A stretch of 61,814 nt of DNA from an uncultured Aquimarina sp. Lineage in GTDB: Bacteria; Bacteroidota; Bacteroidia; Flavobacteriales; Flavobacteriaceae. The notes beneath the pieces are model-generated. The model worked only from the letters and a program-made list of their open reading frames with translations. It did not search any database and was not told where the DNA came from. The position numbers were made by a program, and so were the translations under genes. Below are positions 1-61,814 of this stretch, piece by piece (position 1 is the stretch's first letter; each line of letters starts with the position of its first letter). The DNA is taken from NCBI GenBank assembly GCA_937951135.1, contig CALFCI010000096.1:1-61814 (forward strand), given 5' to 3'.

Positions 1-128
1 GTAAAACCCTTATGAATTTGATAAAATAATCCATTTTTTGTTGTGGAATCATTAATTTATTAACCGAAAACGTTATAGTTTTTCCTTTGATTAGGTTATT
101 AAACGCAATAATAATAGTTTTGCTCTCC

Positions 129-1115
129 ATGACAAAAAAAGTGAATAATATTGCGGTGTTAACATCCGGGGGCGATGCACCTGGCATGAATGCAGCAATT
201 CGTGCCGTAGTACGTTCTTGTAGTTATTATAACCTCAAATGCTTTGGGGTATATAGAGGGTACGAAGGACTTATGAATAATGAAATGGACGAGCTTAATG
301 CACGTTCAGTAAGAAATATAATTAATAAAGGAGGAACTTTTTTAAAGTCAGCGCGTTCTCAGGATTTTAGAACGAAAGAAGGACGAAAGAAAGCACATCA
401 TAATTTAGTAAAGAATGGTGTAGATGCTTTGGTAGTCATTGGCGGTGATGGTAGTTTTACCGGAGCTTTAAAATTGTCTGAAGAATTTAATTTTCCAGTA
501 GTGGGAATACCGGGAACTATTGATAACGATATTAATGGTACAGATTATACGATCGGATATGATACCGCGTTAAATACTGTGGTTGAAGCGATTGATAAAA
601 TTAGAGATACTGCAAGTTCTCATAATCGATTGTTTTTAATTGAGGTAATGGGGCGCGATGCAGGAGATATTGCGTTAAACTCGGGTATTGGAGCTGGTGC
701 AGAAGAAATTTTGATCCCAGAAGAAGATATGGGAGCAGATCGATTGATTGAATCCTTACGTAAAAGTGAAAAATCAGGAAAGACCTCTAGTATCATTGTT
801 GTTGCTGAAGGCGATAAATCAGGTAAAAATATATTCGAATTAGGAGAGTATGTAGAAGAAAACCTAACAGGGTATGAAGTTCGAGTATCAGTATTAGGGC
901 ATATTCAACGCGGTGGATCACCAAGTTGTTTTGATCGCGTACTGGCTAGTAAACTAGGAGTAGGTGCTGTAGAAGCATTGATGGAAGGGCAAAAAGAAAT
1001 TATGATTGGTATTTCACATAAAAATGTAATTACTGTTCCACTTAGAAAAGCATTAGAAAAAAGAGAGCATCGGCATGATAAGTTAATTAAAGTAGCTGAT
1101 ATTACCTCTGTATAA
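129..1115 (+). CDS. pfkA: ATP-dependent 6-phosphofructokinase
   Basis: Phosphorylates fructose-6-phosphate to fructose-1,6-bisphosphate, the committed step of glycolysis, in the cytosol. The 328-residue product has the family's usual length. Visible motifs are the N-terminal LTSGGDAPGMN (residues 11-21), GGDGS (105-109; a Gly where PPi-dependent enzymes carry Asp, so ATP is the expected donor) and the catalytic PGTIDNDI (128-135). A TTG 42 bases upstream is in frame, but the ATG at 129 gives the standard start just before the first beta strand. It lies 43 bases before gapA on the same strand, so the two are probably co-transcribed. Identity is secure. Confidence 0.96.
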   Translation: MTKKVNNIAVLTSGGDAPGMNAAIRAVVRSCSYYNLKCFGVYRGYEGLMNNEMDELNARSVRNIINKGGTFLKSARSQDFRTKEGRKKAHHNLVKNGVDALVVIGGDGSFTGALKLSEEFNFPVVGIPGTIDNDINGTDYTIGYDTALNTVVEAIDKIRDTASSHNRLFLIEVMGRDAGDIALNSGIGAGAEEILIPEEDMGADRLIESLRKSEKSGKTSSIIVVAEGDKSGKNIFELGEYVEENLTGYEVRVSVLGHIQRGGSPSCFDRVLASKLGVGAVEALMEGQKEIMIGISHKNVITVPLRKALEKREHRHDKLIKVADITSV

Positions 1116-1152
1116 GTTTATAAAAGCGTTTAAATTAAAAATAATTAAATAG

Positions 1153-2160
<1,008 letters not shown>

Positions 2161-2175
2161 CTAATATAGATTATA

Positions 2176-2210
2176 AAAAGCCTCGATATTTTTTCGAGGC
2201 TTTTCTTTTT
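2176..2210 (+). terminator. rho-independent terminator of gapA
   Basis: An 11-bp perfect stem (2176-2186 with 2194-2204, core GCCTCGA/TCGAGGC) is followed by a T-rich tract, 15 bases after the gapA stop codon. Confidence 0.85.
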
Positions 2211-2240
2211 TAATATTTACTGTAATATAATAGTTCACTT

Positions 2241-3095
2241 ATGATTTTATTTGCTGACGGAGGTTCTACAAAGTGTGATTGGATTCTTCTTGATAATTCT
2301 GGAGAAATTGTTTTTAAAACACGTACAGAGGGGTTAAATCCAGCTGTATTTGATAAAGAGTTATTAGAAGAGCGACTTCATGAAAATAAAGAACTAAAAG
2401 AGTACAGTGCTAAAATCGAAAAGGTTCATTTTTATGGGGCTGGTTGTGGTACACAAAAACCAGTAACACTATTAACTGAAATCTTTAACGTGTTTTTTGC
2501 TAATGCAGAAGAAGTATTTGTTAAAGAAGATATGGTTGCCGCGGTATATGCTGCTACAGCAGAACCTGGTATTGTTTGTATTTTAGGTACAGGGTCTAAT
2601 AGTTGTTACTTCGATGGTGATGATATCCATATGAATGTAGATTCATTAGGGTATATTCTAATGGATGAAGCGAGTGGTAATTACTTTGGGAAGCGATTGA
2701 TTCGAGATTACTATTATAAGAGAATGCCTCCAGAAGTAGCTGGAGAGTTTGAGAAACGATTTGATCTTTCTTCAGATACTATTAAAGAAAACATCTACAA
2801 AAAGGATAATCCTAACACGTATTTAGCCTCGTTTGCAGAATTTATTTTTACGAGTGAGCGTAATGGGTATTTTTATAAAATCCTTACTGAAGGAATTCAA
2901 GAATTTGTAGAAAATAGAGTGTTATGTTTTCCAGAAGCTCAGAGTGTTCCGGTTCATTTTATTGGTTCTATAGCACATTTTAGTGAAGATATTATTCGAG
3001 CAGCAGTATGGCCATATCATTTAACTGTAGGTAATATTGTGAGAAGACCTATTGATGGAATTATTGAGTATTATCGTAAGGAAGTACTAGCATAA
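2241..3095 (+). CDS. N-acetylglucosamine kinase-like BadF/BadG family ATPase
   Basis: Probable amino-sugar kinase of the BadF/BadG/BcrA/BcrD ATPase superfamily, 284 residues. The N-terminal phosphate-1 motif DGGSTKCDW (residues 6-14) and the second phosphate loop GTGSNS (116-121) are clear, and DEASGNYFG (142-150) is typical of this actin-fold group. Bacteroidota members are usually annotated as N-acetylglucosamine kinases; substrate is inferred from the family only. It is transcribed separately from gapA, since a terminator lies between them, and is followed by its own hairpin. Confidence 0.85.
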   Translation: MILFADGGSTKCDWILLDNSGEIVFKTRTEGLNPAVFDKELLEERLHENKELKEYSAKIEKVHFYGAGCGTQKPVTLLTEIFNVFFANAEEVFVKEDMVAAVYAATAEPGIVCILGTGSNSCYFDGDDIHMNVDSLGYILMDEASGNYFGKRLIRDYYYKRMPPEVAGEFEKRFDLSSDTIKENIYKKDNPNTYLASFAEFIFTSERNGYFYKILTEGIQEFVENRVLCFPEAQSVPVHFIGSIAHFSEDIIRAAVWPYHLTVGNIVRRPIDGIIEYYRKEVLA

Positions 3096-3163
3096 TAAAA
3101 ATATATCTATTATTATTTCGACAGGATATTTTTATTAGTGTTCTAATGAAGTTTGAGAAAATC

Positions 3164-3188
3164 AGAGTGATCAGTCACTCTTTTTTTG
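3164..3188 (+). terminator. terminator after the N-acetylglucosamine kinase-like gene
   Basis: A 7-bp stem AGAGTGA/TCACTCT (3164-3170, 3175-3181) with a 4-base loop runs into a stretch of seven T. Confidence 0.7.
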
Positions 3189-3488
3189 TGCCATATTTTT
3201 AGAAAATTTGCGATACCAAAGTATCCGTCCGAGCACCAGCATATTGACTTGAAAGGTTCGATACAAAATTCTTATCAGAATTTCACTCCCCCCCGATGGG
3301 TCGGGACTGACACATTTTGAATTAATCGAATTGAGGTTAGTAGGTTCGTTTTAATGTCTGTTTGGTGTTGAAAATATTGTTATTGTGTTGTAATATAGTT
3401 AGTTGCGAATTATGGTAATATGTTTTGTTATAGTTAAAAAGGACTAGTATCCATTTTAACTCTATGGTTAAATAAGTATTATACCACT
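3189..3488. other. intergenic stretch without a recognisable gene
   Basis: This AT-rich stretch holds no convincing ORF. A short GC-rich patch near 3289-3310 carries the inverted repeat CCCGA/TCGGG. I see no other structure. Confidence 0.5.
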
Positions 3489-4061
3489 CTATTTAGTAAT
3501 CCATTTTGTCGTTGTAGATGGAGTATAGGTTTTCATTTGGTGTAATAGGTCATCAATAGTAGTACTGATTAAAATCATATTTTGGTTTACTTCTTTAAGA
3601 AAACCTTTGGCGACCATTGTTTTTGTGAACGCTAGTAGTTCATCATAAAAGCCATTAATGTTTAGTATGGCAATGGGCTTTTGATGAAGCCCAAGTTGTG
3701 CCCAAGTAAGCATTTCGAAAAACTCTTCTAAGGTTCCAAAACCTCCAGGCATTGCAATTACACCATCGCATAACTCATTCATTTTAATTTTTCGCTCATG
3801 CATACTCTCAACTATGACAAGTTCAGTCAGTGCTGTATGAGCAAGTTCTTTTGATTTTAAAAAATCAGGCAGTACTCCGATCACTTGTCCTCCAGCACTA
3901 AGTGCGCCATCTGCAAGAGCGCCCATGAGTCCTACATTTGCACCGCCATATACTAATGCTATATTTTGATTTGCTAATGTTTGTCCAAGTACTGTGGCTT
4001 GAGTAGTGAAAACTTCATCCGTTCCAAAACTTGATCCGCAAAAAACTGTGATGCTATTCAT
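3489..4061 (-). CDS. LOG-family (TIGR00730) Rossmann-fold nucleotide phosphoribohydrolase
   Basis: Belongs to the lysine-decarboxylase-like/LOG family, whose characterised members hydrolyse nucleoside monophosphates to release the base (cytokinin riboside 5'-monophosphate phosphoribohydrolases). The 190 residues match the family length. GGANVGLMG (39-47) binds nucleotide phosphate and the hallmark PGGFGTLEE is at 105-113. In bacteria outside plants the physiological substrate is uncertain. It lies 122 bases downstream of the histidine kinase gene on the same strand, with no obvious functional link. Confidence 0.88.
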   Translation of the reverse strand: MNSITVFCGSSFGTDEVFTTQATVLGQTLANQNIALVYGGANVGLMGALADGALSAGGQVIGVLPDFLKSKELAHTALTELVIVESMHERKIKMNELCDGVIAMPGGFGTLEEFFEMLTWAQLGLHQKPIAILNINGFYDELLAFTKTMVAKGFLKEVNQNMILISTTIDDLLHQMKTYTPSTTTKWITK

Positions 4062-4183
4062 GTAATTTTATAATTAGGAATTTAAAAATACTGTTTCATT
4101 TTGATTCCAGTGAGATCGCTACTCACTTTTTTAATTTCATACTATTTCTAGGTACGCTATAGTCTTTAATTTCTAAAATCCTT

Positions 4184-5995
4184 TTACACATAGGTATAAT
4201 TCAAGCTAATCCGTGTTCCTTTGCCAATAATGGTATTGATAAAGATCCTACCATTGATATACGCCATACGTTCTCGCATAAAGAATAGTCCCATACCACC
4301 TTCTGCATTATTTTTAGGCTTTTTAGGTATCGTATCCATATCAAACCCTTTTCCATTGTCATCGATCATGATACTAAGAACTGATTCGGTATGATTAATA
4401 GTGATGATGATATATTCTGCGTCAGCATATTTTATGGCATTATTTACGGCTTCTTGGGTAACGCGGTACAGGTTTGTTTCTACTAAGGTGTTGAAGCGTT
4501 GATCAAAATCAGATCTGTTTTCGACAAGAATGGTTTTGTCCGTAAGTTTTTGCAGTTCTCGAGCTAGTTTTTGTAAAGCAATACTAATTCCATAATCTTT
4601 AAGCTCGGGTGGTGTAAGGTTAAACGTAGCCATACGAACTCCTTGTATTAAATCTTGAGAGAGCTTTTTTAGGCCATCAATCTTTTGTTGTGTTTTTTCT
4701 ATATTGTTAACATTGATAGACTCAATATTCATTTTTAATGCGGTAAGCATTTGTCCAATGCTATCATGAATTTCTTTGGCAATACGCTTTCGTTCTTCTT
4801 CTTGGGCTTCTACAATTTGGCTAGCTCTAGATTTTTGAAGTTCTTCTTTTTCTTCATATTGAGCAGCCTGAAGTTTTTCGATTTCTAATTGCGCTTCTTT
4901 TCGTTTTGAAATATCAGAACATAATACGAGACGCTCCATAGTTTCTGATTCTTTAAATACCGTAAGTATAGAGATGTCTAGCCATTTAAGAATTCCATCG
5001 GCAGTCTGTAGTTCAAACTCTTCATTAAATACCCCTCCTTTATTTTGTGCAATTAATTGTAATAATCGGTGTTGTTGGAGCTCACTTAGTTGCATTAATT
5101 CAGAGAGATGTTCTCCAATGTACTGTTGTTCTACTCTTAGTAATTTAGCAAAACGTTGACCAAGACTTCGGATGCCACCGTATTGATCTACTCTTGCATA
5201 TAATAGGGTTTGGTCAAGCGCTCGGGTAAGGGCAACTAATTCTTGTACATTTTCTTCTTGTTTTTTACGCAATACTTCAGCTCGCGAAATCATTTCTTTT
5301 GAAGTGCTTTGTGCAATTAGAAGATCGGATATGGTAGTTTTGATGCTAAATGCAACAGGTCTAAATAGTAAGAAAAACTCTAGGAGTAGGATTAAAATAA
5401 TACCGATGAATAAAAAGACCTCCATTCGCTTCAGCTGAGATACTCTTTGTTTAGCATCCTGTTCATAAGCAGAAACAATAGCATCCATTTGCTTTAGGAA
5501 AAGCGGTTCATTTTCAATAATTACATCTAAGTGATTGCTCAATTGATAGCTGTTCAACGTATCTTTTTTTCCTAAGAAGAGCGCCTTTTTACTATTGCTA
5601 TATATGGTATTAAAGTGAGGAGAGAGGATCACAAACATACTATCAATAGATTGTTTGTTTTCGCTGTTTGTCGTATTGGAAGTATTGTATGCTCTTAACT
5701 CTTCATGAGATCGTTTCCACAGTGTGAGTGTCCCTTTGATATTGGTAAGTATTGTTTGTTTAGCAGCGGTGTTCTCAACATGGGTTAACAACACGATTTC
5801 TTTAGCCAGTTTTTGACTAAGCATTCGTTGTCTTCCAGAAATATTAATGATTTTAGAATCATTTACTTGTGCACTAAGATACCGTTGAATCAAAAATTGT
5901 CCTCCTATAGTAAATAAAACAATAGCGCCAAAGGCGATACTATATATTCTACTTAGTCTTTTAAAGGTTTGAAGATCTAAAGATTCTGTATTCAA
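4184..5995 (-). CDS. NarX-like nitrate/nitrite sensor histidine kinase (PilJ/P-box, PAS, HisKA_3)
   Basis: Membrane sensor kinase of 603 residues. Two membrane segments (about 18-38 and 192-212) bracket a periplasmic domain starting with the P-box-like INISGRQRMLSQKL (50-63), the PF13675 PilJ/NarX type. A coiled coil, a PAS domain (about 255-365) and a HisKA_3/HATPase_c kinase follow: phospho-acceptor His410 in AKEIHDSIG, N-box around Glu515-Asn519, G1 DDNGKGFD (545-552), G2 GGMGL (566-570). It probably senses nitrate or nitrite and phosphorylates the NarL-like regulator at 12627. The start is a TTG: an in-frame stop lies five codons upstream and the next Met is inside the P-box. Confidence 0.9.
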   Translation of the reverse strand: MNTESLDLQTFKRLSRIYSIAFGAIVLFTIGGQFLIQRYLSAQVNDSKIINISGRQRMLSQKLAKEIVLLTHVENTAAKQTILTNIKGTLTLWKRSHEELRAYNTSNTTNSENKQSIDSMFVILSPHFNTIYSNSKKALFLGKKDTLNSYQLSNHLDVIIENEPLFLKQMDAIVSAYEQDAKQRVSQLKRMEVFLFIGIILILLLEFFLLFRPVAFSIKTTISDLLIAQSTSKEMISRAEVLRKKQEENVQELVALTRALDQTLLYARVDQYGGIRSLGQRFAKLLRVEQQYIGEHLSELMQLSELQQHRLLQLIAQNKGGVFNEEFELQTADGILKWLDISILTVFKESETMERLVLCSDISKRKEAQLEIEKLQAAQYEEKEELQKSRASQIVEAQEEERKRIAKEIHDSIGQMLTALKMNIESINVNNIEKTQQKIDGLKKLSQDLIQGVRMATFNLTPPELKDYGISIALQKLARELQKLTDKTILVENRSDFDQRFNTLVETNLYRVTQEAVNNAIKYADAEYIIITINHTESVLSIMIDDNGKGFDMDTIPKKPKNNAEGGMGLFFMRERMAYINGRIFINTIIGKGTRISLNYTYV

Positions 5996-6074
5996 GGGTT
6001 GACGAGTTTAATTAATGATTATGCCTCAATTTTGTTTCGTGATGTTGTTTACTTATAGTGTATTACAATACTAT

Positions 6075-6659
6075 TTACTGTAATGCTTGTTTAATTAGCG
6101 CTAGTGATTTTTCAGAATACGAAATTTGTAAGGCGGCATCATGACCTTTATCAGACATTTTACGCCACGTTTTTTGTAAGATGTCAATCACTTTTTCGTC
6201 GGTATGTTTTGCGGCAAAAGGCTCATAATAGTATGCTAAAAATACAAGACAAATAACGTCTTCTAATAATTGTGTACCATCATCGCGTTTGAGTTGTTTC
6301 TTTTGTAATAAGAACGCTACACGCTCAATAATTTCGGAATCATAGCCTGCTTTTTGTAGTAGTGTGGATGCTGTATCGGCATGAAATTTTTTCAATTCAG
6401 TACGCCATTGCAAATACCCAGTGCGGTCCATAGGGTATTCATTTCTTGCTATTTTCCATCTACAGATGTGTTGTGCTCGCGCTGCTAATTGTACAGCTTC
6501 ATCAGCATTCGGGTCAAACTTAGCTAAGGTAGCCGTCATTCGTTGTCCATAGATTAACTCTTTTGGAGTGGCTACACCTGCTACCATATCAGTATTAGGA
6601 TCTTGTGCATTAGCAGCATCAAAAAGTCGATAGGCTTCTGTTAATTTTGTATTTGGCAT
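6075..6659 (-). CDS. DUF4202 family protein
   Basis: A 194-residue cytosolic protein that I recognise as DUF4202; no function is established. It is mostly helical, with conserved-looking HICRWKIAR and KFHADTA segments whose His and acidic residues could form an HD-like metal site (inference only). The ATG at 6659 is chosen over an in-frame TTG at 6716 because the extra 19 residues look non-conserved and the family starts near MPNTKLTEAYRLFD. It is 79 bases upstream of the sensor kinase on the same strand, so co-transcription is likely and a role in nitrogen metabolism is plausible. Confidence 0.78.
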   Translation of the reverse strand: MPNTKLTEAYRLFDAANAQDPNTDMVAGVATPKELIYGQRMTATLAKFDPNADEAVQLAARAQHICRWKIARNEYPMDRTGYLQWRTELKKFHADTASTLLQKAGYDSEIIERVAFLLQKKQLKRDDGTQLLEDVICLVFLAYYYEPFAAKHTDEKVIDILQKTWRKMSDKGHDAALQISYSEKSLALIKQALQ

Positions 6660-7169
6660 GTTGTGTTGTGTTGATGGAGATACAAATATATTTTTAAATT
6701 CTGAATATGGAATCAAATATGACTGTTTTCATCGCTTTTTTAATGTTTTATACGAAATTATTATTCGCAAATCGTATTAGAACTACTATAGGAAAAATCA
6801 CCAATACTTTGGGAATAGTAAATAATTTGATATCCTCTGATTCTTAAGACCTTTACACTATCAATACTAAACTTTAAGGAGGCACAAAGACGTACGTTAT
6901 AGCATGTCCTGAGCTTGTATCCTATGACTTAAGCAAGTATTTCACTATAAATTTTCTTTATTATTTAGGATGCATATTTCATTGTGTTGACGTAAGGTGT
7001 TCCTCTGTTCACTACTGCAAAAGCTCGAAGGGATAAAACGTATAGAGTATTAGATTTTTACTTCTTTGTCTCTTTGTCTTAGCGATAGCGTAGGTCTTTT
7101 TTTTTGTTAGTAGTGTGCTGCTTCTAATGCGAAAAAACTAAATTAAAATAATATAAAAATACAAGAATT
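6660..7169. other. intergenic region before thioredoxin
   Basis: About 510 bases between divergent genes. No ORF with coding character, no palindromic operator and no clear hairpin are visible. It must hold the promoters for the DUF4202/kinase unit and for trx. Confidence 0.45.
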
Positions 7170-7487
7170 ATGAAAACAATAGAAAACAGTGAAGATTTTA
7201 ACGCATTAATGACTCAAGAAAAATTAGTAGTATTAGATTTTTATGCAGATTGGTGTGGTCCTTGTCAAACACTTTTGCCTATAGTCTCTCAATTATCAGA
7301 GGAGTATAAAGACCGTGTAGCGATTAGAAAGGTTAATGTAGATGAACAACAAGAACTAGCTGCAAAATTTCAAGTGAGAAGTATTCCTGCATTATTTTTT
7401 ATCAAGGAAGCTAAAATAGTAGCTCAATTTGTTGGAGCAAAACCAAAATTTGAATTAGAAGAAAGAATAGATGCTTTATTAGCGTAA
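7170..7487 (+). CDS. trxA: thioredoxin
   Basis: Small dithiol oxidoreductase, 105 residues, with the active site WCGPC (28-32) and the cis-proline loop SIP (71-73) of the thioredoxin fold. No signal peptide is present, so it acts in the cytosol. It stands alone between the sensor kinase unit and nirD, convergent with nirD, and shares a bidirectional terminator with it. A link to nitrite reduction is only positional. Confidence 0.93.
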   Translation: MKTIENSEDFNALMTQEKLVVLDFYADWCGPCQTLLPIVSQLSEEYKDRVAIRKVNVDEQQELAAKFQVRSIPALFFIKEAKIVAQFVGAKPKFELEERIDALLA

Positions 7488-7507
7488 TCGACATCTAGAT
7501 ATATAAG

Positions 7508-7545
7508 AAAAGCCATGAGGAAAAATATATTCTCATGGCTTTTTG
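7508..7545. terminator. bidirectional terminator between trxA and nirD
   Basis: A 12-bp perfect inverted repeat (7508-7519 with 7532-7543, core GCCATGAG/CTCATGGC) flanked by A and T runs on both sides, located between two convergent genes. Confidence 0.85.
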
Positions 7546-7577
7546 ATATCGTAAAATGATCTGGTCAACGAACTTTC

Positions 7578-7955
7578 TTATTCCGAAAACCCTACATAAA
7601 CATCATCACCTTCTATTTTTACAGGATATGTAGCAATGGCTTCAAGATCTCCATTTAGGTTTTCACCGTTTTCTAGAGAAAAGGTTTTTTTATGCAGCGG
7701 GCAAGCTACTTTAGGAGTACCATTATGATCTCCAATCATCCCTCTACTGAGCACCATTTCCATTTTATGCGGGCATACATTTTGGCAGGCATACCATTCA
7801 TTTTTTCTTTCGAAATTGAATACTGCGATTTGTTTTTCTTTATATTTTATACAAGCGCCGCCATCTTTTGGGAAATCACTTACTTTGGCAGCTTTGAACC
7901 ATACGGTTACGTCTTCGATTGCGGTACTTTTATACATGTTTAAAATTTGTTCCAT
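7578..7955 (-). CDS. nirD: nitrite reductase small subunit NirD (Rieske type)
   Basis: Small subunit of the assimilatory NAD(P)H nitrite reductase, 125 residues. It keeps the four Rieske [2Fe-2S] ligands: Cys61-Pro-His63 and Cys85-Pro-Leu-His88. The Escherichia coli NirD lacks these, so this version is expected to carry a cluster. It lies 72 bases downstream of nirB on the same strand and is presumably expressed from the nirB promoter. A second Met at residue 7 is an alternative start. Confidence 0.93.
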   Translation of the reverse strand: MEQILNMYKSTAIEDVTVWFKAAKVSDFPKDGGACIKYKEKQIAVFNFERKNEWYACQNVCPHKMEMVLSRGMIGDHNGTPKVACPLHKKTFSLENGENLNGDLEAIATYPVKIEGDDVYVGFSE

Positions 7956-8027
7956 ACGGGTTACGTTTTTAAATATAACTGTTTAAAAACAATTACTGAA
8001 TTTTGAGATGACTTTTTTTTTACAAGA

Positions 8028-10553
8028 TTATGCGTCCCATTTTTTTGGCATTTTTTGATCTCTTAGGGGCACAAAAACTATGTTATCATCATCAGCATCA
8101 CTATTTACGAAGTGATTGAAACGTTTCATCATTTCAGGGTCTTCAATAGCCTGTTTCCACTCACATTCAAATTTGTTTACAAGCGTTTCCATCTCTTTTT
8201 CAAGATCCGCAACAATACCTAATTTATCATCAATGATCACTTCTTTAAGATGTTGCATACCGCCTTCTAATCGGTCTTGCCAAGCAGCTGTACGTTGTAA
8301 AGGTTTTGCAGTACGCATATAATACATTAAGTAACGGTCTAAATATTGAATTACGGTAGCATTATCAATTTGTTCGGCTAATAACTCGGCATGACGCGGT
8401 GTAGCACCACCGTTTCCTCCAACATATAAATTCCACCCTCCATCAACAGCAATTAAGCCAAAATCTTTTCCACGTGCTTCTGCACACTCACGAATGCATC
8501 CAGATACACCACCTTTAATTTTATGAGGAGAACGCATACCTCGGTATCTGTTTTCTAACTCAATAGCAAAGGTGATACTTTCGTCCATTCCGTAACGACA
8601 CCATGTAGACCCTACACAACTTTTTACAGTACGCAGTGATTTTCCATAAGCGTGTCCACTTTCGAAACCTTTATCAATTAATTCTTTCCAAATTAGTGGC
8701 AATTGGTTTAGGGTTGCCCCGAAGAAATCAATACGAGCACCCCCGGTAATTTTAGTGTATAAATCATATTTTTTTCCAATTTCACCAAGGTCGATTAAGT
8801 TTTGAGCAGTTAGCTCTCCACCAGCGATACGTGGTACTACTGAATATGTACCATTACGCTGTATGTTGGCTAGGAAACGATCATTAGAATCTTGAATAGC
8901 ATATTCTTTATTTGCAGTATCGGCATGTATAGTTGCCATTAAGGAAGCTACTAAAGGTTTGCATAATTCACATCCGTCACCTCCATTACCATGATTGTCT
9001 AATACCTCATTAAAGGTTTTATGTCCTTTAACCTGGATGATGTCATATAATTCCTGACGATTATATTCAAAATGTTCGCATACATTATCTTTTACGACAC
9101 GGCCTAATGATTTTAATGTAGCATCCACTAAATCTTTAACCATGGGTTTACACCCACCACAACCTGTTCCCGCTTTGGTACAGGTAACTACATCGCCTAA
9201 ATCATTAGCTTCACCACTTTCAATAGCATTACAAATTTGCCCTTTACTTACGCTTTCGCAAGAACAGATTTGAGCATCGTCGGGTAAATCCATTACATCA
9301 CCTAGTAATGATCCGCCTTCACCACCACGACTTCCTAAAATCAAATCTTCAGGATCTTCAGGTAACTTCATTCCATTACTATAAATCTGGAATAAAGAAT
9401 TGTAATCAGAAGAATCACCAACTAGAATACCACCCAATAACTTTTTACCGTCTTTAGTAACGTTTATTTTTTTATACACACCATTACGCTTATTTACGTA
9501 GGTGATTTCATCTAAATCTACTTTTGCATCATTTAAAGCATCTCCAAAACTAGCGACTTCCGTACCAATTAGTTTTAATTGCGTAGACATATCAATATAC
9601 TCTGGCATTGCAGCATCAACATCTCCTATGATTTGCTGTACCGCAATCTCTGCCATATCATACCCAGGAGCAACCAAACCATAAATCATAGAATTTAGTA
9701 AGGCACACTCTCCGATAGCAAAAATATTAGGGTCAGAGGTTTTCATTGTATTGTCTACAAGAATTCCACCACGGGTTCCTACTTCTAGACCGCACTCTCG
9801 TGCTACTTCATCACGAGGTCTAATCCCAGCGGATACGACAAGCATATCTACTTTTAGTTCTGTTCCATCTACATATTGTAGTCCCTCTATTGCTTTTGTA
9901 CCTTGTATAAAATCAGTTTGTTTCGACAAATGTACTTTTAATCCAAGGCTTTCGATTTTAGCTTGTAACGTATTACTAGCACCTTCATCCAATTGTCTTG
10001 GCATTAAACGAGGAGCAAATTCTACTACATGTGCGTTTAATCCTAAGTTTTTCACCGCATTAGCAGCTTCTAGCCCAAGTAATCCACCACCTAATACAGC
10101 AGCTTCTAGTTTGCCATCGGCTTTTAGTTTTTTGGCATAAGCTTGCGTTGCTTCTAAATCTTCGATGGTTCGATATACAAAAACACCATCTTTTTCAACC
10201 CCAGGAATAGGAGGTACAAATGCAGAAGACCCTGTAGCTAATACTAAATAGTCATAGGTATAGGTATCTCCTCTATGGTTTGCTACGGTTTTGGCATCCC
10301 TATTGATTTCAGTAATCATTTCAGACACATGTAAATCAATATTATTTTCTTCATACCAAGTAGCCGAAGACATACTTAAATCTTCTGCTGTCTTGCCGTC
10401 ATAATATTCACTTAAATGTACTCGATCGTAAGCTCTTCTAGGTTCTTCACCAAAAACAATAAGCTTGTAATCGGTATATTTTTCTGAGGCTACTAATTTT
10501 TCGCAAAACTTGTAACCAACCATTCCATTACCTATAACTAATATCTTTTTCAT
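8028..10553 (-). CDS. nirB: NAD(P)H-dependent nitrite reductase large subunit NirB
   Basis: Cytosolic six-electron reduction of nitrite to ammonium. The 841 residues show the FAD motif GNGMVG (8-13), the NAD motif GGGLLGLEAA (155-164), a BFD-type [2Fe-2S] domain with Cys430, Cys432, Cys465 and Cys468, a second Cys pair near 528-531, then the ferredoxin-like half domain and siroheme/[4Fe-4S] domain. Cluster ligands are Cys646, Cys652, Cys686 and Cys690 (C-x5-C, C-x3-C). All catalytic modules are present. A palindromic operator and a TAATTTTG -7 box lie immediately upstream, leaving a leader of only about 15 bases. Confidence 0.97.
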   Translation of the reverse strand: MKKILVIGNGMVGYKFCEKLVASEKYTDYKLIVFGEEPRRAYDRVHLSEYYDGKTAEDLSMSSATWYEENNIDLHVSEMITEINRDAKTVANHRGDTYTYDYLVLATGSSAFVPPIPGVEKDGVFVYRTIEDLEATQAYAKKLKADGKLEAAVLGGGLLGLEAANAVKNLGLNAHVVEFAPRLMPRQLDEGASNTLQAKIESLGLKVHLSKQTDFIQGTKAIEGLQYVDGTELKVDMLVVSAGIRPRDEVARECGLEVGTRGGILVDNTMKTSDPNIFAIGECALLNSMIYGLVAPGYDMAEIAVQQIIGDVDAAMPEYIDMSTQLKLIGTEVASFGDALNDAKVDLDEITYVNKRNGVYKKINVTKDGKKLLGGILVGDSSDYNSLFQIYSNGMKLPEDPEDLILGSRGGEGGSLLGDVMDLPDDAQICSCESVSKGQICNAIESGEANDLGDVVTCTKAGTGCGGCKPMVKDLVDATLKSLGRVVKDNVCEHFEYNRQELYDIIQVKGHKTFNEVLDNHGNGGDGCELCKPLVASLMATIHADTANKEYAIQDSNDRFLANIQRNGTYSVVPRIAGGELTAQNLIDLGEIGKKYDLYTKITGGARIDFFGATLNQLPLIWKELIDKGFESGHAYGKSLRTVKSCVGSTWCRYGMDESITFAIELENRYRGMRSPHKIKGGVSGCIRECAEARGKDFGLIAVDGGWNLYVGGNGGATPRHAELLAEQIDNATVIQYLDRYLMYYMRTAKPLQRTAAWQDRLEGGMQHLKEVIIDDKLGIVADLEKEMETLVNKFECEWKQAIEDPEMMKRFNHFVNSDADDDNIVFVPLRDQKMPKKWDA

Positions 10554-10574
10554 AAATCGAAATATTTATAGGTA

Positions 10575-10596
10575 CAAAATTAAGTATAAATACGTA
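10575..10596 (-). promoter_or_regulatory. nirB promoter with nitrate-regulon palindrome
   Basis: On the minus strand a 16-bp palindrome-like site (10581-10596, TACGTATTTATACTTA) shares its last two bases with a TAATTTTG box (10582-10575), matching the Bacteroidota -7 consensus TAnnTTTG. The same arrangement recurs upstream of six other transcription units in this window. No -33 TTTG is seen because the palindrome occupies that interval. Confidence 0.75.
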
Positions 10597-10661
10597 TTTA
10601 ATAAGTGAGAATATTGCAAATATAGTGGGGTACTGTTGAGAATTGTGAAATAATAAACAAG

Positions 10662-10694
10662 AAAACCTGCAAAATTAATTTTGCAGGTTTTTTT
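10662..10694. terminator. perfect 30-bp palindromic terminator hairpin
   Basis: A 15-bp perfect arm (10662-10676) is repeated inverted at 10677-10691 around GCAAAATT/AATTTTGC. On the plus strand it runs into seven T (10688-10694); on the minus strand it ends in TTTTCTT. It may end the structured RNA at 10716-10795 (minus) or transcription from the plus side. Confidence 0.65.
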
Positions 10695-10715
10695 AACCAT
10701 ATTGTGGTGTTTACT

Positions 10716-10796
10716 TTTTGGAGGCTTGCCTCGCAATGTGAAAAATAGTTGTCCGCGGGACGCCTCGTGGGCTTTCCCCGATGTGGCCAACTACTA
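10716..10796 (-). ncRNA. candidate structured RNA between the porin gene and nirB
   Basis: A GC-rich island in AT-rich sequence that can fold into nested stems. P1 pairs 10746-10751 with 10788-10793 (TAGTTG/CAACTA). P2 pairs 10756-10760 with 10775-10780. P3 pairs 10762-10764 with 10770-10772. A separate small GAGG/CCTC hairpin lies at 10721-10732. A palindromic terminator follows about 50 bases further on. The minus strand is preferred because the downstream hairpin would close a transcript of about 135 bases. I cannot assign a family; the Flavo-1 motif is one candidate. A 74-codon ORF overlaps it but looks non-coding. Confidence 0.45.
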
Positions 10797-10867
10797 ATGA
10801 ATGAATTAATGGTTTAGAACTTTAGCTATTGGTATTCATATAAGGCTATGTTCGTGTTTTTTATTTC

Positions 10868-12175
10868 TTATAAAGCAGCCTTTGGTGTAGGACTCCATTT
10901 TAAGAAGTTTGGTTTTACGACAAGCATTGCCCATCCCCAATTTTGTAGACCACTTTCAGAGCCACTTGGTAATCGTGTTGCTAAAAAATCATCACTAGCA
11001 AACAATTGAGAGTATCCGATTTTTAAGGTTGCATACGGTAATATTTTATGAGAGTATACAATATCGATTTCAGTTCCAAAATAATCATCTACTCCGTCTA
11101 TACTTTGTGCTGCAGAAAAATAGTGTGCCTTAGCGAGTAACTTTGATTTTGCACCAGTTTTGATTACTGCCTTAGCATAAATATCATTTAAACCTACATT
11201 GTTGGCGTGATTACCTACGTAGAAATAATCCATATACCCATTAAACTTATGATTAGTTCCAAAAATAGGGAAGAAGGATTCAATTTTACCATCCGATCCA
11301 CCGTTGTCATCACCACTCAACGTTTCGATTCCAAGACCAAATAAAGTTTTACCGGGTTTATAGGTTACTTCTAAAGAAGCATTATAGGCTCCTAAATCTA
11401 CGTCTTCAGCAAACTCACCTGTTTGTCCATAAATATGAGAGACGAATTTAAGTCCTTTAGTAGGTTTGAATTCTAAATGGGTACCAAATGTTTGTCTGTT
11501 TACAGTACCTTCAATTGGATCTTGACCGTCTAATTCTTGATATGAATTGTTGATGAATAAGAAACTAGCAGAAAGTGTACTCCAGTCTTTATGCAACCAA
11601 GCATAAGCCATACTCTTATAATCAAAAACGGCTCTTGCATTTCCTTCATTATTAGGATCAAATAGTGTTCCTATCCGACCAGGTCCATTTTGATTAAAAG
11701 AAAACCCAGCATCAAACTTAAATCCTTCTTTTGCATATTTTAATAAAATAGCGTCATGAAACCTTCCTTGCATTGCCCAATCTAAGCCACCTAATACTCT
11801 TTGGTCATCATAGACTAGCGCCTGTCTACCTAATTTTGTAGACCAGCCTTTACCAAATTTAAGGTCGACCCATGCCTCGGCTAATGACAAACTATTATTG
11901 TTGTCTCCAGCGGCAATTTGAGGTGTGTCTCCCCAAACACTTACATCTTGAAAACTTACATGTGCTGCAAATTTTTCAGCGGTGTATCCAAATTTTAATC
12001 TAGAACGTTGCTGAATGAATACTCCAGCATCACTTCCGCCTGGGATTGGATTTCCAAAACCATGTAGATATTCTGCTCTAGCTCTAATGTCTGCATCAAT
12101 ACTTAACTCTTGTGCTTTCCCTTCAAATACCAGTACTAGTAAAAGTAATATGGTAAGTTTTAATTTGTTTTTCAT
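10868..12175 (-). CDS. outer-membrane porin, alginate-export-like beta-barrel
   Basis: A 435-residue outer-membrane protein with a signal peptide (hydrophobic 7-17, cleavage probably after GKAQ at about 22) and alternating aromatic beta-strand segments resembling the alginate_exp porin family. Despite the family name, a role in alginate export is not implied. The gene sits between nirB and the NarL-like regulator and has the same double palindromic operator as the nitrate transporter genes, so it is a good candidate for the outer-membrane channel for nitrate or nitrite (inference). Confidence 0.8.
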   Translation of the reverse strand: MKNKLKLTILLLLVLVFEGKAQELSIDADIRARAEYLHGFGNPIPGGSDAGVFIQQRSRLKFGYTAEKFAAHVSFQDVSVWGDTPQIAAGDNNNSLSLAEAWVDLKFGKGWSTKLGRQALVYDDQRVLGGLDWAMQGRFHDAILLKYAKEGFKFDAGFSFNQNGPGRIGTLFDPNNEGNARAVFDYKSMAYAWLHKDWSTLSASFLFINNSYQELDGQDPIEGTVNRQTFGTHLEFKPTKGLKFVSHIYGQTGEFAEDVDLGAYNASLEVTYKPGKTLFGLGIETLSGDDNGGSDGKIESFFPIFGTNHKFNGYMDYFYVGNHANNVGLNDIYAKAVIKTGAKSKLLAKAHYFSAAQSIDGVDDYFGTEIDIVYSHKILPYATLKIGYSQLFASDDFLATRLPSGSESGLQNWGWAMLVVKPNFLKWSPTPKAAL

Positions 12176-12251
12176 AGGATTTAATTTTGTTTTGAAAACG
12201 AATCAGATTATGATGTCGCTTTTGTAATTTCTTTAGCTATGTTCTATTAGC

Positions 12252-12300
12252 GCATTGAAAATACTTAATTTGTGAGTACAAATCTAAGTATTAATACTTA
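12252..12300 (-). promoter_or_regulatory. porin promoter with two nitrate-regulon sites
   Basis: Site 1 is the perfect 16-bp palindrome TAAGTATTAATACTTA at 12285-12300. On the minus strand its final TA starts the -7 box TAGATTTG (12286-12279). Site 2 (12252-12267) keeps one perfect half-site, TAAGTA, and lies 33 bp downstream centre to centre. The leader is about 95 bases. Confidence 0.75.
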
Positions 12301-12626
12301 ATTTATATCTTATTTTTATATAAAAATTAGGCTGCTAAATTTTATAATCTTTAAAATTTCGCCCTTCTTATTGAAGGATTCGCGATACGGTATACGGAAT
12401 GATTGTATGCGATATAGTTAGGTAGCTATAAAGTTAATAATTTGATTTGTGGTTTAGGAGTTTACGATGTTAAATTAAGGTTATGAGATGCATCGAGAAC
12501 AACTATTTTTTGTCATGTACTTAGCTTATAAATAATAAAAAACACACCTTATTTTTATTTATAAATTATTGTTTTGAAATATTTATATCTTTGAGGAGAT
12601 ATTAATAGAATTTAATTCGGGCAGAC
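12301..12626. other. intergenic region upstream of the NarL-like gene
   Basis: No gene is seen. A dispersed-repeat copy lies at about 12480-12535 (see repeat entry). A -7-like TATCTTTG is at 12586-12593, about 34 bases before the regulator start, without a palindrome, so the regulator gene itself seems not to carry the shared operator. Confidence 0.45.
12480..12535. repeat. composite dispersed repeat, partial copy C
   Basis: It shares CGAGAACAACTATTTTTTGT and CATGTACTTAGCTTAT with the copies at 49340 and 50531, but lacks the CCTAGTAGG part. Confidence 0.65.
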
Positions 12627-13331
12627 ATGACTAAAATAATTCTTGTAGATGACCATTTTCTGGTTAGAGATGGTATTCGAGCTCTCTTAGAAGAAGAGCA
12701 TGAATATGAGGTGATTGGTGAAGCATCCAACGGGAAAGAGGGTGTTGCTTTAGTGCAATCATTGCAGCCAGATATTGTAATAAGTGATATTCGAATGCCC
12801 GAAATGTCAGGTATACAAATGGTAGAAGCATTATCATCATTACAACTTTCTGTAAAAACAATTATGCTATCCATGCATGATTCTGATGAGTATATATTAC
12901 AATCGATTACTGTAGGAGCAGATGGATACTTGTTGAAAGGTGCAAGTAAAGAAGAGTTTTTGAAGGCATTGTCTACTGTAAGCAAAGGCGAAAAATATTT
13001 TAGTGGTGACGTATCTACAACCTTAATTAATAAATTACTTACTGCCAATTCAACAAATCCTTCTGTTTCAACAGAACTAGTAGAATCTCTTATAGATACT
13101 ACAGATGATAAAGACGTAGAATTTGGTCAAGAAATGTCTTTTGAACTTACAAAAAGAGAGAAGCAAATACTTCAATTGGCGGTCTCTGGTAAAACCAATA
13201 AAGAGATTGCTTCAGAATTGAATATAAGTAAGAGAACTATAGAAGTACATCGATTTAATTTGATGAAAAAAATGGGGGTCAAAAATGTCTTAGAACTCAG
13301 TAATAAAGCTAGACGATATGGCTTAATTTAA
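12627..13331 (+). CDS. NarL/FixJ-family response regulator
   Basis: A 234-residue two-component regulator. The receiver domain has the acidic pair Asp8-Asp9, phospho-acceptor Asp54 in SDIRMP and Lys104. A LuxR/NarL-type HTH follows (about 172-230), with TNKEIASELNISKRTIEVHR as the recognition region. It is the only response regulator in the island and the likely partner of the NarX-like kinase at 4184, although the genes are 6.6 kb apart. It is a candidate to bind the TAAGTA-N4-TACTTA sites, whose half TACTTAT fits the enterobacterial NarL heptamer TACYYMT, but in reversed orientation. Confidence 0.93.
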   Translation: MTKIILVDDHFLVRDGIRALLEEEHEYEVIGEASNGKEGVALVQSLQPDIVISDIRMPEMSGIQMVEALSSLQLSVKTIMLSMHDSDEYILQSITVGADGYLLKGASKEEFLKALSTVSKGEKYFSGDVSTTLINKLLTANSTNPSVSTELVESLIDTTDDKDVEFGQEMSFELTKREKQILQLAVSGKTNKEIASELNISKRTIEVHRFNLMKKMGVKNVLELSNKARRYGLI

Positions 13332-13333
13332 GA

Positions 13334-13384
13334 ACTTGTCGAAGTTTTAAAATTAATTAGTGTTTTAAATAGTCTTCGACAAGT
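13334..13384. terminator. hairpin after the NarL-like gene
   Basis: An 11-bp perfect inverted repeat (ACTTGTCGAAG at 13334-13344, complement at 13374-13384) with a 29-base loop, between convergent genes. There is no long T-run, so termination is likely but not certain. Confidence 0.5.
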
Positions 13385-13447
13385 CTCTATTGTCGTAAGG
13401 GTTCTTTGTGCCTTAGTTTAATGTAGAAAATACTTATTTTATCAATT

Positions 13448-14278
13448 TTATTTCTCAGCAATGATTTCATATTGCCCAGTGATAGTATTGAAATTTTTAG
13501 TCAATTCGTTGGTAATACTATATACCTCTTCTAGTGGAAACTTTAAATTGAAAAAATCTTTTGGTTTTCCTTGAAATTTATCCCATTTGTACATGATAAT
13601 ACCTAATTCTTCTTCGATACTCGAGCTGTTATAGCCAGAAATGAGTAATTCGTCAATTACTCCTGTAAACTCCTCAAAAACAGATTTAAGGATCGTTTTA
13701 AATTTACCTTTTTGTGAGGGAAAAAGATAAGAAGCAGTATAGTATAAGCAAAGTCTTTGAGATAACATTCGTTGCTTTCCAGAGGTGTTAATAATACTAA
13801 CTAAATCTTGATTTTTACTTCTAAAAAATTGATTGTTGTAATTAGAATTTTTTTCTATTTTGACGACTAAAGTATGGCAGGCCTTTAAGAGAGGCGTATT
13901 AAGCGTAACAATTTCTAAAGCATTTCCCTTGCTTGGAGTAGTTTGTAATACTATTTTGAATTGATCCCATAAATTCTCTACACTTCTTGCCGAAAGCTTT
14001 ATACTAGAATTGGGGGCATTTTCTTTTAAAATTTTTAAATGTTTTTCGAATATAAAAATACTAGAATTAAGCTCTTTTTTGATTTTAGGATCTTTTACTC
14101 CTTTAGCTATAAGGAGATATGCTTTACTCATTTTTTGAGATAACATGCGTTGTTTTCCAGAAATGTTAACCGCCTTACTATATGGAATTTTGCCATAAGT
14201 ACTCGATTGTGCGAAGGTCGAATGTCCTGAAAATAACAACAGTATAAAACAGGTATTAAGTATAAGTCTTAGGGTCAT
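13448..14278 (-). CDS. periplasmic protein with two PilJ/NarX-type P-box repeats
   Basis: A 276-residue secreted protein (signal peptide 1-23, ending TFAQ) built from two similar halves. Each half begins with the sensor P-box: NISGKQRMLSQKM (38-50) and NTSGKQRMLSQRL (164-176). These match the INISGRQRMLSQKL segment of the nearby sensor kinase. In NarX-type kinases this helix binds nitrate at a dimer interface. Here there is no membrane anchor after the signal and no kinase or methyl-accepting domain. It may be a soluble nitrate/nitrite-binding accessory for the kinase or transporter (inference). A nitrate-regulon palindrome lies upstream. Confidence 0.82.
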   Translation of the reverse strand: MTLRLILNTCFILLLFSGHSTFAQSSTYGKIPYSKAVNISGKQRMLSQKMSKAYLLIAKGVKDPKIKKELNSSIFIFEKHLKILKENAPNSSIKLSARSVENLWDQFKIVLQTTPSKGNALEIVTLNTPLLKACHTLVVKIEKNSNYNNQFFRSKNQDLVSIINTSGKQRMLSQRLCLYYTASYLFPSQKGKFKTILKSVFEEFTGVIDELLISGYNSSSIEEELGIIMYKWDKFQGKPKDFFNLKFPLEEVYSITNELTKNFNTITGQYEIIAEK

Positions 14279-14305
14279 AACGAATATTTTTTAGAGTTAA
14301 AAGCA

Positions 14306-14327
14306 TAAAACTAAGTAAAAATACTTA
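14306..14327 (-). promoter_or_regulatory. promoter with nitrate-regulon palindrome upstream of the P-box protein
   Basis: Both half-sites are perfect (TAAGTA-AAAA-TACTTA, 14312-14327). On the minus strand the site overlaps a -7-like TAGTTTTA (14313-14306), which differs from TAnnTTTG only in the last base. The start codon is 34 bases downstream. Confidence 0.65.
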
Positions 14328-14541
14328 AAAAAGCAGGTATTCTATTACTTTTTTAAGTATTGCTGATATCGTTACATTTCGCTCACTATTTAGTTTTTGT
14401 AAGAGTCATTACTATAGTATTTAGCAGTTAATAGTATACTAAAGGGGGTAACAAGCCTTTTTGTTTCTAAATTCTCATTTTAAAACCTTCTAATTATCTA
14501 TTCTTTAAATAAGTGGATGTAAAATCAATAAAAAAATAAAA

Positions 14542-14607
14542 ATAAGTACTAATACTTATTTTTAAATGAATAGCTAAGTATTTTTAATTGTAAAATATGT
14601 AATTTTG
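14542..14607 (+). promoter_or_regulatory. nrtA promoter region with nitrate-regulon sites
   Basis: Site 1 (14543-14558) is TAAGTACTAATACTTA with flanking bases extending the palindrome to 18 bp; it overlaps a -7-like TATTTTTA (14557-14564). Site 2 (14575-14590) has one perfect half and lies 32 bp downstream centre to centre. A perfect TAATTTTG box follows at 14600-14607. Either -7 box could be used. Confidence 0.7.
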
Positions 14608-14663
14608 TAGTGTTCTATTAGCATAAATTATTAAAACACACATATTATTAAAACATACATATT

Positions 14664-16037
14664 ATGAAAAAAATACATCTCAATATACTAATGATCATTC
14701 TTGCTTCGGTAGGTTTACTATCTTGTGGAGGAGAAAAGAAAAAAGAGGAGGCTGGAGAAACAGCGCCAGCGGTAACAACGCTAGAAATAGAAAAGCCACA
14801 ATTAACTTTTGGATTTATTAAGCTAACAGATATGGCGCCTTTAGCCATTGCAAAAGAAAAAGGTTTTTTTGAAGAAGAAGGGTTGTTTGTATCGGTAGAA
14901 GCACAGTCTAATTGGAAAAATATTTTAGACCGTGTGATTGATGGTCAATTAGATGGTTCGCACATGTTGGCAGGACAGCCCATTGCAGCAGGAGCAGGAT
15001 TTGGGAGACAAGCAGAATTGGTAACACCATATTCTATGGATCTAAATGGAAATGGGATTACAGTATCTAATGATGTTTGGGCAAAGATGAAACCAAATGT
15101 ACCTAAAGGTGCCGATGGAAAACCCATACATCCGATTTCTGCGGAAGCGTTAAAACCTGTAGTAGCAGGGTATAAGAAAGAAGGAAAAGCGTTTAAAATG
15201 GGAATGGTATTTCCAGTATCAACACATAACTATGAAATTAGATATTGGTTGGCTGCTGCAGGAATCAATCCGGGCATGTATACCAAAGAAAATATTCAAG
15301 GACAAGTAGACGCTGAAGTATTATTGTCAGTAACACCTCCGCCACAAATGCCAGCAACATTAGAAGCGGGTACTATTTTTGGATATTGCGTAGGAGAGCC
15401 ATGGAATCAGCAAGCCGTATTTAAAGGTATTGGTGTGCCAGTAACAACAAACTATGATATTTGGAAAAACAATCCAGAAAAAGTATTTGTACTGACTAAA
15501 AAATTCACAGAACAGTATCCAAATACGACTGTGGCCATTACTAAAGCATTAATTAGAGCTGGAAAATGGTTAGATGAACCCGGTAATAGAAAAGAAGCGG
15601 TAGAAATTTTATCGAAACCAGAATATGTTGGAGCACCAGTAAATGTACTGGCAAACTCAATGACAGGAACTTTTGAATTTGAGAAAGGGGATAAGAGAGA
15701 CATGCCAGATTTTAACGTATTCTATCGGTACAATGCAACATATCCATTCTACTCTGATGCGGTATGGTTCTTAACACAAATGCGTCGATGGGGGCAAATC
15801 CCAGAGTCAAAACCAGCAGATTGGTATGCAAGTAAGGCTAAAGAGGTATATAGACCTGATATCTGGAAAAAAGCAGCTGATTTATTGGTGGCAGAAGGTA
15901 AAATTCCTGCAACAGATATTCCTGAGACAGATGGTTTTAAACCTGCGACTTCAGAATTTATTGACGGTAATACATATGACGGTAAAGATCCTTTAGGATA
16001 TATCAATAGTTTTAAAATTGGTAATAAAGAAAAATAA
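14664..16037 (+). CDS. nrtA: nitrate ABC transporter substrate-binding lipoprotein
   Basis: A 457-residue NrtA/CmpA-type solute-binding protein. The lipobox LLSC places the lipidated Cys at residue 21, followed by a charged linker. The mature domain begins with [20 protein letters not shown] and contains the ligand-pocket region around [10 protein letters not shown]. It is the first gene of the nrtABCD operon. Nitrate or nitrite rather than bicarbonate is inferred from the neighbours. The gap to nrtB (168 bases) carries an elaborate hairpin structure. Confidence 0.92.
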
Positions 16038-16055
16038 ATCATTATAATAATTTTA

Positions 16056-16131
16056 GGGAGTGTTGAATGTTTTTCGACACCAGCATAGGAGGAGGGGTAC
16101 TCCTCCTCCATATGCTAAAAGAAAAGCTCCC
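16056..16131 (+). other. three-stem RNA structure between nrtA and nrtB
   Basis: Closing stem GGGAG/CTCCC (16056-16060, 16127-16131) surrounds two hairpins: GTGTTGA/TCGACAC (16060-16066, 16074-16080) and a 13-bp stem formed by 16082-16094 with 16103-16116 around GGAGGAG/CTCCTCC, with one bulged base. There is no T-run. It probably protects the nrtA message or limits read-through, allowing more binding protein than permease (inference). Confidence 0.6.
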
Positions 16132-16205
16132 AAAAATTTGTAAATAAAATACGAATACTTATCGAATTGTAATTCAATACGTTTCATTCCCTAAAAAAAA
16201 TAATT

Positions 16206-17291
16206 ATGAAAGATAAATCAATCCATCTTTTGAACTTTATAGGCTTAGGCTTTTTTGAGCCAGCAATACGCTTGGCAAGTGGAGAGGAAGTCAAGAAAAA
16301 TTTGACAGCGCTGATAAAGAAAGTAGTATTTCCTATAGTCTCAGTAGTATTATTTTTACTGTTCTGGCACTATGGCGCCACTGCACTATACAATATTGAA
16401 AAAAATTATAAAATAGAAACTGCTCGTACTGCTGGAGGAGAGGCGGCAGTGGAAACAGAACTAGCAAGAATAGTATCAGGAGAGAGCTCAATTAACTCCC
16501 TACCGTCTCCTGGTGCTGTAGTAGATGCATTTAAAGCTTTGATCGTAGATCATAAAGCAATTAGTGCAAAAAAGACAGCCTTTGAAGAGAAGACTGCTGT
16601 ACTAAATGCAAAAAGAGAAGCCAATGGTCAGGCAGCAATTACGTATACTGGCAGACCTTCCTTTGTAGATCAAATCATGACGAGTCTTAAAACAGTATTT
16701 GCGGGGTTTTTCTTAGCACTTTTTTTAGCAGTGCCCATAGGAATGGTCTTAGGGTTAAGTGAAACATTGCGCTCCTCATTCAATTGGCTAATACAAATTT
16801 TTAAACCGGTATCTCCTGTAGTTTGGTTTTTACTAGTGTATATGATTGTTAAGTCTTTAACACTTACCTATGATGGGGATGTATCTTTTATCATTTCGTT
16901 TATCGCGGTAGGATTATGTGCCATGTGGGCTACATTAGTGAATACCACATTGGGGGTAGCTTCTGTAGATCAAGATTTCATTAATGTTGCGAAAGTGCTA
17001 AACCTGAGTGTAGGACAAAAAGTATTTAAAATTGTATTGCCTTCAGCTTTTCCATTGATCTTTACAGGACTTCGAATCACGGTATCTGTAGCATGGATGG
17101 TATTGATCGCGATTGAATTATTATCACAAAGTCCTGGGTTAGGAACGTTTGTATGGGAAGAATTTCAAAATGGAGCAAATGATTCTAATGCTAAAATTAT
17201 AGCAGCAATGTTTGTCATTGGAGGAATTGGTTTTTTATTAGACAGATTAATGTTCTCTGTTCAGAAATTAATGACGTTTACAGAAGCATAA
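16206..17291 (+). CDS. nrtB: nitrate ABC transporter permease
   Basis: A 361-residue inner-membrane permease of the BPD_transp_1 type. One membrane segment near 37-55 is followed by an unusually long soluble insert (about 60-155, rich in Ala, Glu and Lys) before the five C-terminal helices. The EAA loop region near IKVLNLSVGQKVFKI and the C-terminal LSQSPGLGTFVWEEF are typical of NrtB/SsuC-like permeases. It is in an operon with the two ATPases (51 bases to nrtC). The periplasmic insert makes it longer than the usual 270-280 residues. Confidence 0.9.
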   Translation: MKDKSIHLLNFIGLGFFEPAIRLASGEEVKKNLTALIKKVVFPIVSVVLFLLFWHYGATALYNIEKNYKIETARTAGGEAAVETELARIVSGESSINSLPSPGAVVDAFKALIVDHKAISAKKTAFEEKTAVLNAKREANGQAAITYTGRPSFVDQIMTSLKTVFAGFFLALFLAVPIGMVLGLSETLRSSFNWLIQIFKPVSPVVWFLLVYMIVKSLTLTYDGDVSFIISFIAVGLCAMWATLVNTTLGVASVDQDFINVAKVLNLSVGQKVFKIVLPSAFPLIFTGLRITVSVAWMVLIAIELLSQSPGLGTFVWEEFQNGANDSNAKIIAAMFVIGGIGFLLDRLMFSVQKLMTFTEA

Positions 17292-17342
17292 TCTATATAA
17301 AAGATAAGATATTTCTTATAAATCTTTAAAAAAGAAAACAGT

Positions 17343-18209
17343 ATGGCAGCACATATAGAGTTCAAAAATGTATCAAAATCCTATGGTGTAGGTGATGATC
17401 GTGTAGCAGTATTAAAGAATATAAATCTTAGCATTGAAGAAGGAGAGTTTGTAGCGATTGTAGGTTTTTCAGGTAGTGGAAAAACAACCTTAATTAAATT
17501 AATAGCAGGTTTAGATTTTCCGGATGAAGGCGAGGTTTTGTATAAAGGAGAGCCAGTCACAGGACCTAGTCATGACCGTGGTGTAATTTTTCAAAACTAT
17601 TCGTTATTGCCGTGGCTCAATGTTAGAAATAATGTAGGAATGGCGGTGAAGGAAAAATTTAAAAAATGGACTAAAAAACAAATTGGAGAACGCGTAGAGC
17701 AGTATGTTGAAATGGTAAGTTTATCTCATGCGATTAATAAGTTACCAAAAGCTTTATCTGGGGGGATGCGTCAGCGTGTTTCCGTAACACGAGCATTATC
17801 AATGAGTCCAGATGTTATTCTAATGGATGAGCCATTGAGTGCATTAGATGCATTAACACGAGGAACACTCCAAGATGAGATTTTGAAAATATGGGGTAAG
17901 GATAAAAAAACAGCCTTGTTGATTACTAATGATGTTGATGAAGGGATTTTAATGGCAGATCGTATTATTCCTTTAAAACCAGGCCCTAAAGCAACATTAG
18001 GACCAGAGTATGTGATTAATTTGGAACGCCCTAGGGACAAAACAGCACTCAATAGTAATGAAGAGTTTAAGAAATTACGAAATGGTATCATGGAATATTT
18101 GATTCAGATCGGGGAAGAACGTGCCTCAAAAAAAGCGGATACATATACCTTACCATCAATAAAACCTATAATCAAACCATCACCTTTTAGAAGATCGAAG
18201 GCCAGTTAA
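17343..18209 (+). CDS. nrtC: nitrate ABC transporter ATPase 1
   Basis: A 288-residue ABC ATPase: Walker A GFSGSGKTT (41-49), Q-loop Gln84, signature LSGGMRQ (138-144) and Walker B VILMDEP (158-164). It lacks the NrtA-like regulatory domain fused to cyanobacterial NrtC. It has a basic C-terminal tail of about 35 residues not found in the core fold. Together with the next gene it would form a heterodimeric ATPase. Confidence 0.92.
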   Translation: MAAHIEFKNVSKSYGVGDDRVAVLKNINLSIEEGEFVAIVGFSGSGKTTLIKLIAGLDFPDEGEVLYKGEPVTGPSHDRGVIFQNYSLLPWLNVRNNVGMAVKEKFKKWTKKQIGERVEQYVEMVSLSHAINKLPKALSGGMRQRVSVTRALSMSPDVILMDEPLSALDALTRGTLQDEILKIWGKDKKTALLITNDVDEGILMADRIIPLKPGPKATLGPEYVINLERPRDKTALNSNEEFKKLRNGIMEYLIQIGEERASKKADTYTLPSIKPIIKPSPFRRSKAS

Positions 18210-18219
18210 AGACAAGTAT

Positions 18220-19041
18220 ATGGAAGTAGTGGATAAAAATATAGTAAGAAGATCAGATAATGGGTTGTTTGAAGATAAATATATGCTTGACATTTCTCAA
18301 GTCACTAAAATATACCCAACACCAAAAGGCGATTATGTGGTGTTAGATGATCTGGATTTAAAAGTGAAGCATGAAGAGTTTATTTCGATTATAGGACATT
18401 CAGGATGTGGTAAATCCACATTGCTAACTATGATTGCAGGATTGAATCCAATTTCTAAAGGAACAATAGTAGCCAACAATAAAACGGTAATAGGGCCTGG
18501 ACCCGATAGGGGAGTGATTTTTCAATCCCCAAGTTTATTGCCTTGGATGACAGCATACGAAAATGTAATGTTGGGGGTAAAGCAAGTGTTTGCACATGGA
18601 ACCAAAAAAGACAGAGAGGATATTGTAAAGTACTATTTGGCTAAAGTAGGATTAGAAGATGCGATGTATAAAAAAGCGAAAGACTTATCACAAGGAATGC
18701 AACAGCGTGTAGGAATTGCAAGAGCATTTGCTTTAAAACCTAAGGTGTTATTATTAGATGAACCTTTTGGAATGTTAGATTCTTTAACCAGAGGAGAATT
18801 ACAGGATGTATTGATCGAAGTTTGGAATCAAGAAAAGATTACAGCAATTATGATTACGCATGATGTAGATGAATCTATTTTTCTAGCAGATAGAGTGATT
18901 ATGATGACTAGTGGTCCTAAAGCAAAAGTTGGTGATGTTTTGCAGATTGATTTTGAACGACCTCGTTTGAGAAAAGACGTATTGGAACATCCCGATTATT
19001 ATAAATATAGAGAACATTTAATCAACTTTTTAGAACATTAA
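18220..19041 (+). CDS. nrtD: nitrate ABC transporter ATPase 2
   Basis: A 273-residue ABC ATPase with Walker A GHSGCGKST (59-67), signature LSQGM (156-160; Gln in place of the first Gly) and Walker B VLLLDEP (176-182). It begins 10 bases after nrtC. A 20-residue N-terminal extension precedes the core. The pair of different ATPases is characteristic of NrtCD. Confidence 0.92.
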   Translation: MEVVDKNIVRRSDNGLFEDKYMLDISQVTKIYPTPKGDYVVLDDLDLKVKHEEFISIIGHSGCGKSTLLTMIAGLNPISKGTIVANNKTVIGPGPDRGVIFQSPSLLPWMTAYENVMLGVKQVFAHGTKKDREDIVKYYLAKVGLEDAMYKKAKDLSQGMQQRVGIARAFALKPKVLLLDEPFGMLDSLTRGELQDVLIEVWNQEKITAIMITHDVDESIFLADRVIMMTSGPKAKVGDVLQIDFERPRLRKDVLEHPDYYKYREHLINFLEH

Positions 19042-19092
19042 ATATTTACCCAAACTGTCATTTAGTTATGAATTTATTTTAAATTATTAGCC

Positions 19093-19407
19093 ATGGAAAT
19101 TAAAGATATCATTAGAAAATCAATTGCAGAATATTTAGCTGTAGAAGTACATAAAGATTCGGAGATTTTGGATTTAGGAGCTAAAATTGAAATTGTAGAG
19201 AAAAGAATTTTAAAAAAAATAAAGTTACAAACGGTTCCTAAAGATCCAGCTCCTAAATCGTATCAATACGAGATGCTTTTTAAAAGCAATCCTAATGATA
19301 CAATAAAACTTGATGGTTGGATTCCTATAGAGACAAGTACTATTGAAAAAACGGATAGAATTCCGGAATATATTGAAACAGGTTTACTTCGAGAAATAGG
19401 CACATAG
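19093..19407 (+). CDS. small protein of unknown function at the end of the nrt operon
   Basis: A 104-residue cytosolic protein, rich in Lys, Ile and Glu, without signal or membrane segment. I do not recognise a family. It lies 51 bases after nrtD on the same strand, before a very long hairpin, and is probably the last gene of the operon. Base composition resembles its neighbours. A role in nitrate uptake or its control is only suggested by position. Confidence 0.65.
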   Translation: MEIKDIIRKSIAEYLAVEVHKDSEILDLGAKIEIVEKRILKKIKLQTVPKDPAPKSYQYEMLFKSNPNDTIKLDGWIPIETSTIEKTDRIPEYIETGLLREIGT

Positions 19408-19505
19408 TTTATATTGAAAATTAGTGTATTAATTTGTTGAGTATACTATGCTAATGGTATTCCATTAAAGGTTTTTATTTAGTTGTAAATACCAGTAATA
19501 AATCT

Positions 19506-19566
19506 ATACCAGAAAAGCTGTCTAAAAAAGAGTGATAAACTCTTTTTTAGACAGCTTTTCTGGTAT
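19506..19566 (+). terminator. 28-bp perfect hairpin after the nrt operon
   Basis: Arms 19506-19533 and 19539-19566 are exact complements (core AGCTGTCTAAAAAAGAGT), with a 5-base loop GATAA. It is far longer than a normal terminator and has no simple T-run, but its place between the nrt operon and the globin promoter fits transcription termination. Confidence 0.65.
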
Positions 19567-19783
19567 ATAAGATAGCGTTCTTCTGAAATGTAGTAATACA
19601 TACAATAGTTGTGTTTTGTGTATTTTTTGTGGATACATAGTGTGTTATTAATAATATAAAGAAGAAAATAGTAAGGAATATGTATTGATACAGATCTTTT
19701 ATTACGATACTGATTTTACTAGTGATATGGCAGTGATTTTATTTGATTTTTATCGATATCTAACATCAAATCAAACCAAAAAT

Positions 19784-19831
19784 TAAGTATTAATACGTAA
19801 TTTTGTAACATGAATTAAGTATTAATACATA
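19784..19831 (+). promoter_or_regulatory. globin promoter with two nitrate-regulon palindromes
   Basis: Site 1 (19784-19799, TAAGTATTAATACGTA) overlaps the perfect -7 box TAATTTTG (19798-19805). Site 2 (19816-19831, TAAGTATTAATACATA) lies exactly 32 bp downstream, inside the expected leader, 15 bases before the start codon. The two sites differ at only one position. Confidence 0.78.
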
Positions 19832-19846
19832 TAAATAGGGAGCAAT

Positions 19847-20275
19847 ATGGAACAAAAAACAGTAGATTTAGTACAAGAATCATTTGAAAAAGTAAAGCCT
19901 ATAGCCGCTACGGCAGCTGAAATTTTTTATGCAAAATTATTTGAATTTGACCCTGCTTTAGAACCTTTATTTCCTTCAAAAGATGAAGCAGCAATGAAGA
20001 ACCAAGGAAACAAATTAATGACCATGCTAGGAAGTGCTGTTGCAGGACTTACGAATTTAGAACGTCTAGTTCCGGTATTAGAAGATTTGGGAAAAAAGCA
20101 TGTGGGGTATGGTGTACAAGCATCACATTATGATACTGTAGGTGCAGCACTTTTAGGAACATTAGAAGCGGGTTTAGGAGATGAGTTTACGCCAGAAGTA
20201 AAGCAAGCTTGGACAGCTGTATATGGTACTATGGCTTCAGTAATGAAAGGTGCAGCATACGAAAACGTATCCTAA
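19847..20275 (+). CDS. single-domain globin (bacterial haemoglobin / flavohaemoglobin-type)
   Basis: A 142-residue haem globin resembling the haem domain of flavohaemoglobins. Proximal His85 sits in the typical LGKKHVGYGV (81-90), and Tyr28 in IFYAKLF is in position for the distal B10 Tyr used in nitric oxide dioxygenation. No reductase domain is attached, but a FAD/NAD/2Fe-2S reductase is encoded three genes downstream. Shared operators tie it to the nitrate regulon, fitting detoxification of nitric oxide formed from nitrite (inference). Confidence 0.9.
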   Translation: MEQKTVDLVQESFEKVKPIAATAAEIFYAKLFEFDPALEPLFPSKDEAAMKNQGNKLMTMLGSAVAGLTNLERLVPVLEDLGKKHVGYGVQASHYDTVGAALLGTLEAGLGDEFTPEVKQAWTAVYGTMASVMKGAAYENVS

Positions 20276-20309
20276 AGTATAATCATTAAATTATAAATAC
20301 AGATATATC

Positions 20310-21161
20310 ATGAAAAGAATACTATATAAAATAGGTATAATTACAGGAACCATATTTATGTTTACCTCTTGTGGAGGAGGAGTTCCTGAAGAAACCACTA
20401 CAGAAACACTGGCTAATGATAAAGTTTTTGACGTAGCAGATGTGTTGGCTATGATAGCAGAAGAAAATGATGTAACCAGAACTTTGTATACCAAAGCTAT
20501 TGTAGGAGCAGGTAAAAAACAAGGATTGAAATTTGATGAAGATTGGCAAAAGGACGACGTAGAAGCAGGACCACTGCCAGCATTGTTTTTGAGAGGTATT
20601 TCTTCAGATATTCAAAAAAGTGAAGTGCCCTTAGGATTGTATTTAGGGTCAGATTTTCCAATTAATGCATCTAATAAACTTGAAGGAAAACAAGCAGCAC
20701 TTTTTGATAAAATTAAAAAAGACCAGAAACCTCAGCACTTTTTTGATGAAGACCAGCAATTATACACAGCAATGTTTGCTGATATAGCAGGAGCAGCGCC
20801 TTGTGTTAATTGTCATAATGATCATGAGCAAAGTCCTAAAAAAGACTGGAAACTGGGGGATGTTATGGGAGCGACTACTTGGCAGTACCCGTCAGATAAA
20901 CTTTCGTATGAAGAAACTATGGATGTAATAAAGGCATATAGAGATGGGACAAAGGCAGTATACAATGCATATTTGTCAGAAATCGAAGCATTTAAAACTA
21001 GTGAGAAGCCAACTATTGGCGAAAAATGGCCTTCTTCTGGATTCCATTTACCAACAGCAGAAGTTTTTATTGATAGTGTACGGTTATTAACGTCATATCA
21101 TACTATGGAGATGCTATTGACAAAGGCAAAAAAATCTTCAGGAGAAGTAGCAACACGATAA
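20310..21161 (+). CDS. monohaem c-type cytochrome lipoprotein, DUF3365/Tll0287-like
   Basis: A 283-residue lipoprotein (lipobox FTSC, Cys21) with one haem c motif, CVNCH at 165-169, inside a Tll0287-like domain recognisable from LFLRGISSD and the region before the haem. It would sit on the periplasmic face or outer membrane and carry one electron. It starts 34 bases after the globin gene, so globin, this cytochrome and the next two genes are probably one operon. Confidence 0.82.
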   Translation: MKRILYKIGIITGTIFMFTSCGGGVPEETTTETLANDKVFDVADVLAMIAEENDVTRTLYTKAIVGAGKKQGLKFDEDWQKDDVEAGPLPALFLRGISSDIQKSEVPLGLYLGSDFPINASNKLEGKQAALFDKIKKDQKPQHFFDEDQQLYTAMFADIAGAAPCVNCHNDHEQSPKKDWKLGDVMGATTWQYPSDKLSYEETMDVIKAYRDGTKAVYNAYLSEIEAFKTSEKPTIGEKWPSSGFHLPTAEVFIDSVRLLTSYHTMEMLLTKAKKSSGEVATR

Positions 21162-21173
21162 AACTTATTTTTT

Positions 21174-21662
21174 GTGAATACAACAACGGCAAGTAAATAT
21201 ATGCTTTCGATAGGAAGCACCCTCTTAATATGCTATATCATTCAATATGCATTTGTAATCCGATGGGATTGGATGTATACGTTACAGCTGGATGAAATGT
21301 ATAAGCGATGGTCTGGTGTAGCAGTAGCAATTTTTATACTGTTACAGTGGTTACTAACACTTACTAGAGTAGTGAAAAGATGGCGTAAATATGCAATGAA
21401 ACTCGTTTCTTTTCATAAATGGTTGGGTGCTTTCTCTCCTATTTTATTCTATATCCATGCGATGGAGTTTGGATTTGGATATCTAGCATTATTATCCTAC
21501 TTGTTTTTTGCAAATATGCTATTGGGAACCGTTAATCTAGATATTGTTAAAAGTAAAAAAGATTGGGTGTTTCAATCTTGGATGATTGTTCATGTAGCAT
21601 TTTCGGTACTCATTACATTTATTTTATTTTTTCATATAGGAGTCGTGTTTTATTATAAATAG
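21174..21662 (+). CDS. diheme b-type membrane protein (ferric reductase/NOX-like core)
   Basis: A 162-residue integral membrane protein with about five helices and a GTG start 12 bases after the preceding stop. Two His pairs, His81/His95 and His140/His154, each have the HX13H spacing typical of ferric reductase and NADPH oxidase membrane domains, where they hold two stacked haems across the membrane. It carries no flavin domain itself; the next gene supplies one. I infer electron transfer from the cytosolic reductase to the periplasmic cytochromes. Confidence 0.75.
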   Translation: MNTTTASKYMLSIGSTLLICYIIQYAFVIRWDWMYTLQLDEMYKRWSGVAVAIFILLQWLLTLTRVVKRWRKYAMKLVSFHKWLGAFSPILFYIHAMEFGFGYLALLSYLFFANMLLGTVNLDIVKSKKDWVFQSWMIVHVAFSVLITFILFFHIGVVFYYK

Positions 21663-21708
21663 AAGCATGGTGAAGGAAAATAATCGATTTTAAATTAATT
21701 AAGATACA

Positions 21709-22737
21709 ATGCAGTTAACTGTAGATAAAATAATACAAGAAACAGAAGAAGCGGTAAGCGTAGTTTTTAAAAAGCCAGGATTCTTTAAACGGGTAAAATA
21801 TAAAGCGGGTCAATTTTTAACAGTTCAGATTCCGATTAATGGAATTGTAGAAAATAGGGCGTATTCATTTAGCAGCAGTCCAGAGATTGATAACTTTTTA
21901 CGTATTACGGTCAAAAAAGTAGAAAAAGGAAGGGTTTCGAATTACATCTGCAATGAACTAAAGGAAGGTCAGAAAGTGAAAGTTAAACAACCGGCAGGAA
22001 GTTTTTTTGTCACGCCAAATAAAAGCGCCTCAGATTTCTATGTATTCTTTGGAGCAGGAAGTGGTATTACGCCATTATATGCGATAACGCAAACCGTATT
22101 GGCTCAAGAACCAAAATCTAAGGTGTTACTGATATATTCGAACCGAAATGAGGAAAGCATTATTTTTCATGAAGCCTTTAAGGTGTTAGCAAAAAAATAT
22201 CCAGAGCGTTTTTATATAGAACATATTTTAGAAAAGAAAACGAATACGGCGCCAAATTATAATCAGGATTTACTTCAAGAAAGTTTGGTAACTCAAATTT
22301 TTGAAAAGTATCAACTTTCCTTTGAGGATAAAAAATATATGATGTGTGGTCCACAGGGCTATATGGATGTTGCCAAAGGAATATTGAACACGAAAGGCAT
22401 TACACGATCACAAATTAAACTAGAAGCATTTTCATTACCCTTAGTACGATCAAGTGATGCTACTGGAATTAGTAATGTAACGATTTTACATAATGGGAAT
22501 ACTCATGAATTAGAAGTGCCCGGTAATAAAACAATTCTACAAGCTGCGATGGAAAAAAATATTTTATTGCCCTATTCCTGTAGGTCAGGAATGTGTAGTA
22601 GTTGTTTAGCATCGTGTAATAAAGGTGAAGTGAAAATGGTAGATGGACATTTATTATCCGATGAAGAAGTAGACCAAGGAAATGTATTGGTCTGTGTGTG
22701 TTTTCCAGTCAGTGAACACGTAGAAATCGTGTATTAG
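21709..22737 (+). CDS. FAD/NAD(P)H oxidoreductase with C-terminal plant-type [2Fe-2S] domain
   Basis: A 342-residue ferredoxin-NADP reductase-type flavoprotein. The FAD motif is RAYSFSS (50-56), the NAD-binding motif GAGSGITPLY (115-124), and MCGPQGYMD is at 212-220. A [2Fe-2S] domain with Cys291, Cys296, Cys299 and a final Cys near 329 follows, the layout of PaaE/HmpX-like reductases. No paa or ring-hydroxylating genes are nearby. Placed after a globin and a diheme b protein, it could feed either (inference). Confidence 0.88.
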   Translation: MQLTVDKIIQETEEAVSVVFKKPGFFKRVKYKAGQFLTVQIPINGIVENRAYSFSSSPEIDNFLRITVKKVEKGRVSNYICNELKEGQKVKVKQPAGSFFVTPNKSASDFYVFFGAGSGITPLYAITQTVLAQEPKSKVLLIYSNRNEESIIFHEAFKVLAKKYPERFYIEHILEKKTNTAPNYNQDLLQESLVTQIFEKYQLSFEDKKYMMCGPQGYMDVAKGILNTKGITRSQIKLEAFSLPLVRSSDATGISNVTILHNGNTHELEVPGNKTILQAAMEKNILLPYSCRSGMCSSCLASCNKGEVKMVDGHLLSDEEVDQGNVLVCVCFPVSEHVEIVY

Positions 22738-22780
22738 AGACGCAAGATTTTGCGTCTCGACAAGATTTTGCGTCTCGACA
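22736..22780. repeat. GACGCAA palindromic repeat, copy 1
   Basis: Palindrome GAGACGCAA-GATT-TTGCGTCTC (22737-22758) followed by a second, tandem copy of its right part. The first 39 bases are identical to 25136-25174. It begins at the stop codon of the reductase gene. Confidence 0.85.
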
Positions 22781-22829
22781 AATTTTTGTTTAAAGACAAC
22801 ATGCTGTGTTAGTAATAAATAGAAGAAAT

Positions 22830-23543
22830 ATGTTTAAAAACCCATTACGCAAAAGGCAATATATAGGATCCTTAATAGGCATTGTGATCGGAATTATTAT
22901 TTATATCATACTTCCTCAGAAATCTGCCGAAGAATACCTCAGTATAGGCCCTGCAAATACAGGGCATGAAGGGTTATCTTGTAATACATGTCATACGCCT
23001 GCTAAGGGTACAGTATTACAACAGTTACAATCGAATATCTCTTATACGTTTGGGCAACGTAAAACTTCAGCAGATTTTGGAACCGAAAATGTGGATAATG
23101 AAAAATGTTTGGCATGTCATGATCGCCCCAATGATAGACACCCGCAATATCGATTTTCTGAACCTAAATTTAAAGATGCTATTGCGGTCATTGATGCCAC
23201 TCAATGTGAAACGTGTCATCAAGAACATAATGGAGTTCGGGTAGCATTGCCAGACGCAAATTATTGTATCAATTGCCATAGCGATTTAAAAGTGCATAAA
23301 GACCCACTAGATATTCCTCATGAAACTTTAATTTCTCAAGGACAATGGAGTACTTGTTTACAATGTCATGATTTTCATGGAAATCATGTATATCTAACGC
23401 CAGAAAAAATGAAGGACACAATACCATTATCCAAAATTCAGAAGTACTTGAAAGGTGGAAAGGATCCATTTTCCGAAGAAAAAAAATATATGCCGCTTAG
23501 TGAAGAAGAATGGCTAAAACTGAAAAAAGAATACGAAGAGTAA
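22830..23543 (+). CDS. membrane-anchored pentahaem c-type cytochrome
   Basis: A 237-residue protein with an uncleaved N-terminal anchor (about 12-28) and five CxxCH haem motifs at 51-55, 93-97, 126-130, 146-150 and 176-180, like cytochrome c3/NapC-NirT-type electron carriers. The ATG at 22830 is chosen because it puts a short basic stretch before the anchor; an upstream GTG frame adds eight residues. The C-terminal 50 residues are haem-free and charged. It is a likely periplasmic electron conduit paired with the neighbouring b-type protein. Confidence 0.88.
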   Translation: MFKNPLRKRQYIGSLIGIVIGIIIYIILPQKSAEEYLSIGPANTGHEGLSCNTCHTPAKGTVLQQLQSNISYTFGQRKTSADFGTENVDNEKCLACHDRPNDRHPQYRFSEPKFKDAIAVIDATQCETCHQEHNGVRVALPDANYCINCHSDLKVHKDPLDIPHETLISQGQWSTCLQCHDFHGNHVYLTPEKMKDTIPLSKIQKYLKGGKDPFSEEKKYMPLSEEEWLKLKKEYEE

Positions 23544-23564
23544 TCGTGGGTTGTTAAGTTTTAT

Positions 23565-23580
23565 ACTCAGTATTGAGTAC
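23565..23580. promoter_or_regulatory. TACTCA/TGAGTA palindrome upstream of the ResB gene
   Basis: TACTCAGTATTGAGTA is a near-perfect inverted repeat with the TAC ends outward and a two-base centre, the same geometry as the NarL 7-2-7 site, although the heptamers deviate from TACYYMT in their last base. It lies 115 bases before the ResB-like gene. A single copy is weak evidence. Confidence 0.3.
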
Positions 23581-23694
23581 TAGATATAGGGTTTTAGTTC
23601 TTTTTTAGGATAATTGGGATACTATAAGTGTCCGTTATTTTGAAGTTGGTCGTGTCGTTTAAGAAGAATTCAAAAAAACACTCTAAATAAAAAA

Positions 23695-25083
23695 ATGTCT
23701 CATATTCTAAAGTTTTTATTTTCTACTCGGCTTAGTGGAGTATTGCTATTGCTTTTTGCATTGGCGATGGCTACAGCCACTTTTATAGAAAATGATTATA
23801 ACACTGAAACAGCTAAGGCACTAGTATACGGAGCCAAATGGTTTGAAATTGTACTATTGTTATTAGCGGTTAACTTTGCAGGTAACATTGCAAAATATAA
23901 TCTTTTTAGTAGAGAAAAAGCACCAATTTTTCTATTTCATCTGGCTTTTATTATCATTATTTTAGGAGCAGGAATCACTAAATATAGAGGATATGAAGCA
24001 TTGATGACAATCAAAGAACAAGAGTCCTCAAACCGCATAGTTTCAATGGATAGTTATTTATTGGTAGAAGCGACAAAGGGGCATGTACAAAAAAGGTTTA
24101 GCCCAGTACCCGTATTAATGACTCAATTGGGATTTAATACCATTAGTGAGCAGTACCATTATGAAAAAGAAGCAATACAAGTTTCTTTACAAGAGTATGT
24201 TCCTAATGCGAAGTATATCTTAAAAGATGAGGTTGGAGGACAAACCTATTTACATTTGGTGATCTCTCAGGATAATCAGCGTAAAGATTTTTATATAGCA
24301 CAAGGAACACAGCAAGATATATACGGTACGATAATCACTTTTGATACGCCTCAACCTGTTACGAAGGCGATTAATATCATTCTTGTTGATGGACAATGGT
24401 CCGTAGTATTTCCTCAAAGTACAAGCTATCTTGTTATGGCAACTCAAGAACAAGGTATCTATTTAAAAGATAGCATTACTCCATTACGGTTAAGAACACT
24501 ACATACGGTAAATAATACTCCCATTGTGTTTGCTGATATTTTTGAAGAACAAACTTTAGAAATACTACAACAGCCTAAAAGGGAAGAGACTAAAAACCCA
24601 GAATCGGCATTAGTATTGAAAGTTAGTTCAGGGAATGAAGAAAAAGAAGTTGTAGTATTTGGAGGTAGAGGATATGTGAATTCAGCAGTAACGGTACCGA
24701 TTAATGGTATGCAGGTAGCCATACGATACGGATCTAAAATCATGGAGCTGCCTTTTGCTTTATATCTTAAAGAGTTTACTTTAGAACGATATGGAGGTTC
24801 AGAAAGTCCTTCAGCTTTTTATAGTGATATTGAAGTGCGAGATAAGGACACCCAATTTGAGTATCGCATTTTTATGAACAATGTTTTAAATTATAAAGGA
24901 TATCGCTTTTTTCAATCTGCATACCTCCCCGACGAATCTGGAACGATATTAACCATCAATCATGATTATTGGGGAACCTTGGTTACGTATATTGGATATG
25001 GATTATTAGGGTTAGGGATGGTTATAAGTTTACTATGGAAGACTTCTTTTTTTAGAATAGTATTAAAAATGAATACCAAATGA
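23695..25083 (+). CDS. ResB-like cytochrome c biogenesis protein
   Basis: A 462-residue membrane protein with three N-terminal helices (about 13-30, 47-65, 76-95), a large periplasmic beta-rich domain and one C-terminal helix (about 431-452), the plan of ResB/Ccs1. It works with the ResC/CcsA protein to ligate haem to CxxCH motifs outside the membrane. Its stop overlaps the next start (ATGA at 25080-25083), so the pair is translationally coupled. It probably matures the cytochromes encoded just upstream. Confidence 0.88.
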   Translation: MSHILKFLFSTRLSGVLLLLFALAMATATFIENDYNTETAKALVYGAKWFEIVLLLLAVNFAGNIAKYNLFSREKAPIFLFHLAFIIIILGAGITKYRGYEALMTIKEQESSNRIVSMDSYLLVEATKGHVQKRFSPVPVLMTQLGFNTISEQYHYEKEAIQVSLQEYVPNAKYILKDEVGGQTYLHLVISQDNQRKDFYIAQGTQQDIYGTIITFDTPQPVTKAINIILVDGQWSVVFPQSTSYLVMATQEQGIYLKDSITPLRLRTLHTVNNTPIVFADIFEEQTLEILQQPKREETKNPESALVLKVSSGNEEKEVVVFGGRGYVNSAVTVPINGMQVAIRYGSKIMELPFALYLKEFTLERYGGSESPSAFYSDIEVRDKDTQFEYRIFMNNVLNYKGYRFFQSAYLPDESGTILTINHDYWGTLVTYIGYGLLGLGMVISLLWKTSFFRIVLKMNTK

Positions 25084-26864
25084 AATCACTATTATTCTTC
25101 CTGTTAGGGTTCGTTTTTGTAAATGATACCGTCATAGAGACGCAAGATTTTGCGTCTCGACAAGATTTTGCGTCCCAATTACATAGTTTATCACCACAAA
25201 AACTGGTTGCTCGACAATATATCCCAACGATACATGCCGATCAATTTGCAGCCTTACAAGTGCAAGATTTTCAAGGAAGAACAAAACCGATACACACTAT
25301 GGCATTGGAACTCCTTCGAAAAACTCATGGCAAAAGTTCATTTTCATATCAAGATGATGTAGGAGATATCCAAAAATTAAATGCTACTCAAGTTTTTTTA
25401 GGAATGCAATTGAAGCCGGACTCTTGGCAACTTCTTCCAATCATTAAAATAGAAAAGCAGGCAATAGCTATAGTGTCAAAAGTGTTGAAGGTCTCAAAAA
25501 AGGGATATGCTAAGCCTGCACATTTCTTTAATTTTAGAGGGCAATATGTATTAAAAGATTATGTAGCAGCTGCTAATGCTAAGGCACCGGGCAAACGAAC
25601 GATTTTTGATAAAGATATTTTAAAAATAGATGAACGTATTAATATTGTATGGGGAATATTTAATGGTCAGTTTCTTCGAATTTTTCCAAGTAGTGATCCT
25701 GCACAAGAGCAATGGCATACCCCTATAGATGAACAGCCTGCATTGGACGAAAAAGAGCAGTTGTTATTTTCGAAAATCATCCCCTCATATTTTCAACAGT
25801 TACAAACGAGTATACAACATCAAGATTGGGGACTTCCCAATGAAACTATTGCGATATTGAATACTATTCAGCAACAAAAAGGAGGGGGAGTCTTATTATC
25901 AGAAGCTCAAGTGAAATGGGAAATACGGTATAATCAATATGCTATATTCTTTAGTTGTTTACTAGGGTATACTCTTATTGGTAGTATACTACTGATATTA
26001 AGTTTTTCTACCATATTCTATACCCAATTATGGATACAGTTGGGGGTTAAGATAAGTATAGTGCTCTTAGCGTTATGCTTTGTATATCATGGCTTCGGAA
26101 TTGGACTGCGGTGGTATGTTTCTGGGCATGCGCCATGGAGTAATGGATATGAGGCTACTGTATTTATTGCATGGGTGGGCGTATTAGCAGGACTTCTATT
26201 CTCAAAACGATCTCCATTCTCTGTAGTTGCAACAGTTTTAATAGCAATATGTTTGTTAGGAATAGCGCATGGGAACTTAATGAGTCCAGAAGTTACAAAT
26301 TTGGTTCCAGTGTTAAAATCATATTGGCTAATGATTCATGTTGCGGTGATTACAGGAAGTTATGGTTTTTTAGCCATGGGATCCGTATTAGCAGTATTAA
26401 CCCTCATTTTAATGGTATGTATTTCTAAAACCAATGCAGAAAAAATAGGGCGTCATATTCATGAAATGACAAGAATCAATCAATTAGCCACAACGATAGG
26501 GTTGTATATGTTAACGATAGGAACTTTTTTAGGTGGTATATGGGCAAATGAGTCTTGGGGACGGTATTGGGGATGGGATCCTAAAGAGACGTGGGCATTG
26601 ATAAGTATTATTATATATGCCACTGTTTTACATCTACGGATTATATTACCCAAAAATAGTCTCTTTATATATAATGTCTGTAGTTTATTTGCCTTAGCCA
26701 GTCTTATTATGACCTTTTTTGGTGTGAATTATTATTTGTCAGGCTTACATTCTTATGCCAAAGGGGATTCCTTTCCTGTGCCGCAATGGATTTTCGTAGT
26801 CATACCTGTATTGCTAGGTATAAGTATTATGGCTAAGATTAGGGCTAAAAGATTAACAATCTAA
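25080..26864 (+). CDS. CcsA/ResC-type cytochrome c assembly protein
   Basis: A 594-residue haem exporter/ligase. An N-terminal hydrophobic segment is followed by a large soluble region (about 35-290) and eight or so C-terminal helices. The tryptophan-rich haem-handling motif around WGRYWGWDPKETW is at about residues 490-505. Oddly, residues 19-32 (ETQDFASRQDFAS) are encoded by a copy of the GACGCAA palindromic repeat, inserted in frame just after the signal region. Confidence 0.9.
   Translation: MKSLLFFLLGFVFVNDTVIETQDFASRQDFASQLHSLSPQKLVARQYIPTIHADQFAALQVQDFQGRTKPIHTMALELLRKTHGKSSFSYQDDVGDIQKLNATQVFLGMQLKPDSWQLLPIIKIEKQAIAIVSKVLKVSKKGYAKPAHFFNFRGQYVLKDYVAAANAKAPGKRTIFDKDILKIDERINIVWGIFNGQFLRIFPSSDPAQEQWHTPIDEQPALDEKEQLLFSKIIPSYFQQLQTSIQHQDWGLPNETIAILNTIQQQKGGGVLLSEAQVKWEIRYNQYAIFFSCLLGYTLIGSILLILSFSTIFYTQLWIQLGVKISIVLLALCFVYHGFGIGLRWYVSGHAPWSNGYEATVFIAWVGVLAGLLFSKRSPFSVVATVLIAICLLGIAHGNLMSPEVTNLVPVLKSYWLMIHVAVITGSYGFLAMGSVLAVLTLILMVCISKTNAEKIGRHIHEMTRINQLATTIGLYMLTIGTFLGGIWANESWGRYWGWDPKETWALISIIIYATVLHLRIILPKNSLFIYNVCSLFALASLIMTFFGVNYYLSGLHSYAKGDSFPVPQWIFVVIPVLLGISIMAKIRAKRLTI
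25136..25174. repeat. GACGCAA palindromic repeat, copy 2, inside a coding region
   Basis: These 39 bases are identical to 22736-22774. The insertion keeps the reading frame and adds about 13 residues after the signal region of the ResC-like protein. Confidence 0.85.
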
Positions 26865-27342
26865 ATAATACGTGTATTTTTTTTTAAACTGTAGTATATC
26901 TACTCCATTGTTTTCATAAAGTAATCTATTAGATAAAGGTGTTATGTGATTTTTTGGTATGTACAAAGGCATCTAAGATCAGTACTATTAACAAAGGAAT
27001 AGAGATGCAAATCTAATGAGCTATCCGGCTTAGCCCTTTGATAAATTTAAGACAGACTATAGCGTACATCTTTGTGTCTCATCAACGTGTATGGCGGTAA
27101 CGTATTAATACGAACTTTTTACCCATAAATTGTATGATTGGAGTTGCTAAAAAACAATTACAATCGACAATGTATAGGCAGTATTACTGTGCGGTATTCT
27201 GCCAAAAGCCCACTAAGGCGATGTGTATAATGAGTTAAATAGATTCATTTTTTGAGTATTTCATAATAAAATAAAATAAAAATTATCATTTCACAATAAT
27301 TAAGGATTTTTTAAAAATAAGGACATATTTATGATTTATTAT
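26865..27342. other. intergenic region before the nitrate permease
   Basis: About 480 bases without coding character or a clear hairpin. The permease promoter with two palindromes follows directly. Confidence 0.45.
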
Positions 27343-27392
27343 TAAGTAGTAGTACGTAGTTTTGCAATTGTAAAAATAAGTAGTAGTACATA
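27343..27392 (+). promoter_or_regulatory. narK promoter with two nitrate-regulon palindromes
   Basis: Site 1 (27343-27358, TAAGTAGTAGTACGTA) overlaps the perfect -7 box TAGTTTTG (27357-27364). Site 2 (27377-27392, TAAGTAGTAGTACATA) lies 34 bp downstream. Compared with the globin sites both carry the centre GTAG instead of TTAA, so the half-sites are conserved but the spacer is not. Confidence 0.78.
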
Positions 27393-27432
27393 TTAGTGCA
27401 TACGTAATAATAACATGATAATATTGTAAATT

Positions 27433-28836
27433 ATGAATCTAGAAATTCAAAAATCCACAAAATTAGATCTTTTAAACCTTAAGAGTTTACCTATTCGTAC
27501 CTTTTGGATCACTTCTATAGCATTCTTTTTATGCTTCTTTTCATGGTTTGGGATTGTACCTTTTATGCCAGATGTAGTAAAAGAGTTAGGATTAACACCG
27601 GATCAAAAATGGAATTCTATTATAGTAGCGGTTTCTGGAACTGTTTTTGCTCGATTATTAATCGGTAAATTATGTGATACTTATGGTCCTCGTATTTGTT
27701 ATACATGGTTGCTAACACTGGGAGCGATTCCAGTAATCTTATTAGGATTTGTGCAAACACCAATGCAGTTTATTATATGTAGATTGTTTATAGGGTTTAT
27801 AGGAGCATCTTTTGTAATTACTCAGTTTCATACTTCGATTATGTTTGCTCCCAATATAGTTGGTACCGCCAATGCTACATCAGCAGGATGGGGTAATTTA
27901 GGAGGAGGAGCGAACCGTTTAGGGATGCCATTAATTGCAGCAGCAGTAGTCGCTTTTGGAGTAGCAGAAACTGATGCATGGAGGTATTCTATGATTGTAG
28001 CCGGTGTAATTTGTTTTCTAATGGGTATTGTATATTACTTTTTTACACAAGATACTCCTAGTGGAAATTATGCAGAATTGAGAGCAAAAGGAGCGCTGCC
28101 TAAAACTAAGAAAGATGAGGTTAGTTTTTCTACAGCCATAAAGGATTATAGAGTTTGGATTTTATTTTTAGTCTATGCAGCATGTTTCGGAATGGAGCTT
28201 ACGGTATATGGTACTATGGATGATTATCTTCAAAATACCTTTCAATTAGAACGTGCTACTGCGGGTAACTTGGTATTGTCTTTTGCGTTAATGAATATTT
28301 TTGCAAGAACATTAGGAGGGTTTTTTGGAGATAAATTTGGAAAGTTAAAAGGGTTGAGAGGTCGTGTATTGTTCATGGCAGTTATTCTAAGTATTGAAGG
28401 AATAATGTTGTCGTTATTTTCAGGAATGAATGGCATTACTTTTGGAATTGTCTTTTTGGTAGGATTTAGTTTAACAGTGCAAATGGCAGAGGGAGCTACG
28501 TTTTCAGTAGTACCATTTATCAATAAAAAAGCGATAGGCTCGATTTCTGGGATTGTTGGTGCAGGGGGTAATGTAGGTGCATTTGTAGCCGCAATGGTAT
28601 TAAAATCAAAATCAGCAGTAGCCGAAAAAATAGCCATAGCAGATCATCAACATTTAGGACAAGAAGCTGTAGAAGCAGCACAAGCATTAGCGTCGTCTGA
28701 GGCAGTATCTAGTGGGTATTTTATTATAGGGGTTTTTGTAGTCATTACAGCAGTAGTGTCATTAACCATAAAATTTTCTACTGAAGATGAAAAAGCTGTA
28801 GCAGAAGAGATGAAAAAACAACCATCATTTAGTTAA
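27433..28836 (+). CDS. NarK/NrtP-type nitrate/nitrite transporter (NNP family, MFS)
   Basis: A 467-residue, 12-helix permease. The NNP nitrate signature AGWGNLGGGA is at 151-160 and a second copy, GAGGNVGAFV, lies near 375. Motif FARLLIGKLCDTYGPR (72-87) includes the Arg residues expected to bind nitrate. It provides a second uptake route besides NrtABCD; both carry the same operator. It could also export nitrite; direction cannot be told from sequence. Confidence 0.92.
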   Translation: MNLEIQKSTKLDLLNLKSLPIRTFWITSIAFFLCFFSWFGIVPFMPDVVKELGLTPDQKWNSIIVAVSGTVFARLLIGKLCDTYGPRICYTWLLTLGAIPVILLGFVQTPMQFIICRLFIGFIGASFVITQFHTSIMFAPNIVGTANATSAGWGNLGGGANRLGMPLIAAAVVAFGVAETDAWRYSMIVAGVICFLMGIVYYFFTQDTPSGNYAELRAKGALPKTKKDEVSFSTAIKDYRVWILFLVYAACFGMELTVYGTMDDYLQNTFQLERATAGNLVLSFALMNIFARTLGGFFGDKFGKLKGLRGRVLFMAVILSIEGIMLSLFSGMNGITFGIVFLVGFSLTVQMAEGATFSVVPFINKKAIGSISGIVGAGGNVGAFVAAMVLKSKSAVAEKIAIADHQHLGQEAVEAAQALASSEAVSSGYFIIGVFVVITAVVSLTIKFSTEDEKAVAEEMKKQPSFS

Positions 28837-28987
28837 TAAATAGTGTTATAATAAAATGTAATAGTGCTATTGTGATAACATGTTAAATTGAAGTGTTTTT
28901 TTATGTTCTATAACTGGATTTGTTAAATGGTAATACGACTTAAAAATTAATTGATTCGATTTTTCAATTAGAGTGTTTCTTTCAAGG

Positions 28988-29017
28988 CCAGTTTCAATAG
29001 TATTGAAGCTGGTTTTT
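28988..29017 (+). terminator. terminator after the nitrate permease
   Basis: A 12-bp stem CCAGTTTCAATA/TATTGAAGCTGG (28988-28999, 29001-29012) with one wobble pair is followed by five T. Confidence 0.7.
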
Positions 29018-29581
29018 GTTTTTATCATGAATAGAATATTTTTAGTACATGATAAAAATTAGTAACATCGAAAAAATAATAATTAATAAACTTTTTTCTA
29101 GTATATGATCTTTCGTACTGTTCTAAGAATCAAGAAACAATCTCGAATCCTCGGGAAAGACTAAAAAAACAATTAACTCTTCTTCTTATGAAATTCTATG
29201 TGTATTGTTGAAAATCAAATCATTATGATTTTTTGTCATGTGCTTAGTAGAATATAACATAATTTCTTTCCATATAAAATACAATCATAGAGATATTGAT
29301 ACTTAGATTTTCTATAGCATTTGAACTCAATATAATTTAGATTAATGATCAGGGTTTTACAATTTGTTGCGTTTTTTGTTAGAATTTCAGGTATAAAAAC
29401 AAGTACAAAATCGTTTGTGTTATATCTGAAAAACAATAGAATTTATAAGACATTAATACCGAAACTCGATACTGTATCTAGCACTATAATAATGAATACC
29501 CTAATAACAAATACCGTATTTTATCGAATTCATAATTCTTAGGGGTGTAGGGATAGAAAAAGGGTGCTAAGTTATGATTGA
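29018..29581. other. intergenic region between permease and nitrate reductase
   Basis: No credible gene: the short ORFs here overlap on opposite strands and lack coding character. A partial copy of the dispersed GTCATGT-CTTAG repeat is near 29226-29262. Confidence 0.45.
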
Positions 29582-29603
29582 TACGTACAAATACTTAGAT
29601 TTG
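29582..29603 (+). promoter_or_regulatory. nitrate reductase promoter with nitrate-regulon palindrome
   Basis: The site TACGTACAAATACTTA (29582-29597) overlaps the perfect -7 box TAGATTTG (29596-29603). The leader to the ATG at 29753 is about 140 bases. No clear second site lies 32-34 bp downstream, unlike the porin, nrtA, globin and permease promoters. Confidence 0.7.
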
Positions 29604-29752
29604 AAGTCTATTGAGGTACTTTAAAAGTATAATTATCTTATAACCGTAGTGTATTGTTAGAAGATATAGTACGGTTAAAGTGCTATTTGAATTGCCATTT
29701 TTTGAATACAAATACATACTAATAACTGAAGTTCAGTTTTTTAAATAAATAT

Positions 29753-32700
29753 ATGTCAGCATCTAAATCATATAAAACCACCTGCTCTTATTGTGGAGTT
29801 GGGTGTGGTATTATCGCAACAAAAGACGCTAAGGGAGGGATTTCTGTAGAAGGAGATCCGGATCACCCAGTAAACCAAGGAATGTTATGTTCTAAAGGAA
29901 TGAATCTACATCATGTAGTACAAGATAATAGCGATAGAATTTTATATCCAGAGATGCGTTGGAGTAAAGGACATGAGCGTCAGCGTGTATCTTGGGATCA
30001 AGCTACAGATAGAGCTGCTGCTGTGTTTAGTACCATGATTAAGAAGTATGGGCCAGATAGCGTAGGGTTTTATGTATCTGGGCAATGTCTTACTGAAGAG
30101 TATTATTTAGTTAATAAATTAACTAAAGGATTTATAGGAACCAATAACTTAGACACCAACTCTCGTTTGTGTATGAGTTCGGCAGTAGTAGGGTATAAAC
30201 AAGCTTTTGGAGAGGATAGTGTGCCTGTAGCCTATGCAGATATTGAATTGGCAGATTGTTTTATGATCGCCGGAGCCAATCCTGCATGGTGTCACCCTAT
30301 CTTATTTCGAAGAATAGAAGCACATAAAGAGAAAAATCCGAATACCAAGATTATTGTAGTCGATCCAAGAAGAACACAATCGTGTGATATTGCAGATTTA
30401 CATTTACAAATTAAACCCGGAACGGATGTAATGCTATATAATGCAATGGCAAAGTTATTGATCGATAAGAAAAAGATCGATAAAAATTTTATTGCCAATC
30501 ATGTCGATAATTATGAAACCTTAGTGAAAGCCTTAAAGTCTGTATCCATATCTGATTCTGCAAAGATTTGTGGGGTTACCGTTGCAGATATTAAAAAAGC
30601 AGTGTCTTACATCAGTAATGCGAAAGGGTTTATGACGTTATGGGCAATGGGATTGAATCAAAGTTCTATTGGAGTGAATAAAAATAATGCATTACTTAAT
30701 TTATCGATACTTACAGGGCATGTTGGTAAGCCAGGGTCAGGTCCCTTCTCATTAACGGGTCAGCCTAATGCTATGGGGGGGCGAGAAGTAGGAGGAATGG
30801 CAAATTTATTGGCAGCGCATAAAGAGCTAGCAAATGATGAACATCGTTTAGAAGTTTCTAATTTTTGGGGAGGAAAAGAAATTAGCCCTAAACCAGGATT
30901 GACAGCGGTAGAGATGTTTGAGGCATTAGAATCTGGTAAAATGAAAGCGGTTTGGATTATATGTACCAATCCATTAGTGAGTTTACCAAATTCGAATCAA
31001 ATAGAAAGGGCATTAAAAAACGCAAAATTTGTAGTGGTACAAGATATCTCTCATCGATCAGAGACCATAGAGCATGCCGATTTGGTATTGCCTGCGGCAG
31101 GTTGGGCAGAAAAAGAAGGGACGATGACCAATAGTGAACGTCGTATTACCTATTTAAATAAAGTAATTAATCCTCCAGGGGAAGCACTACCAGATGCTGA
31201 AATTTTATGGAATTTTGCCCGTAAAATGGGCTATAGTGGTTTTGATTATGGAAATGTTGCTGAGGTATACGCAGAGCATTGTTTATTGACCAAAGGAACA
31301 AATATTGATATCTCAGGATTAAGTTATGATCGTTTGCAAGCAGAAGGGAGTTTCCAATGGCCGGTGCCAGCGCATGGACATTTGGGTACAGCGCGATTAT
31401 TTGAAGATAAAAAATTCTATACAGACACCGGAAATGCGAAGTTAGTGGTGCCAAAATTTACGATGCCAAATTCAGAAGCACTTACAGAAAAACATCCATT
31501 AATTCTTACTTCGGGACGTGTACGGGATCAATGGCATACACGAACAAAAACAGGTAAAGTAAATCGCTTACTAACGCATATTCCACATCCGTATTTAGAA
31601 ATGAATCAAGTGGATGCCTTTTTAAGAAATTTGAAAGATGGTGATATCGCAGTAGTGCAAAGCAAACGAGGTAAAGCACAGGTTAAAGTTCAAGTAAGTG
31701 ATACTATTGGAAAAGGAGTTGTTTTTATGCCAATGCATTGGGGTAAAGTATTAGGCAATGATTATGGAAGAGTTAACAATTTAACGACTAGTATTATAGA
31801 TCCGATATCCAAAGAACCTGATTTTAAGTTCTCTGCGGTAGAAGTGTCTAAATTTGTGAAAAAGAAACAGAAGATTTGTATCATAGGCGCAGGAACTGCG
31901 GCATATCGATTTATACAAACCTATAGAGAACATAATACTGAAGATGAAATCTCAGTATTTTCTAAAGAACCGTACCCGTTTTATAATCGAGTATTGTTAC
32001 CAGAATATATTAGTGAAGAACTAAAGTGGGAACAATTACAAAAAATGCGAGAAGGTGGGATGGATTCTTTAAACGTATCCTTGTATACTAGCAATCCTAT
32101 AGAAGAAATCAATAGAGAAGAAAAATATATTATTGATAGTAAAGGAGAAAAGCATGAATATGATGTGATTCTTATGGCTACAGGAAGTCGTGCTTTCGTG
32201 CCTAAAGAAGTGCCATTACATATGCCAGGCAGGTTTACGATGCGGGATAGAGGAGATGCAGATAAGTTAAAAGCGTATTTGGATAATACAGGTCTACCTG
32301 ATAAGGAACAACATTTAGCCATTGTGGGTGGAGGGTTACTTGGATTAGAGTTGGCAGCCGCAATGCGAAAAAAAGGAGTAAAGATTACGATCATACAGCG
32401 TGGTAACCGATTAATGGAGCGTCAATTGGATATTGTAGCCAGTCGTTTGTTAGCAGAGGATGTTCGAGAAAAAGGAATTCAAATCCATTTTGATAACGAA
32501 GTAGATGCGGTGTTTAATCAAGAAGATAGTTCATTAACAGTGAACCTCAAATCAGGAAAATCATTTATATGTAATGCGGTTGTATATTCTATTGGAACCA
32601 TTCCTAATATTGATCTTGCAAAGTCTGTAGGGGTGAGTTGTCGTAGAGGTATTGTTGTAAATCAATATTTACAATCTAGTGATCCCAGTATTTTTGCAGT

Positions 32701-33274
32701 AGGAGAAATAGCAGAGTTTGAAGGTAATCTATATGGAATTACAGCAGCAGCAGAACAGCAGGCAGATATTGTAGCCAAATATCTTTTAGGAGATTTTAGT
32801 GCCATTTATAAGGGGTCTGTCTTTATGAATATTTTGAAGTTTGAAAATCTAGACCTTTGTAGTATCGGTAATATTGATGTCCCTAAAAATGATCCTTCTT
32901 ATGAAGAGGTGGTTTTTATGGATGTAGGAAAGCGTTTTTATAAAAAATGTATCATTAAGAATGATTGGTTAGTCGGAGCAATTTTAATGGGAGATAAAAA
33001 TGAGTTCGCTGATTTTAAACGTTTAATCGAAGAAAAAATAGAATTATCTGAAAAACGAGATGAGCTCTTACGTTCCTCAAACACAGATAAACCAGTATTA
33101 GGGAAATTAATTTGTTCTTGTAGTCAGGTAGGCGAAGGTAATCTTGAGCAGGCGATCAAAGAAGGTTGTGAAGATTTTTCTGAATTGTGTACTTTAACTG
33201 GTGCAGGATTGGGTTGTGGTAGTTGTAAACCCGAAGTGAAACAAGTATTAAATAGTGTATTGCAATTGGCATAA
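29753..33274 (+). CDS. assimilatory nitrate reductase fused to NAD(P)H-diaphorase and BFD domain
   Basis: A 1173-residue cytosolic molybdoenzyme reducing nitrate to nitrite. The N-terminal [4Fe-4S] domain has Cys11, Cys14, Cys18 and Cys46. Cys140 in SRLCMSS is the expected molybdenum ligand of the NasA/NarB group. After the molybdopterin-dinucleotide domain (to about 695) a complete pyridine nucleotide-disulfide-type reductase follows, with FAD motif GAGTAA near 708 and NAD motif VGGGLLGLELA near 860. It closes with a BFD-like [2Fe-2S] domain (C-x-C and C-x2-C, about 1120-1160). The diaphorase, a separate subunit in Bacillus (NasB) and Klebsiella (NasC), is here in the same chain. Confidence 0.93.
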   Translation: MSASKSYKTTCSYCGVGCGIIATKDAKGGISVEGDPDHPVNQGMLCSKGMNLHHVVQDNSDRILYPEMRWSKGHERQRVSWDQATDRAAAVFSTMIKKYGPDSVGFYVSGQCLTEEYYLVNKLTKGFIGTNNLDTNSRLCMSSAVVGYKQAFGEDSVPVAYADIELADCFMIAGANPAWCHPILFRRIEAHKEKNPNTKIIVVDPRRTQSCDIADLHLQIKPGTDVMLYNAMAKLLIDKKKIDKNFIANHVDNYETLVKALKSVSISDSAKICGVTVADIKKAVSYISNAKGFMTLWAMGLNQSSIGVNKNNALLNLSILTGHVGKPGSGPFSLTGQPNAMGGREVGGMANLLAAHKELANDEHRLEVSNFWGGKEISPKPGLTAVEMFEALESGKMKAVWIICTNPLVSLPNSNQIERALKNAKFVVVQDISHRSETIEHADLVLPAAGWAEKEGTMTNSERRITYLNKVINPPGEALPDAEILWNFARKMGYSGFDYGNVAEVYAEHCLLTKGTNIDISGLSYDRLQAEGSFQWPVPAHGHLGTARLFEDKKFYTDTGNAKLVVPKFTMPNSEALTEKHPLILTSGRVRDQWHTRTKTGKVNRLLTHIPHPYLEMNQVDAFLRNLKDGDIAVVQSKRGKAQVKVQVSDTIGKGVVFMPMHWGKVLGNDYGRVNNLTTSIIDPISKEPDFKFSAVEVSKFVKKKQKICIIGAGTAAYRFIQTYREHNTEDEISVFSKEPYPFYNRVLLPEYISEELKWEQLQKMREGGMDSLNVSLYTSNPIEEINREEKYIIDSKGEKHEYDVILMATGSRAFVPKEVPLHMPGRFTMRDRGDADKLKAYLDNTGLPDKEQHLAIVGGGLLGLELAAAMRKKGVKITIIQRGNRLMERQLDIVASRLLAEDVREKGIQIHFDNEVDAVFNQEDSSLTVNLKSGKSFICNAVVYSIGTIPNIDLAKSVGVSCRRGIVVNQYLQSSDPSIFAVGEIAEFEGNLYGITAAAEQQADIVAKYLLGDFSAIYKGSVFMNILKFENLDLCSIGNIDVPKNDPSYEEVVFMDVGKRFYKKCIIKNDWLVGAILMGDKNEFADFKRLIEEKIELSEKRDELLRSSNTDKPVLGKLICSCSQVGEGNLEQAIKEGCEDFSELCTLTGAGLGCGSCKPEVKQVLNSVLQLA

Positions 33275-33276
33275 GT

Positions 33277-34716
33277 ATGGAACAGTTTAAGCAAAGAGTA
33301 AATGTAAAAGGTGGAGTATTATCTCCTCGGGAGCTGCAAGGCATTATTACCTATGCAGAAGAATTAGGTTTAGAAACCATTCATTTTGGTTCTCGACAAG
33401 ATATCATCTTTCCAGAAAAAGATATGCATGGAAATTCTATTGCTGAAAAAGAAGCATTTGATCCTGCGTATTTTTCGTCGTCGGTACAGCAAAACATTAC
33501 GAGTTCTTATGTGTCAATAGATATTTTTAACGCTACAGTATGGCTTAGAGGAACAACATATTTATATATTTTAGAACAGTTCAGTTACGAACCAAGTCTT
33601 AAAATCAACATTACGGATCCAAAACAACAGATGGTATCGTTGTTCTCTGGAGATTTAAATTTTATAGCATCTACACATGAAGATTATTGGTATCTGTTCT
33701 TAAAATTACCAGGTTGGGAAGAAGCCTTTTATCCAGTATTAATTTATACATGGGACATTGCTAAAGTAGCTGAGGAGATTGAAAAAATATATTCTAAAGT
33801 AGGAAATGTTAATGCGTTATTTCAGATATTGAATGATACCCTAGATACCAATAATAGAATCATAGAAAAACCATTAAACGTAGTATTCAAACCTTTCCCG
33901 TATTACGAAGGGTTTAACAAGATGGGGATCAATCAATATTGGTTAGGATTGTATTGGAGAAATAATCAATACGATTTAAACTTTATGAAAGCTTTTTGTG
34001 AGTTTTGTATTGAACATCGAGTGGGTAAAATTTCATTAACACCATGGAAATCTTTTGTGATAAAAGGGATTCATAAAGAGAGTAAATTACCCTTAGAGAA
34101 ATTCTTAGGACAGCAAGGAATTAATGTGCGTCACTCTGCATTAGAGTTAAACTGGCATTTACCTGTAGGCAGTAAAAGAGCGTTAGATTTAAAGAAATTT
34201 TTGGTCATGAATTTTGATCAGAATGATATTAGTACGTATGGATTAACATTTGGAATTTCAGTACATCGAGAGCAAAAACGATATTTCACGTCGATTGTGA
34301 TCGAAGAGAATAAAATGCCAGATGCTATTCAAGATTTTGTGGTACGGCCAACATATAACGTATTGTATGCAAAAAGTTTTAACCCGAGTACACGAAAATA
34401 TTTGGTATACGCTCAAGATGTAGACCAAATGGATTTACCAGGGCTATTATTAGAATTAACAAAAACGTATTTCCAAAAACTAGGGACAGAAGATGACGAT
34501 CAAAGTTTTTCAGCGATTCCAGTTAAAAAAGAGGTAGTTCAAATAGAGGTATATCAATGTGGGGATTGCCAAACGATATATGACCCTTCTGTAGGGGATG
34601 TAGTTGCAGGTATTGAAGCAGGTACAGAGTTTGAAGATTTACCCGAATCGTATAGCTGTGCTTTATGTGAGGCTCCAAAAACTAGTTTTGAGAAAATGAT
34701 ATTGGACGTGGTATAA
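33277..34716 (+). CDS. siroheme-less sulfite/nitrite reductase-like protein with C-terminal rubredoxin
   Basis: A 479-residue cytosolic protein. The N-terminus resembles the ferredoxin-like half domain of sulfite/nitrite reductases (GVLSPRELQ at 13-21, FGSRQDIIFP about 37-46), and the middle keeps the same general plan. The C-x5-C/C-x3-C set that binds the [4Fe-4S]-siroheme centre is missing; Cys are almost absent before residue 400 apart from FCEFC. The last 55 residues are a rubredoxin (CGDC and CALC, with YDP and GD landmarks). It starts 2 bases after the nitrate reductase stop, so tight co-expression and an electron-transfer or chaperone role for that enzyme are likely (inference). Confidence 0.85.
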   Translation: MEQFKQRVNVKGGVLSPRELQGIITYAEELGLETIHFGSRQDIIFPEKDMHGNSIAEKEAFDPAYFSSSVQQNITSSYVSIDIFNATVWLRGTTYLYILEQFSYEPSLKINITDPKQQMVSLFSGDLNFIASTHEDYWYLFLKLPGWEEAFYPVLIYTWDIAKVAEEIEKIYSKVGNVNALFQILNDTLDTNNRIIEKPLNVVFKPFPYYEGFNKMGINQYWLGLYWRNNQYDLNFMKAFCEFCIEHRVGKISLTPWKSFVIKGIHKESKLPLEKFLGQQGINVRHSALELNWHLPVGSKRALDLKKFLVMNFDQNDISTYGLTFGISVHREQKRYFTSIVIEENKMPDAIQDFVVRPTYNVLYAKSFNPSTRKYLVYAQDVDQMDLPGLLLELTKTYFQKLGTEDDDQSFSAIPVKKEVVQIEVYQCGDCQTIYDPSVGDVVAGIEAGTEFEDLPESYSCALCEAPKTSFEKMILDVV

Positions 34717-34728
34717 GTATACGGTCAG

Positions 34729-34772
34729 AGACCTCCTAGGTTTTTAAAACCGAGTAGGTCTGGGTTATTTTT
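34729..34772 (+). terminator. terminator with CCTAGG-type inverted repeat
   Basis: Imperfect inverted repeat (34729-34762, AGACCT...AGGTCT) with AAAACC/GGTTTT inner arms, then a run of T. The sequence resembles the CCTACTAGGTTT repeats at 49340 and 50531. Confidence 0.6.
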
Positions 34773-36213
34773 TTATCAATTGTAACACATAATCTAGAGG
34801 GGCATCTCTGCCCGCTATAAGATCCTGAAGAGATAACGGAATATAGCGTTCTGGAGGGACTCCAGAGCCTATTTTAGCCGTAGTGTCTTGTGTGTAATTA
34901 TCTGTTTTTTGCATAGATAGGACCATCATAATTTTAGTATTCGGAAATTCATAGTATACCGGAAAGTTTCCAGTACTGGTATGATATCCACCTCCGGTTT
35001 CTTCACCAATCAGAAGGATTTCAGGGTCGTCTTTAGCATGTATTGCAAAAGTAGTTCCCGCAGCAAAAGTACTTCCTCCAGCTAAGACATATATTTTTCC
35101 TTTAAAGCGATCACGCCGAGGTACCATAAAAATTTCTAGATCATCAAAGTCTAATTTCCAACTATCATATTGGGGGTGGTTGTAAAATTTCTCTTTTAAA
35201 AACCGTTCTTCATCCAATACAACATGGGTGGCATAAGACCGTTCAGGAATGGATAATGAACTTACGGATGCACTTTTGATTTCCTTAAAAGGTGTTTTGG
35301 CGAGAAATGAGTATAATGCCACAGCATTGGGTCTAGACCGTCCATCATTATGCCGAATATCAACGATAAGATGTTTCGCTCTTGATTTTTTTATGGCTTT
35401 AAAAAGTGTAATCAACCGAGATTTGAATGCGGTAACCTCGATCCCAAACGAATGCACTACAAGTATCGCCGTTTTATCCTTATAATATACGAAAGGCATT
35501 TTAGGATTGATGTAGTGTTCAAAAAAAGCCATGCCATTTTCTTGATTATGATACTTTGCAAAGTATGAATTTCGCTTTGTGTTTCGGTATTTGATGGTGG
35601 TAAAAGATTCGGCGTCTAGATCCATATGCTTCGCTGTGCCGTTGGGTTCTATATACTGAATACTAAATTGTTTAGTGATGCCATATTCATAGGTGTAATA
35701 AATTCCAAACTGTAACTCAATATCCCGATGCTTTTTAGTTAGGTTATACCCATCTGTAGCAGCATATTTTTTTAATTTCTCTAAGATAACCGAAGTGGAT
35801 ACCCCATTAATATTCGTAATTTTAGCACCCACAGGAATTCCATAATCATCAGTATCGGTATACAATTCGGTATTGATAATCTTAAGTAGTAATGGGAAGT
35901 ATTCATCTGCCACATTCATAGCGTTAGAAGGAAATAAAACGAGATGACCATCTTTAATAGCATTTGTAATGCGAAGCATTTTTTTATACAATTCCAAATC
36001 AGATGTAGTACTATCGATTTCAGTTTCTGTAGTTTCAAATAAAGTCGTTAAAGAATCTTGACTGATATAGGCATGCAGATTAGGATGTCCTTGTTTTAAA
36101 ATATTTTTAAAAATGCTAAAATCCTCTTTTGCTTTAGCTATTCGAAGACTATCTTGACCCAATACCGAGCAATACATACATAAAAAAGAAATAAGAAATA
36201 AAGCGTATTTCAT
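34765..36213 (-). CDS. S41 family (C-terminal processing-like) peptidase
   Basis: A 482-residue secreted protein (signal peptide 1-19, ending VLGQ) with a PDZ-like region (about 110-170) and an S41/tricorn-core protease domain. The nucleophile Ser lies in GGSTFAAG near residue 386, and the later GEETGG motif is typical of the family. It is expected in the periplasm or lipid-anchored. It follows moaA on the same strand at 92 bases but has no evident link to cofactor synthesis. Confidence 0.82.
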   Translation of the reverse strand: MKYALFLISFLCMYCSVLGQDSLRIAKAKEDFSIFKNILKQGHPNLHAYISQDSLTTLFETTETEIDSTTSDLELYKKMLRITNAIKDGHLVLFPSNAMNVADEYFPLLLKIINTELYTDTDDYGIPVGAKITNINGVSTSVILEKLKKYAATDGYNLTKKHRDIELQFGIYYTYEYGITKQFSIQYIEPNGTAKHMDLDAESFTTIKYRNTKRNSYFAKYHNQENGMAFFEHYINPKMPFVYYKDKTAILVVHSFGIEVTAFKSRLITLFKAIKKSRAKHLIVDIRHNDGRSRPNAVALYSFLAKTPFKEIKSASVSSLSIPERSYATHVVLDEERFLKEKFYNHPQYDSWKLDFDDLEIFMVPRRDRFKGKIYVLAGGSTFAAGTTFAIHAKDDPEILLIGEETGGGYHTSTGNFPVYYEFPNTKIMMVLSMQKTDNYTQDTTAKIGSGVPPERYIPLSLQDLIAGRDAPLDYVLQLIKK

Positions 36214-36305
36214 ATAAAGAGTACTAAAACAGGGTTAGTTTAAAAGACCGTAAAGGTACAGTAATGTGACATGTTACGGCATTTTTTTCTTACTGGAAGC
36301 TAAGA

Positions 36306-37313
36306 TTACCCTCCAATCGCAATCATACTACGGTTTTGAGTATGCAATGTAGGGTTTTCTAATTTTTCTTTAGTATCCATGCCACCACGAGCAGCAAATT
36401 TTTGTTGCATAGCCGTTTGAATGGCAGGTAGTATGGATTGTTTTGATCGTAAGGGTTCTAATACTGAAACTTCACTATTAGAAAACAAACAGTTTTTTAA
36501 ATGCCCATCTGCGGTAAGACGGATTCGATTACACGTATCACAAAACGGATTCGTAACAGAACTAATGATCGCAAAACGACCTTGATATCCTGCAATTTTA
36601 TAATTCCGAGAAGTATCATGAGCAGCATCTTGTAAGCGTTCCATTTGTAAAGGAAAATTGTAGTGCACGCGATTCAAAATTTCTTCTTCTGAAACCATTT
36701 TTTCAGTATTCCAAAGATTGCCATCAAAAGGCATAAACTCTATAAATCGGACACAGCAATTATGGTTTTTGGTTAAGGTAATGAAATCAATAATTTCGGT
36801 ATCATTAACCCCTTTCATCAGTACAATATTGATTTTCACTGTGATCCCTTCATCCCATAATAATTGTATAGCCCGCCATACGGTATCATATTCATTTCGT
36901 CGGGTAATGAGTTCAAACTTTTCTTTATGCAATGTATCTAGGCTAATCGTAATTGCTGTAATGTTGAGTTTTTTGAATAGCGGTAAAAAACGTTCTACTA
37001 AAATTCCATTGGTGGTAATAGCAATCTCAGCATCTAATGAAGCTAGTTTTTCTAAAATCTCAGGAAAATCTTTACGGACTAAAGGTTCACCACCTGTTAA
37101 ACGGATTTTAGTAACTCCTAACTGAACAAAAGATGCTGCAATGGTAAAAATCTCTTCCGCAGTCATTAAATGTGATTTTGGGGATAGAGGTATTCCAGCC
37201 GAAGGCATACAGTATGTGCATCTAAGATTACATTTTTCTGTTAATGAAATCCGTAGATAGGTATGTTTCCGTTCAAACGAATCGGTTAATATGTTAGTTG
37301 GGTTGCTGTTCAA
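36306..37313 (-). CDS. moaA: GTP 3',8-cyclase MoaA
   Basis: Radical SAM enzyme for the first step of molybdenum cofactor synthesis. 335 residues; the radical SAM cluster is Cys28, Cys32, Cys35 (KCNLRCTYC), the second [4Fe-4S] site lies in NPFCDTCNRIRL (about 255-266) with a third Cys near LKNCLF, and the chain ends in Gly-Gly as required for activity. The only plausible start is a TTG, because an in-frame stop lies three codons upstream and no Met occurs before CMP at residue 36. It is downstream of moaCB and separated from it by a 7-bp tandem repeat. Confidence 0.95.
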   Translation of the reverse strand: MNSNPTNILTDSFERKHTYLRISLTEKCNLRCTYCMPSAGIPLSPKSHLMTAEEIFTIAASFVQLGVTKIRLTGGEPLVRKDFPEILEKLASLDAEIAITTNGILVERFLPLFKKLNITAITISLDTLHKEKFELITRRNEYDTVWRAIQLLWDEGITVKINIVLMKGVNDTEIIDFITLTKNHNCCVRFIEFMPFDGNLWNTEKMVSEEEILNRVHYNFPLQMERLQDAAHDTSRNYKIAGYQGRFAIISSVTNPFCDTCNRIRLTADGHLKNCLFSNSEVSVLEPLRSKQSILPAIQTAMQQKFAARGGMDTKEKLENPTLHTQNRSMIAIGG

Positions 37314-37362
37314 TTTTTTATTTTATTAATGGAAGCGTTAAATGCTCCATTTTTTTTAAATT

Positions 37363-37438
37363 TCACTATTCACTATTCACTATTCACTATTCACTATTCA
37401 CTATTCACTATTCACTATTCACTATTCACTATTCACTT
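37363..37438. repeat. heptanucleotide tandem repeat (TCACTAT)n
   Basis: About 10.9 perfect copies of TCACTAT fill the space between moaA and the moaCB stop codon and run into the stop itself. A 7-bp unit is prone to slippage, so the copy number probably varies between strains. Confidence 0.95.
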
Positions 37439-38345
37439 AATAATGTTTCCCCCCTTGCAGTACTTTAAACACATGTAATACCGCAGGAAAAATAGCTTCC
37501 ATAGATTCTTTAGCACCATTGGTAGATCCTGGTAAGGCTAAAACAAGAGACTCACCAATGACTCCGGCAAGACTTCGAGATAACATTGCATACGGCATAC
37601 GTTCTTGACCATAATTCCGAATCGCTTCTTCGATTCCTGGGATTTGGCGATCTAATAATGGTACTAAAGCTTCGGGAGTAACATCCCTTGGAGACAGCCC
37701 TGTTCCACCAGTAAAGAGGATAAGATCATTTCCTTTTTGTTGTAGTTGTTGCACCTGTTCTTGTATTTGATCTACTTCATCAGGGATAATAGTATAAACG
37801 TCTACAGTAACCCCACAAGCTTCTAGTTTAGCAATGATTGCTTTTCCAGCTTTATCTTCTTTTTGGCCAGCGGAGATACTATCTGAACATACAATAACAC
37901 TAGCCGTAAAAGGAGTGCCGTCATCTTTGTATGTAGATTTTCCACCGCGCTTATGCTGTAATTTTATATCTTTTATCGTAACATTTTTATCGATAGGCTT
38001 CAGCATATCATACATGGTCAATGCTACAACAGAAGCGCCATGCATAGCTTCAACCTCAACACCAGTTTTATAAATAGTCTTTACGGTCATCGTGATCGTA
38101 ATTTCTAAATTTAGTATAGCATATTCCACACTAGTATACTCAATAGGTAAAGGATGACAATCAGGGATCATGTCACTAGTACGTTTTACTGCAAATAAGC
38201 CCGCAGTTTTAGCCATTTCAAATACATCACCTTTAGGAATGTTTTTTGAGATAATTGCAGTTATAGTTTCAGCGCTTCCTACGGCCACTGTAGCCTGAGC
38301 TACAGCCGTTCTTAAGGTGTTATTTTTATGCGTAATATCTACCAT
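37437..38345 (-). CDS. bifunctional molybdenum cofactor protein MoaC-MoaB/MogA
   Basis: A 302-residue fusion. Residues 1-150 are MoaC (cyclic pyranopterin monophosphate synthase; GVEVEAMHGASVVAL and LQHKRGGKS visible). Residues 150-302 are MoaB/MogA-like molybdopterin adenylyltransferase (TGGTGLSPRDVTPEA, LPGSTNGAKE). The ATG at 38345 begins the conserved MVDITHK; an in-frame TTG extension at 38423 only reads through a triplicated palindromic repeat and is rejected. Confidence 0.92.
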   Translation of the reverse strand: MVDITHKNNTLRTAVAQATVAVGSAETITAIISKNIPKGDVFEMAKTAGLFAVKRTSDMIPDCHPLPIEYTSVEYAILNLEITITMTVKTIYKTGVEVEAMHGASVVALTMYDMLKPIDKNVTIKDIKLQHKRGGKSTYKDDGTPFTASVIVCSDSISAGQKEDKAGKAIIAKLEACGVTVDVYTIIPDEVDQIQEQVQQLQQKGNDLILFTGGTGLSPRDVTPEALVPLLDRQIPGIEEAIRNYGQERMPYAMLSRSLAGVIGESLVLALPGSTNGAKESMEAIFPAVLHVFKVLQGGKHY

Positions 38346-38358
38346 AATGGGTTTAAAA

Positions 38359-38436
38359 TTGATACGCAATACCTTGCGTTTAAGATTGATACGCAAAATA
38401 TTGCGTTTAAGGTTGATACGCAAGATCTTGCGTATC
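38359..38436. repeat. three tandem copies of a 27-bp ATACGCAA palindromic repeat
   Basis: The unit TTGATACGCAA-N4-TTGCG plus spacer is repeated three times with a 27-bp period between moaE and moaCB. The last copy is a full palindrome, GATACGCAAGATCTTGCGTATC in two abutting 11-base arms. It is related to the GAGACGCAA palindromes at 22736 and 25136. The period is a multiple of three, so the frame upstream of moaC stays open. Confidence 0.85.
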
Positions 38437-38438
38437 TA

Positions 38439-38879
38439 TCATACCGTATTCATTTTCCATTGATGTGTTTCATCTTCAAAAACTTCTTTTCCAAAAATTG
38501 GAACTTCTTTTTTTATCATTTCTACAATATACTCGATAGCTTCAAAAACTATTTTTCGATGCGGAGCAGAGACAAAGACGAATAAGCAAACTTCTCCAGT
38601 TTTTACAACACCCATACTGTGATAGATATGCATGCAGGTAAGATCAAATTTTTCAAAAGCATTTTCTCTAATGGTATGAAACTGTAATTCTGCCATATAT
38701 TCATAAGCAGAATATTCAATGGCTTGAACTGTTTTTCCTTCTATTTCATCGGCTCTTACTTGTCCTAAAAAAATATTATGTGCACCAATACTTTTTTTAG
38801 TTTGGTGCTTCGCAATAGAATTGGCTATAAAATCAGGAGTAATTGCTCCTTCTATAAATACGGTTTTCTTTTTATGCAT
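38439..38879 (-). CDS. moaE: molybdopterin synthase catalytic subunit MoaE
   Basis: A 146-residue MoaE with GQVRADEIEG near 38-47 and the HRKIVFEAIEYIVEMIKKEVP segment (about 111-131) that holds the active-site Lys and Arg region. It pairs with MoaD, encoded 84 bases upstream on the same strand. Confidence 0.92.
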   Translation of the reverse strand: MHKKKTVFIEGAITPDFIANSIAKHQTKKSIGAHNIFLGQVRADEIEGKTVQAIEYSAYEYMAELQFHTIRENAFEKFDLTCMHIYHSMGVVKTGEVCLFVFVSAPHRKIVFEAIEYIVEMIKKEVPIFGKEVFEDETHQWKMNTV

Positions 38880-38963
38880 TGTGTTTAAGTTTTAAGTGCT
38901 GTGATCAAGACACTGCGCTGGTTTGTTTTAGTACTACAGTTAGATTTTAAAAGTGTTATACGT

Positions 38964-39203
38964 TTACCCCCCTGCAAAAGGTGGTAATAATGCTACCTCA
39001 TGATCTGGGTGCAAAAATATAGTTTTGGTAGCAATATTTTGATTAATCACCAGTTTAAAAGAAATCGATTGTAACTGTTGATATTTCTTTTTTAATACGG
39101 TTTCCAATTGATTGCTATTGCACTTCGTTTCGACAGCCAAGATTTCATGACTACACTTTGTGATTTCGGCAATCATTCCAAAATATAAAATTTTTAATTG
39201 CAT
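38964..39203 (-). CDS. moaD: molybdopterin synthase sulfur carrier subunit MoaD
   Basis: A 79-residue ubiquitin-like protein ending in PPFAGG, the C-terminal Gly-Gly that is converted to a thiocarboxylate. Its first bases overlap the end of mobA by 10 bases. No MoeB-type activating enzyme is encoded in the window. Confidence 0.92.
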   Translation of the reverse strand: MQLKILYFGMIAEITKCSHEILAVETKCNSNQLETVLKKKYQQLQSISFKLVINQNIATKTIFLHPDHEVALLPPFAGG

Positions 39204-39766
39204 AGCATTGCTTTTTTGTACTCCGTTGGAGTATTAATATTTTGTATAGTATATTGTATATGTTTGGGTATCGTTATAGTTTGAGAAACAACACTAGCCA
39301 ATACCTGTTGTAATCTCAATCGTTTTTGTTGTAAATGTTCCTTAAATCTAGTAGTAACAGTAGTGTTATAACACCCAATCAAAGGAGTGTTCTCATAATA
39401 GGTGACTTGATACTCATCGCGGTGGCATTGGATAAGGTGCTTAAGCGTTTCGGAAGTAATCAACGGAATATCACAACTCAGTACCAGATTTTGTGCAGTT
39501 TTACTATGACATAGCCCAGTATAGATACCTCCCACAGGACCGCAATCTGGAATACTATCGGTAACACAAGGATATCCAAATTGCATATAGTTAGGATTAG
39601 CAGTGCTAATTATAATCGTATCCGTAATTTGTTGTACCGCTTCAATGATATGCTGTATAAATGAAACCCCTTGATGCAAGACCAATCCTTTTTCTTGCCC
39701 CATTCTGCTACTTTTGCCTCCGGCAAGTATGATTCCTGTGATCTGTGGTTTTGTGTTAGTAATCAT
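39194..39766 (-). CDS. mobA: molybdenum cofactor guanylyltransferase MobA
   Basis: Attaches GMP to molybdopterin to make the MGD cofactor used by the nitrate reductase. 190 residues starting at MITNTKPQ; the nucleotidyltransferase motif LAGGKSSRMGQEKG is at about 14-27 and SCDIPLI near 96 holds the metal-binding Asp. The ATG at 39766 is chosen over a longer frame that would overlap the ModE-like gene. Confidence 0.9.
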   Translation of the reverse strand: MITNTKPQITGIILAGGKSSRMGQEKGLVLHQGVSFIQHIIEAVQQITDTIIISTANPNYMQFGYPCVTDSIPDCGPVGGIYTGLCHSKTAQNLVLSCDIPLITSETLKHLIQCHRDEYQVTYYENTPLIGCYNTTVTTRFKEHLQQKRLRLQQVLASVVSQTITIPKHIQYTIQNINTPTEYKKAMLCN

Positions 39767-39771
39767 ATCCG

Positions 39772-40104
39772 TTATAATGTATGCGCTTTTAACTGTTCGT
39801 CTAGAAACTCCCAACAGTTTTTATTAATGTTTTCAAAAGTTTCGATCATTTGCATCCCATAGGGTGTGATTTTCGTTCCTCCGCCGCCAGTACCACCAGT
39901 ATTGGTAATTACGATATGCTGATTGGCATTTTTATTCATAGAATCAACTAAATTCCATGCTTTTTTATAGGACATGCCCAATGATTTTGCAGCCTTAGAC
40001 AAAGACCCTTCTTTAAGAATGGCATTTAAGATTTTAATTCGCCCTTCGCCTAAGCATACTCCATCGATTCCTTCAATCCAGATTCTACTTTTGATTGTGT
40101 ACAT
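39772..40104 (-). CDS. ModE-like winged-helix regulator (N-terminal domain only)
   Basis: A 110-residue DNA-binding protein with the ModE N-terminal fold: GEGRIKILNAILKEGSLSKA, a helix-turn-helix with MSYKKAWNLVDSMN, and a Gly-rich wing (NTGGTGGGGTKIT). The C-terminal molybdate-binding (TOBE/Mop) domains are absent, so it cannot sense molybdate in the usual way. It heads the mobA-moaD-moaE-moaCB-moaA unit and probably regulates it. A GTG six codons upstream is an alternative start. Confidence 0.85.
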   Translation of the reverse strand: MYTIKSRIWIEGIDGVCLGEGRIKILNAILKEGSLSKAAKSLGMSYKKAWNLVDSMNKNANQHIVITNTGGTGGGGTKITPYGMQMIETFENINKNCWEFLDEQLKAHTL

Positions 40105-40579
40105 AAAAACCGTTGTTTCCACAAAGATATAACGATAATGTGGAATATAAATGCTTTTAGATCAGTTTTGCCAGATCGTCAAAAAGAAGAGCTGTTTTTG
40201 AATAAAACAAAAAAAGTAGTAGTTTGAAGCTAAATGTATTGATACATTAGTGTCTACTAAAAAAAGAAAACACTCTCACACCCCTTGATTTTAAAAGTGT
40301 AACAGTCTTTATCTTCTAAATTGATTTCATTAGAAAGTTATATTCTATTTAGGAGTAAAGTACATTTATCTGTAGTTGATTTTTTTAATAATTTGATAAT
40401 CATATTTTTACGCACAAGTCTTGGCTCTTGATTCTTGTAGCGAAGCGATCTATATTCTTTTAAGTGGACACTAGTGACATTGGTATTCATTTTTAGTAGT
40501 AATGAATACGCTAAAACTTTTAACACAGATGCGATCGTTAAAATGATTATTTTTACTTTAGACTAGAAAATTACATACA
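40105..40579. other. intergenic region before the PNPOx-like gene
   Basis: No gene or strong hairpin is seen. A short sequence near 40410-40440 (AAGTCTTGGCTCTTGATTCT) resembles one near 46537-46565 and may be a dispersed repeat. Confidence 0.4.
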
Positions 40580-41125
40580 ATGGGTAAGCAATTAGAAAAA
40601 ATCACACCAGCATTACAAACTTTTATAGAAGCTCAAAAACTTTTTTTTGTAGGTACAGCCGCAGATGAAGGACGTGTAAATATTTCACCTAAAGGAATGG
40701 ATTCCTTTAGAGTAATAGATGCCAATACGATTGTATGGCTTAATCTTACGGGTAGTGGTAATGAAACCGCGGCGCACTTGATCCTTAAAAATAGAATGAC
40801 AATAATGTTTTGTGCCTTTGATGGCAAATCGTTAATTCTACGATTGTATGGTAATGCCAGTATTTATCATGAACGCGATGCGGACTATCATGAGTATATA
40901 GGACTATTTCCTAAAATTGAAGGAGCACGACAAATCATCAAAATGCATGTAGATTTAGTACAAACCTCCTGTGGTTTTGCATTGCCTTTCATGGATTTTA
41001 AAGAGGAACGTACACAATTACAATCTTGGGCAGAAAAAAAAGGAGAAGAAGGAATTCATAAGTATTGGGCAGATAGAAACACCAAGAGTATTGATGGCTT
41101 TGATACGGATATATTAAACGATTAA
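40580..41125 (+). CDS. pyridoxamine 5'-phosphate oxidase family protein
   Basis: A 181-residue flavin-binding split-barrel protein of the PNPOx-like superfamily (FVGTAADEGRVNISPKGMD near the N-terminus, then NTIVWLNLTGSGNETA). It is probably an FMN- or F420-type oxidoreductase of unknown substrate. It is transcribed opposite to the flanking cofactor genes and convergent with moeA. Confidence 0.8.
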   Translation: MGKQLEKITPALQTFIEAQKLFFVGTAADEGRVNISPKGMDSFRVIDANTIVWLNLTGSGNETAAHLILKNRMTIMFCAFDGKSLILRLYGNASIYHERDADYHEYIGLFPKIEGARQIIKMHVDLVQTSCGFALPFMDFKEERTQLQSWAEKKGEEGIHKYWADRNTKSIDGFDTDILND

Positions 41126-41129
41126 TATT

Positions 41130-41175
41130 GGTATTCATTGAGGACTCTATTAAATCTTAATGAATACCTATTTTT
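41130..41175. terminator. bidirectional terminator between the PNPOx gene and moeA
   Basis: A 10-bp stem GGTATTCATT/AATGAATACC (41130-41139, 41159-41168) is followed by T-rich sequence between convergent genes. Confidence 0.6.
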
Positions 41176-41200
41176 TAGACCATTATTTCTTTTGCCTATT

Positions 41201-42373
41201 TTAGGATAACAAAATAACATCCACGTCATCTCCACTTTCCACCAAATCTACATGTTCTGGAATATATACTAAGGCATTAGCAATAGCATAAGTATGTAAC
41301 ATTGCGGAACTTTGTCCTTCTAAAATTTTAACAGTATCCCCATAAACTAATGCTTTTAGAAATTGTGCACGATCTCCTTTTTTATGAAAAGTAGAGGTTA
41401 TGATTTTTTTGGTTCGAGGAAGTCCAGTATCTGGATATCCCATTACCTTTTGAAGGATAGGCACAACATAAATATAAAAACAGGTTAATGAAGAGGCTGG
41501 ATTACCGGGTAATGCAAAAACCAAAGCATCTTTATGCTGCCCAAAAAATAGAGGCTTACCGGGTTTCTGTTTTATTTTATAAAACAAAGGTGTAGTTTGT
41601 AATTCTAATAACGCTTGCTGCACAAAATCATAATCTCCTACAGAGATTCCTCCACTAATTAATACAATGTCATTATCTCGAATGGCTGTAGCAATACACT
41701 CTTTTGTTGCGGTATAGTCATCAACAACTGTATAGGTCTTACAGTTTGATATCGGAAACTCTTGTAAAGCCGTTTCTAGTTGTATCGCATTGCTTTCATA
41801 GATTTTTCCAAGCGGTAAATCATTACCCGGAGAGACCAATTCACTTCCTGTAACAATAATTCCAATACTAGGAGCAGGGTAAACGCTAACTTGATCTACA
41901 CCAAGTCCGGCAAGAAATCCAATGCCAGCGGGAGATAAAGGAGTTCCTTTTTCTAAGGCAATAGCTCCCTTTTGAATTTGCTCACCAACCGGTCTTATAT
42001 TTTGATTGGTATCAATTGTTCCCGAAATTGTAATTTGAGTTTGCTGTCGTGTAACTTTTTCTTGCATGATTACAGTATCGGCCATATTAGGAACTCTCGC
42101 CCCAGTAAAAATACGAACTGCTTGTCCGGGTTGTAGCTCGTAGTCATGAGCATCCCCCGCTTTTACTTCACCAATAACCTCATAAGTAGCACCATCAGAT
42201 ACAGCAAGTGCATATCCATCCATAGCGGATTGTCGAAAAGGTGGCATGTGGATTTGAGATACAACGTCCTCTGCAAGTAATAATCCTTTAGCTTTTCGTA
42301 ATGCTATTGATGTTGGTATTGGAGTGTATGAAATCTCAGAGAGTAGAGATAAGGCCTTAGTTACAGTAATCAT
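41201..42373 (-). CDS. moeA: molybdopterin molybdenumtransferase MoeA
   Basis: Inserts molybdenum into adenylylated molybdopterin. 390 residues from MITVTKALSLL. Visible motifs are PPFRQSAMDGYA (about 47-58), the central SGGISVGDYDFV and the GNPASSLTCF loop. The ATG at 42373 is preferred to an upstream in-frame codon at 42394. It stands apart from the moa cluster, on the other side of the PNPOx gene. Confidence 0.93.
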   Translation of the reverse strand: MITVTKALSLLSEISYTPIPTSIALRKAKGLLLAEDVVSQIHMPPFRQSAMDGYALAVSDGATYEVIGEVKAGDAHDYELQPGQAVRIFTGARVPNMADTVIMQEKVTRQQTQITISGTIDTNQNIRPVGEQIQKGAIALEKGTPLSPAGIGFLAGLGVDQVSVYPAPSIGIIVTGSELVSPGNDLPLGKIYESNAIQLETALQEFPISNCKTYTVVDDYTATKECIATAIRDNDIVLISGGISVGDYDFVQQALLELQTTPLFYKIKQKPGKPLFFGQHKDALVFALPGNPASSLTCFYIYVVPILQKVMGYPDTGLPRTKKIITSTFHKKGDRAQFLKALVYGDTVKILEGQSSAMLHTYAIANALVYIPEHVDLVESGDDVDVILLS

Positions 42374-42440
42374 AAATATACAATTTAAGCCCAAAAATAT
42401 TGTATTGGAGATAACAAACCTAATCTTGACGTACGATTTT

Positions 42441-42745
42441 AGAAGTCGGAAGTCAGAAGTGGGAAGTGGGAAGTGGGAAGTTAAGGAGTAATGAAGAGTT
42501 ATTCAATTATGATTTAAAAAAACCATCAACCGACAACTGACAACTAACAACCAAATTAAATATTAAATTTGAAGTCAGAAGTCAGAAGTGGGAAGTGGGA
42601 AGTTAAGGAGTAATGAAGAGTTATTTAATTATGATTTAAAAAAAACATCAACCGACAACCGACAACCGACAACTGACAACGATCAACCAACAACCAACAA
42701 CCATCAACCATCAACCATCAACCATCAACCAAATTAAATATTAAA
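42441..42745. repeat. tandem duplication built of 7-bp repeats
   Basis: Two diverged copies (about 42449-42568 and 42578-42745) share a GAAGTGG-type heptad block, an 'AAGGAGTAATGAAGAGTTAT' block and a CAACnnn heptad block, and both end with CAACCAAATTAAATATTAAA. Within them the periodicity is 7 bp (GGGAAGT, CAACCGA, CAACCAT). No gene is present. Confidence 0.85.
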
Positions 42746-42788
42746 ATTGATTATCTTAGCCAAACATATCATCCAAACTTTTACGTCC

Positions 42789-43835
42789 ATGAAAATTATT
42801 AAATATTTATTTTTCCTACTCTTACTCTGTGTCATAGGGATGACCGTATATATAGCCACTTTAGATGGTGATTTTAAGGTGGAAGAAAGTCAGGTTATTG
42901 ATGCGCCAGATACCTTAGTGTTTGCTACACTTAATGAGTATAAGACTTGGGAGAAATGGGGGCCTTGGATGGATGATGCTGATGATATCGTGGTTAAGTA
43001 TTCAGATACTACAAGTGGCGAAGGCGCTTATTATACTTGGCGCAGCCCCACGCAAGGTGCAGGAAAAATCGAAACACAAAAAGTAGTGCCTTATACCAGT
43101 ATACAACAAAAAATAACCTTTGTTACTCCGGCGGGAGAAAGTACAAGCGATGTCTATTGGACGATTGAAAAGTTAGATCGTAAAAAAACAAAAGTGACAT
43201 GGGGGATACAAGGATCACAATCTTTTATGGAAAAAGCATTTTGGTTAACACAAGATAACACCTTGTCACAAAACCTAAGTGCAATGTATAAAGAAGGTCT
43301 TCAGAAGTTAGCGACCTATGTACAGAAAGAAATGGAGCAATATACGGTTCATGTAGATGGTGTGACAGAGCATGGAGGTGGTTTTTATATGTATAGTGCT
43401 ATGGCAGCAGCCATTCCTGCAATTCCGACTAAAGTAAAAGGGCTGTTTCCTGCGGTACAAGCATACATGCAAAACAATAATATCCCACAAGCCGGAGAAT
43501 TATTTGTGATCTATAATGAAATGAATACAGAACAAGGAACAGCCATTTTTTCTGCTGCAATACCGACTACAGAAAAAATAAGCACACCAATAGAGAGTAA
43601 TGTGCTTTGTAAATTTTTACCGAGACAGCATGTGTTAAAAGCGACATTAAAAGGAAACCATAAAAACCTAGAAGAAGCTTGGAAAGTCGCATATCAATAT
43701 TGCAAAACTCATCATTTGATACCGAGTACTTCAGGAGCTTTTGAGGTATATCGCATACAGGAGACTACAAAAGCCAACCCAGCAGCATGGGTAACCGAAC
43801 TTTATATTCCATTAGAGAGAGAACCTTCAGAATGA
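42789..43835 (+). CDS. SRPBCC-domain / GyrI-like effector-binding protein
   Basis: A 348-residue protein with an N-terminal membrane segment (1-23), a SRPBCC/polyketide-cyclase-like ligand-binding domain (about 28-185, beginning VIDAPDTLVFATLNEYKTW) and a GyrI/AraC effector-binding-like domain (about 200-345). No enzymatic function is known. The ATG at 42789 places the hydrophobic segment at the start. Its stop overlaps the crcB start (ATGA). Confidence 0.75.
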   Translation: MKIIKYLFFLLLLCVIGMTVYIATLDGDFKVEESQVIDAPDTLVFATLNEYKTWEKWGPWMDDADDIVVKYSDTTSGEGAYYTWRSPTQGAGKIETQKVVPYTSIQQKITFVTPAGESTSDVYWTIEKLDRKKTKVTWGIQGSQSFMEKAFWLTQDNTLSQNLSAMYKEGLQKLATYVQKEMEQYTVHVDGVTEHGGGFYMYSAMAAAIPAIPTKVKGLFPAVQAYMQNNNIPQAGELFVIYNEMNTEQGTAIFSAAIPTTEKISTPIESNVLCKFLPRQHVLKATLKGNHKNLEEAWKVAYQYCKTHHLIPSTSGAFEVYRIQETTKANPAAWVTELYIPLEREPSE

Positions 43836-44197
43836 AACAGTTAATTCTAGTATTTATAGGAGGAGGAACAGGAAGTATATTGCGTTTTCTAATCGGTAAA
43901 TATTTAAATAGCACTTCATATAGTATTCCGTATGGAACGTTTGCGGTTAATATATTGGGTAGCTTTTTAATTGGTATTATTTTAGGAATAAGTCTTAAAA
44001 ACACAACCGTATCCCAACAAACAGTACTGTTATTAGCTACAGGGTTTTGTGGGGGATTTACAACATTTTCATCTTTTGCCTATGAAAATCAAGCACTATT
44101 ACGTTCGGGAGATTTTATGAGTTTTTGTATCTATACTTTAGGGACCATTGTAATTGGATTCTTTTTAGTATTTTTAGGAATGTGGATCGCAAAGTAA
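43832..44197 (+). CDS. crcB: fluoride ion channel CrcB/Fluc
   Basis: A 121-residue, four-helix fluoride exporter. The family landmarks GGGTGSILR, NILGSFLIG and TGFCGGFTTFSSF are present. The start at 43832 overlaps the preceding stop codon by 3 bases, so it is translationally coupled. Confidence 0.92.
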   Translation: MKQLILVFIGGGTGSILRFLIGKYLNSTSYSIPYGTFAVNILGSFLIGIILGISLKNTTVSQQTVLLLATGFCGGFTTFSSFAYENQALLRSGDFMSFCIYTLGTIVIGFFLVFLGMWIAK

Positions 44198-44231
44198 GCG
44201 ATGATTATTTGTTTTAAATTTTAAATGACCA

Positions 44232-44570
44232 ATGAAAAAAATTGAAGCTATTATACGAAAATCTAGATTTGAAAAAGTAAAAGAAGCATTACATGAAATT
44301 GAAGTAAACTTTTTTAGCTATTGGGATGTCACAGGAGTAGGTAATGAAAAAAAAGGGAAGGTATACAGAGGAATCTCTTATAGTACTATGGATATTCAAA
44401 GACGACATCTTTCTATTGTAGTCTCAGATGAATTTGAAGAGAGAACAATCGACGCGATTATAAATGCAGCAAAAACTGGTGAAGTAGGTGATGGTAAGAT
44501 TTTTGTTTCGGATATTACTACAATTCACCGTATTAGAACCGGAGAACATGGAAATGATGCTTTGGATTAA
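44232..44570 (+). CDS. PII-family nitrogen regulatory protein
   Basis: A 112-residue PII protein that signals nitrogen and 2-oxoglutarate status. The N-terminus MKKIEAIIRKS, the B-loop TGEVGDGKIF (82-91) and the C-loop RIRTGE (100-105) are conserved. The T-loop keeps Tyr50 in YRGISY, the position of the uridylylated Tyr51 of GlnB, but the rest (STMDIQRRH) differs from the proteobacterial VDFLPK. No amtB is next to it; a porin gene follows instead. It may link nitrogen status to the nitrate genes upstream (inference). Confidence 0.9.
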   Translation: MKKIEAIIRKSRFEKVKEALHEIEVNFFSYWDVTGVGNEKKGKVYRGISYSTMDIQRRHLSIVVSDEFEERTIDAIINAAKTGEVGDGKIFVSDITTIHRIRTGEHGNDALD

Positions 44571-45070
44571 TAAGTAGAAGTAGTTCCTGTACAGGATATT
44601 AATACTTTCTGTTCCATAAACTTTTGGATCAAAACTTCACTTTTAAGGAAGGTATGTTTGGGAAAATCGCTATTTCTATAGTATATTTGTTGCGTACTTG
44701 GTACATAAGGATTTTTGTTTCGCAAGACTAGGTTTGACAGCCCTTGATTTTTTTTCTAAAAAATCCAAAAGACTTCAGAGCTGAATGAGATACAGATCGC
44801 ATTTAAGAAACCTAAAAATGATAATTTAGGGTGCTTTCATAGTATTTCAATTCAAAAAACATAAGTAATCTACTCAAAACAACTTTTAAATTCTCAGAAA
44901 TTAACATTTTTATCAATAATGCCTAACTTTTTAGGGGGTTACAGTGAATAAAATGTAAAAATAGAGATTATGCCCCTATTTTTTATGGGGGTTGGTCATA
45001 TTTAGTTAATTTTACGATTCCAATTAAAAACAAATTAAAAACAAATTAAAACAGTAATTAAAAGTTTATT
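44571..45070. other. intergenic leader region with competing hairpins
   Basis: No gene. Near the porin start, TTAGGGGG (44931-44938) could pair with CCCCTA (44973-44978), which could instead pair locally with GGGG at 44987-44990. These would be mutually exclusive structures. A -7-like TAATTTTA lies near 45007-45014. Confidence 0.35.
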
Positions 45071-46189
45071 ATGAAAAACGTAACAACACTTTTCAAAAAT
45101 GCATGCTTAATCGCTTTAGCATTCGTAAGTTTTACTTCTATTGCGCAAGAAGAAGAAACATCTACTTTAGATAAAGTATTAGAAAATGTAACTTTATCAG
45201 GTTCTATCGATGGATACTACAGGTATAACATGACAAGTCGTAATGATGGAACTGCAGGTTCTGTGCCAGCAACATCTTTTGCAGGTCAGTCTGGATTTGC
45301 TTTAGGAATGGCAAACATTATTTTAGGATATGAAGGAGAAAAAGTAGGATTTGTAGCAGATCTTGTTTTTGGACCTAAAGGAGAAGATGCAGTATTTAAT
45401 TCTGATGGAACTGCTCAAGTAATTAACCAATTGTATGCATACTGGAATGTAAGTAACAGTGTAAAGTTAACCATGGGTAACTTTAACACATTTTTAGGGT
45501 ATGAAGTAATTTCTCCAACAGGAAACTTTAACTACTCTACGTCGTATATGTTCTCTTATGGACCTTTCTCTCACACAGGATTGAAAGCAGATTTTACAAT
45601 CAACGATAAGTGGTCTGCAATGGTTGCGGTAATGAACCCAACAGATTATACAGAAAACAATCCATTTGATACGTATATCATAGGAGCACAAGTAGGATAT
45701 GCAAACGATAACGGAAGTGCATATTTAAACTTTAGATATGGTAATGAAGGAGCTACTGCTGATGTAGAGCCTACATTCCAAGTAGATTTAACTACAGGAT
45801 GGGATGTTTCTGATGCTTTTTATTTAGGAGTGAATGCAACATACCTAACTACAGATTCTACAGTTGATGGAGGTGATGCTTCAGGATTTTACGGTGTAGC
45901 TTTATACCCACAGATTAAAACGTCTGAAAAATTCACTATCGGTTTAAGAGGGGAGTATTTTGCTGAGTTTGCTGGTGGAGCAGGTGCTATTGGTGGATAT
46001 GATGTTGATGGAGATGCTAATGTATTTGCTACGACACTTACAGGAAGCTATAATGTAGCTGGTGGTCTTACTTTAAAGCCTGAATTGAGATACGATGCAG
46101 CTTCTGAAGATGTATTTGTAGATACTGATGGAGTAGTTGGAGAAAGTGGTGTTGCTTCTTTCTTATTAGGAGCGATCTATAAGTTCTAA
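45071..46189 (+). CDS. outer-membrane beta-barrel porin
   Basis: A 372-residue outer-membrane protein: signal peptide (1-25, ending SIAQ), short linker, then repeated amphipathic strands and a C-terminal aromatic residue (LLGAIYKF). Members of this Bacteroidota porin family are found next to PII/ammonium genes. Substrate unknown. It follows the PII gene by 500 bases and has its own terminator. Confidence 0.82.
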   Translation: MKNVTTLFKNACLIALAFVSFTSIAQEEETSTLDKVLENVTLSGSIDGYYRYNMTSRNDGTAGSVPATSFAGQSGFALGMANIILGYEGEKVGFVADLVFGPKGEDAVFNSDGTAQVINQLYAYWNVSNSVKLTMGNFNTFLGYEVISPTGNFNYSTSYMFSYGPFSHTGLKADFTINDKWSAMVAVMNPTDYTENNPFDTYIIGAQVGYANDNGSAYLNFRYGNEGATADVEPTFQVDLTTGWDVSDAFYLGVNATYLTTDSTVDGGDASGFYGVALYPQIKTSEKFTIGLRGEYFAEFAGGAGAIGGYDVDGDANVFATTLTGSYNVAGGLTLKPELRYDAASEDVFVDTDGVVGESGVASFLLGAIYKF

Positions 46190-46224
46190 TACTTCATTGT
46201 AAGTACATTAAGAATACTATAAAC

Positions 46225-46256
46225 AAAGAACACGCCAGATGGCGTGTTCTTTTTGT
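46225..46256 (+). terminator. terminator after the porin gene
   Basis: A 12-bp perfect stem AAAGAACACGCC/GGCGTGTTCTTT (46225-46236, 46241-46252) with a 4-base loop and T-run. Confidence 0.88.
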
Positions 46257-46745
46257 TTACAAAAGATTGGTTTAGTGGTTGCGATACTCAAAACGGTGTT
46301 ATTATTAACATAATGTTTATTTGGTATTACTTATACCATTTAATATTTGAATTCACCCAATTAAAATGCGACTTTTGAATGTCTATTTCAGTATAAAAAA
46401 TAACCGTAGCTTAGGCTATGCTGATTTTTTATATTTCATATACATCCAAAATTCATCATTTTTCTTTTGAGCAAATTCAAACATAAAATGGTATTAGTCC
46501 CGAAGGGAGAGTGCTGAGATGGAAATATTTTTTGTCCAGAGTCTTGTCTCTTGGTTCTTGTAGCGGTCTTGGATCTTTGATTAAGATCGTATTTAAGTTA
46601 TCCTTAAATATCATAATGCTCGTATTTCATTTTTAGAAAATAGGATAAGCTCTTCGAAAATGGTATTGTATTCGCTTAAAACCAATAAGGTATAAAGAAG
46701 AAAACGAAACTATCAACTAGTAACAGACAACAATCAACTACTATT
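46257..46745. other. intergenic region with a 7-bp repeat block
   Basis: No gene. CAACnnn-type heptads (CAACTAG TAACAGA CAACAAT) lie at about 46708-46742. A short sequence near 46537 resembles one near 40410. Confidence 0.5.
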
Positions 46746-48086
46746 TTAGGATACTTGCACCGTATCTTTTTGGGATTTAAATAATTGATCATTTAAGAAC
46801 TGTAGTGTGGCAATTTTATCTTTAGTAGGTACTAGGATAGAGATATTGTTATTACTACCACCATAAGAGATCATTCGTACAGGGATGTGATTCAATACTT
46901 CAAACAACTTGTATGACGCTTTATCATTAATAATAGATTCTCCTACAATGCAAATGATACTATGTTCTTGTTCGACAGTAATTTCGGCATATTGACCTAT
47001 TTCTTCTACAATTTTATCGAGATTACTCGTATCATCAATAGTTAAGGATATTGCAATTTCAGAAGTGGTAATCATATCGATAGAGGTTTGATACGTATCA
47101 AAGATCTCAAAAATACTTCTAAGGTATCCATGCGCCATTAGCATACGATTGGATTTGATCTTAATCGCAGTAATGGCATCTTTAGCTGAGATTGCTTTTA
47201 ATCCTTTTTCATGAGTTCGATCAGAAATCACGGTTCCTGGTGCGCTAGGTTCAAAAGTATTTTTAAGTAATACAGGAATATCCTTACCTACAACAGGTGA
47301 TACGGTTTGCGGATGCAATATTTTGGCTCCAAAATACGCTAACTCTGCAGCTTCATTATAGGTGAGGTGCGCAATGGGGTGTGTTTCGTCTACATGCCTA
47401 GGGTCATTATTATGTAACCCATCAATATCTGTCCAAATTTGTACTTCTGAAGCACCAATGGCAGCTCCGATAATGGTGGCAGCGTAATCGCTTCCTCCTC
47501 GTTTTAGCGTACTAATATTGCCGAGGGTATCCAAACATACAAATCCTTGTGTAATGAATATATTGGTTGCACTATGTTCTGAAAGAATACGTTGTAAACG
47601 TTCTCCAACGGCAGTAATATTAGGAGTGTCTGTATTACCAACATGCATAAATTCTTTAGCATCTAATAGTACATTGGTAACTCCTATAGCGTTTAAGAAT
47701 CCAGAAAAAATATACGTTAATAAAGTCTCACCAGAAGTCACAATCTTTGCATATAACTCTTCAGAATACGGTTGGGTCGAAATATCAAATAAATTTGTGG
47801 TGATTGCAGAAACACCATCTTTTAATGTGTTCTTTAATTCTGGATCTGTAAGAAGAGCATCAATAACATCATGATGCTTTTGTTCTAAAGCATGAATATT
47901 TCTAGTAATCGATTCAGTATCAGCAAAACGAACACTATCTACTAATTTTACCAAATGATTAGTTACTCCAGACATAGCAGAGCAAACGACTATTTTTTGT
48001 TCCGAATCACTAGTTAAAATATCTTTTACTTTATGTAGATTTTCAACAGATCCAACAGAAGTACCACCAAACTTTAAAATTTTCAT
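46746..48086 (-). CDS. lysC: aspartate kinase
   Basis: Phosphorylates aspartate, the first step towards lysine, methionine and threonine. 446 residues: N-terminal KFGGTSVGS (4-12), RGGSDYAATIIGAAIGA in the nucleotide-binding half, and two C-terminal ACT domains (from about 300) for feedback by amino acids. The ATG at 48086 starts the conserved MKILKFGGTS; an upstream in-frame codon adds ten hydrophobic residues and is rejected. Confidence 0.94.
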   Translation of the reverse strand: MKILKFGGTSVGSVENLHKVKDILTSDSEQKIVVCSAMSGVTNHLVKLVDSVRFADTESITRNIHALEQKHHDVIDALLTDPELKNTLKDGVSAITTNLFDISTQPYSEELYAKIVTSGETLLTYIFSGFLNAIGVTNVLLDAKEFMHVGNTDTPNITAVGERLQRILSEHSATNIFITQGFVCLDTLGNISTLKRGGSDYAATIIGAAIGASEVQIWTDIDGLHNNDPRHVDETHPIAHLTYNEAAELAYFGAKILHPQTVSPVVGKDIPVLLKNTFEPSAPGTVISDRTHEKGLKAISAKDAITAIKIKSNRMLMAHGYLRSIFEIFDTYQTSIDMITTSEIAISLTIDDTSNLDKIVEEIGQYAEITVEQEHSIICIVGESIINDKASYKLFEVLNHIPVRMISYGGSNNNISILVPTKDKIATLQFLNDQLFKSQKDTVQVS

Positions 48087-48328
48087 TACGATTACTTTAT
48101 ATAATATTATGAACACTCAATATTGTATAGTATGTAGTACAACATCGTATGCTTTAGTTTTATTTTCAAGATGCATAATTAGACATAAACGGGCTAAAAA
48201 TAAATATTTTGATAAAAAAATGATACATTTACACAAATTGTTATATATATAACAATTCAACCGATATACTACATTTTGGTGATATAGGTAAGGTTGTAAC
48301 ACCTTTTTTAATGTGATATAAAAAAATA

Positions 48329-48973
48329 ATGAAAACAATAACCGATTGTGTACACAGTATTCTGCGGCATCAACCCTTTCTAGAAGATGCATTAGCTAGA
48401 GATATTATTAATTTTAGTTCGCTGGCTTTAGATTTACTTCCTCAAGTAGAAAAGGTAATGCGAAAATCGGTAAAGCCAGGTTCTATTGTAATGGCATTAC
48501 GAAGATATCATCCTAAGCATCTAGGCAATGTAAATACGCTTAAAAATTTAGGAGATATTGTTGTACGATCTGGGATTACAGAATACACTTACCTGAATTC
48601 AATATCCATGCTTACCAATCAATCCAAGCTATTGGATATTGTAAAAGATAAAACCAAAACGTATTTCACGTATTCTAGTAATTTTCAAGAAAGTAATATT
48701 TTGGTGTCTTCTTCGCTAAAAGATACTGTAAAAGAATGCTTTGCAGCAGAACATTGTTTGTCTGTAGCCGATGAGTTATCGGCAATGTCTATATCACTAC
48801 CAGAAGATAATTCAAAAACAGTAGGGTTGTACTTTTATATTTTTAGATTGTTGGCTTATGAAGGAATTCCAGTATTTGAAGTCATCTCTACTTCAAATTA
48901 CTTTACCCTATTTTTGGAAAAAGAATATGTGAATAAAGCTTTCGTATTATTAAATGAAATCAAGGAGCAGTAA
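48329..48973 (+). CDS. ACT-domain-like protein encoded opposite the aspartate kinase
   Basis: A 214-residue cytosolic protein. The N-terminal helical part (1-75) is of unknown type; the rest shows a beta-alpha pattern compatible with ACT domains (NSKTVGLYFYIFRLLAYEGI, about 160-180). Bacteroidota homologues are often called aspartate kinase although the kinase domain is absent. It is transcribed divergently from lysC, suggesting an amino-acid-sensing role (inference). Confidence 0.65.
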   Translation: MKTITDCVHSILRHQPFLEDALARDIINFSSLALDLLPQVEKVMRKSVKPGSIVMALRRYHPKHLGNVNTLKNLGDIVVRSGITEYTYLNSISMLTNQSKLLDIVKDKTKTYFTYSSNFQESNILVSSSLKDTVKECFAAEHCLSVADELSAMSISLPEDNSKTVGLYFYIFRLLAYEGIPVFEVISTSNYFTLFLEKEYVNKAFVLLNEIKEQ

Positions 48974-49008
48974 TACCAATTCTAATAAAGGTCACTAATT
49001 TAAGCATA

Positions 49009-49064
49009 TAAAAGGACTATCATCGAATGTGACTATATCTAAGCTTTGGGATAGTCCTTTATAT
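49009..49064 (+). terminator. hairpin after the ACT-domain-like gene
   Basis: TAAAAGGACTATC near 49009-49022 pairs with GATAGTCCTTTATA near 49050-49063, with a long loop. It probably ends transcription of the ACT-domain gene. Confidence 0.5.
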
Positions 49065-49339
49065 AAGGTTTTAATTAGTTTAGAATACGATCTCTTGTTT
49101 TTAAATTGTAGGATAACGCTTTCATATTGGTTTTAAACGTGTGATTGTATATCCTTTATTATGTTTAGAAGTACTATTTCAAGATATTGAATTTCTAGCT
49201 CCCGTTTTATGAATACCTATACTAAGGTATAGATCTTATCTAGAATTATTGATTTATGAATCTGAGTAGATGACAAAAAACAGTCACTATGCTTTACATT
49301 TCTGATAGTCATTGTTTTATAGTTAGGCACCCTGTTAGG

Positions 49340-49440
49340 CTTATTAGTTTTGGAAACCTAGTAGGTTTAGGTCACAAAGTGATGATGCAACTTAACATAG
49401 AGAACAACTATTTATTGTCATGTACTCAGCTTATGAATAC
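49340..49440. repeat. composite dispersed repeat, copy A
   Basis: A CCTAGTAGG-type inverted repeat (AAACCTAGTAGG) followed by a conserved block containing CAAAGTGATGATGC, TAGAGAACAACTATT and GTCATGTACTCAGC. It is closely similar to 50531-50630 and partly to 12480-12535. Confidence 0.75.
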
Positions 49441-49590
49441 GAAGCTATAATAGATTTTTAATACATAAAGTGGGTTTAAGATCATAAAAAGTAGCGTTTT
49501 TGAATTGTAATGATCAAACATAGAGGTGTTTAGGTTTTTTTGTACTAGTAGATACATGTTGAATTTCTATAGTTTTGAGACTATCTGAAG

Positions 49591-49682
49591 TAAATGTTAA
49601 AATTTTTGAAAAAAAATTAAAATTTTAACATTTAGCGAAACCCCAGTATTTTCAGGCGAAACCAAAGATTTACGGTAAAACC
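49591..49682 (+). promoter_or_regulatory. 16-bp inverted repeat and three GCGAAACC-type direct repeats
   Basis: A perfect 16-bp inverted repeat (49591-49606, 49619-49634; TAAATGTTAAAATTTT) is followed directly by GCGAAACC at 49635, GCGAAACC at 49656 and GTAAAACC at 49675, spaced 21 and 19 bases, about two helical turns. Such spacing is typical of binding sites for a dimeric or tandem regulator, for example of the LytTR type. They lie 160-250 bases before the secreted-protein gene. Confidence 0.45.
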
Positions 49683-49844
49683 ATATAAATAAAATTAAAT
49701 TTCGCATCTAAAAACTACGGTTTATACATAAAAAATGTGTATCTTGTCGTAGAAATTAAGTGTTATAGCGAATTACTTATTAAATATGTAATCTAATACT
49801 TACTTAAAAAATAAACACAGTTCAACCCTTAAATAAAACACGTT

Positions 49845-50381
49845 ATGAAAAGATTTTTACCTGTACTAGCCGCTTTATTGTTTACAAGTGTAATGTTTGC
49901 AAACTTAAAAATTGATATTTCTTATAAATTAATGTCAGTTACAGAAAATACGATCATTGATGGTCTAGATGAAAATTCTGATGAAGGAGTAATTTTTATT
50001 ACAGAAAGTCTTCACGTTGAAAATGGTTCAAGAATTCAAATACGAAATGCTTGTTTGATCATTTTAGGAGATTTGACAGGGAATGGAATCATTGATATCG
50101 ATGGATCTTCTACAGTAACTTTAGAAGGAGATGAAAAAGGAAGAATCACCTTTACGGATCGATTTTTAGCAGATAATACATGTCAACAAAGTGTTGATGA
50201 AAAAGAATTTGAAAACATTAAAGAAGTTGCCCAAGGTCTTAATTATAGTTTATACACTTTGTCAGGTAGATTATTGGATAAAGGAGAAGTAGACGATTAC
50301 ATCCAAAACTATATGGATCCTAAAACGTATTTAATCAAGATACAAGGATATAAATTAACTAAAATAGTATTTCAAGGATAA
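49845..50381 (+). CDS. secreted protein with a possible type IX secretion sorting tail
   Basis: A 178-residue exported protein (signal peptide 1-19, VMFA). The middle has a repetitive, beta-helix-like stretch (about 55-110: VENGSRIQIRNACLIILGD and GIIDIDGSSTVTLEG). The last 45 residues (LYTLSGRLLDKG ... YLIKIQG ... KIVFQ) resemble the type A C-terminal sorting domain of Bacteroidota type IX secretion, although shortened. Function unknown. The long upstream region has unusual repeats. Confidence 0.65.
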   Translation: MKRFLPVLAALLFTSVMFANLKIDISYKLMSVTENTIIDGLDENSDEGVIFITESLHVENGSRIQIRNACLIILGDLTGNGIIDIDGSSTVTLEGDEKGRITFTDRFLADNTCQQSVDEKEFENIKEVAQGLNYSLYTLSGRLLDKGEVDDYIQNYMDPKTYLIKIQGYKLTKIVFQG

Positions 50382-50530
50382 TTCAATAACAAAAAGGTAA
50401 GGTTTTTTGTAATCCACGATGAGGCAACTTGTCGTGGATTTTTTATGGTATCTAGTTTTGAAATGAATACCTATTTATGTATTGTTAAACGAAATGATGA
50501 TATATACTTCAAATGATATAAGAGATACGA

Positions 50531-50630
50531 TCAGCCCTACTAGGTTTCTAAAACCTAGTAGGGCTGAATTACAAAGTGACGATGCAGCTTTATATAGAGA
50601 ACAATTATTTTTTTGTCATATACTCAGCGT
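50531..50630. repeat. composite dispersed repeat, copy B
   Basis: A perfect 17-bp inverted repeat (50531-50547, 50551-50567; CAGCCCTACTAGGTTT) with a 3-base loop, followed by the same CAAAGTGACGATGC ... GAGAACAATTATT ... TACTCAGC block as copy A. Confidence 0.8.
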
Positions 50631-50684
50631 TAAAAAAGAAATGACATTGCGTTGTATGAATTCCAATACGTATGGATAGTACGG

Positions 50685-50873
50685 CTATGGGTGTAAATAG
50701 GTTTTTAAAGCAAATAATAGCATTACAAATACAATAAAGCCTATTAATATAAAAAAACTACCCTTATAATATTTACGATGTAGTTTAACATCTTTTTTAT
50801 AGCTTAGCGCAATGATAACAATAAAAGAGATGGCAAATATTATTGCAAAAATCAATTGACCTTGACTAAACAT
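50685..50873 (-). CDS. small two-helix membrane protein
   Basis: A 62-residue protein with two membrane helices (about 5-25 and 38-58) separated by a short basic loop (YKKDVKLHRKYYK). It has the look of a real small membrane protein. No family name is certain. It stands alone. Confidence 0.6.
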   Translation of the reverse strand: MFSQGQLIFAIIFAISFIVIIALSYKKDVKLHRKYYKGSFFILIGFIVFVMLLFALKTYLHP

Positions 50874-51047
50874 ATTTTGTTATTTTTGCTGCAAAGATAA
50901 ATGATATACCGGTATAGAAGGACACCAACCTCTTAAAATTAACAGATCGCTGTCTTGTACTATATTTTTATCCTATCGGAAATGGTAGTCAACTACCTTG
51001 AAGCATTAAACTCCACAATATGGATTAAACATAATAAAGAATAAAAG

Positions 51048-51434
51048 ATGAAAGACAAAATTAGTGCGGTTCAGAAGTTTCATACAGCATTTAAAATAGG
51101 CTATAAAAATGAGCCTATAGCAGATCTTGGTACCGCCAAAAACAACCTTCGATTTGAATTGATGAAAGAAGAAAATGAAGAGTACCTTGAAGCGGCCAAG
51201 AACAATGATTTGGTTGAAGTCGCAGATGCTCTAGGAGATATGTTATATATTTTATGTGGTACGATTATCGAACATGGAATGCAAGATAAAATAGAAGAGG
51301 TGTTTACAGAAATTCAACGAAGTAATATGAGTAAATTGGGCGAAGATGGAAATCCTATTTATAGAGAGGATGGTAAGGTATTAAAAGGACCTCATTACTT
51401 TAAACCCAATATTAAAGCCATTTTAGAAAAATAA
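51048..51434 (+). CDS. MazG-like nucleotide pyrophosphohydrolase
   Basis: A 128-residue all-alpha NTP pyrophosphohydrolase-like protein. The metal-binding acidic motif is visible as KEENEEYLEA (about 39-48) and VADALGDMLY (58-67). It is probably a housekeeping enzyme that hydrolyses unwanted nucleoside triphosphates or a related substrate. Confidence 0.82.
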   Translation: MKDKISAVQKFHTAFKIGYKNEPIADLGTAKNNLRFELMKEENEEYLEAAKNNDLVEVADALGDMLYILCGTIIEHGMQDKIEEVFTEIQRSNMSKLGEDGNPIYREDGKVLKGPHYFKPNIKAILEK

Positions 51435-51460
51435 TATTATTTGTACTTTAAATTCGTTTA

Positions 51461-51505
51461 AATAAAAAATCCTACTGAGTTACAAACTCAGTAGGATTTT
51501 TTATT
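51461..51505. terminator. 21-bp perfect bidirectional terminator
   Basis: Arms 51461-51481 and 51485-51505 are exact complements (core ATCCTACTGAGTT) with a 3-base loop and A/T runs at both ends, between the convergent MazG-like and ilvE genes. Confidence 0.9.
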
Positions 51506-51522
51506 TTTGCTAACAGTTAACA

Positions 51523-52590
51523 CTATACTTTATATCTCCATCCAAAAGTATCTTCGGCTTTATTATATTGTATATCCATTAATGTTTTCTTGAAAAAAGA
51601 AGCATACGAGTTTTCTATAGGTTCAATATCGTAATGCGTTCCTTGGTGTCCAAATCCTTTTACAGGGCTTATGACAGCAGCAGTACCAGCTCCAAAAACT
51701 TCTTTAAGTGTTCCGTTTTCAGCAGCAGTAATGATTTCACTTATCCGTATCGGACTTACATCGACAGTAATCCCTTCACGTTTAGCAATCTCTAATAAAC
51801 TTTTTCGGGTAATTCCATCCAAAATACGATCGCTTATAGGTGCAGTACGCAGTGTATCGTTAATTCTAAAAAATACATTCATAGTACCAGCCTCCTCAAT
51901 ATACTCGTGCGTATTGGAGTCAGTCCAAATCAATTGTTGATATCCTTTATCTTTTGCCAAATTGGTAGGGTAAAATTGACCAGCATAATTTCCAGCAGCT
52001 TTTGCATATCCAAATCCTCCACTGGCAGAACGACTATATTTTTCTTCAATTAATAGGTTTACCTCACCTGCATAATACGATTGAGCGGGAGAACAGATAA
52101 TCATGAACGAGTACTCATCTGCCTCTAATGCAAGTACACTAGCTTCCGTTGCAATTACAAAAGGTCTAATGTATAGTGAATTTCCATAACCAGGTTTAAT
52201 CCAGTCGCTGTCGAGTTCTAATAAAGTTTTTAAACCATCAAAGAAATACGCTTCAGGAAATTCAGGGATACATAAACGTTTTGCAGAAGCATTAATACGA
52301 TTAAAGTTTTCCTCGGGGCGAAACATAAAAATGTCATCATGTTCATCTTTATAGGCTTTCATTCCTTCAAAAACTGCTTGTCCATAATGAAACACACGAG
52401 ATGAGGGATCCAAAGTAAGGGGGCCATAAGGTATAATCTTTGGCGTTTCCCAGACACCATTGGCATAGTTACAGATAAACATGTGATCTGTAAATGTTTT
52501 TCCAAAGTTTAAATTCTCAAAATCTACTTGTTCTATCTTAGAACGGTTAGTTTTGCTGATTTCAATAGGTGTCGAGATTGAATTTTTCAT
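51523..52590 (-). CDS. ilvE: branched-chain amino acid aminotransferase
   Basis: Class IV PLP aminotransferase, 355 residues (type II length). Catalytic Lys197 lies in YAKAAGNYAG. FHYGQAVFEGMKAY (67-80) and EEAGTMNVFF are typical. It makes or degrades leucine, isoleucine and valine with 2-oxoglutarate/glutamate as partner. The leader contains a 21-bp perfect hairpin. Confidence 0.94.
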   Translation of the reverse strand: MKNSISTPIEISKTNRSKIEQVDFENLNFGKTFTDHMFICNYANGVWETPKIIPYGPLTLDPSSRVFHYGQAVFEGMKAYKDEHDDIFMFRPEENFNRINASAKRLCIPEFPEAYFFDGLKTLLELDSDWIKPGYGNSLYIRPFVIATEASVLALEADEYSFMIICSPAQSYYAGEVNLLIEEKYSRSASGGFGYAKAAGNYAGQFYPTNLAKDKGYQQLIWTDSNTHEYIEEAGTMNVFFRINDTLRTAPISDRILDGITRKSLLEIAKREGITVDVSPIRISEIITAAENGTLKEVFGAGTAAVISPVKGFGHQGTHYDIEPIENSYASFFKKTLMDIQYNKAEDTFGWRYKV

Positions 52591-52652
52591 TCGATTTTCA
52601 TTTGCAAAGGCTTTATGATATATAAGCCAATATCTATAGTATTATTTTAACT

Positions 52653-52704
52653 TTTCATCCGTATCACAAAGAGTATTTCAATTCTCTTTGTGATACGGAT
52701 GAAA
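52653..52704. other. 21-bp perfect hairpin upstream of ilvE
   Basis: Arms 52653-52673 and 52684-52704 (core ATCCGTATCACAAAGAG) are exact complements with a 10-base loop. The hairpin is 63 bases upstream of the ilvE start and has no T-run on either strand. Confidence 0.6.
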
Positions 52705-52882
52705 GACAAAAATAACTTTTTCTTCTAAATTAAGAATTTTAAAAATGTTTAATTTTATAAAAAAGATGAAGTAATAGGCATTTAGCTGATTTTTGGAGAT
52801 AGTTTTAGGATTTTTCCATAACTGTAGAGAAGTTTTAAAGGTTCTAATTAGTGGTATTCATTCTTTTGTTAGATATTTAACT

Positions 52883-53566
52883 ATGGAAATAGTGAAGAGA
52901 GATATTATTACTACAGGAGATGGTTCGACAACTATTCATTTACCAGAGTGGGATGAGCAATACCATTCTAAACATGGAGCAATTGCCGAAGCAAAGCATG
53001 TTTTTATACAAAAAGGATTATTTGATCTGTTGCAGGATAATTCTTTTCCGGTATTACATATTCTTGAAATAGGATTTGGAACAGGGTTAAATGCATTTAT
53101 CACCTATCTTACGGCATTAGAGATCCTTCAAAAAATAAATTATACAGGTATAGAAGCCTATCCTATAGGCGTAGCCGAAGCTAATCTTATGAACTATCCA
53201 GAGGTATTGGAAGCAACTACAGCTCAAACTATTTTTGAAGCCCTACATGATACTCCTTGGGAAACCCCTGAATCCATTTCATCCGATTTTATACTAACGA
53301 AACGCAAACAGTTTTTTGCAGACGTAGAAGAAGAAAATAGTATGCATCTTATTTATTTTGATGCCTTTGGTGCTCGAGTACAACCCGAGCTATGGACCGT
53401 AGCTATTTTTGAAAAAATGTATAAGGCTTTACAGTCTAAAGGTGTTTTAGTGACGTATGCTGCCAAGGGTAGTGTTCGAAGAGCAATGCAAGAAGTTGGA
53501 TTTTTAGTAGAACGTTTACCTGGCCCTCCTGGTAAAAGAGAAATGCTTAGAGCAACAAAATCGTAA
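52883..53566 (+). CDS. mnmD: tRNA 5-methylaminomethyl-2-thiouridine methyltransferase MnmD
   Basis: A 227-residue DUF752-type methyltransferase that completes the mnm5s2U34 modification of tRNA. The SAM-binding LEIGFGTGLNAF (about 54-65) and IYFDAFGARVQPELW (about 155-169) are characteristic. It is the stand-alone methyltransferase half of MnmC. The ATG at 52883 is chosen because the family begins with KRDIITTGDGS; 30 upstream codons are unlike coding sequence. Confidence 0.85.
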   Translation: MEIVKRDIITTGDGSTTIHLPEWDEQYHSKHGAIAEAKHVFIQKGLFDLLQDNSFPVLHILEIGFGTGLNAFITYLTALEILQKINYTGIEAYPIGVAEANLMNYPEVLEATTAQTIFEALHDTPWETPESISSDFILTKRKQFFADVEEENSMHLIYFDAFGARVQPELWTVAIFEKMYKALQSKGVLVTYAAKGSVRRAMQEVGFLVERLPGPPGKREMLRATKS

Positions 53567-53583
53567 AAAATCAAAAAAAAGAA

Positions 53584-54489
53584 ATGAAAATTTTAATTAC
53601 AGGTGCTACTGGCTTAATCGGCAAAGAGATCGTTGCTTTATGTTTTAAATCAGGAATTGAAGTTAATTATTTGACCACAAGAAAAAGCGCAATAATTACT
53701 ACCCCAAATTACAAAGGATATTATTGGAATCCAGAAAAGGGAGAAATGGATTCGTCATGTTTGAAGGACGTTTCTACGATTATACATTTAGCAGGTGCCA
53801 CAGTGTCCAAACGCTGGACTACAGCATATAAAGAAGAAATGATTACAAGTAGGTTGCAAACAGCAACGTTGTTATATGAAGCATTAAAGGGACAAAAGCA
53901 TACCGTACGTCATTTCATTTCGGCCAGTGGGATCAGCATATACCCTAGTGATTTTAACAAACAGTATACTGAAGAAACCACGGCAGTAAGTGATGGGTTT
54001 TTAGGAAAATTAGTTGCGAATTGGGAAGCAGCAGCGCAGCAGTTTGAAACCTTATCTATAGCAGTGAGTATCCTTAGAATAGGACTAGTATTGTCTGCTA
54101 ATGGTGGAGCATTTCCAAAAATAGCCGATCCAATACAAAAAGGCGTTGGCGCTGCTTTTGGATCTGGGAAACAATGGCAAAGTTGGATTCATATCTATGA
54201 TTTAGCACGATTGTTTTTACACGTGGTAACCCATGAATATAAGGGAGTATATAATGCTGTAGGACCAAACCCTGTTTCTAATGAAGCTTTAACCGCAGTA
54301 ATTGCAAATGCATATCAAAAGAAAATTTGGTTACCCAATGTTCCTAAATTTATGATGAAACTCATTTTGGGAGAAATGCATGAATTACTCTTTGAAAGTC
54401 AACAAGTGAGTAGTGAAAAAATAGAAGCTACAGGTTTTACCTTTAAGTATTCCACAGTAACAGAAGCCGTAACCACTATTGTGGATTGA
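53584..54489 (+). CDS. TIGR01777 family NAD-dependent epimerase-like protein
   Basis: A 301-residue SDR-fold protein of the YfcH/SulA-homologue type. The nucleotide motif GATGLIGKEI (7-16) and LAGATVSKRW (70-79), and the C-terminal DUF1731-like end, are visible. No substrate is known. It follows mnmD by 17 bases, so the two form an operon. Confidence 0.87.
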   Translation: MKILITGATGLIGKEIVALCFKSGIEVNYLTTRKSAIITTPNYKGYYWNPEKGEMDSSCLKDVSTIIHLAGATVSKRWTTAYKEEMITSRLQTATLLYEALKGQKHTVRHFISASGISIYPSDFNKQYTEETTAVSDGFLGKLVANWEAAAQQFETLSIAVSILRIGLVLSANGGAFPKIADPIQKGVGAAFGSGKQWQSWIHIYDLARLFLHVVTHEYKGVYNAVGPNPVSNEALTAVIANAYQKKIWLPNVPKFMMKLILGEMHELLFESQQVSSEKIEATGFTFKYSTVTEAVTTIVD

Positions 54490-54558
54490 TATTTTTTGAT
54501 ATATATTATAGTGTAAACAAGAATTTATAAGAGAGAATAGATAATTTTTTGTTGAAAA

Positions 54559-54768
54559 AAGCTGCTAACCGCTAAAGGCTAGGAGCTAACTGCCATATTA
54601 GAGTGATAATTAAAAAAAGAACTGATACCTAAATTAGAAGTATTAAGTATAGAGTATGAAGTACCAAGTATGAAGTTAGAAGTTACATCGAATTACTATT
54701 AAAAAAAGAGCTAATACCCAAATTTGAATTACGATTAAAAAAGAATCAACTGACAACGATCAACTAAA
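54559..54768. repeat. 7-bp periodic repeat arrays (GCTAnnn, AGTATGA, CAACnnn)
   Basis: Between two genes three heptad blocks occur: a GCTA-centred one (54559-54594), AGTATGA-like (about 54636-54685) and CAACTGA/CAACGAT (54747-54768). No ORF is present. Confidence 0.7.
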
Positions 54769-55423
54769 CTTTATCACGCAACCATGTTGAAAACTGTTGA
54801 AAATTTTGTGGAGCAACGCCATGTCCCACAGGAAATTCCTGTAGTTGTGTGTTTATTCCTAATTTTGATAGCAATACAGGAGCTTTTTTAGCCCATTCTA
54901 CAGGTATTACTTGATCTACAGTGCCATGAGAACAATAGATGTTGAGTCCTGAAAAATCATTGGAAGCATACCCTTCTTTAAGAATAGCTTCATTGATATA
55001 TCCACTTAAGGCAATTACATTTTTAATCTTATTAGGATAGGAGAGTGCCACGGCATAACTTAGTATAGTCCCTTGGCTAAATCCTAAAATACTAACTGAA
55101 TTGGGGTCTAGTTTATATTCGACTACGGCTTCATCAATAAAAGCTACAATTTTATCCCTAGATTGAATAGCTTGTTCATCATCACTAAATTTTCCTTGTG
55201 CAGCATCGAAATAAATAGCATACCAAGCATTTCCATGAGGTTCCATTGGGTATGGAGCGCGTACAGAGATAATAAATGCGTTTTCAGGTAATTGTGGTGC
55301 AAATGAAAACAAATCATTTTCATCGCTTCCATAGCCATGAAATAGGAATATAACAGGAGGTTTCTCTTGAGCTATTGTTGGTTTTTGAATGATATGCTGT
55401 AGGGATAGGTTTTTTGTGCTCAT
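54764..55423 (-). CDS. alpha/beta hydrolase (phospholipase/carboxylesterase, YpfH-like)
   Basis: A 219-residue cytosolic serine esterase. Nucleophile Ser in GFSQG (about 118-122), oxyanion-hole HGYGSDEND (28-36), Asp in CSHGTVDQVIP and His in VGHGVAP complete the triad. Substrate unknown. Confidence 0.88.
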   Translation of the reverse strand: MSTKNLSLQHIIQKPTIAQEKPPVIFLFHGYGSDENDLFSFAPQLPENAFIISVRAPYPMEPHGNAWYAIYFDAAQGKFSDDEQAIQSRDKIVAFIDEAVVEYKLDPNSVSILGFSQGTILSYAVALSYPNKIKNVIALSGYINEAILKEGYASNDFSGLNIYCSHGTVDQVIPVEWAKKAPVLLSKLGINTQLQEFPVGHGVAPQNFQQFSTWLRDKV

Positions 55424-55609
55424 AATGCTATACTAGTGGTGATTTTTTTAAAAGGACTAAATGCATTTTAAAATTAAATGTTTCATTCTGTTTTCAGAAC
55501 CCTTATTTTTTAATTGGTCTCAAAAATAGTCAAAACTATGCACTTTAGTGCATCTCGCTTTAGCTTCTAAAAATTGTTGAGTCTAATGCGTTTTTTGTTG
55601 TTAGTTTTT

Positions 55610-55663
55610 AGCAAACTTTAGCTAAACGCAAACTGCTAAACGCTAAATACGTACTGCTGACTT
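55610..55663. repeat. 7-bp periodic repeat array (GCTAAAC type)
   Basis: Heptads GCTAAAC, GCAAACT, GCTAAAC, GCTAAAT, ACGTACT, GCTGACT follow each other in phase in the spacer between the esterase and the small membrane-protein gene. Confidence 0.7.
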
Positions 55664-55694
55664 TAGTTAGGTTTTAGTGGTATCGAGGCAGGTA

Positions 55695-56027
55695 TTACTT
55701 AATAAACGTAAACCACTTTTGAAAATAATGGCCTACTATTGGTATTGGTTTTGCAGATGCGCTTATTGCATTGATCAATCCGTAAATCCATAATAAAAAA
55801 ATAAAGATATAAAAAGAAGCACTAATGATCCAGGAATCAAATATACTTACAAGGGCTCCCATAGTATAGAAACCAATATGTGTACCAAATGCTTGTCGGA
55901 TATGAAAACTAGCAAACAATGTCTTTTTGTCTTCTTGGTTTATATAGAAAGCTATGATAGTTCCTATGATACTTAGGTAGGCTATAATAGCAGATTGTTT
56001 ACCTTTTTTGATATCGTTTATATCCAT
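55695..56027 (-). CDS. small DUF4870-like membrane protein
   Basis: A 110-residue protein with three membrane segments and the pattern ISAIIAYLSIIGTIIAFYIN ... ASFHIRQAFG, resembling the DUF4870/TM-importin-like family in which HxRQA is conserved. It lies 16 bases downstream of the dihydroorotase homologue on the same strand. Confidence 0.75.
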   Translation of the reverse strand: MDINDIKKGKQSAIIAYLSIIGTIIAFYINQEDKKTLFASFHIRQAFGTHIGFYTMGALVSIFDSWIISASFYIFIFLLWIYGLINAISASAKPIPIVGHYFQKWFTFIK

Positions 56028-56043
56028 AGGTGTTTTGTTGGGA

Positions 56044-57300
56044 TTACTGTGGAACTGAAATCATATTATTAGCGATGATGCCATATACTTTTCCTTTCAT
56101 ATTTTGTTTTAAAAACGCACTGTTTTTTGAAGTAGATTTAATATCTTTTTTAGTATAGATGGATGTGCCTTCAGGGTTAAATAGTGTAGCGTCTACAGTA
56201 TTACCCACGTCAATACTCGTTTTAGGGATGCCAAAAATTGATTTCCCTGCTGTTAATACTTGAATTACTCGATCCAACGGAAGTATGGAGTTTAAAATAC
56301 CAAAGGAACTCTCAAGTCCAATCGTACCATAATCGGCATTATCAAATTCTACTTTTTTAAGCTCAATATTCATAGGAGCGTGATCCGATGTTACCATGTC
56401 AATTGTTCCGTCTTGAATACCTAATAAGAGCGCGTCTATGTCTTTTTGAGTACGTAGTGGTGGAAGTACTTTATAGCGTGTATCAAACTCAGAAAGTACA
56501 CTGTCATTTAATATTAGATGATGCGGAGTTACACTGCAACTTACTGCCAATCCTTTTTGTTTTGCTTCTCTAATCAAGTTTACTGCTGCTGCCGTAGATA
56601 TGGTAGGAATGTGAAGTTTACCACCGGTATATGCCAAGATGGCTAAATCTCTAGTAGTTTGTAATTCTTCAGCAAGTGCTGGGATTCCTCTTAAACCGAG
56701 GGCTGTACTTTGTTCGTTTTCGTTAACCTGTCCTTTTCCTGCAATAGCATTATCTTGTGGATATGAGAGTATTAAGCCATTAAAACTCTGAACATATTGT
56801 AAGGCTAGTTTTAGTAGGTTAGGATTTGTAATCGATGTTTTATAATCCCCAAAAGCAATAGCCCCTTGCTGTTTCATATCATAAAGCTCTGCCAAGTCAA
56901 TTCCCTGTGATCCCATGGTTAATGCTCCTATAGGGTATACATGCACAGCACTGTTCAGTGTTTTAGAATTTATAAAACCAATAGCAGTACTGGTATCTGT
57001 AATGGGAAATGTGTTTGGGTTTACTGCAATGCTTGTAAATCCACTTTGTTCAGCAACAGTAAGACCATGTGCTATCGTTTCTCGTTCTTCATAACCAGGT
57101 TCTCCAAAACAGACACTACTATCAAACCATCCCTGAGAGATATGGGCATTCTCTAAGGTTATTGTAGCAAATTTAGTAGTATTTGCTATAGAAGCCTCTA
57201 TTGCTGTAATTACACCATTTTCAATAAGAATGTCTACTGTTTTTTTATGAAAACTAGACATTGGGTCGATAATGGTAACAGATTTTAGTAAGGCGTTCAT
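56044..57300 (-). CDS. dihydroorotase-like protein lacking the HxH metal motif
   Basis: A 418-residue amidohydrolase-fold protein homologous to dihydroorotase of pyrimidine synthesis. The usual DxHxH metal motif is replaced by Asp60-Ser-Ser62-Val-Cys64, so two His ligands of the binuclear site are gone. Later landmarks remain: VTPHH and TSDHAPMN. It is therefore either a non-catalytic PyrC-like partner of aspartate transcarbamoylase (as known for PyrC' in Pseudomonas) or an enzyme with a changed metal site. Its ATG overlaps the stop of the upstream BatA-type gene by 4 bases. Confidence 0.85.
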   Translation of the reverse strand: MNALLKSVTIIDPMSSFHKKTVDILIENGVITAIEASIANTTKFATITLENAHISQGWFDSSVCFGEPGYEERETIAHGLTVAEQSGFTSIAVNPNTFPITDTSTAIGFINSKTLNSAVHVYPIGALTMGSQGIDLAELYDMKQQGAIAFGDYKTSITNPNLLKLALQYVQSFNGLILSYPQDNAIAGKGQVNENEQSTALGLRGIPALAEELQTTRDLAILAYTGGKLHIPTISTAAAVNLIREAKQKGLAVSCSVTPHHLILNDSVLSEFDTRYKVLPPLRTQKDIDALLLGIQDGTIDMVTSDHAPMNIELKKVEFDNADYGTIGLESSFGILNSILPLDRVIQVLTAGKSIFGIPKTSIDVGNTVDATLFNPEGTSIYTKKDIKSTSKNSAFLKQNMKGKVYGIIANNMISVPQ

Positions 57301-59225
57301 TTTAAATAGTTTAATAATAAGAGTTCAATACCCAAAAATAATAGTGCAAAAGTAACAAACCATTTCCATATTTCATGGACACTATTTAGTTCTTTTAGTT
57401 TTCTAAATAAGGAGTCTATGCTTTGTGTTACTTCATGATCACGATACGTAGAAAGATCATAATACAGTGTGTTACTCTCTTTAGAAGTATAATTATAACT
57501 CACATAGTGCAATACCTTTTCTTTATTTTGCACCGTGTATATCCCAGCTTTAGTTGGCGTGTTTTCTGTTGTAATTTTTACTTTGCTGGTATAGCTTTGT
57601 TGTAAAGGGATACAACTTTCTTTATCAGAGTGTAGCGACAAGATTCCATCTTGGCCTAATACTGTAGTGACATCAAAAGTATTCGTTTGACCAATAGTAT
57701 ATGAAATATCAGGAAATTGTAAGCTTTGTTTTCCTATGTTATATAATGTAGGAACAATTAATGGCGAATTTTGAAAATTAGAATTTGTAGTATTAATCGC
57801 TGCCGTAAATACGTATGTTGTATTCGTTTTGTATAGAAAAGGAGTCTCATTTTCAAAGGCCAATATTGGAGTTTGAGCATTCGTGATTGGGTAATAGGTA
57901 TCTACTTTTGGATATTGAAAATTTTGTACGGTACTTTCAAAAACTCCTTTGAATACTGGATTTGAAAAATGAATAGCAGTGATTTTTCGTTCTTGTTTTT
58001 TCTGTGCCGTTAGGAGTGAATTAGGGTCTGAAAGCAATGTGTTATAAGATGCCAGATCTCCTTCTGTTGAAGGAATGAAACAAATCGTACCGCCCTGACT
58101 GCTGTAATTTTTTAATGTATTCAGTAAAGATACGGGTAGGTGTTTAATTTCATTAAGGATTACTAAATTGGCAGTGTTAATATCGTTATAATTTAAAGTA
58201 CGTAATGTATTACTAGAAACTATAAACTCATCTGGAGTATAAATTCGATGAATGAATGCATCATCAACCTCACTAATAGCAACAACCTTAATTTTGTCGG
58301 GAGCATTAAGTGAAAAATAGTGAACATTATCAAAACTTAGGTTGGGATCTTCAATAACAACTCGCCCTTGAATTGTAACAGCTTCATCGATTTTAAATAC
58401 GGTATTCGATGTGGTGTAAGGCGCAATCGTTACTGTTGTTTTACCAATAAGGATATCTTTATTATAACAAGCTACGGGAACACTTTTTTCAGTATCCCCC
58501 GAGTTTTTTAACTGTACCCATATTGCCAATTCGTTATTTTCATTCCGCTGAACGGCAAGAGAATCAATAGCAATATTTTTGGAGGTAACAGGGGAGAGCT
58601 GTACCAGATTTACAGTAGTTGTACTATCCGTTTTTGGAAGAGAAAAAGCATTCTCTTTTTGTTGAAAGTCAGAGATCATGATCACTCTTTTTTGATCATC
58701 AGGCACTTTAGGAAGTAATTGCTTTGCTTTTAAAAATGCAGTTTCATAAGGCAATTGATTGGGACTGTATTCTAACTGTAATAAATCGTTTTGTACTCCT
58801 TGTATGGTAACTCCAGTATAGGTATCTGTATTCGTAAATATAGAAACCTTTTCATCTTTAGGCAAAGCCGTAATTAATTCTTGAACAGCACGTTGAAGCA
58901 GTGGTCCTCTAGGTCCTTTAGCTTGCATGCTAAAAGAATTGTCGAGATAGATTACAGTATTACTTTTTTGGTCAATGGTAGTGTTTGCAGCAAAATAAGG
59001 CTCTGTAAAAGCAATAATGATACACCCGAACATAAGCATTCGTGTAAGTAAAGTTAGCCATTTTTTGAGTTGTGAACTTTTTCGTGTTTGTGTAGTTATT
59101 GTTTTTAGAAATTCTACGTTACTGAAATACACTTTTTGAAAACGACGCAGTTGAAATAAGTGTACAATAATAGGAATAAGGAGTGCTAGTAGAGCGTAAA
59201 GAAATTCTGGGTGTTTAAACTGCAT
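57297..59225 (-). CDS. BatA-domain, vWA-like membrane protein
   Basis: A 642-residue membrane protein. The N-terminal double-transmembrane region (TIGR02226/BatA type, PIIVHLFQLRRFQKVYFSNV at about 18-37, then a second helix at about 60-78) is followed by a von Willebrand A-like domain with a partial MIDAS start (DNSFSM, about 93-98), a long beta-rich extracytoplasmic region and a C-terminal helix (about 622-640). Function is unclear; homologues are common in Bacteroidota. Confidence 0.85.
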   Translation of the reverse strand: MQFKHPEFLYALLALLIPIIVHLFQLRRFQKVYFSNVEFLKTITTQTRKSSQLKKWLTLLTRMLMFGCIIIAFTEPYFAANTTIDQKSNTVIYLDNSFSMQAKGPRGPLLQRAVQELITALPKDEKVSIFTNTDTYTGVTIQGVQNDLLQLEYSPNQLPYETAFLKAKQLLPKVPDDQKRVIMISDFQQKENAFSLPKTDSTTTVNLVQLSPVTSKNIAIDSLAVQRNENNELAIWVQLKNSGDTEKSVPVACYNKDILIGKTTVTIAPYTTSNTVFKIDEAVTIQGRVVIEDPNLSFDNVHYFSLNAPDKIKVVAISEVDDAFIHRIYTPDEFIVSSNTLRTLNYNDINTANLVILNEIKHLPVSLLNTLKNYSSQGGTICFIPSTEGDLASYNTLLSDPNSLLTAQKKQERKITAIHFSNPVFKGVFESTVQNFQYPKVDTYYPITNAQTPILAFENETPFLYKTNTTYVFTAAINTTNSNFQNSPLIVPTLYNIGKQSLQFPDISYTIGQTNTFDVTTVLGQDGILSLHSDKESCIPLQQSYTSKVKITTENTPTKAGIYTVQNKEKVLHYVSYNYTSKESNTLYYDLSTYRDHEVTQSIDSLFRKLKELNSVHEIWKWFVTFALLFLGIELLLLNYLK

Positions 59226-59540
59226 TCCGATATTTAAAACTTAGTACTGTAAATATACTATAAGATTTGGAATTAATGATTGTAGAGTTCTGTATTTTAT
59301 CTAAAGCGTACATAAGATTCTAGTATAGTAGTATACTATGTGGACAGTTTTTATTTAATAAACACACTTAAAAAAGACAAAAATTAATCTATGAGCATGT
59401 ACATATGACAATTAGTATGAAGAAAAACAGTTCAAAACTAAAAAAGGCTTCCTTGCACTAATCAAAACCTTCCAGAAATACTTGCAGAGTTCAAAGCAAT
59501 CCCCATAGGAATAGAAAATCATCCCAGTTTAGTCAACACT
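59226..59540. other. intergenic region at the start of the accessory tail
   Basis: No complete gene. An open stretch at about 59465-59578 reads NLPEILAEFKAIPIGIENHP and runs into the 44-bp repeat, where it would end FMLGRTDRTNA and stop. It has no start codon and is probably a gene remnant or chance. Confidence 0.4.
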
Positions 59541-59584
59541 GCATTCATGCTGGGTCGTACCGACCGCACGAATGCTTAGTTATT
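59541..59584. repeat. 44-bp direct repeat, copy 1
   Basis: GCATTCATGCTGGGTCGTAC and the 24 bases after it are identical to 61151-61194. The core GGTCG-TAC-CGACC and the outer GCATTC/GAATGC form a hairpin. Confidence 0.9.
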
Positions 59585-59623
59585 CTCGGTAGTTTTTTCC
59601 ACCGCAATGTTGATTTGAATTTG

Positions 59624-59780
59624 TATCTTTGTATTGCGAACATATTTCAAATTTAATTCATTAACAGTACATTTATTACAATTGCGTCTTAAACAGAAAA
59701 TCTTGAGGGAACATACGGGTGAAAGTCCCGAGACCTCTCTAAGCACTGCTTGGAATGTGTTCGCGGTGATTCCCTCTTTT
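59624..59780 (+). ncRNA. candidate structured RNA with terminator-like end
   Basis: A -7 box TATCTTTG (59624-59631) could start a transcript near 59638. Downstream, GAGGGAA (59705-59711) pairs with TTCCCTC (59770-59776), enclosing CGGG/CCCG (59716-59719, 59727-59730) with loop TGAAAGT and AAGC/GCTT (59741-59744, 59748-59751). A run of T follows. The GGGTGAAAGTCCCG segment resembles the core of cobalamin riboswitches or group II introns, but their other conserved parts are not visible. It may be the leader of the gene at 59806. Confidence 0.4.
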
Positions 59781-59805
59781 TTATTAATTTTTAAATTCAT
59801 TCTTT

Positions 59806-60087
59806 ATGCGAACACAGAATGGTCAAAATGTATGCACGAATTGTAACTCGGCTACACATGACGTTAAACCAGTATCCAAAATCAGCACAATGCTGTTTCC
59901 TTCACAAGTTAATTTGTTAAATCGTATCACTAGCTGTGGTCTATTAGAATTAATTGATTCTTTAGAAACCATTCATGATTTAGCATTGTATCATTCTCAT
60001 GCAGAAATCAATGAACATGAGAAAATAGCATTGCTTGATGTAGAAACACTTTGGGAAGCCTTGGAGCAGATGGTAGAGGAGGTTTAA
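59806..60087 (+). CDS. small protein of unknown function in the accessory tail
   Basis: A 93-residue protein with a Cys pair C-x2-C (10-13) near the N-terminus and a helical, acidic C-terminal half (ALYHSHAEINEHEKIALLDV). I recognise no family. It follows the candidate structured RNA and is closed by a clear terminator, which supports it as a real gene. Confidence 0.55.
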   Translation: MRTQNGQNVCTNCNSATHDVKPVSKISTMLFPSQVNLLNRITSCGLLELIDSLETIHDLALYHSHAEINEHEKIALLDVETLWEALEQMVEEV

Positions 60088-60094
60088 AATCTGT

Positions 60095-60130
60095 AAAAAG
60101 GACTAAGTTTATTGAATTTAGTCCTTTTTT
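60095..60130 (+). terminator. terminator after the small accessory gene
   Basis: A 12-bp stem AAAAAGGACTAA with its complement (60095-60106, 60118-60128) followed by T. Confidence 0.85.
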
Positions 60131-60141
60131 ATACGTTTAAA

Positions 60142-60297
60142 CTATTCATTTTCAAGATTAGGAAGTCCTACTTTTCTAAGCATCTCGTTTGCTTTTTCTA
60201 GTTTCTCAGGAAAAAGTACTTTATCGTTAAAAAAATCTAAAGTTTTATCAACGAGTACTACAGGTTTTTTCTTTGTATTTATATCTTTCATTCCCAT
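60142..60297 (-). CDS. 51-residue partner protein of the DUF6934-like gene
   Basis: Too short for usual gene calls. On the minus strand it begins MGMKDINTKKKPVVLVD and ends KVGLPNLENE before TAG at 60142. It starts 2 bases after the stop of the DUF6934-like gene, indicating translational coupling. It has a helical, charged character. Two-gene organisation with a small partner suggests a toxin-antitoxin-like or other two-part module (inference). Confidence 0.6.
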   Translation of the reverse strand: MGMKDINTKKKPVVLVDKTLDFFNDKVLFPEKLEKANEMLRKVGLPNLENE

Positions 60298-60299
60298 TG

Positions 60300-60746
60300 T
60301 TATTTATCTTTTAATTTTATAAGAAACGCTTCATATTCAATACCTTTTTGAAATGCTTTCCAACCATTTTCTAACTCTCCATAAATCTCGAAATCTTCCT
60401 TTATTTCATCAAGATATTTAGTGATTCCCATTCTGTATAAACGTGTTCTGGATTTTGTACTTCCTGTGGCATAAACCATAGCATTCTTATGTTTATCAAT
60501 GAATGCATATAAAGTAGCTACAACAGTTGCTAATACTTTTTCACTATCTCCATTATTAGAGATAGCTGTATCATCTACCTCACCCGTTTCAATATTTTTA
60601 TCTCCAAAACCAAGGTTATATAAATCTTTATAGTTAGTCGGTGTATATTGAACTATCTTAGGGATTTTTCCTTTAGTTCCGGTGCTAACAAACTCAAAAA
60701 ATTCAAGATGTTCCCCTGACTTTAATTCGTATTTTTCTAATTTCAT
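60300..60746 (-). CDS. DUF6934-like protein
   Basis: A 148-residue cytosolic protein that I assign to DUF6934 from the segment VYATGSTKSRTRLYRMGITK (about 91-110). No function is established for the family. It is encoded with a 51-residue protein directly downstream. Families of this kind are scattered in Bacteroidota accessory regions. Confidence 0.65.
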   Translation of the reverse strand: MKLEKYELKSGEHLEFFEFVSTGTKGKIPKIVQYTPTNYKDLYNLGFGDKNIETGEVDDTAISNNGDSEKVLATVVATLYAFIDKHKNAMVYATGSTKSRTRLYRMGITKYLDEIKEDFEIYGELENGWKAFQKGIEYEAFLIKLKDK

Positions 60747-61077
60747 TAAGAATTCACTTCTACTACAAAGATCGGAATTTTAAACTAAACTTTCAACTTT
60801 AAGTACTTTGATATTCAATCAAATAGCGAATAAGATATGTAAACTATACTATTTTGGAAATAAAATACTTTTATGGAATACATTTAGAAGTGATTAGTAA
60901 TTACCGAGAACGCCAACTATATGAGTCGTGGCAAAGCAAGTACACTTTAACCATCCCCATACACTGCGCATGTTTTTATAATTTTCTTAAAGATATAAAA
61001 AGTATGTGCCATCACATCACAAACAGAAAATGACCTTACCGACAAGCCTGAATCTTGCTATGACTTTATATAGGCTG
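60747..61077. other. intergenic region in the accessory tail
   Basis: No complete gene. An open frame at about 60889-61035 reads VISNYRERQLYESWQSKY... without a clear start or family and may be a gene remnant. Confidence 0.35.
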
Positions 61078-61143
61078 TTGAACTAAACCTAAAGGTAGCT
61101 AATTACAAATAAAGTAAAAAAGCTACCTTTAGGTTTAGTTCAA
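61078..61143. repeat. 23-bp perfect inverted repeat
   Basis: Arms 61078-61100 and 61121-61143 (TTGAACTAAACCTAAAGGTA and three more bases) are exact complements around a 20-base loop. It directly abuts the next hairpin. Confidence 0.9.
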
Positions 61144-61194
61144 TAACTAAGCATTCATGCTGGGTCGTACCGACCGCACGAATGCTTAGTTATT
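61142..61194. repeat. 44-bp direct repeat copy 2 within a 53-bp cruciform
   Basis: The 44 bases 61151-61194 equal 59541-59584. With the left flank AATAACTAA, a 15-bp perfect inverted repeat forms (61142-61156 with 61180-61194), continued by TGC/GCA and GGTCG/CGACC with loop TAC. Copy 1 lacks the outer left arm. Confidence 0.9.
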
Positions 61195-61209
61195 GTAAAC
61201 AGTATTTAT

Positions 61210-61773
61210 TTAGTCTATAATTTCTTCAAAAGTTAATTTATTCCCCTCTTTGGAAATACTGATTATTCTATATGTGGGCGCATATCCTTTACCATTTGGT
61301 TGAAACATTTCGGTTTTAAATTCCCGTTCATTTTGATAATTAGCATAAATAATATCCCCCTCATATTTGTCTGTTGCTAGTTCAGGAAGATAAACTCTAT
61401 TTTCAAAATCTTCACGAAAATCAGTTTCCGATTTTATTTTGTCAATTAACCTTCTTTTGTCATTATCAGAAATTTCAAGCTCAAACTTATGGTAATAGTC
61501 TCTAAGTCCTCCACTTTCATTATTTATAATTTTAAACTCATCTACTAACTCAATTTTTTGATCAGATAATAATTTTGTTGCATTTGATTTAAAGAAAAGT
61601 TTATCATTAAAAATTAGAGCTAAAAAGCAAAGAGAGAATCCTGTTATTAATATTCCTGCGATTATTTTACCCAATTTTTTGTTTCCAAATTTCTTAGGGA
61701 TCCAATATCCAAGGTAAACTAGCCCTAATATCAGACAGAGTATTATTAGTAATACTATCGCATAAAAAGTCAT
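61210..61773 (-). CDS. two-helix membrane protein of unknown function
   Basis: A 187-residue protein with two N-terminal membrane helices (about 4-24 and 37-57) and a soluble C-terminal domain (about 65-187) rich in Glu, Lys and Asn. No family is recognised. It looks like a cassette-type hypothetical gene of Bacteroidota accessory DNA. Confidence 0.65.
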   Translation of the reverse strand: MTFYAIVLLIILCLILGLVYLGYWIPKKFGNKKLGKIIAGILITGFSLCFLALIFNDKLFFKSNATKLLSDQKIELVDEFKIINNESGGLRDYYHKFELEISDNDKRRLIDKIKSETDFREDFENRVYLPELATDKYEGDIIYANYQNEREFKTEMFQPNGKGYAPTYRIISISKEGNKLTFEEIID

Positions 61774-61814
61774 TTTCTCTATATTTTAGGCGTTTTTGTA
61801 TTGTTTACAACGTT

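Follow-up and report, generated by a model that had tools for sequence, protein, structure and literature searches.

A palindrome overlapping the promoter start signal of nitrate genes in a flavobacterium and its relatives, the probable operator of an adjacent two-component system

One palindrome that overlaps the promoter start signal marks the nitrate-uptake and nitrate-reduction genes of a marine flavobacterium and its relatives; sequence comparison indicates that, most probably, a two-component regulator responding to nitrate and encoded next to these genes docks there. The DNA analysed (the window, 61,814 nucleotides) comes from an uncultured Aquimarina sp. Marine flavobacteria are major heterotrophs of phytoplankton blooms, and to our knowledge few regulators have been mapped on the sigma-A promoters of Bacteroidota. 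A short, easily scanned operator with a named response regulator (RR) would provide a predicted, testable nitrate regulon for these bacteria and would allow further members to be recognised from sequence alone, as urea uptake is here; the arrangement of operator and promoter is also relevant to the way in which transcription factors act at these unusual promoters. Nitrate-sensing kinases form a large class in Bacteroidetes according to the accessible part of PMC8199190, whose outlook asks about the role of nitrate sensors across organisms. Among the literature matches listed, no earlier account of the motif, of a flavobacterial nitrate regulon or of a flavobacterial Crp/Fnr motif was found.

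The operator in the window, the assembly and related loci

A scan of the whole window for TAAGTA-N4-TACTTA returned nine palindromes with 0 or 1 mismatch, distributed over seven promoters. These are the nine sites listed by an earlier sequence-only reading, which had also stated that no equally good site exists elsewhere in the window and that the last TA of the palindrome is the first TA of a -7 box (TAnnTTTG in five promoters, TAnnTTTA in two); both statements hold, with no further site at up to 1 mismatch. The composite of palindrome and TAnnTTTG box, TAMGTANNNNTACKTANNTTTG, lies at 10575-10596 (-), 12279-12300 (-), 19784-19805 (+), 27343-27364 (+) and 29582-29603 (+), and these five matches are the only ones in the whole 3.11 Mb assembly. 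The TAnnTTTA box is found at the remaining two promoters, 14312 and 14543.

On the minus strand, the operator TACGTATTTATACTTA (10581-10596) shares its last TA with the -7 box TAATTTTG (10575-10582) and stands 27 bp from the start codon of nirB (8028-10553), which is followed by nirD (7578-7955) and a DUF4202 gene (6075-6716), all assigned with Pfam. A perfect operator (12285-12300, -), with its -7 box TAGATTTG at 12279-12286 and a TAAGTA half-site 33 bp downstream, precedes an outer-membrane porin gene of the Alginate_exp family (10868-12175, -; Pfam). Another perfect copy (14312-14327, -; box TAGTTTTA) precedes the gene of a double P-box (PilJ) protein (13448-14278, -; Pfam), which has a start that by eye resembles a signal peptide and carries GxxR motifs at both residue 38 and residue 164. 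The putative nrtABCD-type nitrate ABC transporter operon (14664-19041, +; named from translations), whose four genes are conserved in all 80 loci retrieved with NrtA, has a perfect operator at 14543-14558 (+; box TATTTTTA) and, 32 bp on, a weak second copy with 2 mismatches (14575-14590, +). This weak copy, the perfect copies on contig C122 described below and the lack of an evident -33 TTG are points absent from the sequence-only reading.

The gene that this reading had named a globin (19847-20275, +; homologue in 27 of the 80 loci) carries one operator at 19784-19799 (+; -7 box TAATTTTG) and a second 32 bp downstream, past the -7 box (19816-19831, +). The same layout is seen before the NarK-family nitrate/nitrite permease gene (27433-28836, +; NCBIfam TIGR00886, 300.8 bits, just under the cut-off of 311.7), with operators at 27343-27358 (+; -7 box TAGTTTTG) and, 34 bp downstream and past the box, at 27377-27392 (+). 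The last predicted target (29753-33274, +; operator 29582-29597, +; -7 box TAGATTTG) encodes an assimilatory-nitrate-reductase-like molybdoenzyme (NasC/Fdh-alpha) fused to a NirB-like FAD/BFD part, with NCBIfam scores of 581.9 bits for Fdh-alpha and 529.9 for NasC, both under the cut-offs, and a NirB match over 708-1169.

Nine sites with up to 1 mismatch compare with a mean of 0.66 and a maximum of 3 in 200 first-order Markov simulations of the window, and the five composites with none in all 200. At up to 2 mismatches the window has 16 sites, a weak excess over a mean of 9, and 4 of 100 shuffles reach that count. Across the assembly no excess was found at 1 mismatch (31 places, 51 for the motif read backwards); selectivity is confined to the strict or composite pattern. 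Nine of the 31 places nevertheless fall within 0.6% of the assembly (binomial, 2e-13), which also holds three of the five perfect copies. The other two (C122, 11260 and 11344), the only perfect copies outside the window, precede an operon of a porin and urtABCD, a urea transporter. The shared operator and small dedicated regulon of the sequence-only reading are supported; its restriction to nitrate is not, since porin-urtABCD joins.

In the 80 nrtA loci, which include near-identical relatives, together with the window, the generalised pattern TAMGTA-N4-TACKTA occurs 265 times, against 3 in a reversed control, nearly always before nitrate genes. N4 is the sole enriched spacing in this arm orientation (next best 16), and of the 258 sites found across the 80 loci only 6 fall within open reading frames. 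The arms match fully in 165 of the 265 sites; the other 100 combine TAAGTA with TACGTA (73) or TACGTA with TACTTA (27). Site pairs are spaced 31-34 bp, and extra half-sites occur, helically phased, about 22 and 32 bp upstream. By these comparisons TAMGTA-N4-TACKTA is a real, conserved operator, and a small dedicated regulon associated with nitrogen genes is supported in the whole genome and in relatives.

Promoter geometry

After 13 of the 258 sites were dropped (nearest gene unnamed or too little flank), 245 could be oriented to a gene. In 95 of them (type I) the -7 box begins exactly 14 bp after the start of the palindrome; in 63 (type II) the -7 box comes first and the palindrome follows downstream; 66 match none of three box positions. 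As the box is placed at -12 to -5 in the accessible part of PMC9723704, type I sites would extend from about -26 to -11 and type II sites from about +5 to +20. By eye, no clear -33 TTG can be made out in the seven promoters of the window, nor does one go with type I sites in relatives (3 of 95 promoters, 19 of 94 control boxes). The placement between -33 and -7 given by the sequence-only reading is only half right: in relatives the sites are not accompanied by a -33 TTG, and 63 of 245 sites lie past the -7 box, where MerR-like activation, one of the two modes that it had suggested, is not possible.

A second element, the Crp/Fnr-type box TG-N8-CA, differs in sequence from the palindrome and stands exactly at -41.5 of the predicted start in nrtA, globin and porin promoters of relatives. 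In many relatives nrtA and the globin gene combine this box with a palindrome placed past the -7 box; overall, the Crp/Fnr-type box is present in 48 of 63 type II and 0 of 95 type I promoters. Its stricter form is absent from both genomes of the window's genus (G000, G150). Before the porin, Aquimarina loci have 13 type I sites, and many other loci a Crp-type box at -41.5; one Aquimarina porin promoter (L044) has the Crp-type box as well.

The candidate binder and the sign of control

The proposed operator binder is a NarL-type RR (12627-13331, +) with the receiver plus GerE composition of the NarL/FixJ type (Pfam Response_reg and GerE) and the recognition helix SKRTIEVHRFN at residues 201-211. 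Its best PDB relative is NarL (1a04, E 7.8e-34, match over the receiver half), and the NarL DNA-binding domain 1je8 matches with E 3.8e-7. The proposed cognate histidine kinase (4184-5995, -; Pfam) joins a PilJ/P-box sensor (E 8.8e-11) to a HisKA_3 core; NISGRQRMLS at residue 51 holds the GxxR nitrate motif within the NxxGxxR pattern of the P-box, and HisKA_3 and HATPase_c are accompanied by no HAMP match at E 0.001 in Pfam. The accessible part of PMC8199190 reports this P-box motif in nitrate-sensor kinases and a PAS domain in flavobacterial members of the class; no PAS match was found here at E 0.001 in Pfam, though the protein has room for one. Kinase and RR genes adjoin in several relatives.

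Within the family, 40 of 43 RR+ and 5 of 116 RR- genomes carry the composite with TAnnTTTG, calls having been made on the best-scoring candidates only per genome; this procedure first missed the real RR of genome G027 (beside the kinase, with a composite before nirB), so that the 116, which stand as first called, may hold further RRs. Three RR+ genomes (G001, G021, G066) have palindromes and no exact composite. In 28 loci a site also stands before the RR gene itself, in some of them no more than 60 bp away. Of 396 class-wide genomes, 14 have an RR at E <=1e-45; five of these RRs (40-45% identity) lack a palindrome in their vicinity and appear to be other regulators. The NarL-like protein already pointed to by the sequence-only reading is thus supported as the likely binder by co-occurrence with the composite.

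A recognition-helix residue also varies with the operator. Among 85 RRs, one of which was left out (under 4 half-sites), V goes with TACTTA (114 G to 328 T) and T with TACGTA (159 G to 55 T). G+C content does not explain this match; TACGTA is kept in a genome of 62% G+C with a T-type RR. Two genomes run opposite (G137, V-type, 3:1; G153, T-type, 2:4), and other GerE positions also differ between the classes (e.g. R/K, A/S). On a receiver-only tree of the family the switch is a single change, so the correlation counts as one event and was downgraded as independent proof. A tree with distant families needs 3 changes, counted without an aberrant RR row (L016), RRs of <=190 aa and the 5 non-orthologues, but long branches meet there.

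Many relatives encode a Crp/Fnr-like protein close to nrtA, an attractive candidate by geometry and adjacency: the 5-N4-5 spacing is typical of Fnr sites according to the accessible part of PMC1274295, a Crp-like gene is present in 47 of the 80 nrtA loci, and the site precedes that gene in 26. The candidate was rejected on presence and absence and on the separate Fnr-like box at -41.5 in relatives. The window's assembly, 78% complete, contains no orthologue (only match 21% identity), and 10 of 42 RR+ genomes lack a close one, 8 of which keep the composite (9 of 11 with G027), compared with 31 of 32 RR+ Crp+ genomes. Even with more distant paralogues (35-40% identity) in some genomes, we consider this binder very unlikely. 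Binding by some other regulator, such as a MerR, MarR or Rrf2 protein, is equally unlikely. In its favour, the survey across genomes covered the RR and the Crp-like protein, the RR-operator link comes from comparison of sequences, and a ModE-like helix-turn-helix protein (by eye) occurs in 11 of the 80 loci; against it, the RR co-occurs with the composite and its helix residue varies with the half-site. A hairpin in the 5' leader RNA, or an extended promoter recognised by an alternative sigma factor, would suit a palindrome near start codons with fully matching arms in 165 of 265 sites; we find it scarcely credible, given that arms mismatch in 100 sites (on which the hairpin was disfavoured), that type I sites, upstream of the -7 box, would not be transcribed, and that type II sites lie downstream of the box. 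The conserved operator, as comparison shows, is tied to the RR and not to the neighbouring Crp/Fnr protein; it belongs most probably to the P-box kinase/RR pair, because the RR tracks the composite, the Crp gene is dispensable and the helix residue matches the half-site base.

We infer direct binding by the RR, nitrate as the signal and the sign of control. On balance we judge it probable, by a modest degree, that a NarX/NarL-like system uses the palindrome as its operator and acts by promoter occlusion relieved by nitrate. Nitrate would be sensed by the kinase (4184-5995). The RR (12627-13331) would bind TACKTA half-sites, with TAMGTA-N4-TACKTA as the best arrangement, and would thereby block the core promoter, in many cases as a pair of dimers separated by about three turns of the helix; with nitrate this block would be lifted, and uptake, reduction and globin genes, in the window's genome also urea uptake, would be switched on together. 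Occlusion is the most likely action of the RR because the operator's outer TA forms the T-12/A-11 of the sigma-A -7 box and further copies lie just past the predicted start.

The same regulator could instead activate from between the -33 and -7 positions, replacing the -33 contact, MerR-like in place and not in protein family. The missing -33 TTG of type I promoters fits an activator better, and the fixed 14 bp to the box, the phased upstream half-sites and the type I porin sites of Aquimarina, where many other loci have the -41.5 box, point the same way. In NarX and similar nitrate sensors, nitrate is believed to increase phosphorylation of the RR, which again fits activation. Against it stand the shared T-12/A-11, the 63 sites past the -7 box together with the second copies in the window's globin and narK promoters, and the Aquimarina porin that also has a Crp-type box. 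We regard activation as less likely than occlusion. A fuller version is a little less likely still: a NarL-family RR would activate -33-less promoters from an operator wholly between -33 and -7 that shares base pairs of the -7 box, Val/Thr would set the half-site T/G, and the same operator past the start would repress a second, Crp-type-activated promoter class.

Comparison with known systems

MerR-type spacer operators resemble this one in lying upstream of the -7 box within the promoter spacer. They differ in that an overlong, operator-filled spacer between -33/-35 and -10 elements is not seen here (-33 TTG in 3 of 95 promoters, 19 of 94 controls), that type II sites are placed past the -7 box, and that no MerR gene stood out in a list of 28 neighbour clusters. 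Crp/Fnr class II activation at -41.5 has its counterpart in the TG-N8-CA boxes of the relatives' nrtA, globin and porin promoters; unlike them, the 95 type I promoters have no such box, its stricter form is absent from the window's genus, and the operator does not track a Crp/Fnr orthologue across genomes.

The EsrB/SsrB/FixJ branch provides some of the closest solved DNA-binding domains (7vim, 2jpc, 1x3u), with ETHR or EVHR at the same place of the recognition helix; its signals and targets are different from those proposed for the RR. The NarL operator of E. coli consists of heptamers in a 7-2-7 arrangement, facing TACYYMT with N2 spacing. The operator described here is 6-N4-6, with TAC facing the centre, and abuts the -7 box; facing arms with N2 spacing (TACKTA-N2-TAMGTA) occur 3 times, against 265 for TAMGTA-N4-TACKTA. 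Also unlike NarX, the Bacteroidetes nitrate-sensor kinases are without HAMP and GAF domains, according to the accessible part of PMC8199190. With the proteobacterial NarX/NarL (NarQ/NarP) systems the flavobacterial locus shares a kinase with the P-box of nitrate sensors and a GerE-type RR encoded near nitrate/nitrite genes.

Operator in the window and in its own assembly

The nine palindromes of the form TAAGTA-N4-TACTTA described in the sequence-only reading were all found at the positions given there, together with the -7 boxes that they overlap (five TAnnTTTG and two TAnnTTTA). The window holds 9 sites with at most one mismatch, against 0.66 per window in simulations, and 5 composites, in which the palindrome overlaps a TAnnTTTG box, against none. 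In the whole assembly (3.11 Mb, 78% complete, including contig C96 with the window), the one-mismatch motif showed no excess (31 versus 51 for the pattern read backwards), and the composite TAMGTANNNNTACKTANNTTTG occurred five times, each time in the nitrate cluster of the window. Besides the two perfect copies described below, 20 sites lie outside the window, of which 19 were fetched: 10 lie inside ORFs and 9 are intergenic, six of the latter with a start codon within 300 bp. One outside site (C88:62042) has a -7-like box, directed away from the nearby start.

The assembly holds five perfect palindromes. Three belong to the window; the other two lie on another contig (G000:C122:11260-17900, L096), spaced by 84 bp and located 156 and 72 bp upstream of a porin gene followed by the urea-uptake operon urtABCD. 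Among 159 family genomes, UrtA (E at most 1e-80) was detected in the window's own genome alone, the other 158 giving no match. The porin-urtABCD operon looks to have been acquired and placed under the same control.

Pfam and NCBIfam support the assignment of nirB, nirD, DUF4202, the porin, the NarL-type response regulator (RR) and the double PilJ/P-box protein (PilJ2); the family matches fell just under the cut-off for the NarK permease and under it for the NasC/Fdh-like reductase. The closest NrtA matches among named genomes were from Aquimarina, the window's own record possibly being left out. At 29753-33274, a NirB-like FAD/BFD electron-transfer part is fused to nitrate reductase. PilJ2 (13448-14278, minus strand) has two P-boxes and no kinase part; homologues occur in 23 of 80 nrtA loci, all titled Aquimarina. 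A 104-residue ORF (19093-19407) between nrtD and the globin gene, without a match in Pfam, has homologues in 13 of the 80 loci. Eleven of the 80 loci (L025:3799-4137 and 10 others) encode a small helix-turn-helix protein, judged ModE-like by eye. DUF4202 (6075-6716) was present in 13 genomes among the fetched stretches, and because the nitrate kinase comes next in 11 of these, DUF4202 may take part in the metabolism or the sensing of nitrate or nitrite.

Conservation and association with the response regulator

The 80 nrtA loci were the best of 511 candidates of an NrtA search, restricted to named loci with flanks of up to 10 kb. In these loci and the window, TAMGTA-N4-TACKTA occurs 265 times, versus 3 times when the same sequences are read backwards; other spacings in the same orientation reach at most 16 copies. 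Among the 258 sites of the 80 loci, 6 lie deep within ORFs and 7 lack a start codon in the next 400 bp. With each site assigned to at most two genes, the sites precede nrtA in 76 loci, nirB in 35, the RR in 28, nasC in 27, the Crp-like gene in 26, globin in 19, narK in 18, PilJ2 in 18, the porin in 15, a homologue of window ORF 41201 in 8 and a Tll0287-like gene in 4, with unnamed ORFs at 6 sites. Sites of nrtA, nirB, nasC, Crp-like, globin and narK mostly lie less than 60 bp from the start codon; those of the porin are about 100 bp away, and those of the RR and PilJ2 often at least 140 bp. Extra half-sites recur in phase, at about 11, 21-22, 31-33 and 42 bp.

The nrtA loci encode two prominent regulators, the RR (12627-13331, plus strand; identity at least 45%) and a Crp/Fnr-like protein, each in 47 of 80 and both in 21. 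Across the 159 family genomes, the RR was found in 42, or 43 after correction (G027); the 32 genomes that carry a close Crp orthologue (E below 1e-75) are all among them. The composite gave 96 matches versus 5 read backwards, and was present in 40 of 43 RR+ versus 5 of 116 RR- genomes (Fisher 2e-28). Six RR- matches were seen initially; one, ahead of nirB, proved to be in an RR+ genome (G027), and the 10 kb around each of the other five contained no homologue of window genes. As judged by genome comparison, the palindrome tracks the RR, because the composite follows its presence, including in 8 of 10 RR+ Crp- genomes. The operator, the regulon and the link to the RR are shown by sequence comparison. 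The proposed cognate kinase (PilJ/HisKA_3, 4184-5995, minus strand) is encoded next to the RR in several relatives and carries the NxxGxxR nitrate motif, a feature of nitrate-sensor kinases, which according to one study (PMC8199190) include a Bacteroidetes class without HAMP and GAF.

The recognition helix R-T-x-E-x-H-R-F-N varies among 85 distinct RRs at its two x positions only; the second of these, between E and H, is V in 56 RRs and T in the other 29. V-type genomes have 114 TACGTA and 328 TACTTA half-sites, T-type genomes 159 and 55, with G137 and G153 as exceptions. G+C content does not account for the difference (type effect t = 11, G+C effect t = 1.3). Since T-type RRs form one clade, the correlation represents a single event within the family, and further domain positions also differ between the types. 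Outside the family, in 20 kb stretches, a T-type genome (62% G+C) had 12 TACGTA versus 3 TACTTA/TAAGTA, and the ratio was 11:22 in a V-type and 8:8 in an A-type genome.

Promoter architecture

For 245 sites the orientation relative to a named gene is defined. Of these, 95 are type I, with TAnnTTTG beginning exactly 14 bp downstream of the first palindrome base (nirB 23, Crp-like 19, nrtA 17, nasC 14, porin 13, narK 7, RR 1, PilJ2 1), and 63 are type II, with the box 14-18 bp ahead of the palindrome (nrtA 49, globin 14; 57 in Crp+ loci). At 21 sites the box begins 24-27 bp downstream of that base; the remaining 66 match none of these positions. The flavobacterial sigma-A box spans -12 to -5 according to PMC9723704; type I sites are therefore predicted to cover about -26 to -11 and type II sites about +5 to +20.

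A -33 TTG was present in 3 of 95 type I promoters versus 19 of 94 control boxes (unverified intergenic TAnnTTTG from the same loci and own-genome stretches). TG-N8-CA, an Fnr-like 5-4-5 palindrome, lies 36 bp ahead of the box (centre -41.5) in 48 of 63 type II promoters, 0 of 95 type I promoters and 9 of 94 control boxes; it also precedes a porin, mainly in Crp+ loci. A stricter form (ATGAY-N4-RTCAT type, at -41.5 of predicted sigma-A promoters) was found in 140 of 159 family genomes, with few matches read backwards; both genomes of the window's genus lack it. TG-N8-CA is also over-represented with a 14-bp gap to TAnnTTTG (30 matches in L016-L114 and the window), and upstream of the Crp-type box a conserved AAAAAGNGGTTT and a repeat resembling GCAGGTTTTTTTATGG are present in the nrtA promoters of Crp+ loci (e.g. 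L043:9871-9945).

Mode of control and known systems

We infer that the RR binds the operator directly, that nitrate is the signal, and the sign of control. The RR would cover the core promoter, and such occlusion is favoured for three reasons: the outer TA of the operator doubles as promoter T-12/A-11, activation is not possible from sites beyond the box, and the members of site pairs lie on either side of the predicted start. Activation by the RR would fit the missing -33 element, the fixed spacing between operator and box and the phasing of upstream half-sites; we consider it rather unlikely and rank it behind occlusion, which we hold to be slightly better than even.

Topical literature searches, with most subscription journals outside their coverage, gave no paper on this operator among those listed. 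The present system would work like NarXL, but the layout of the operator and its position in the promoter differ.
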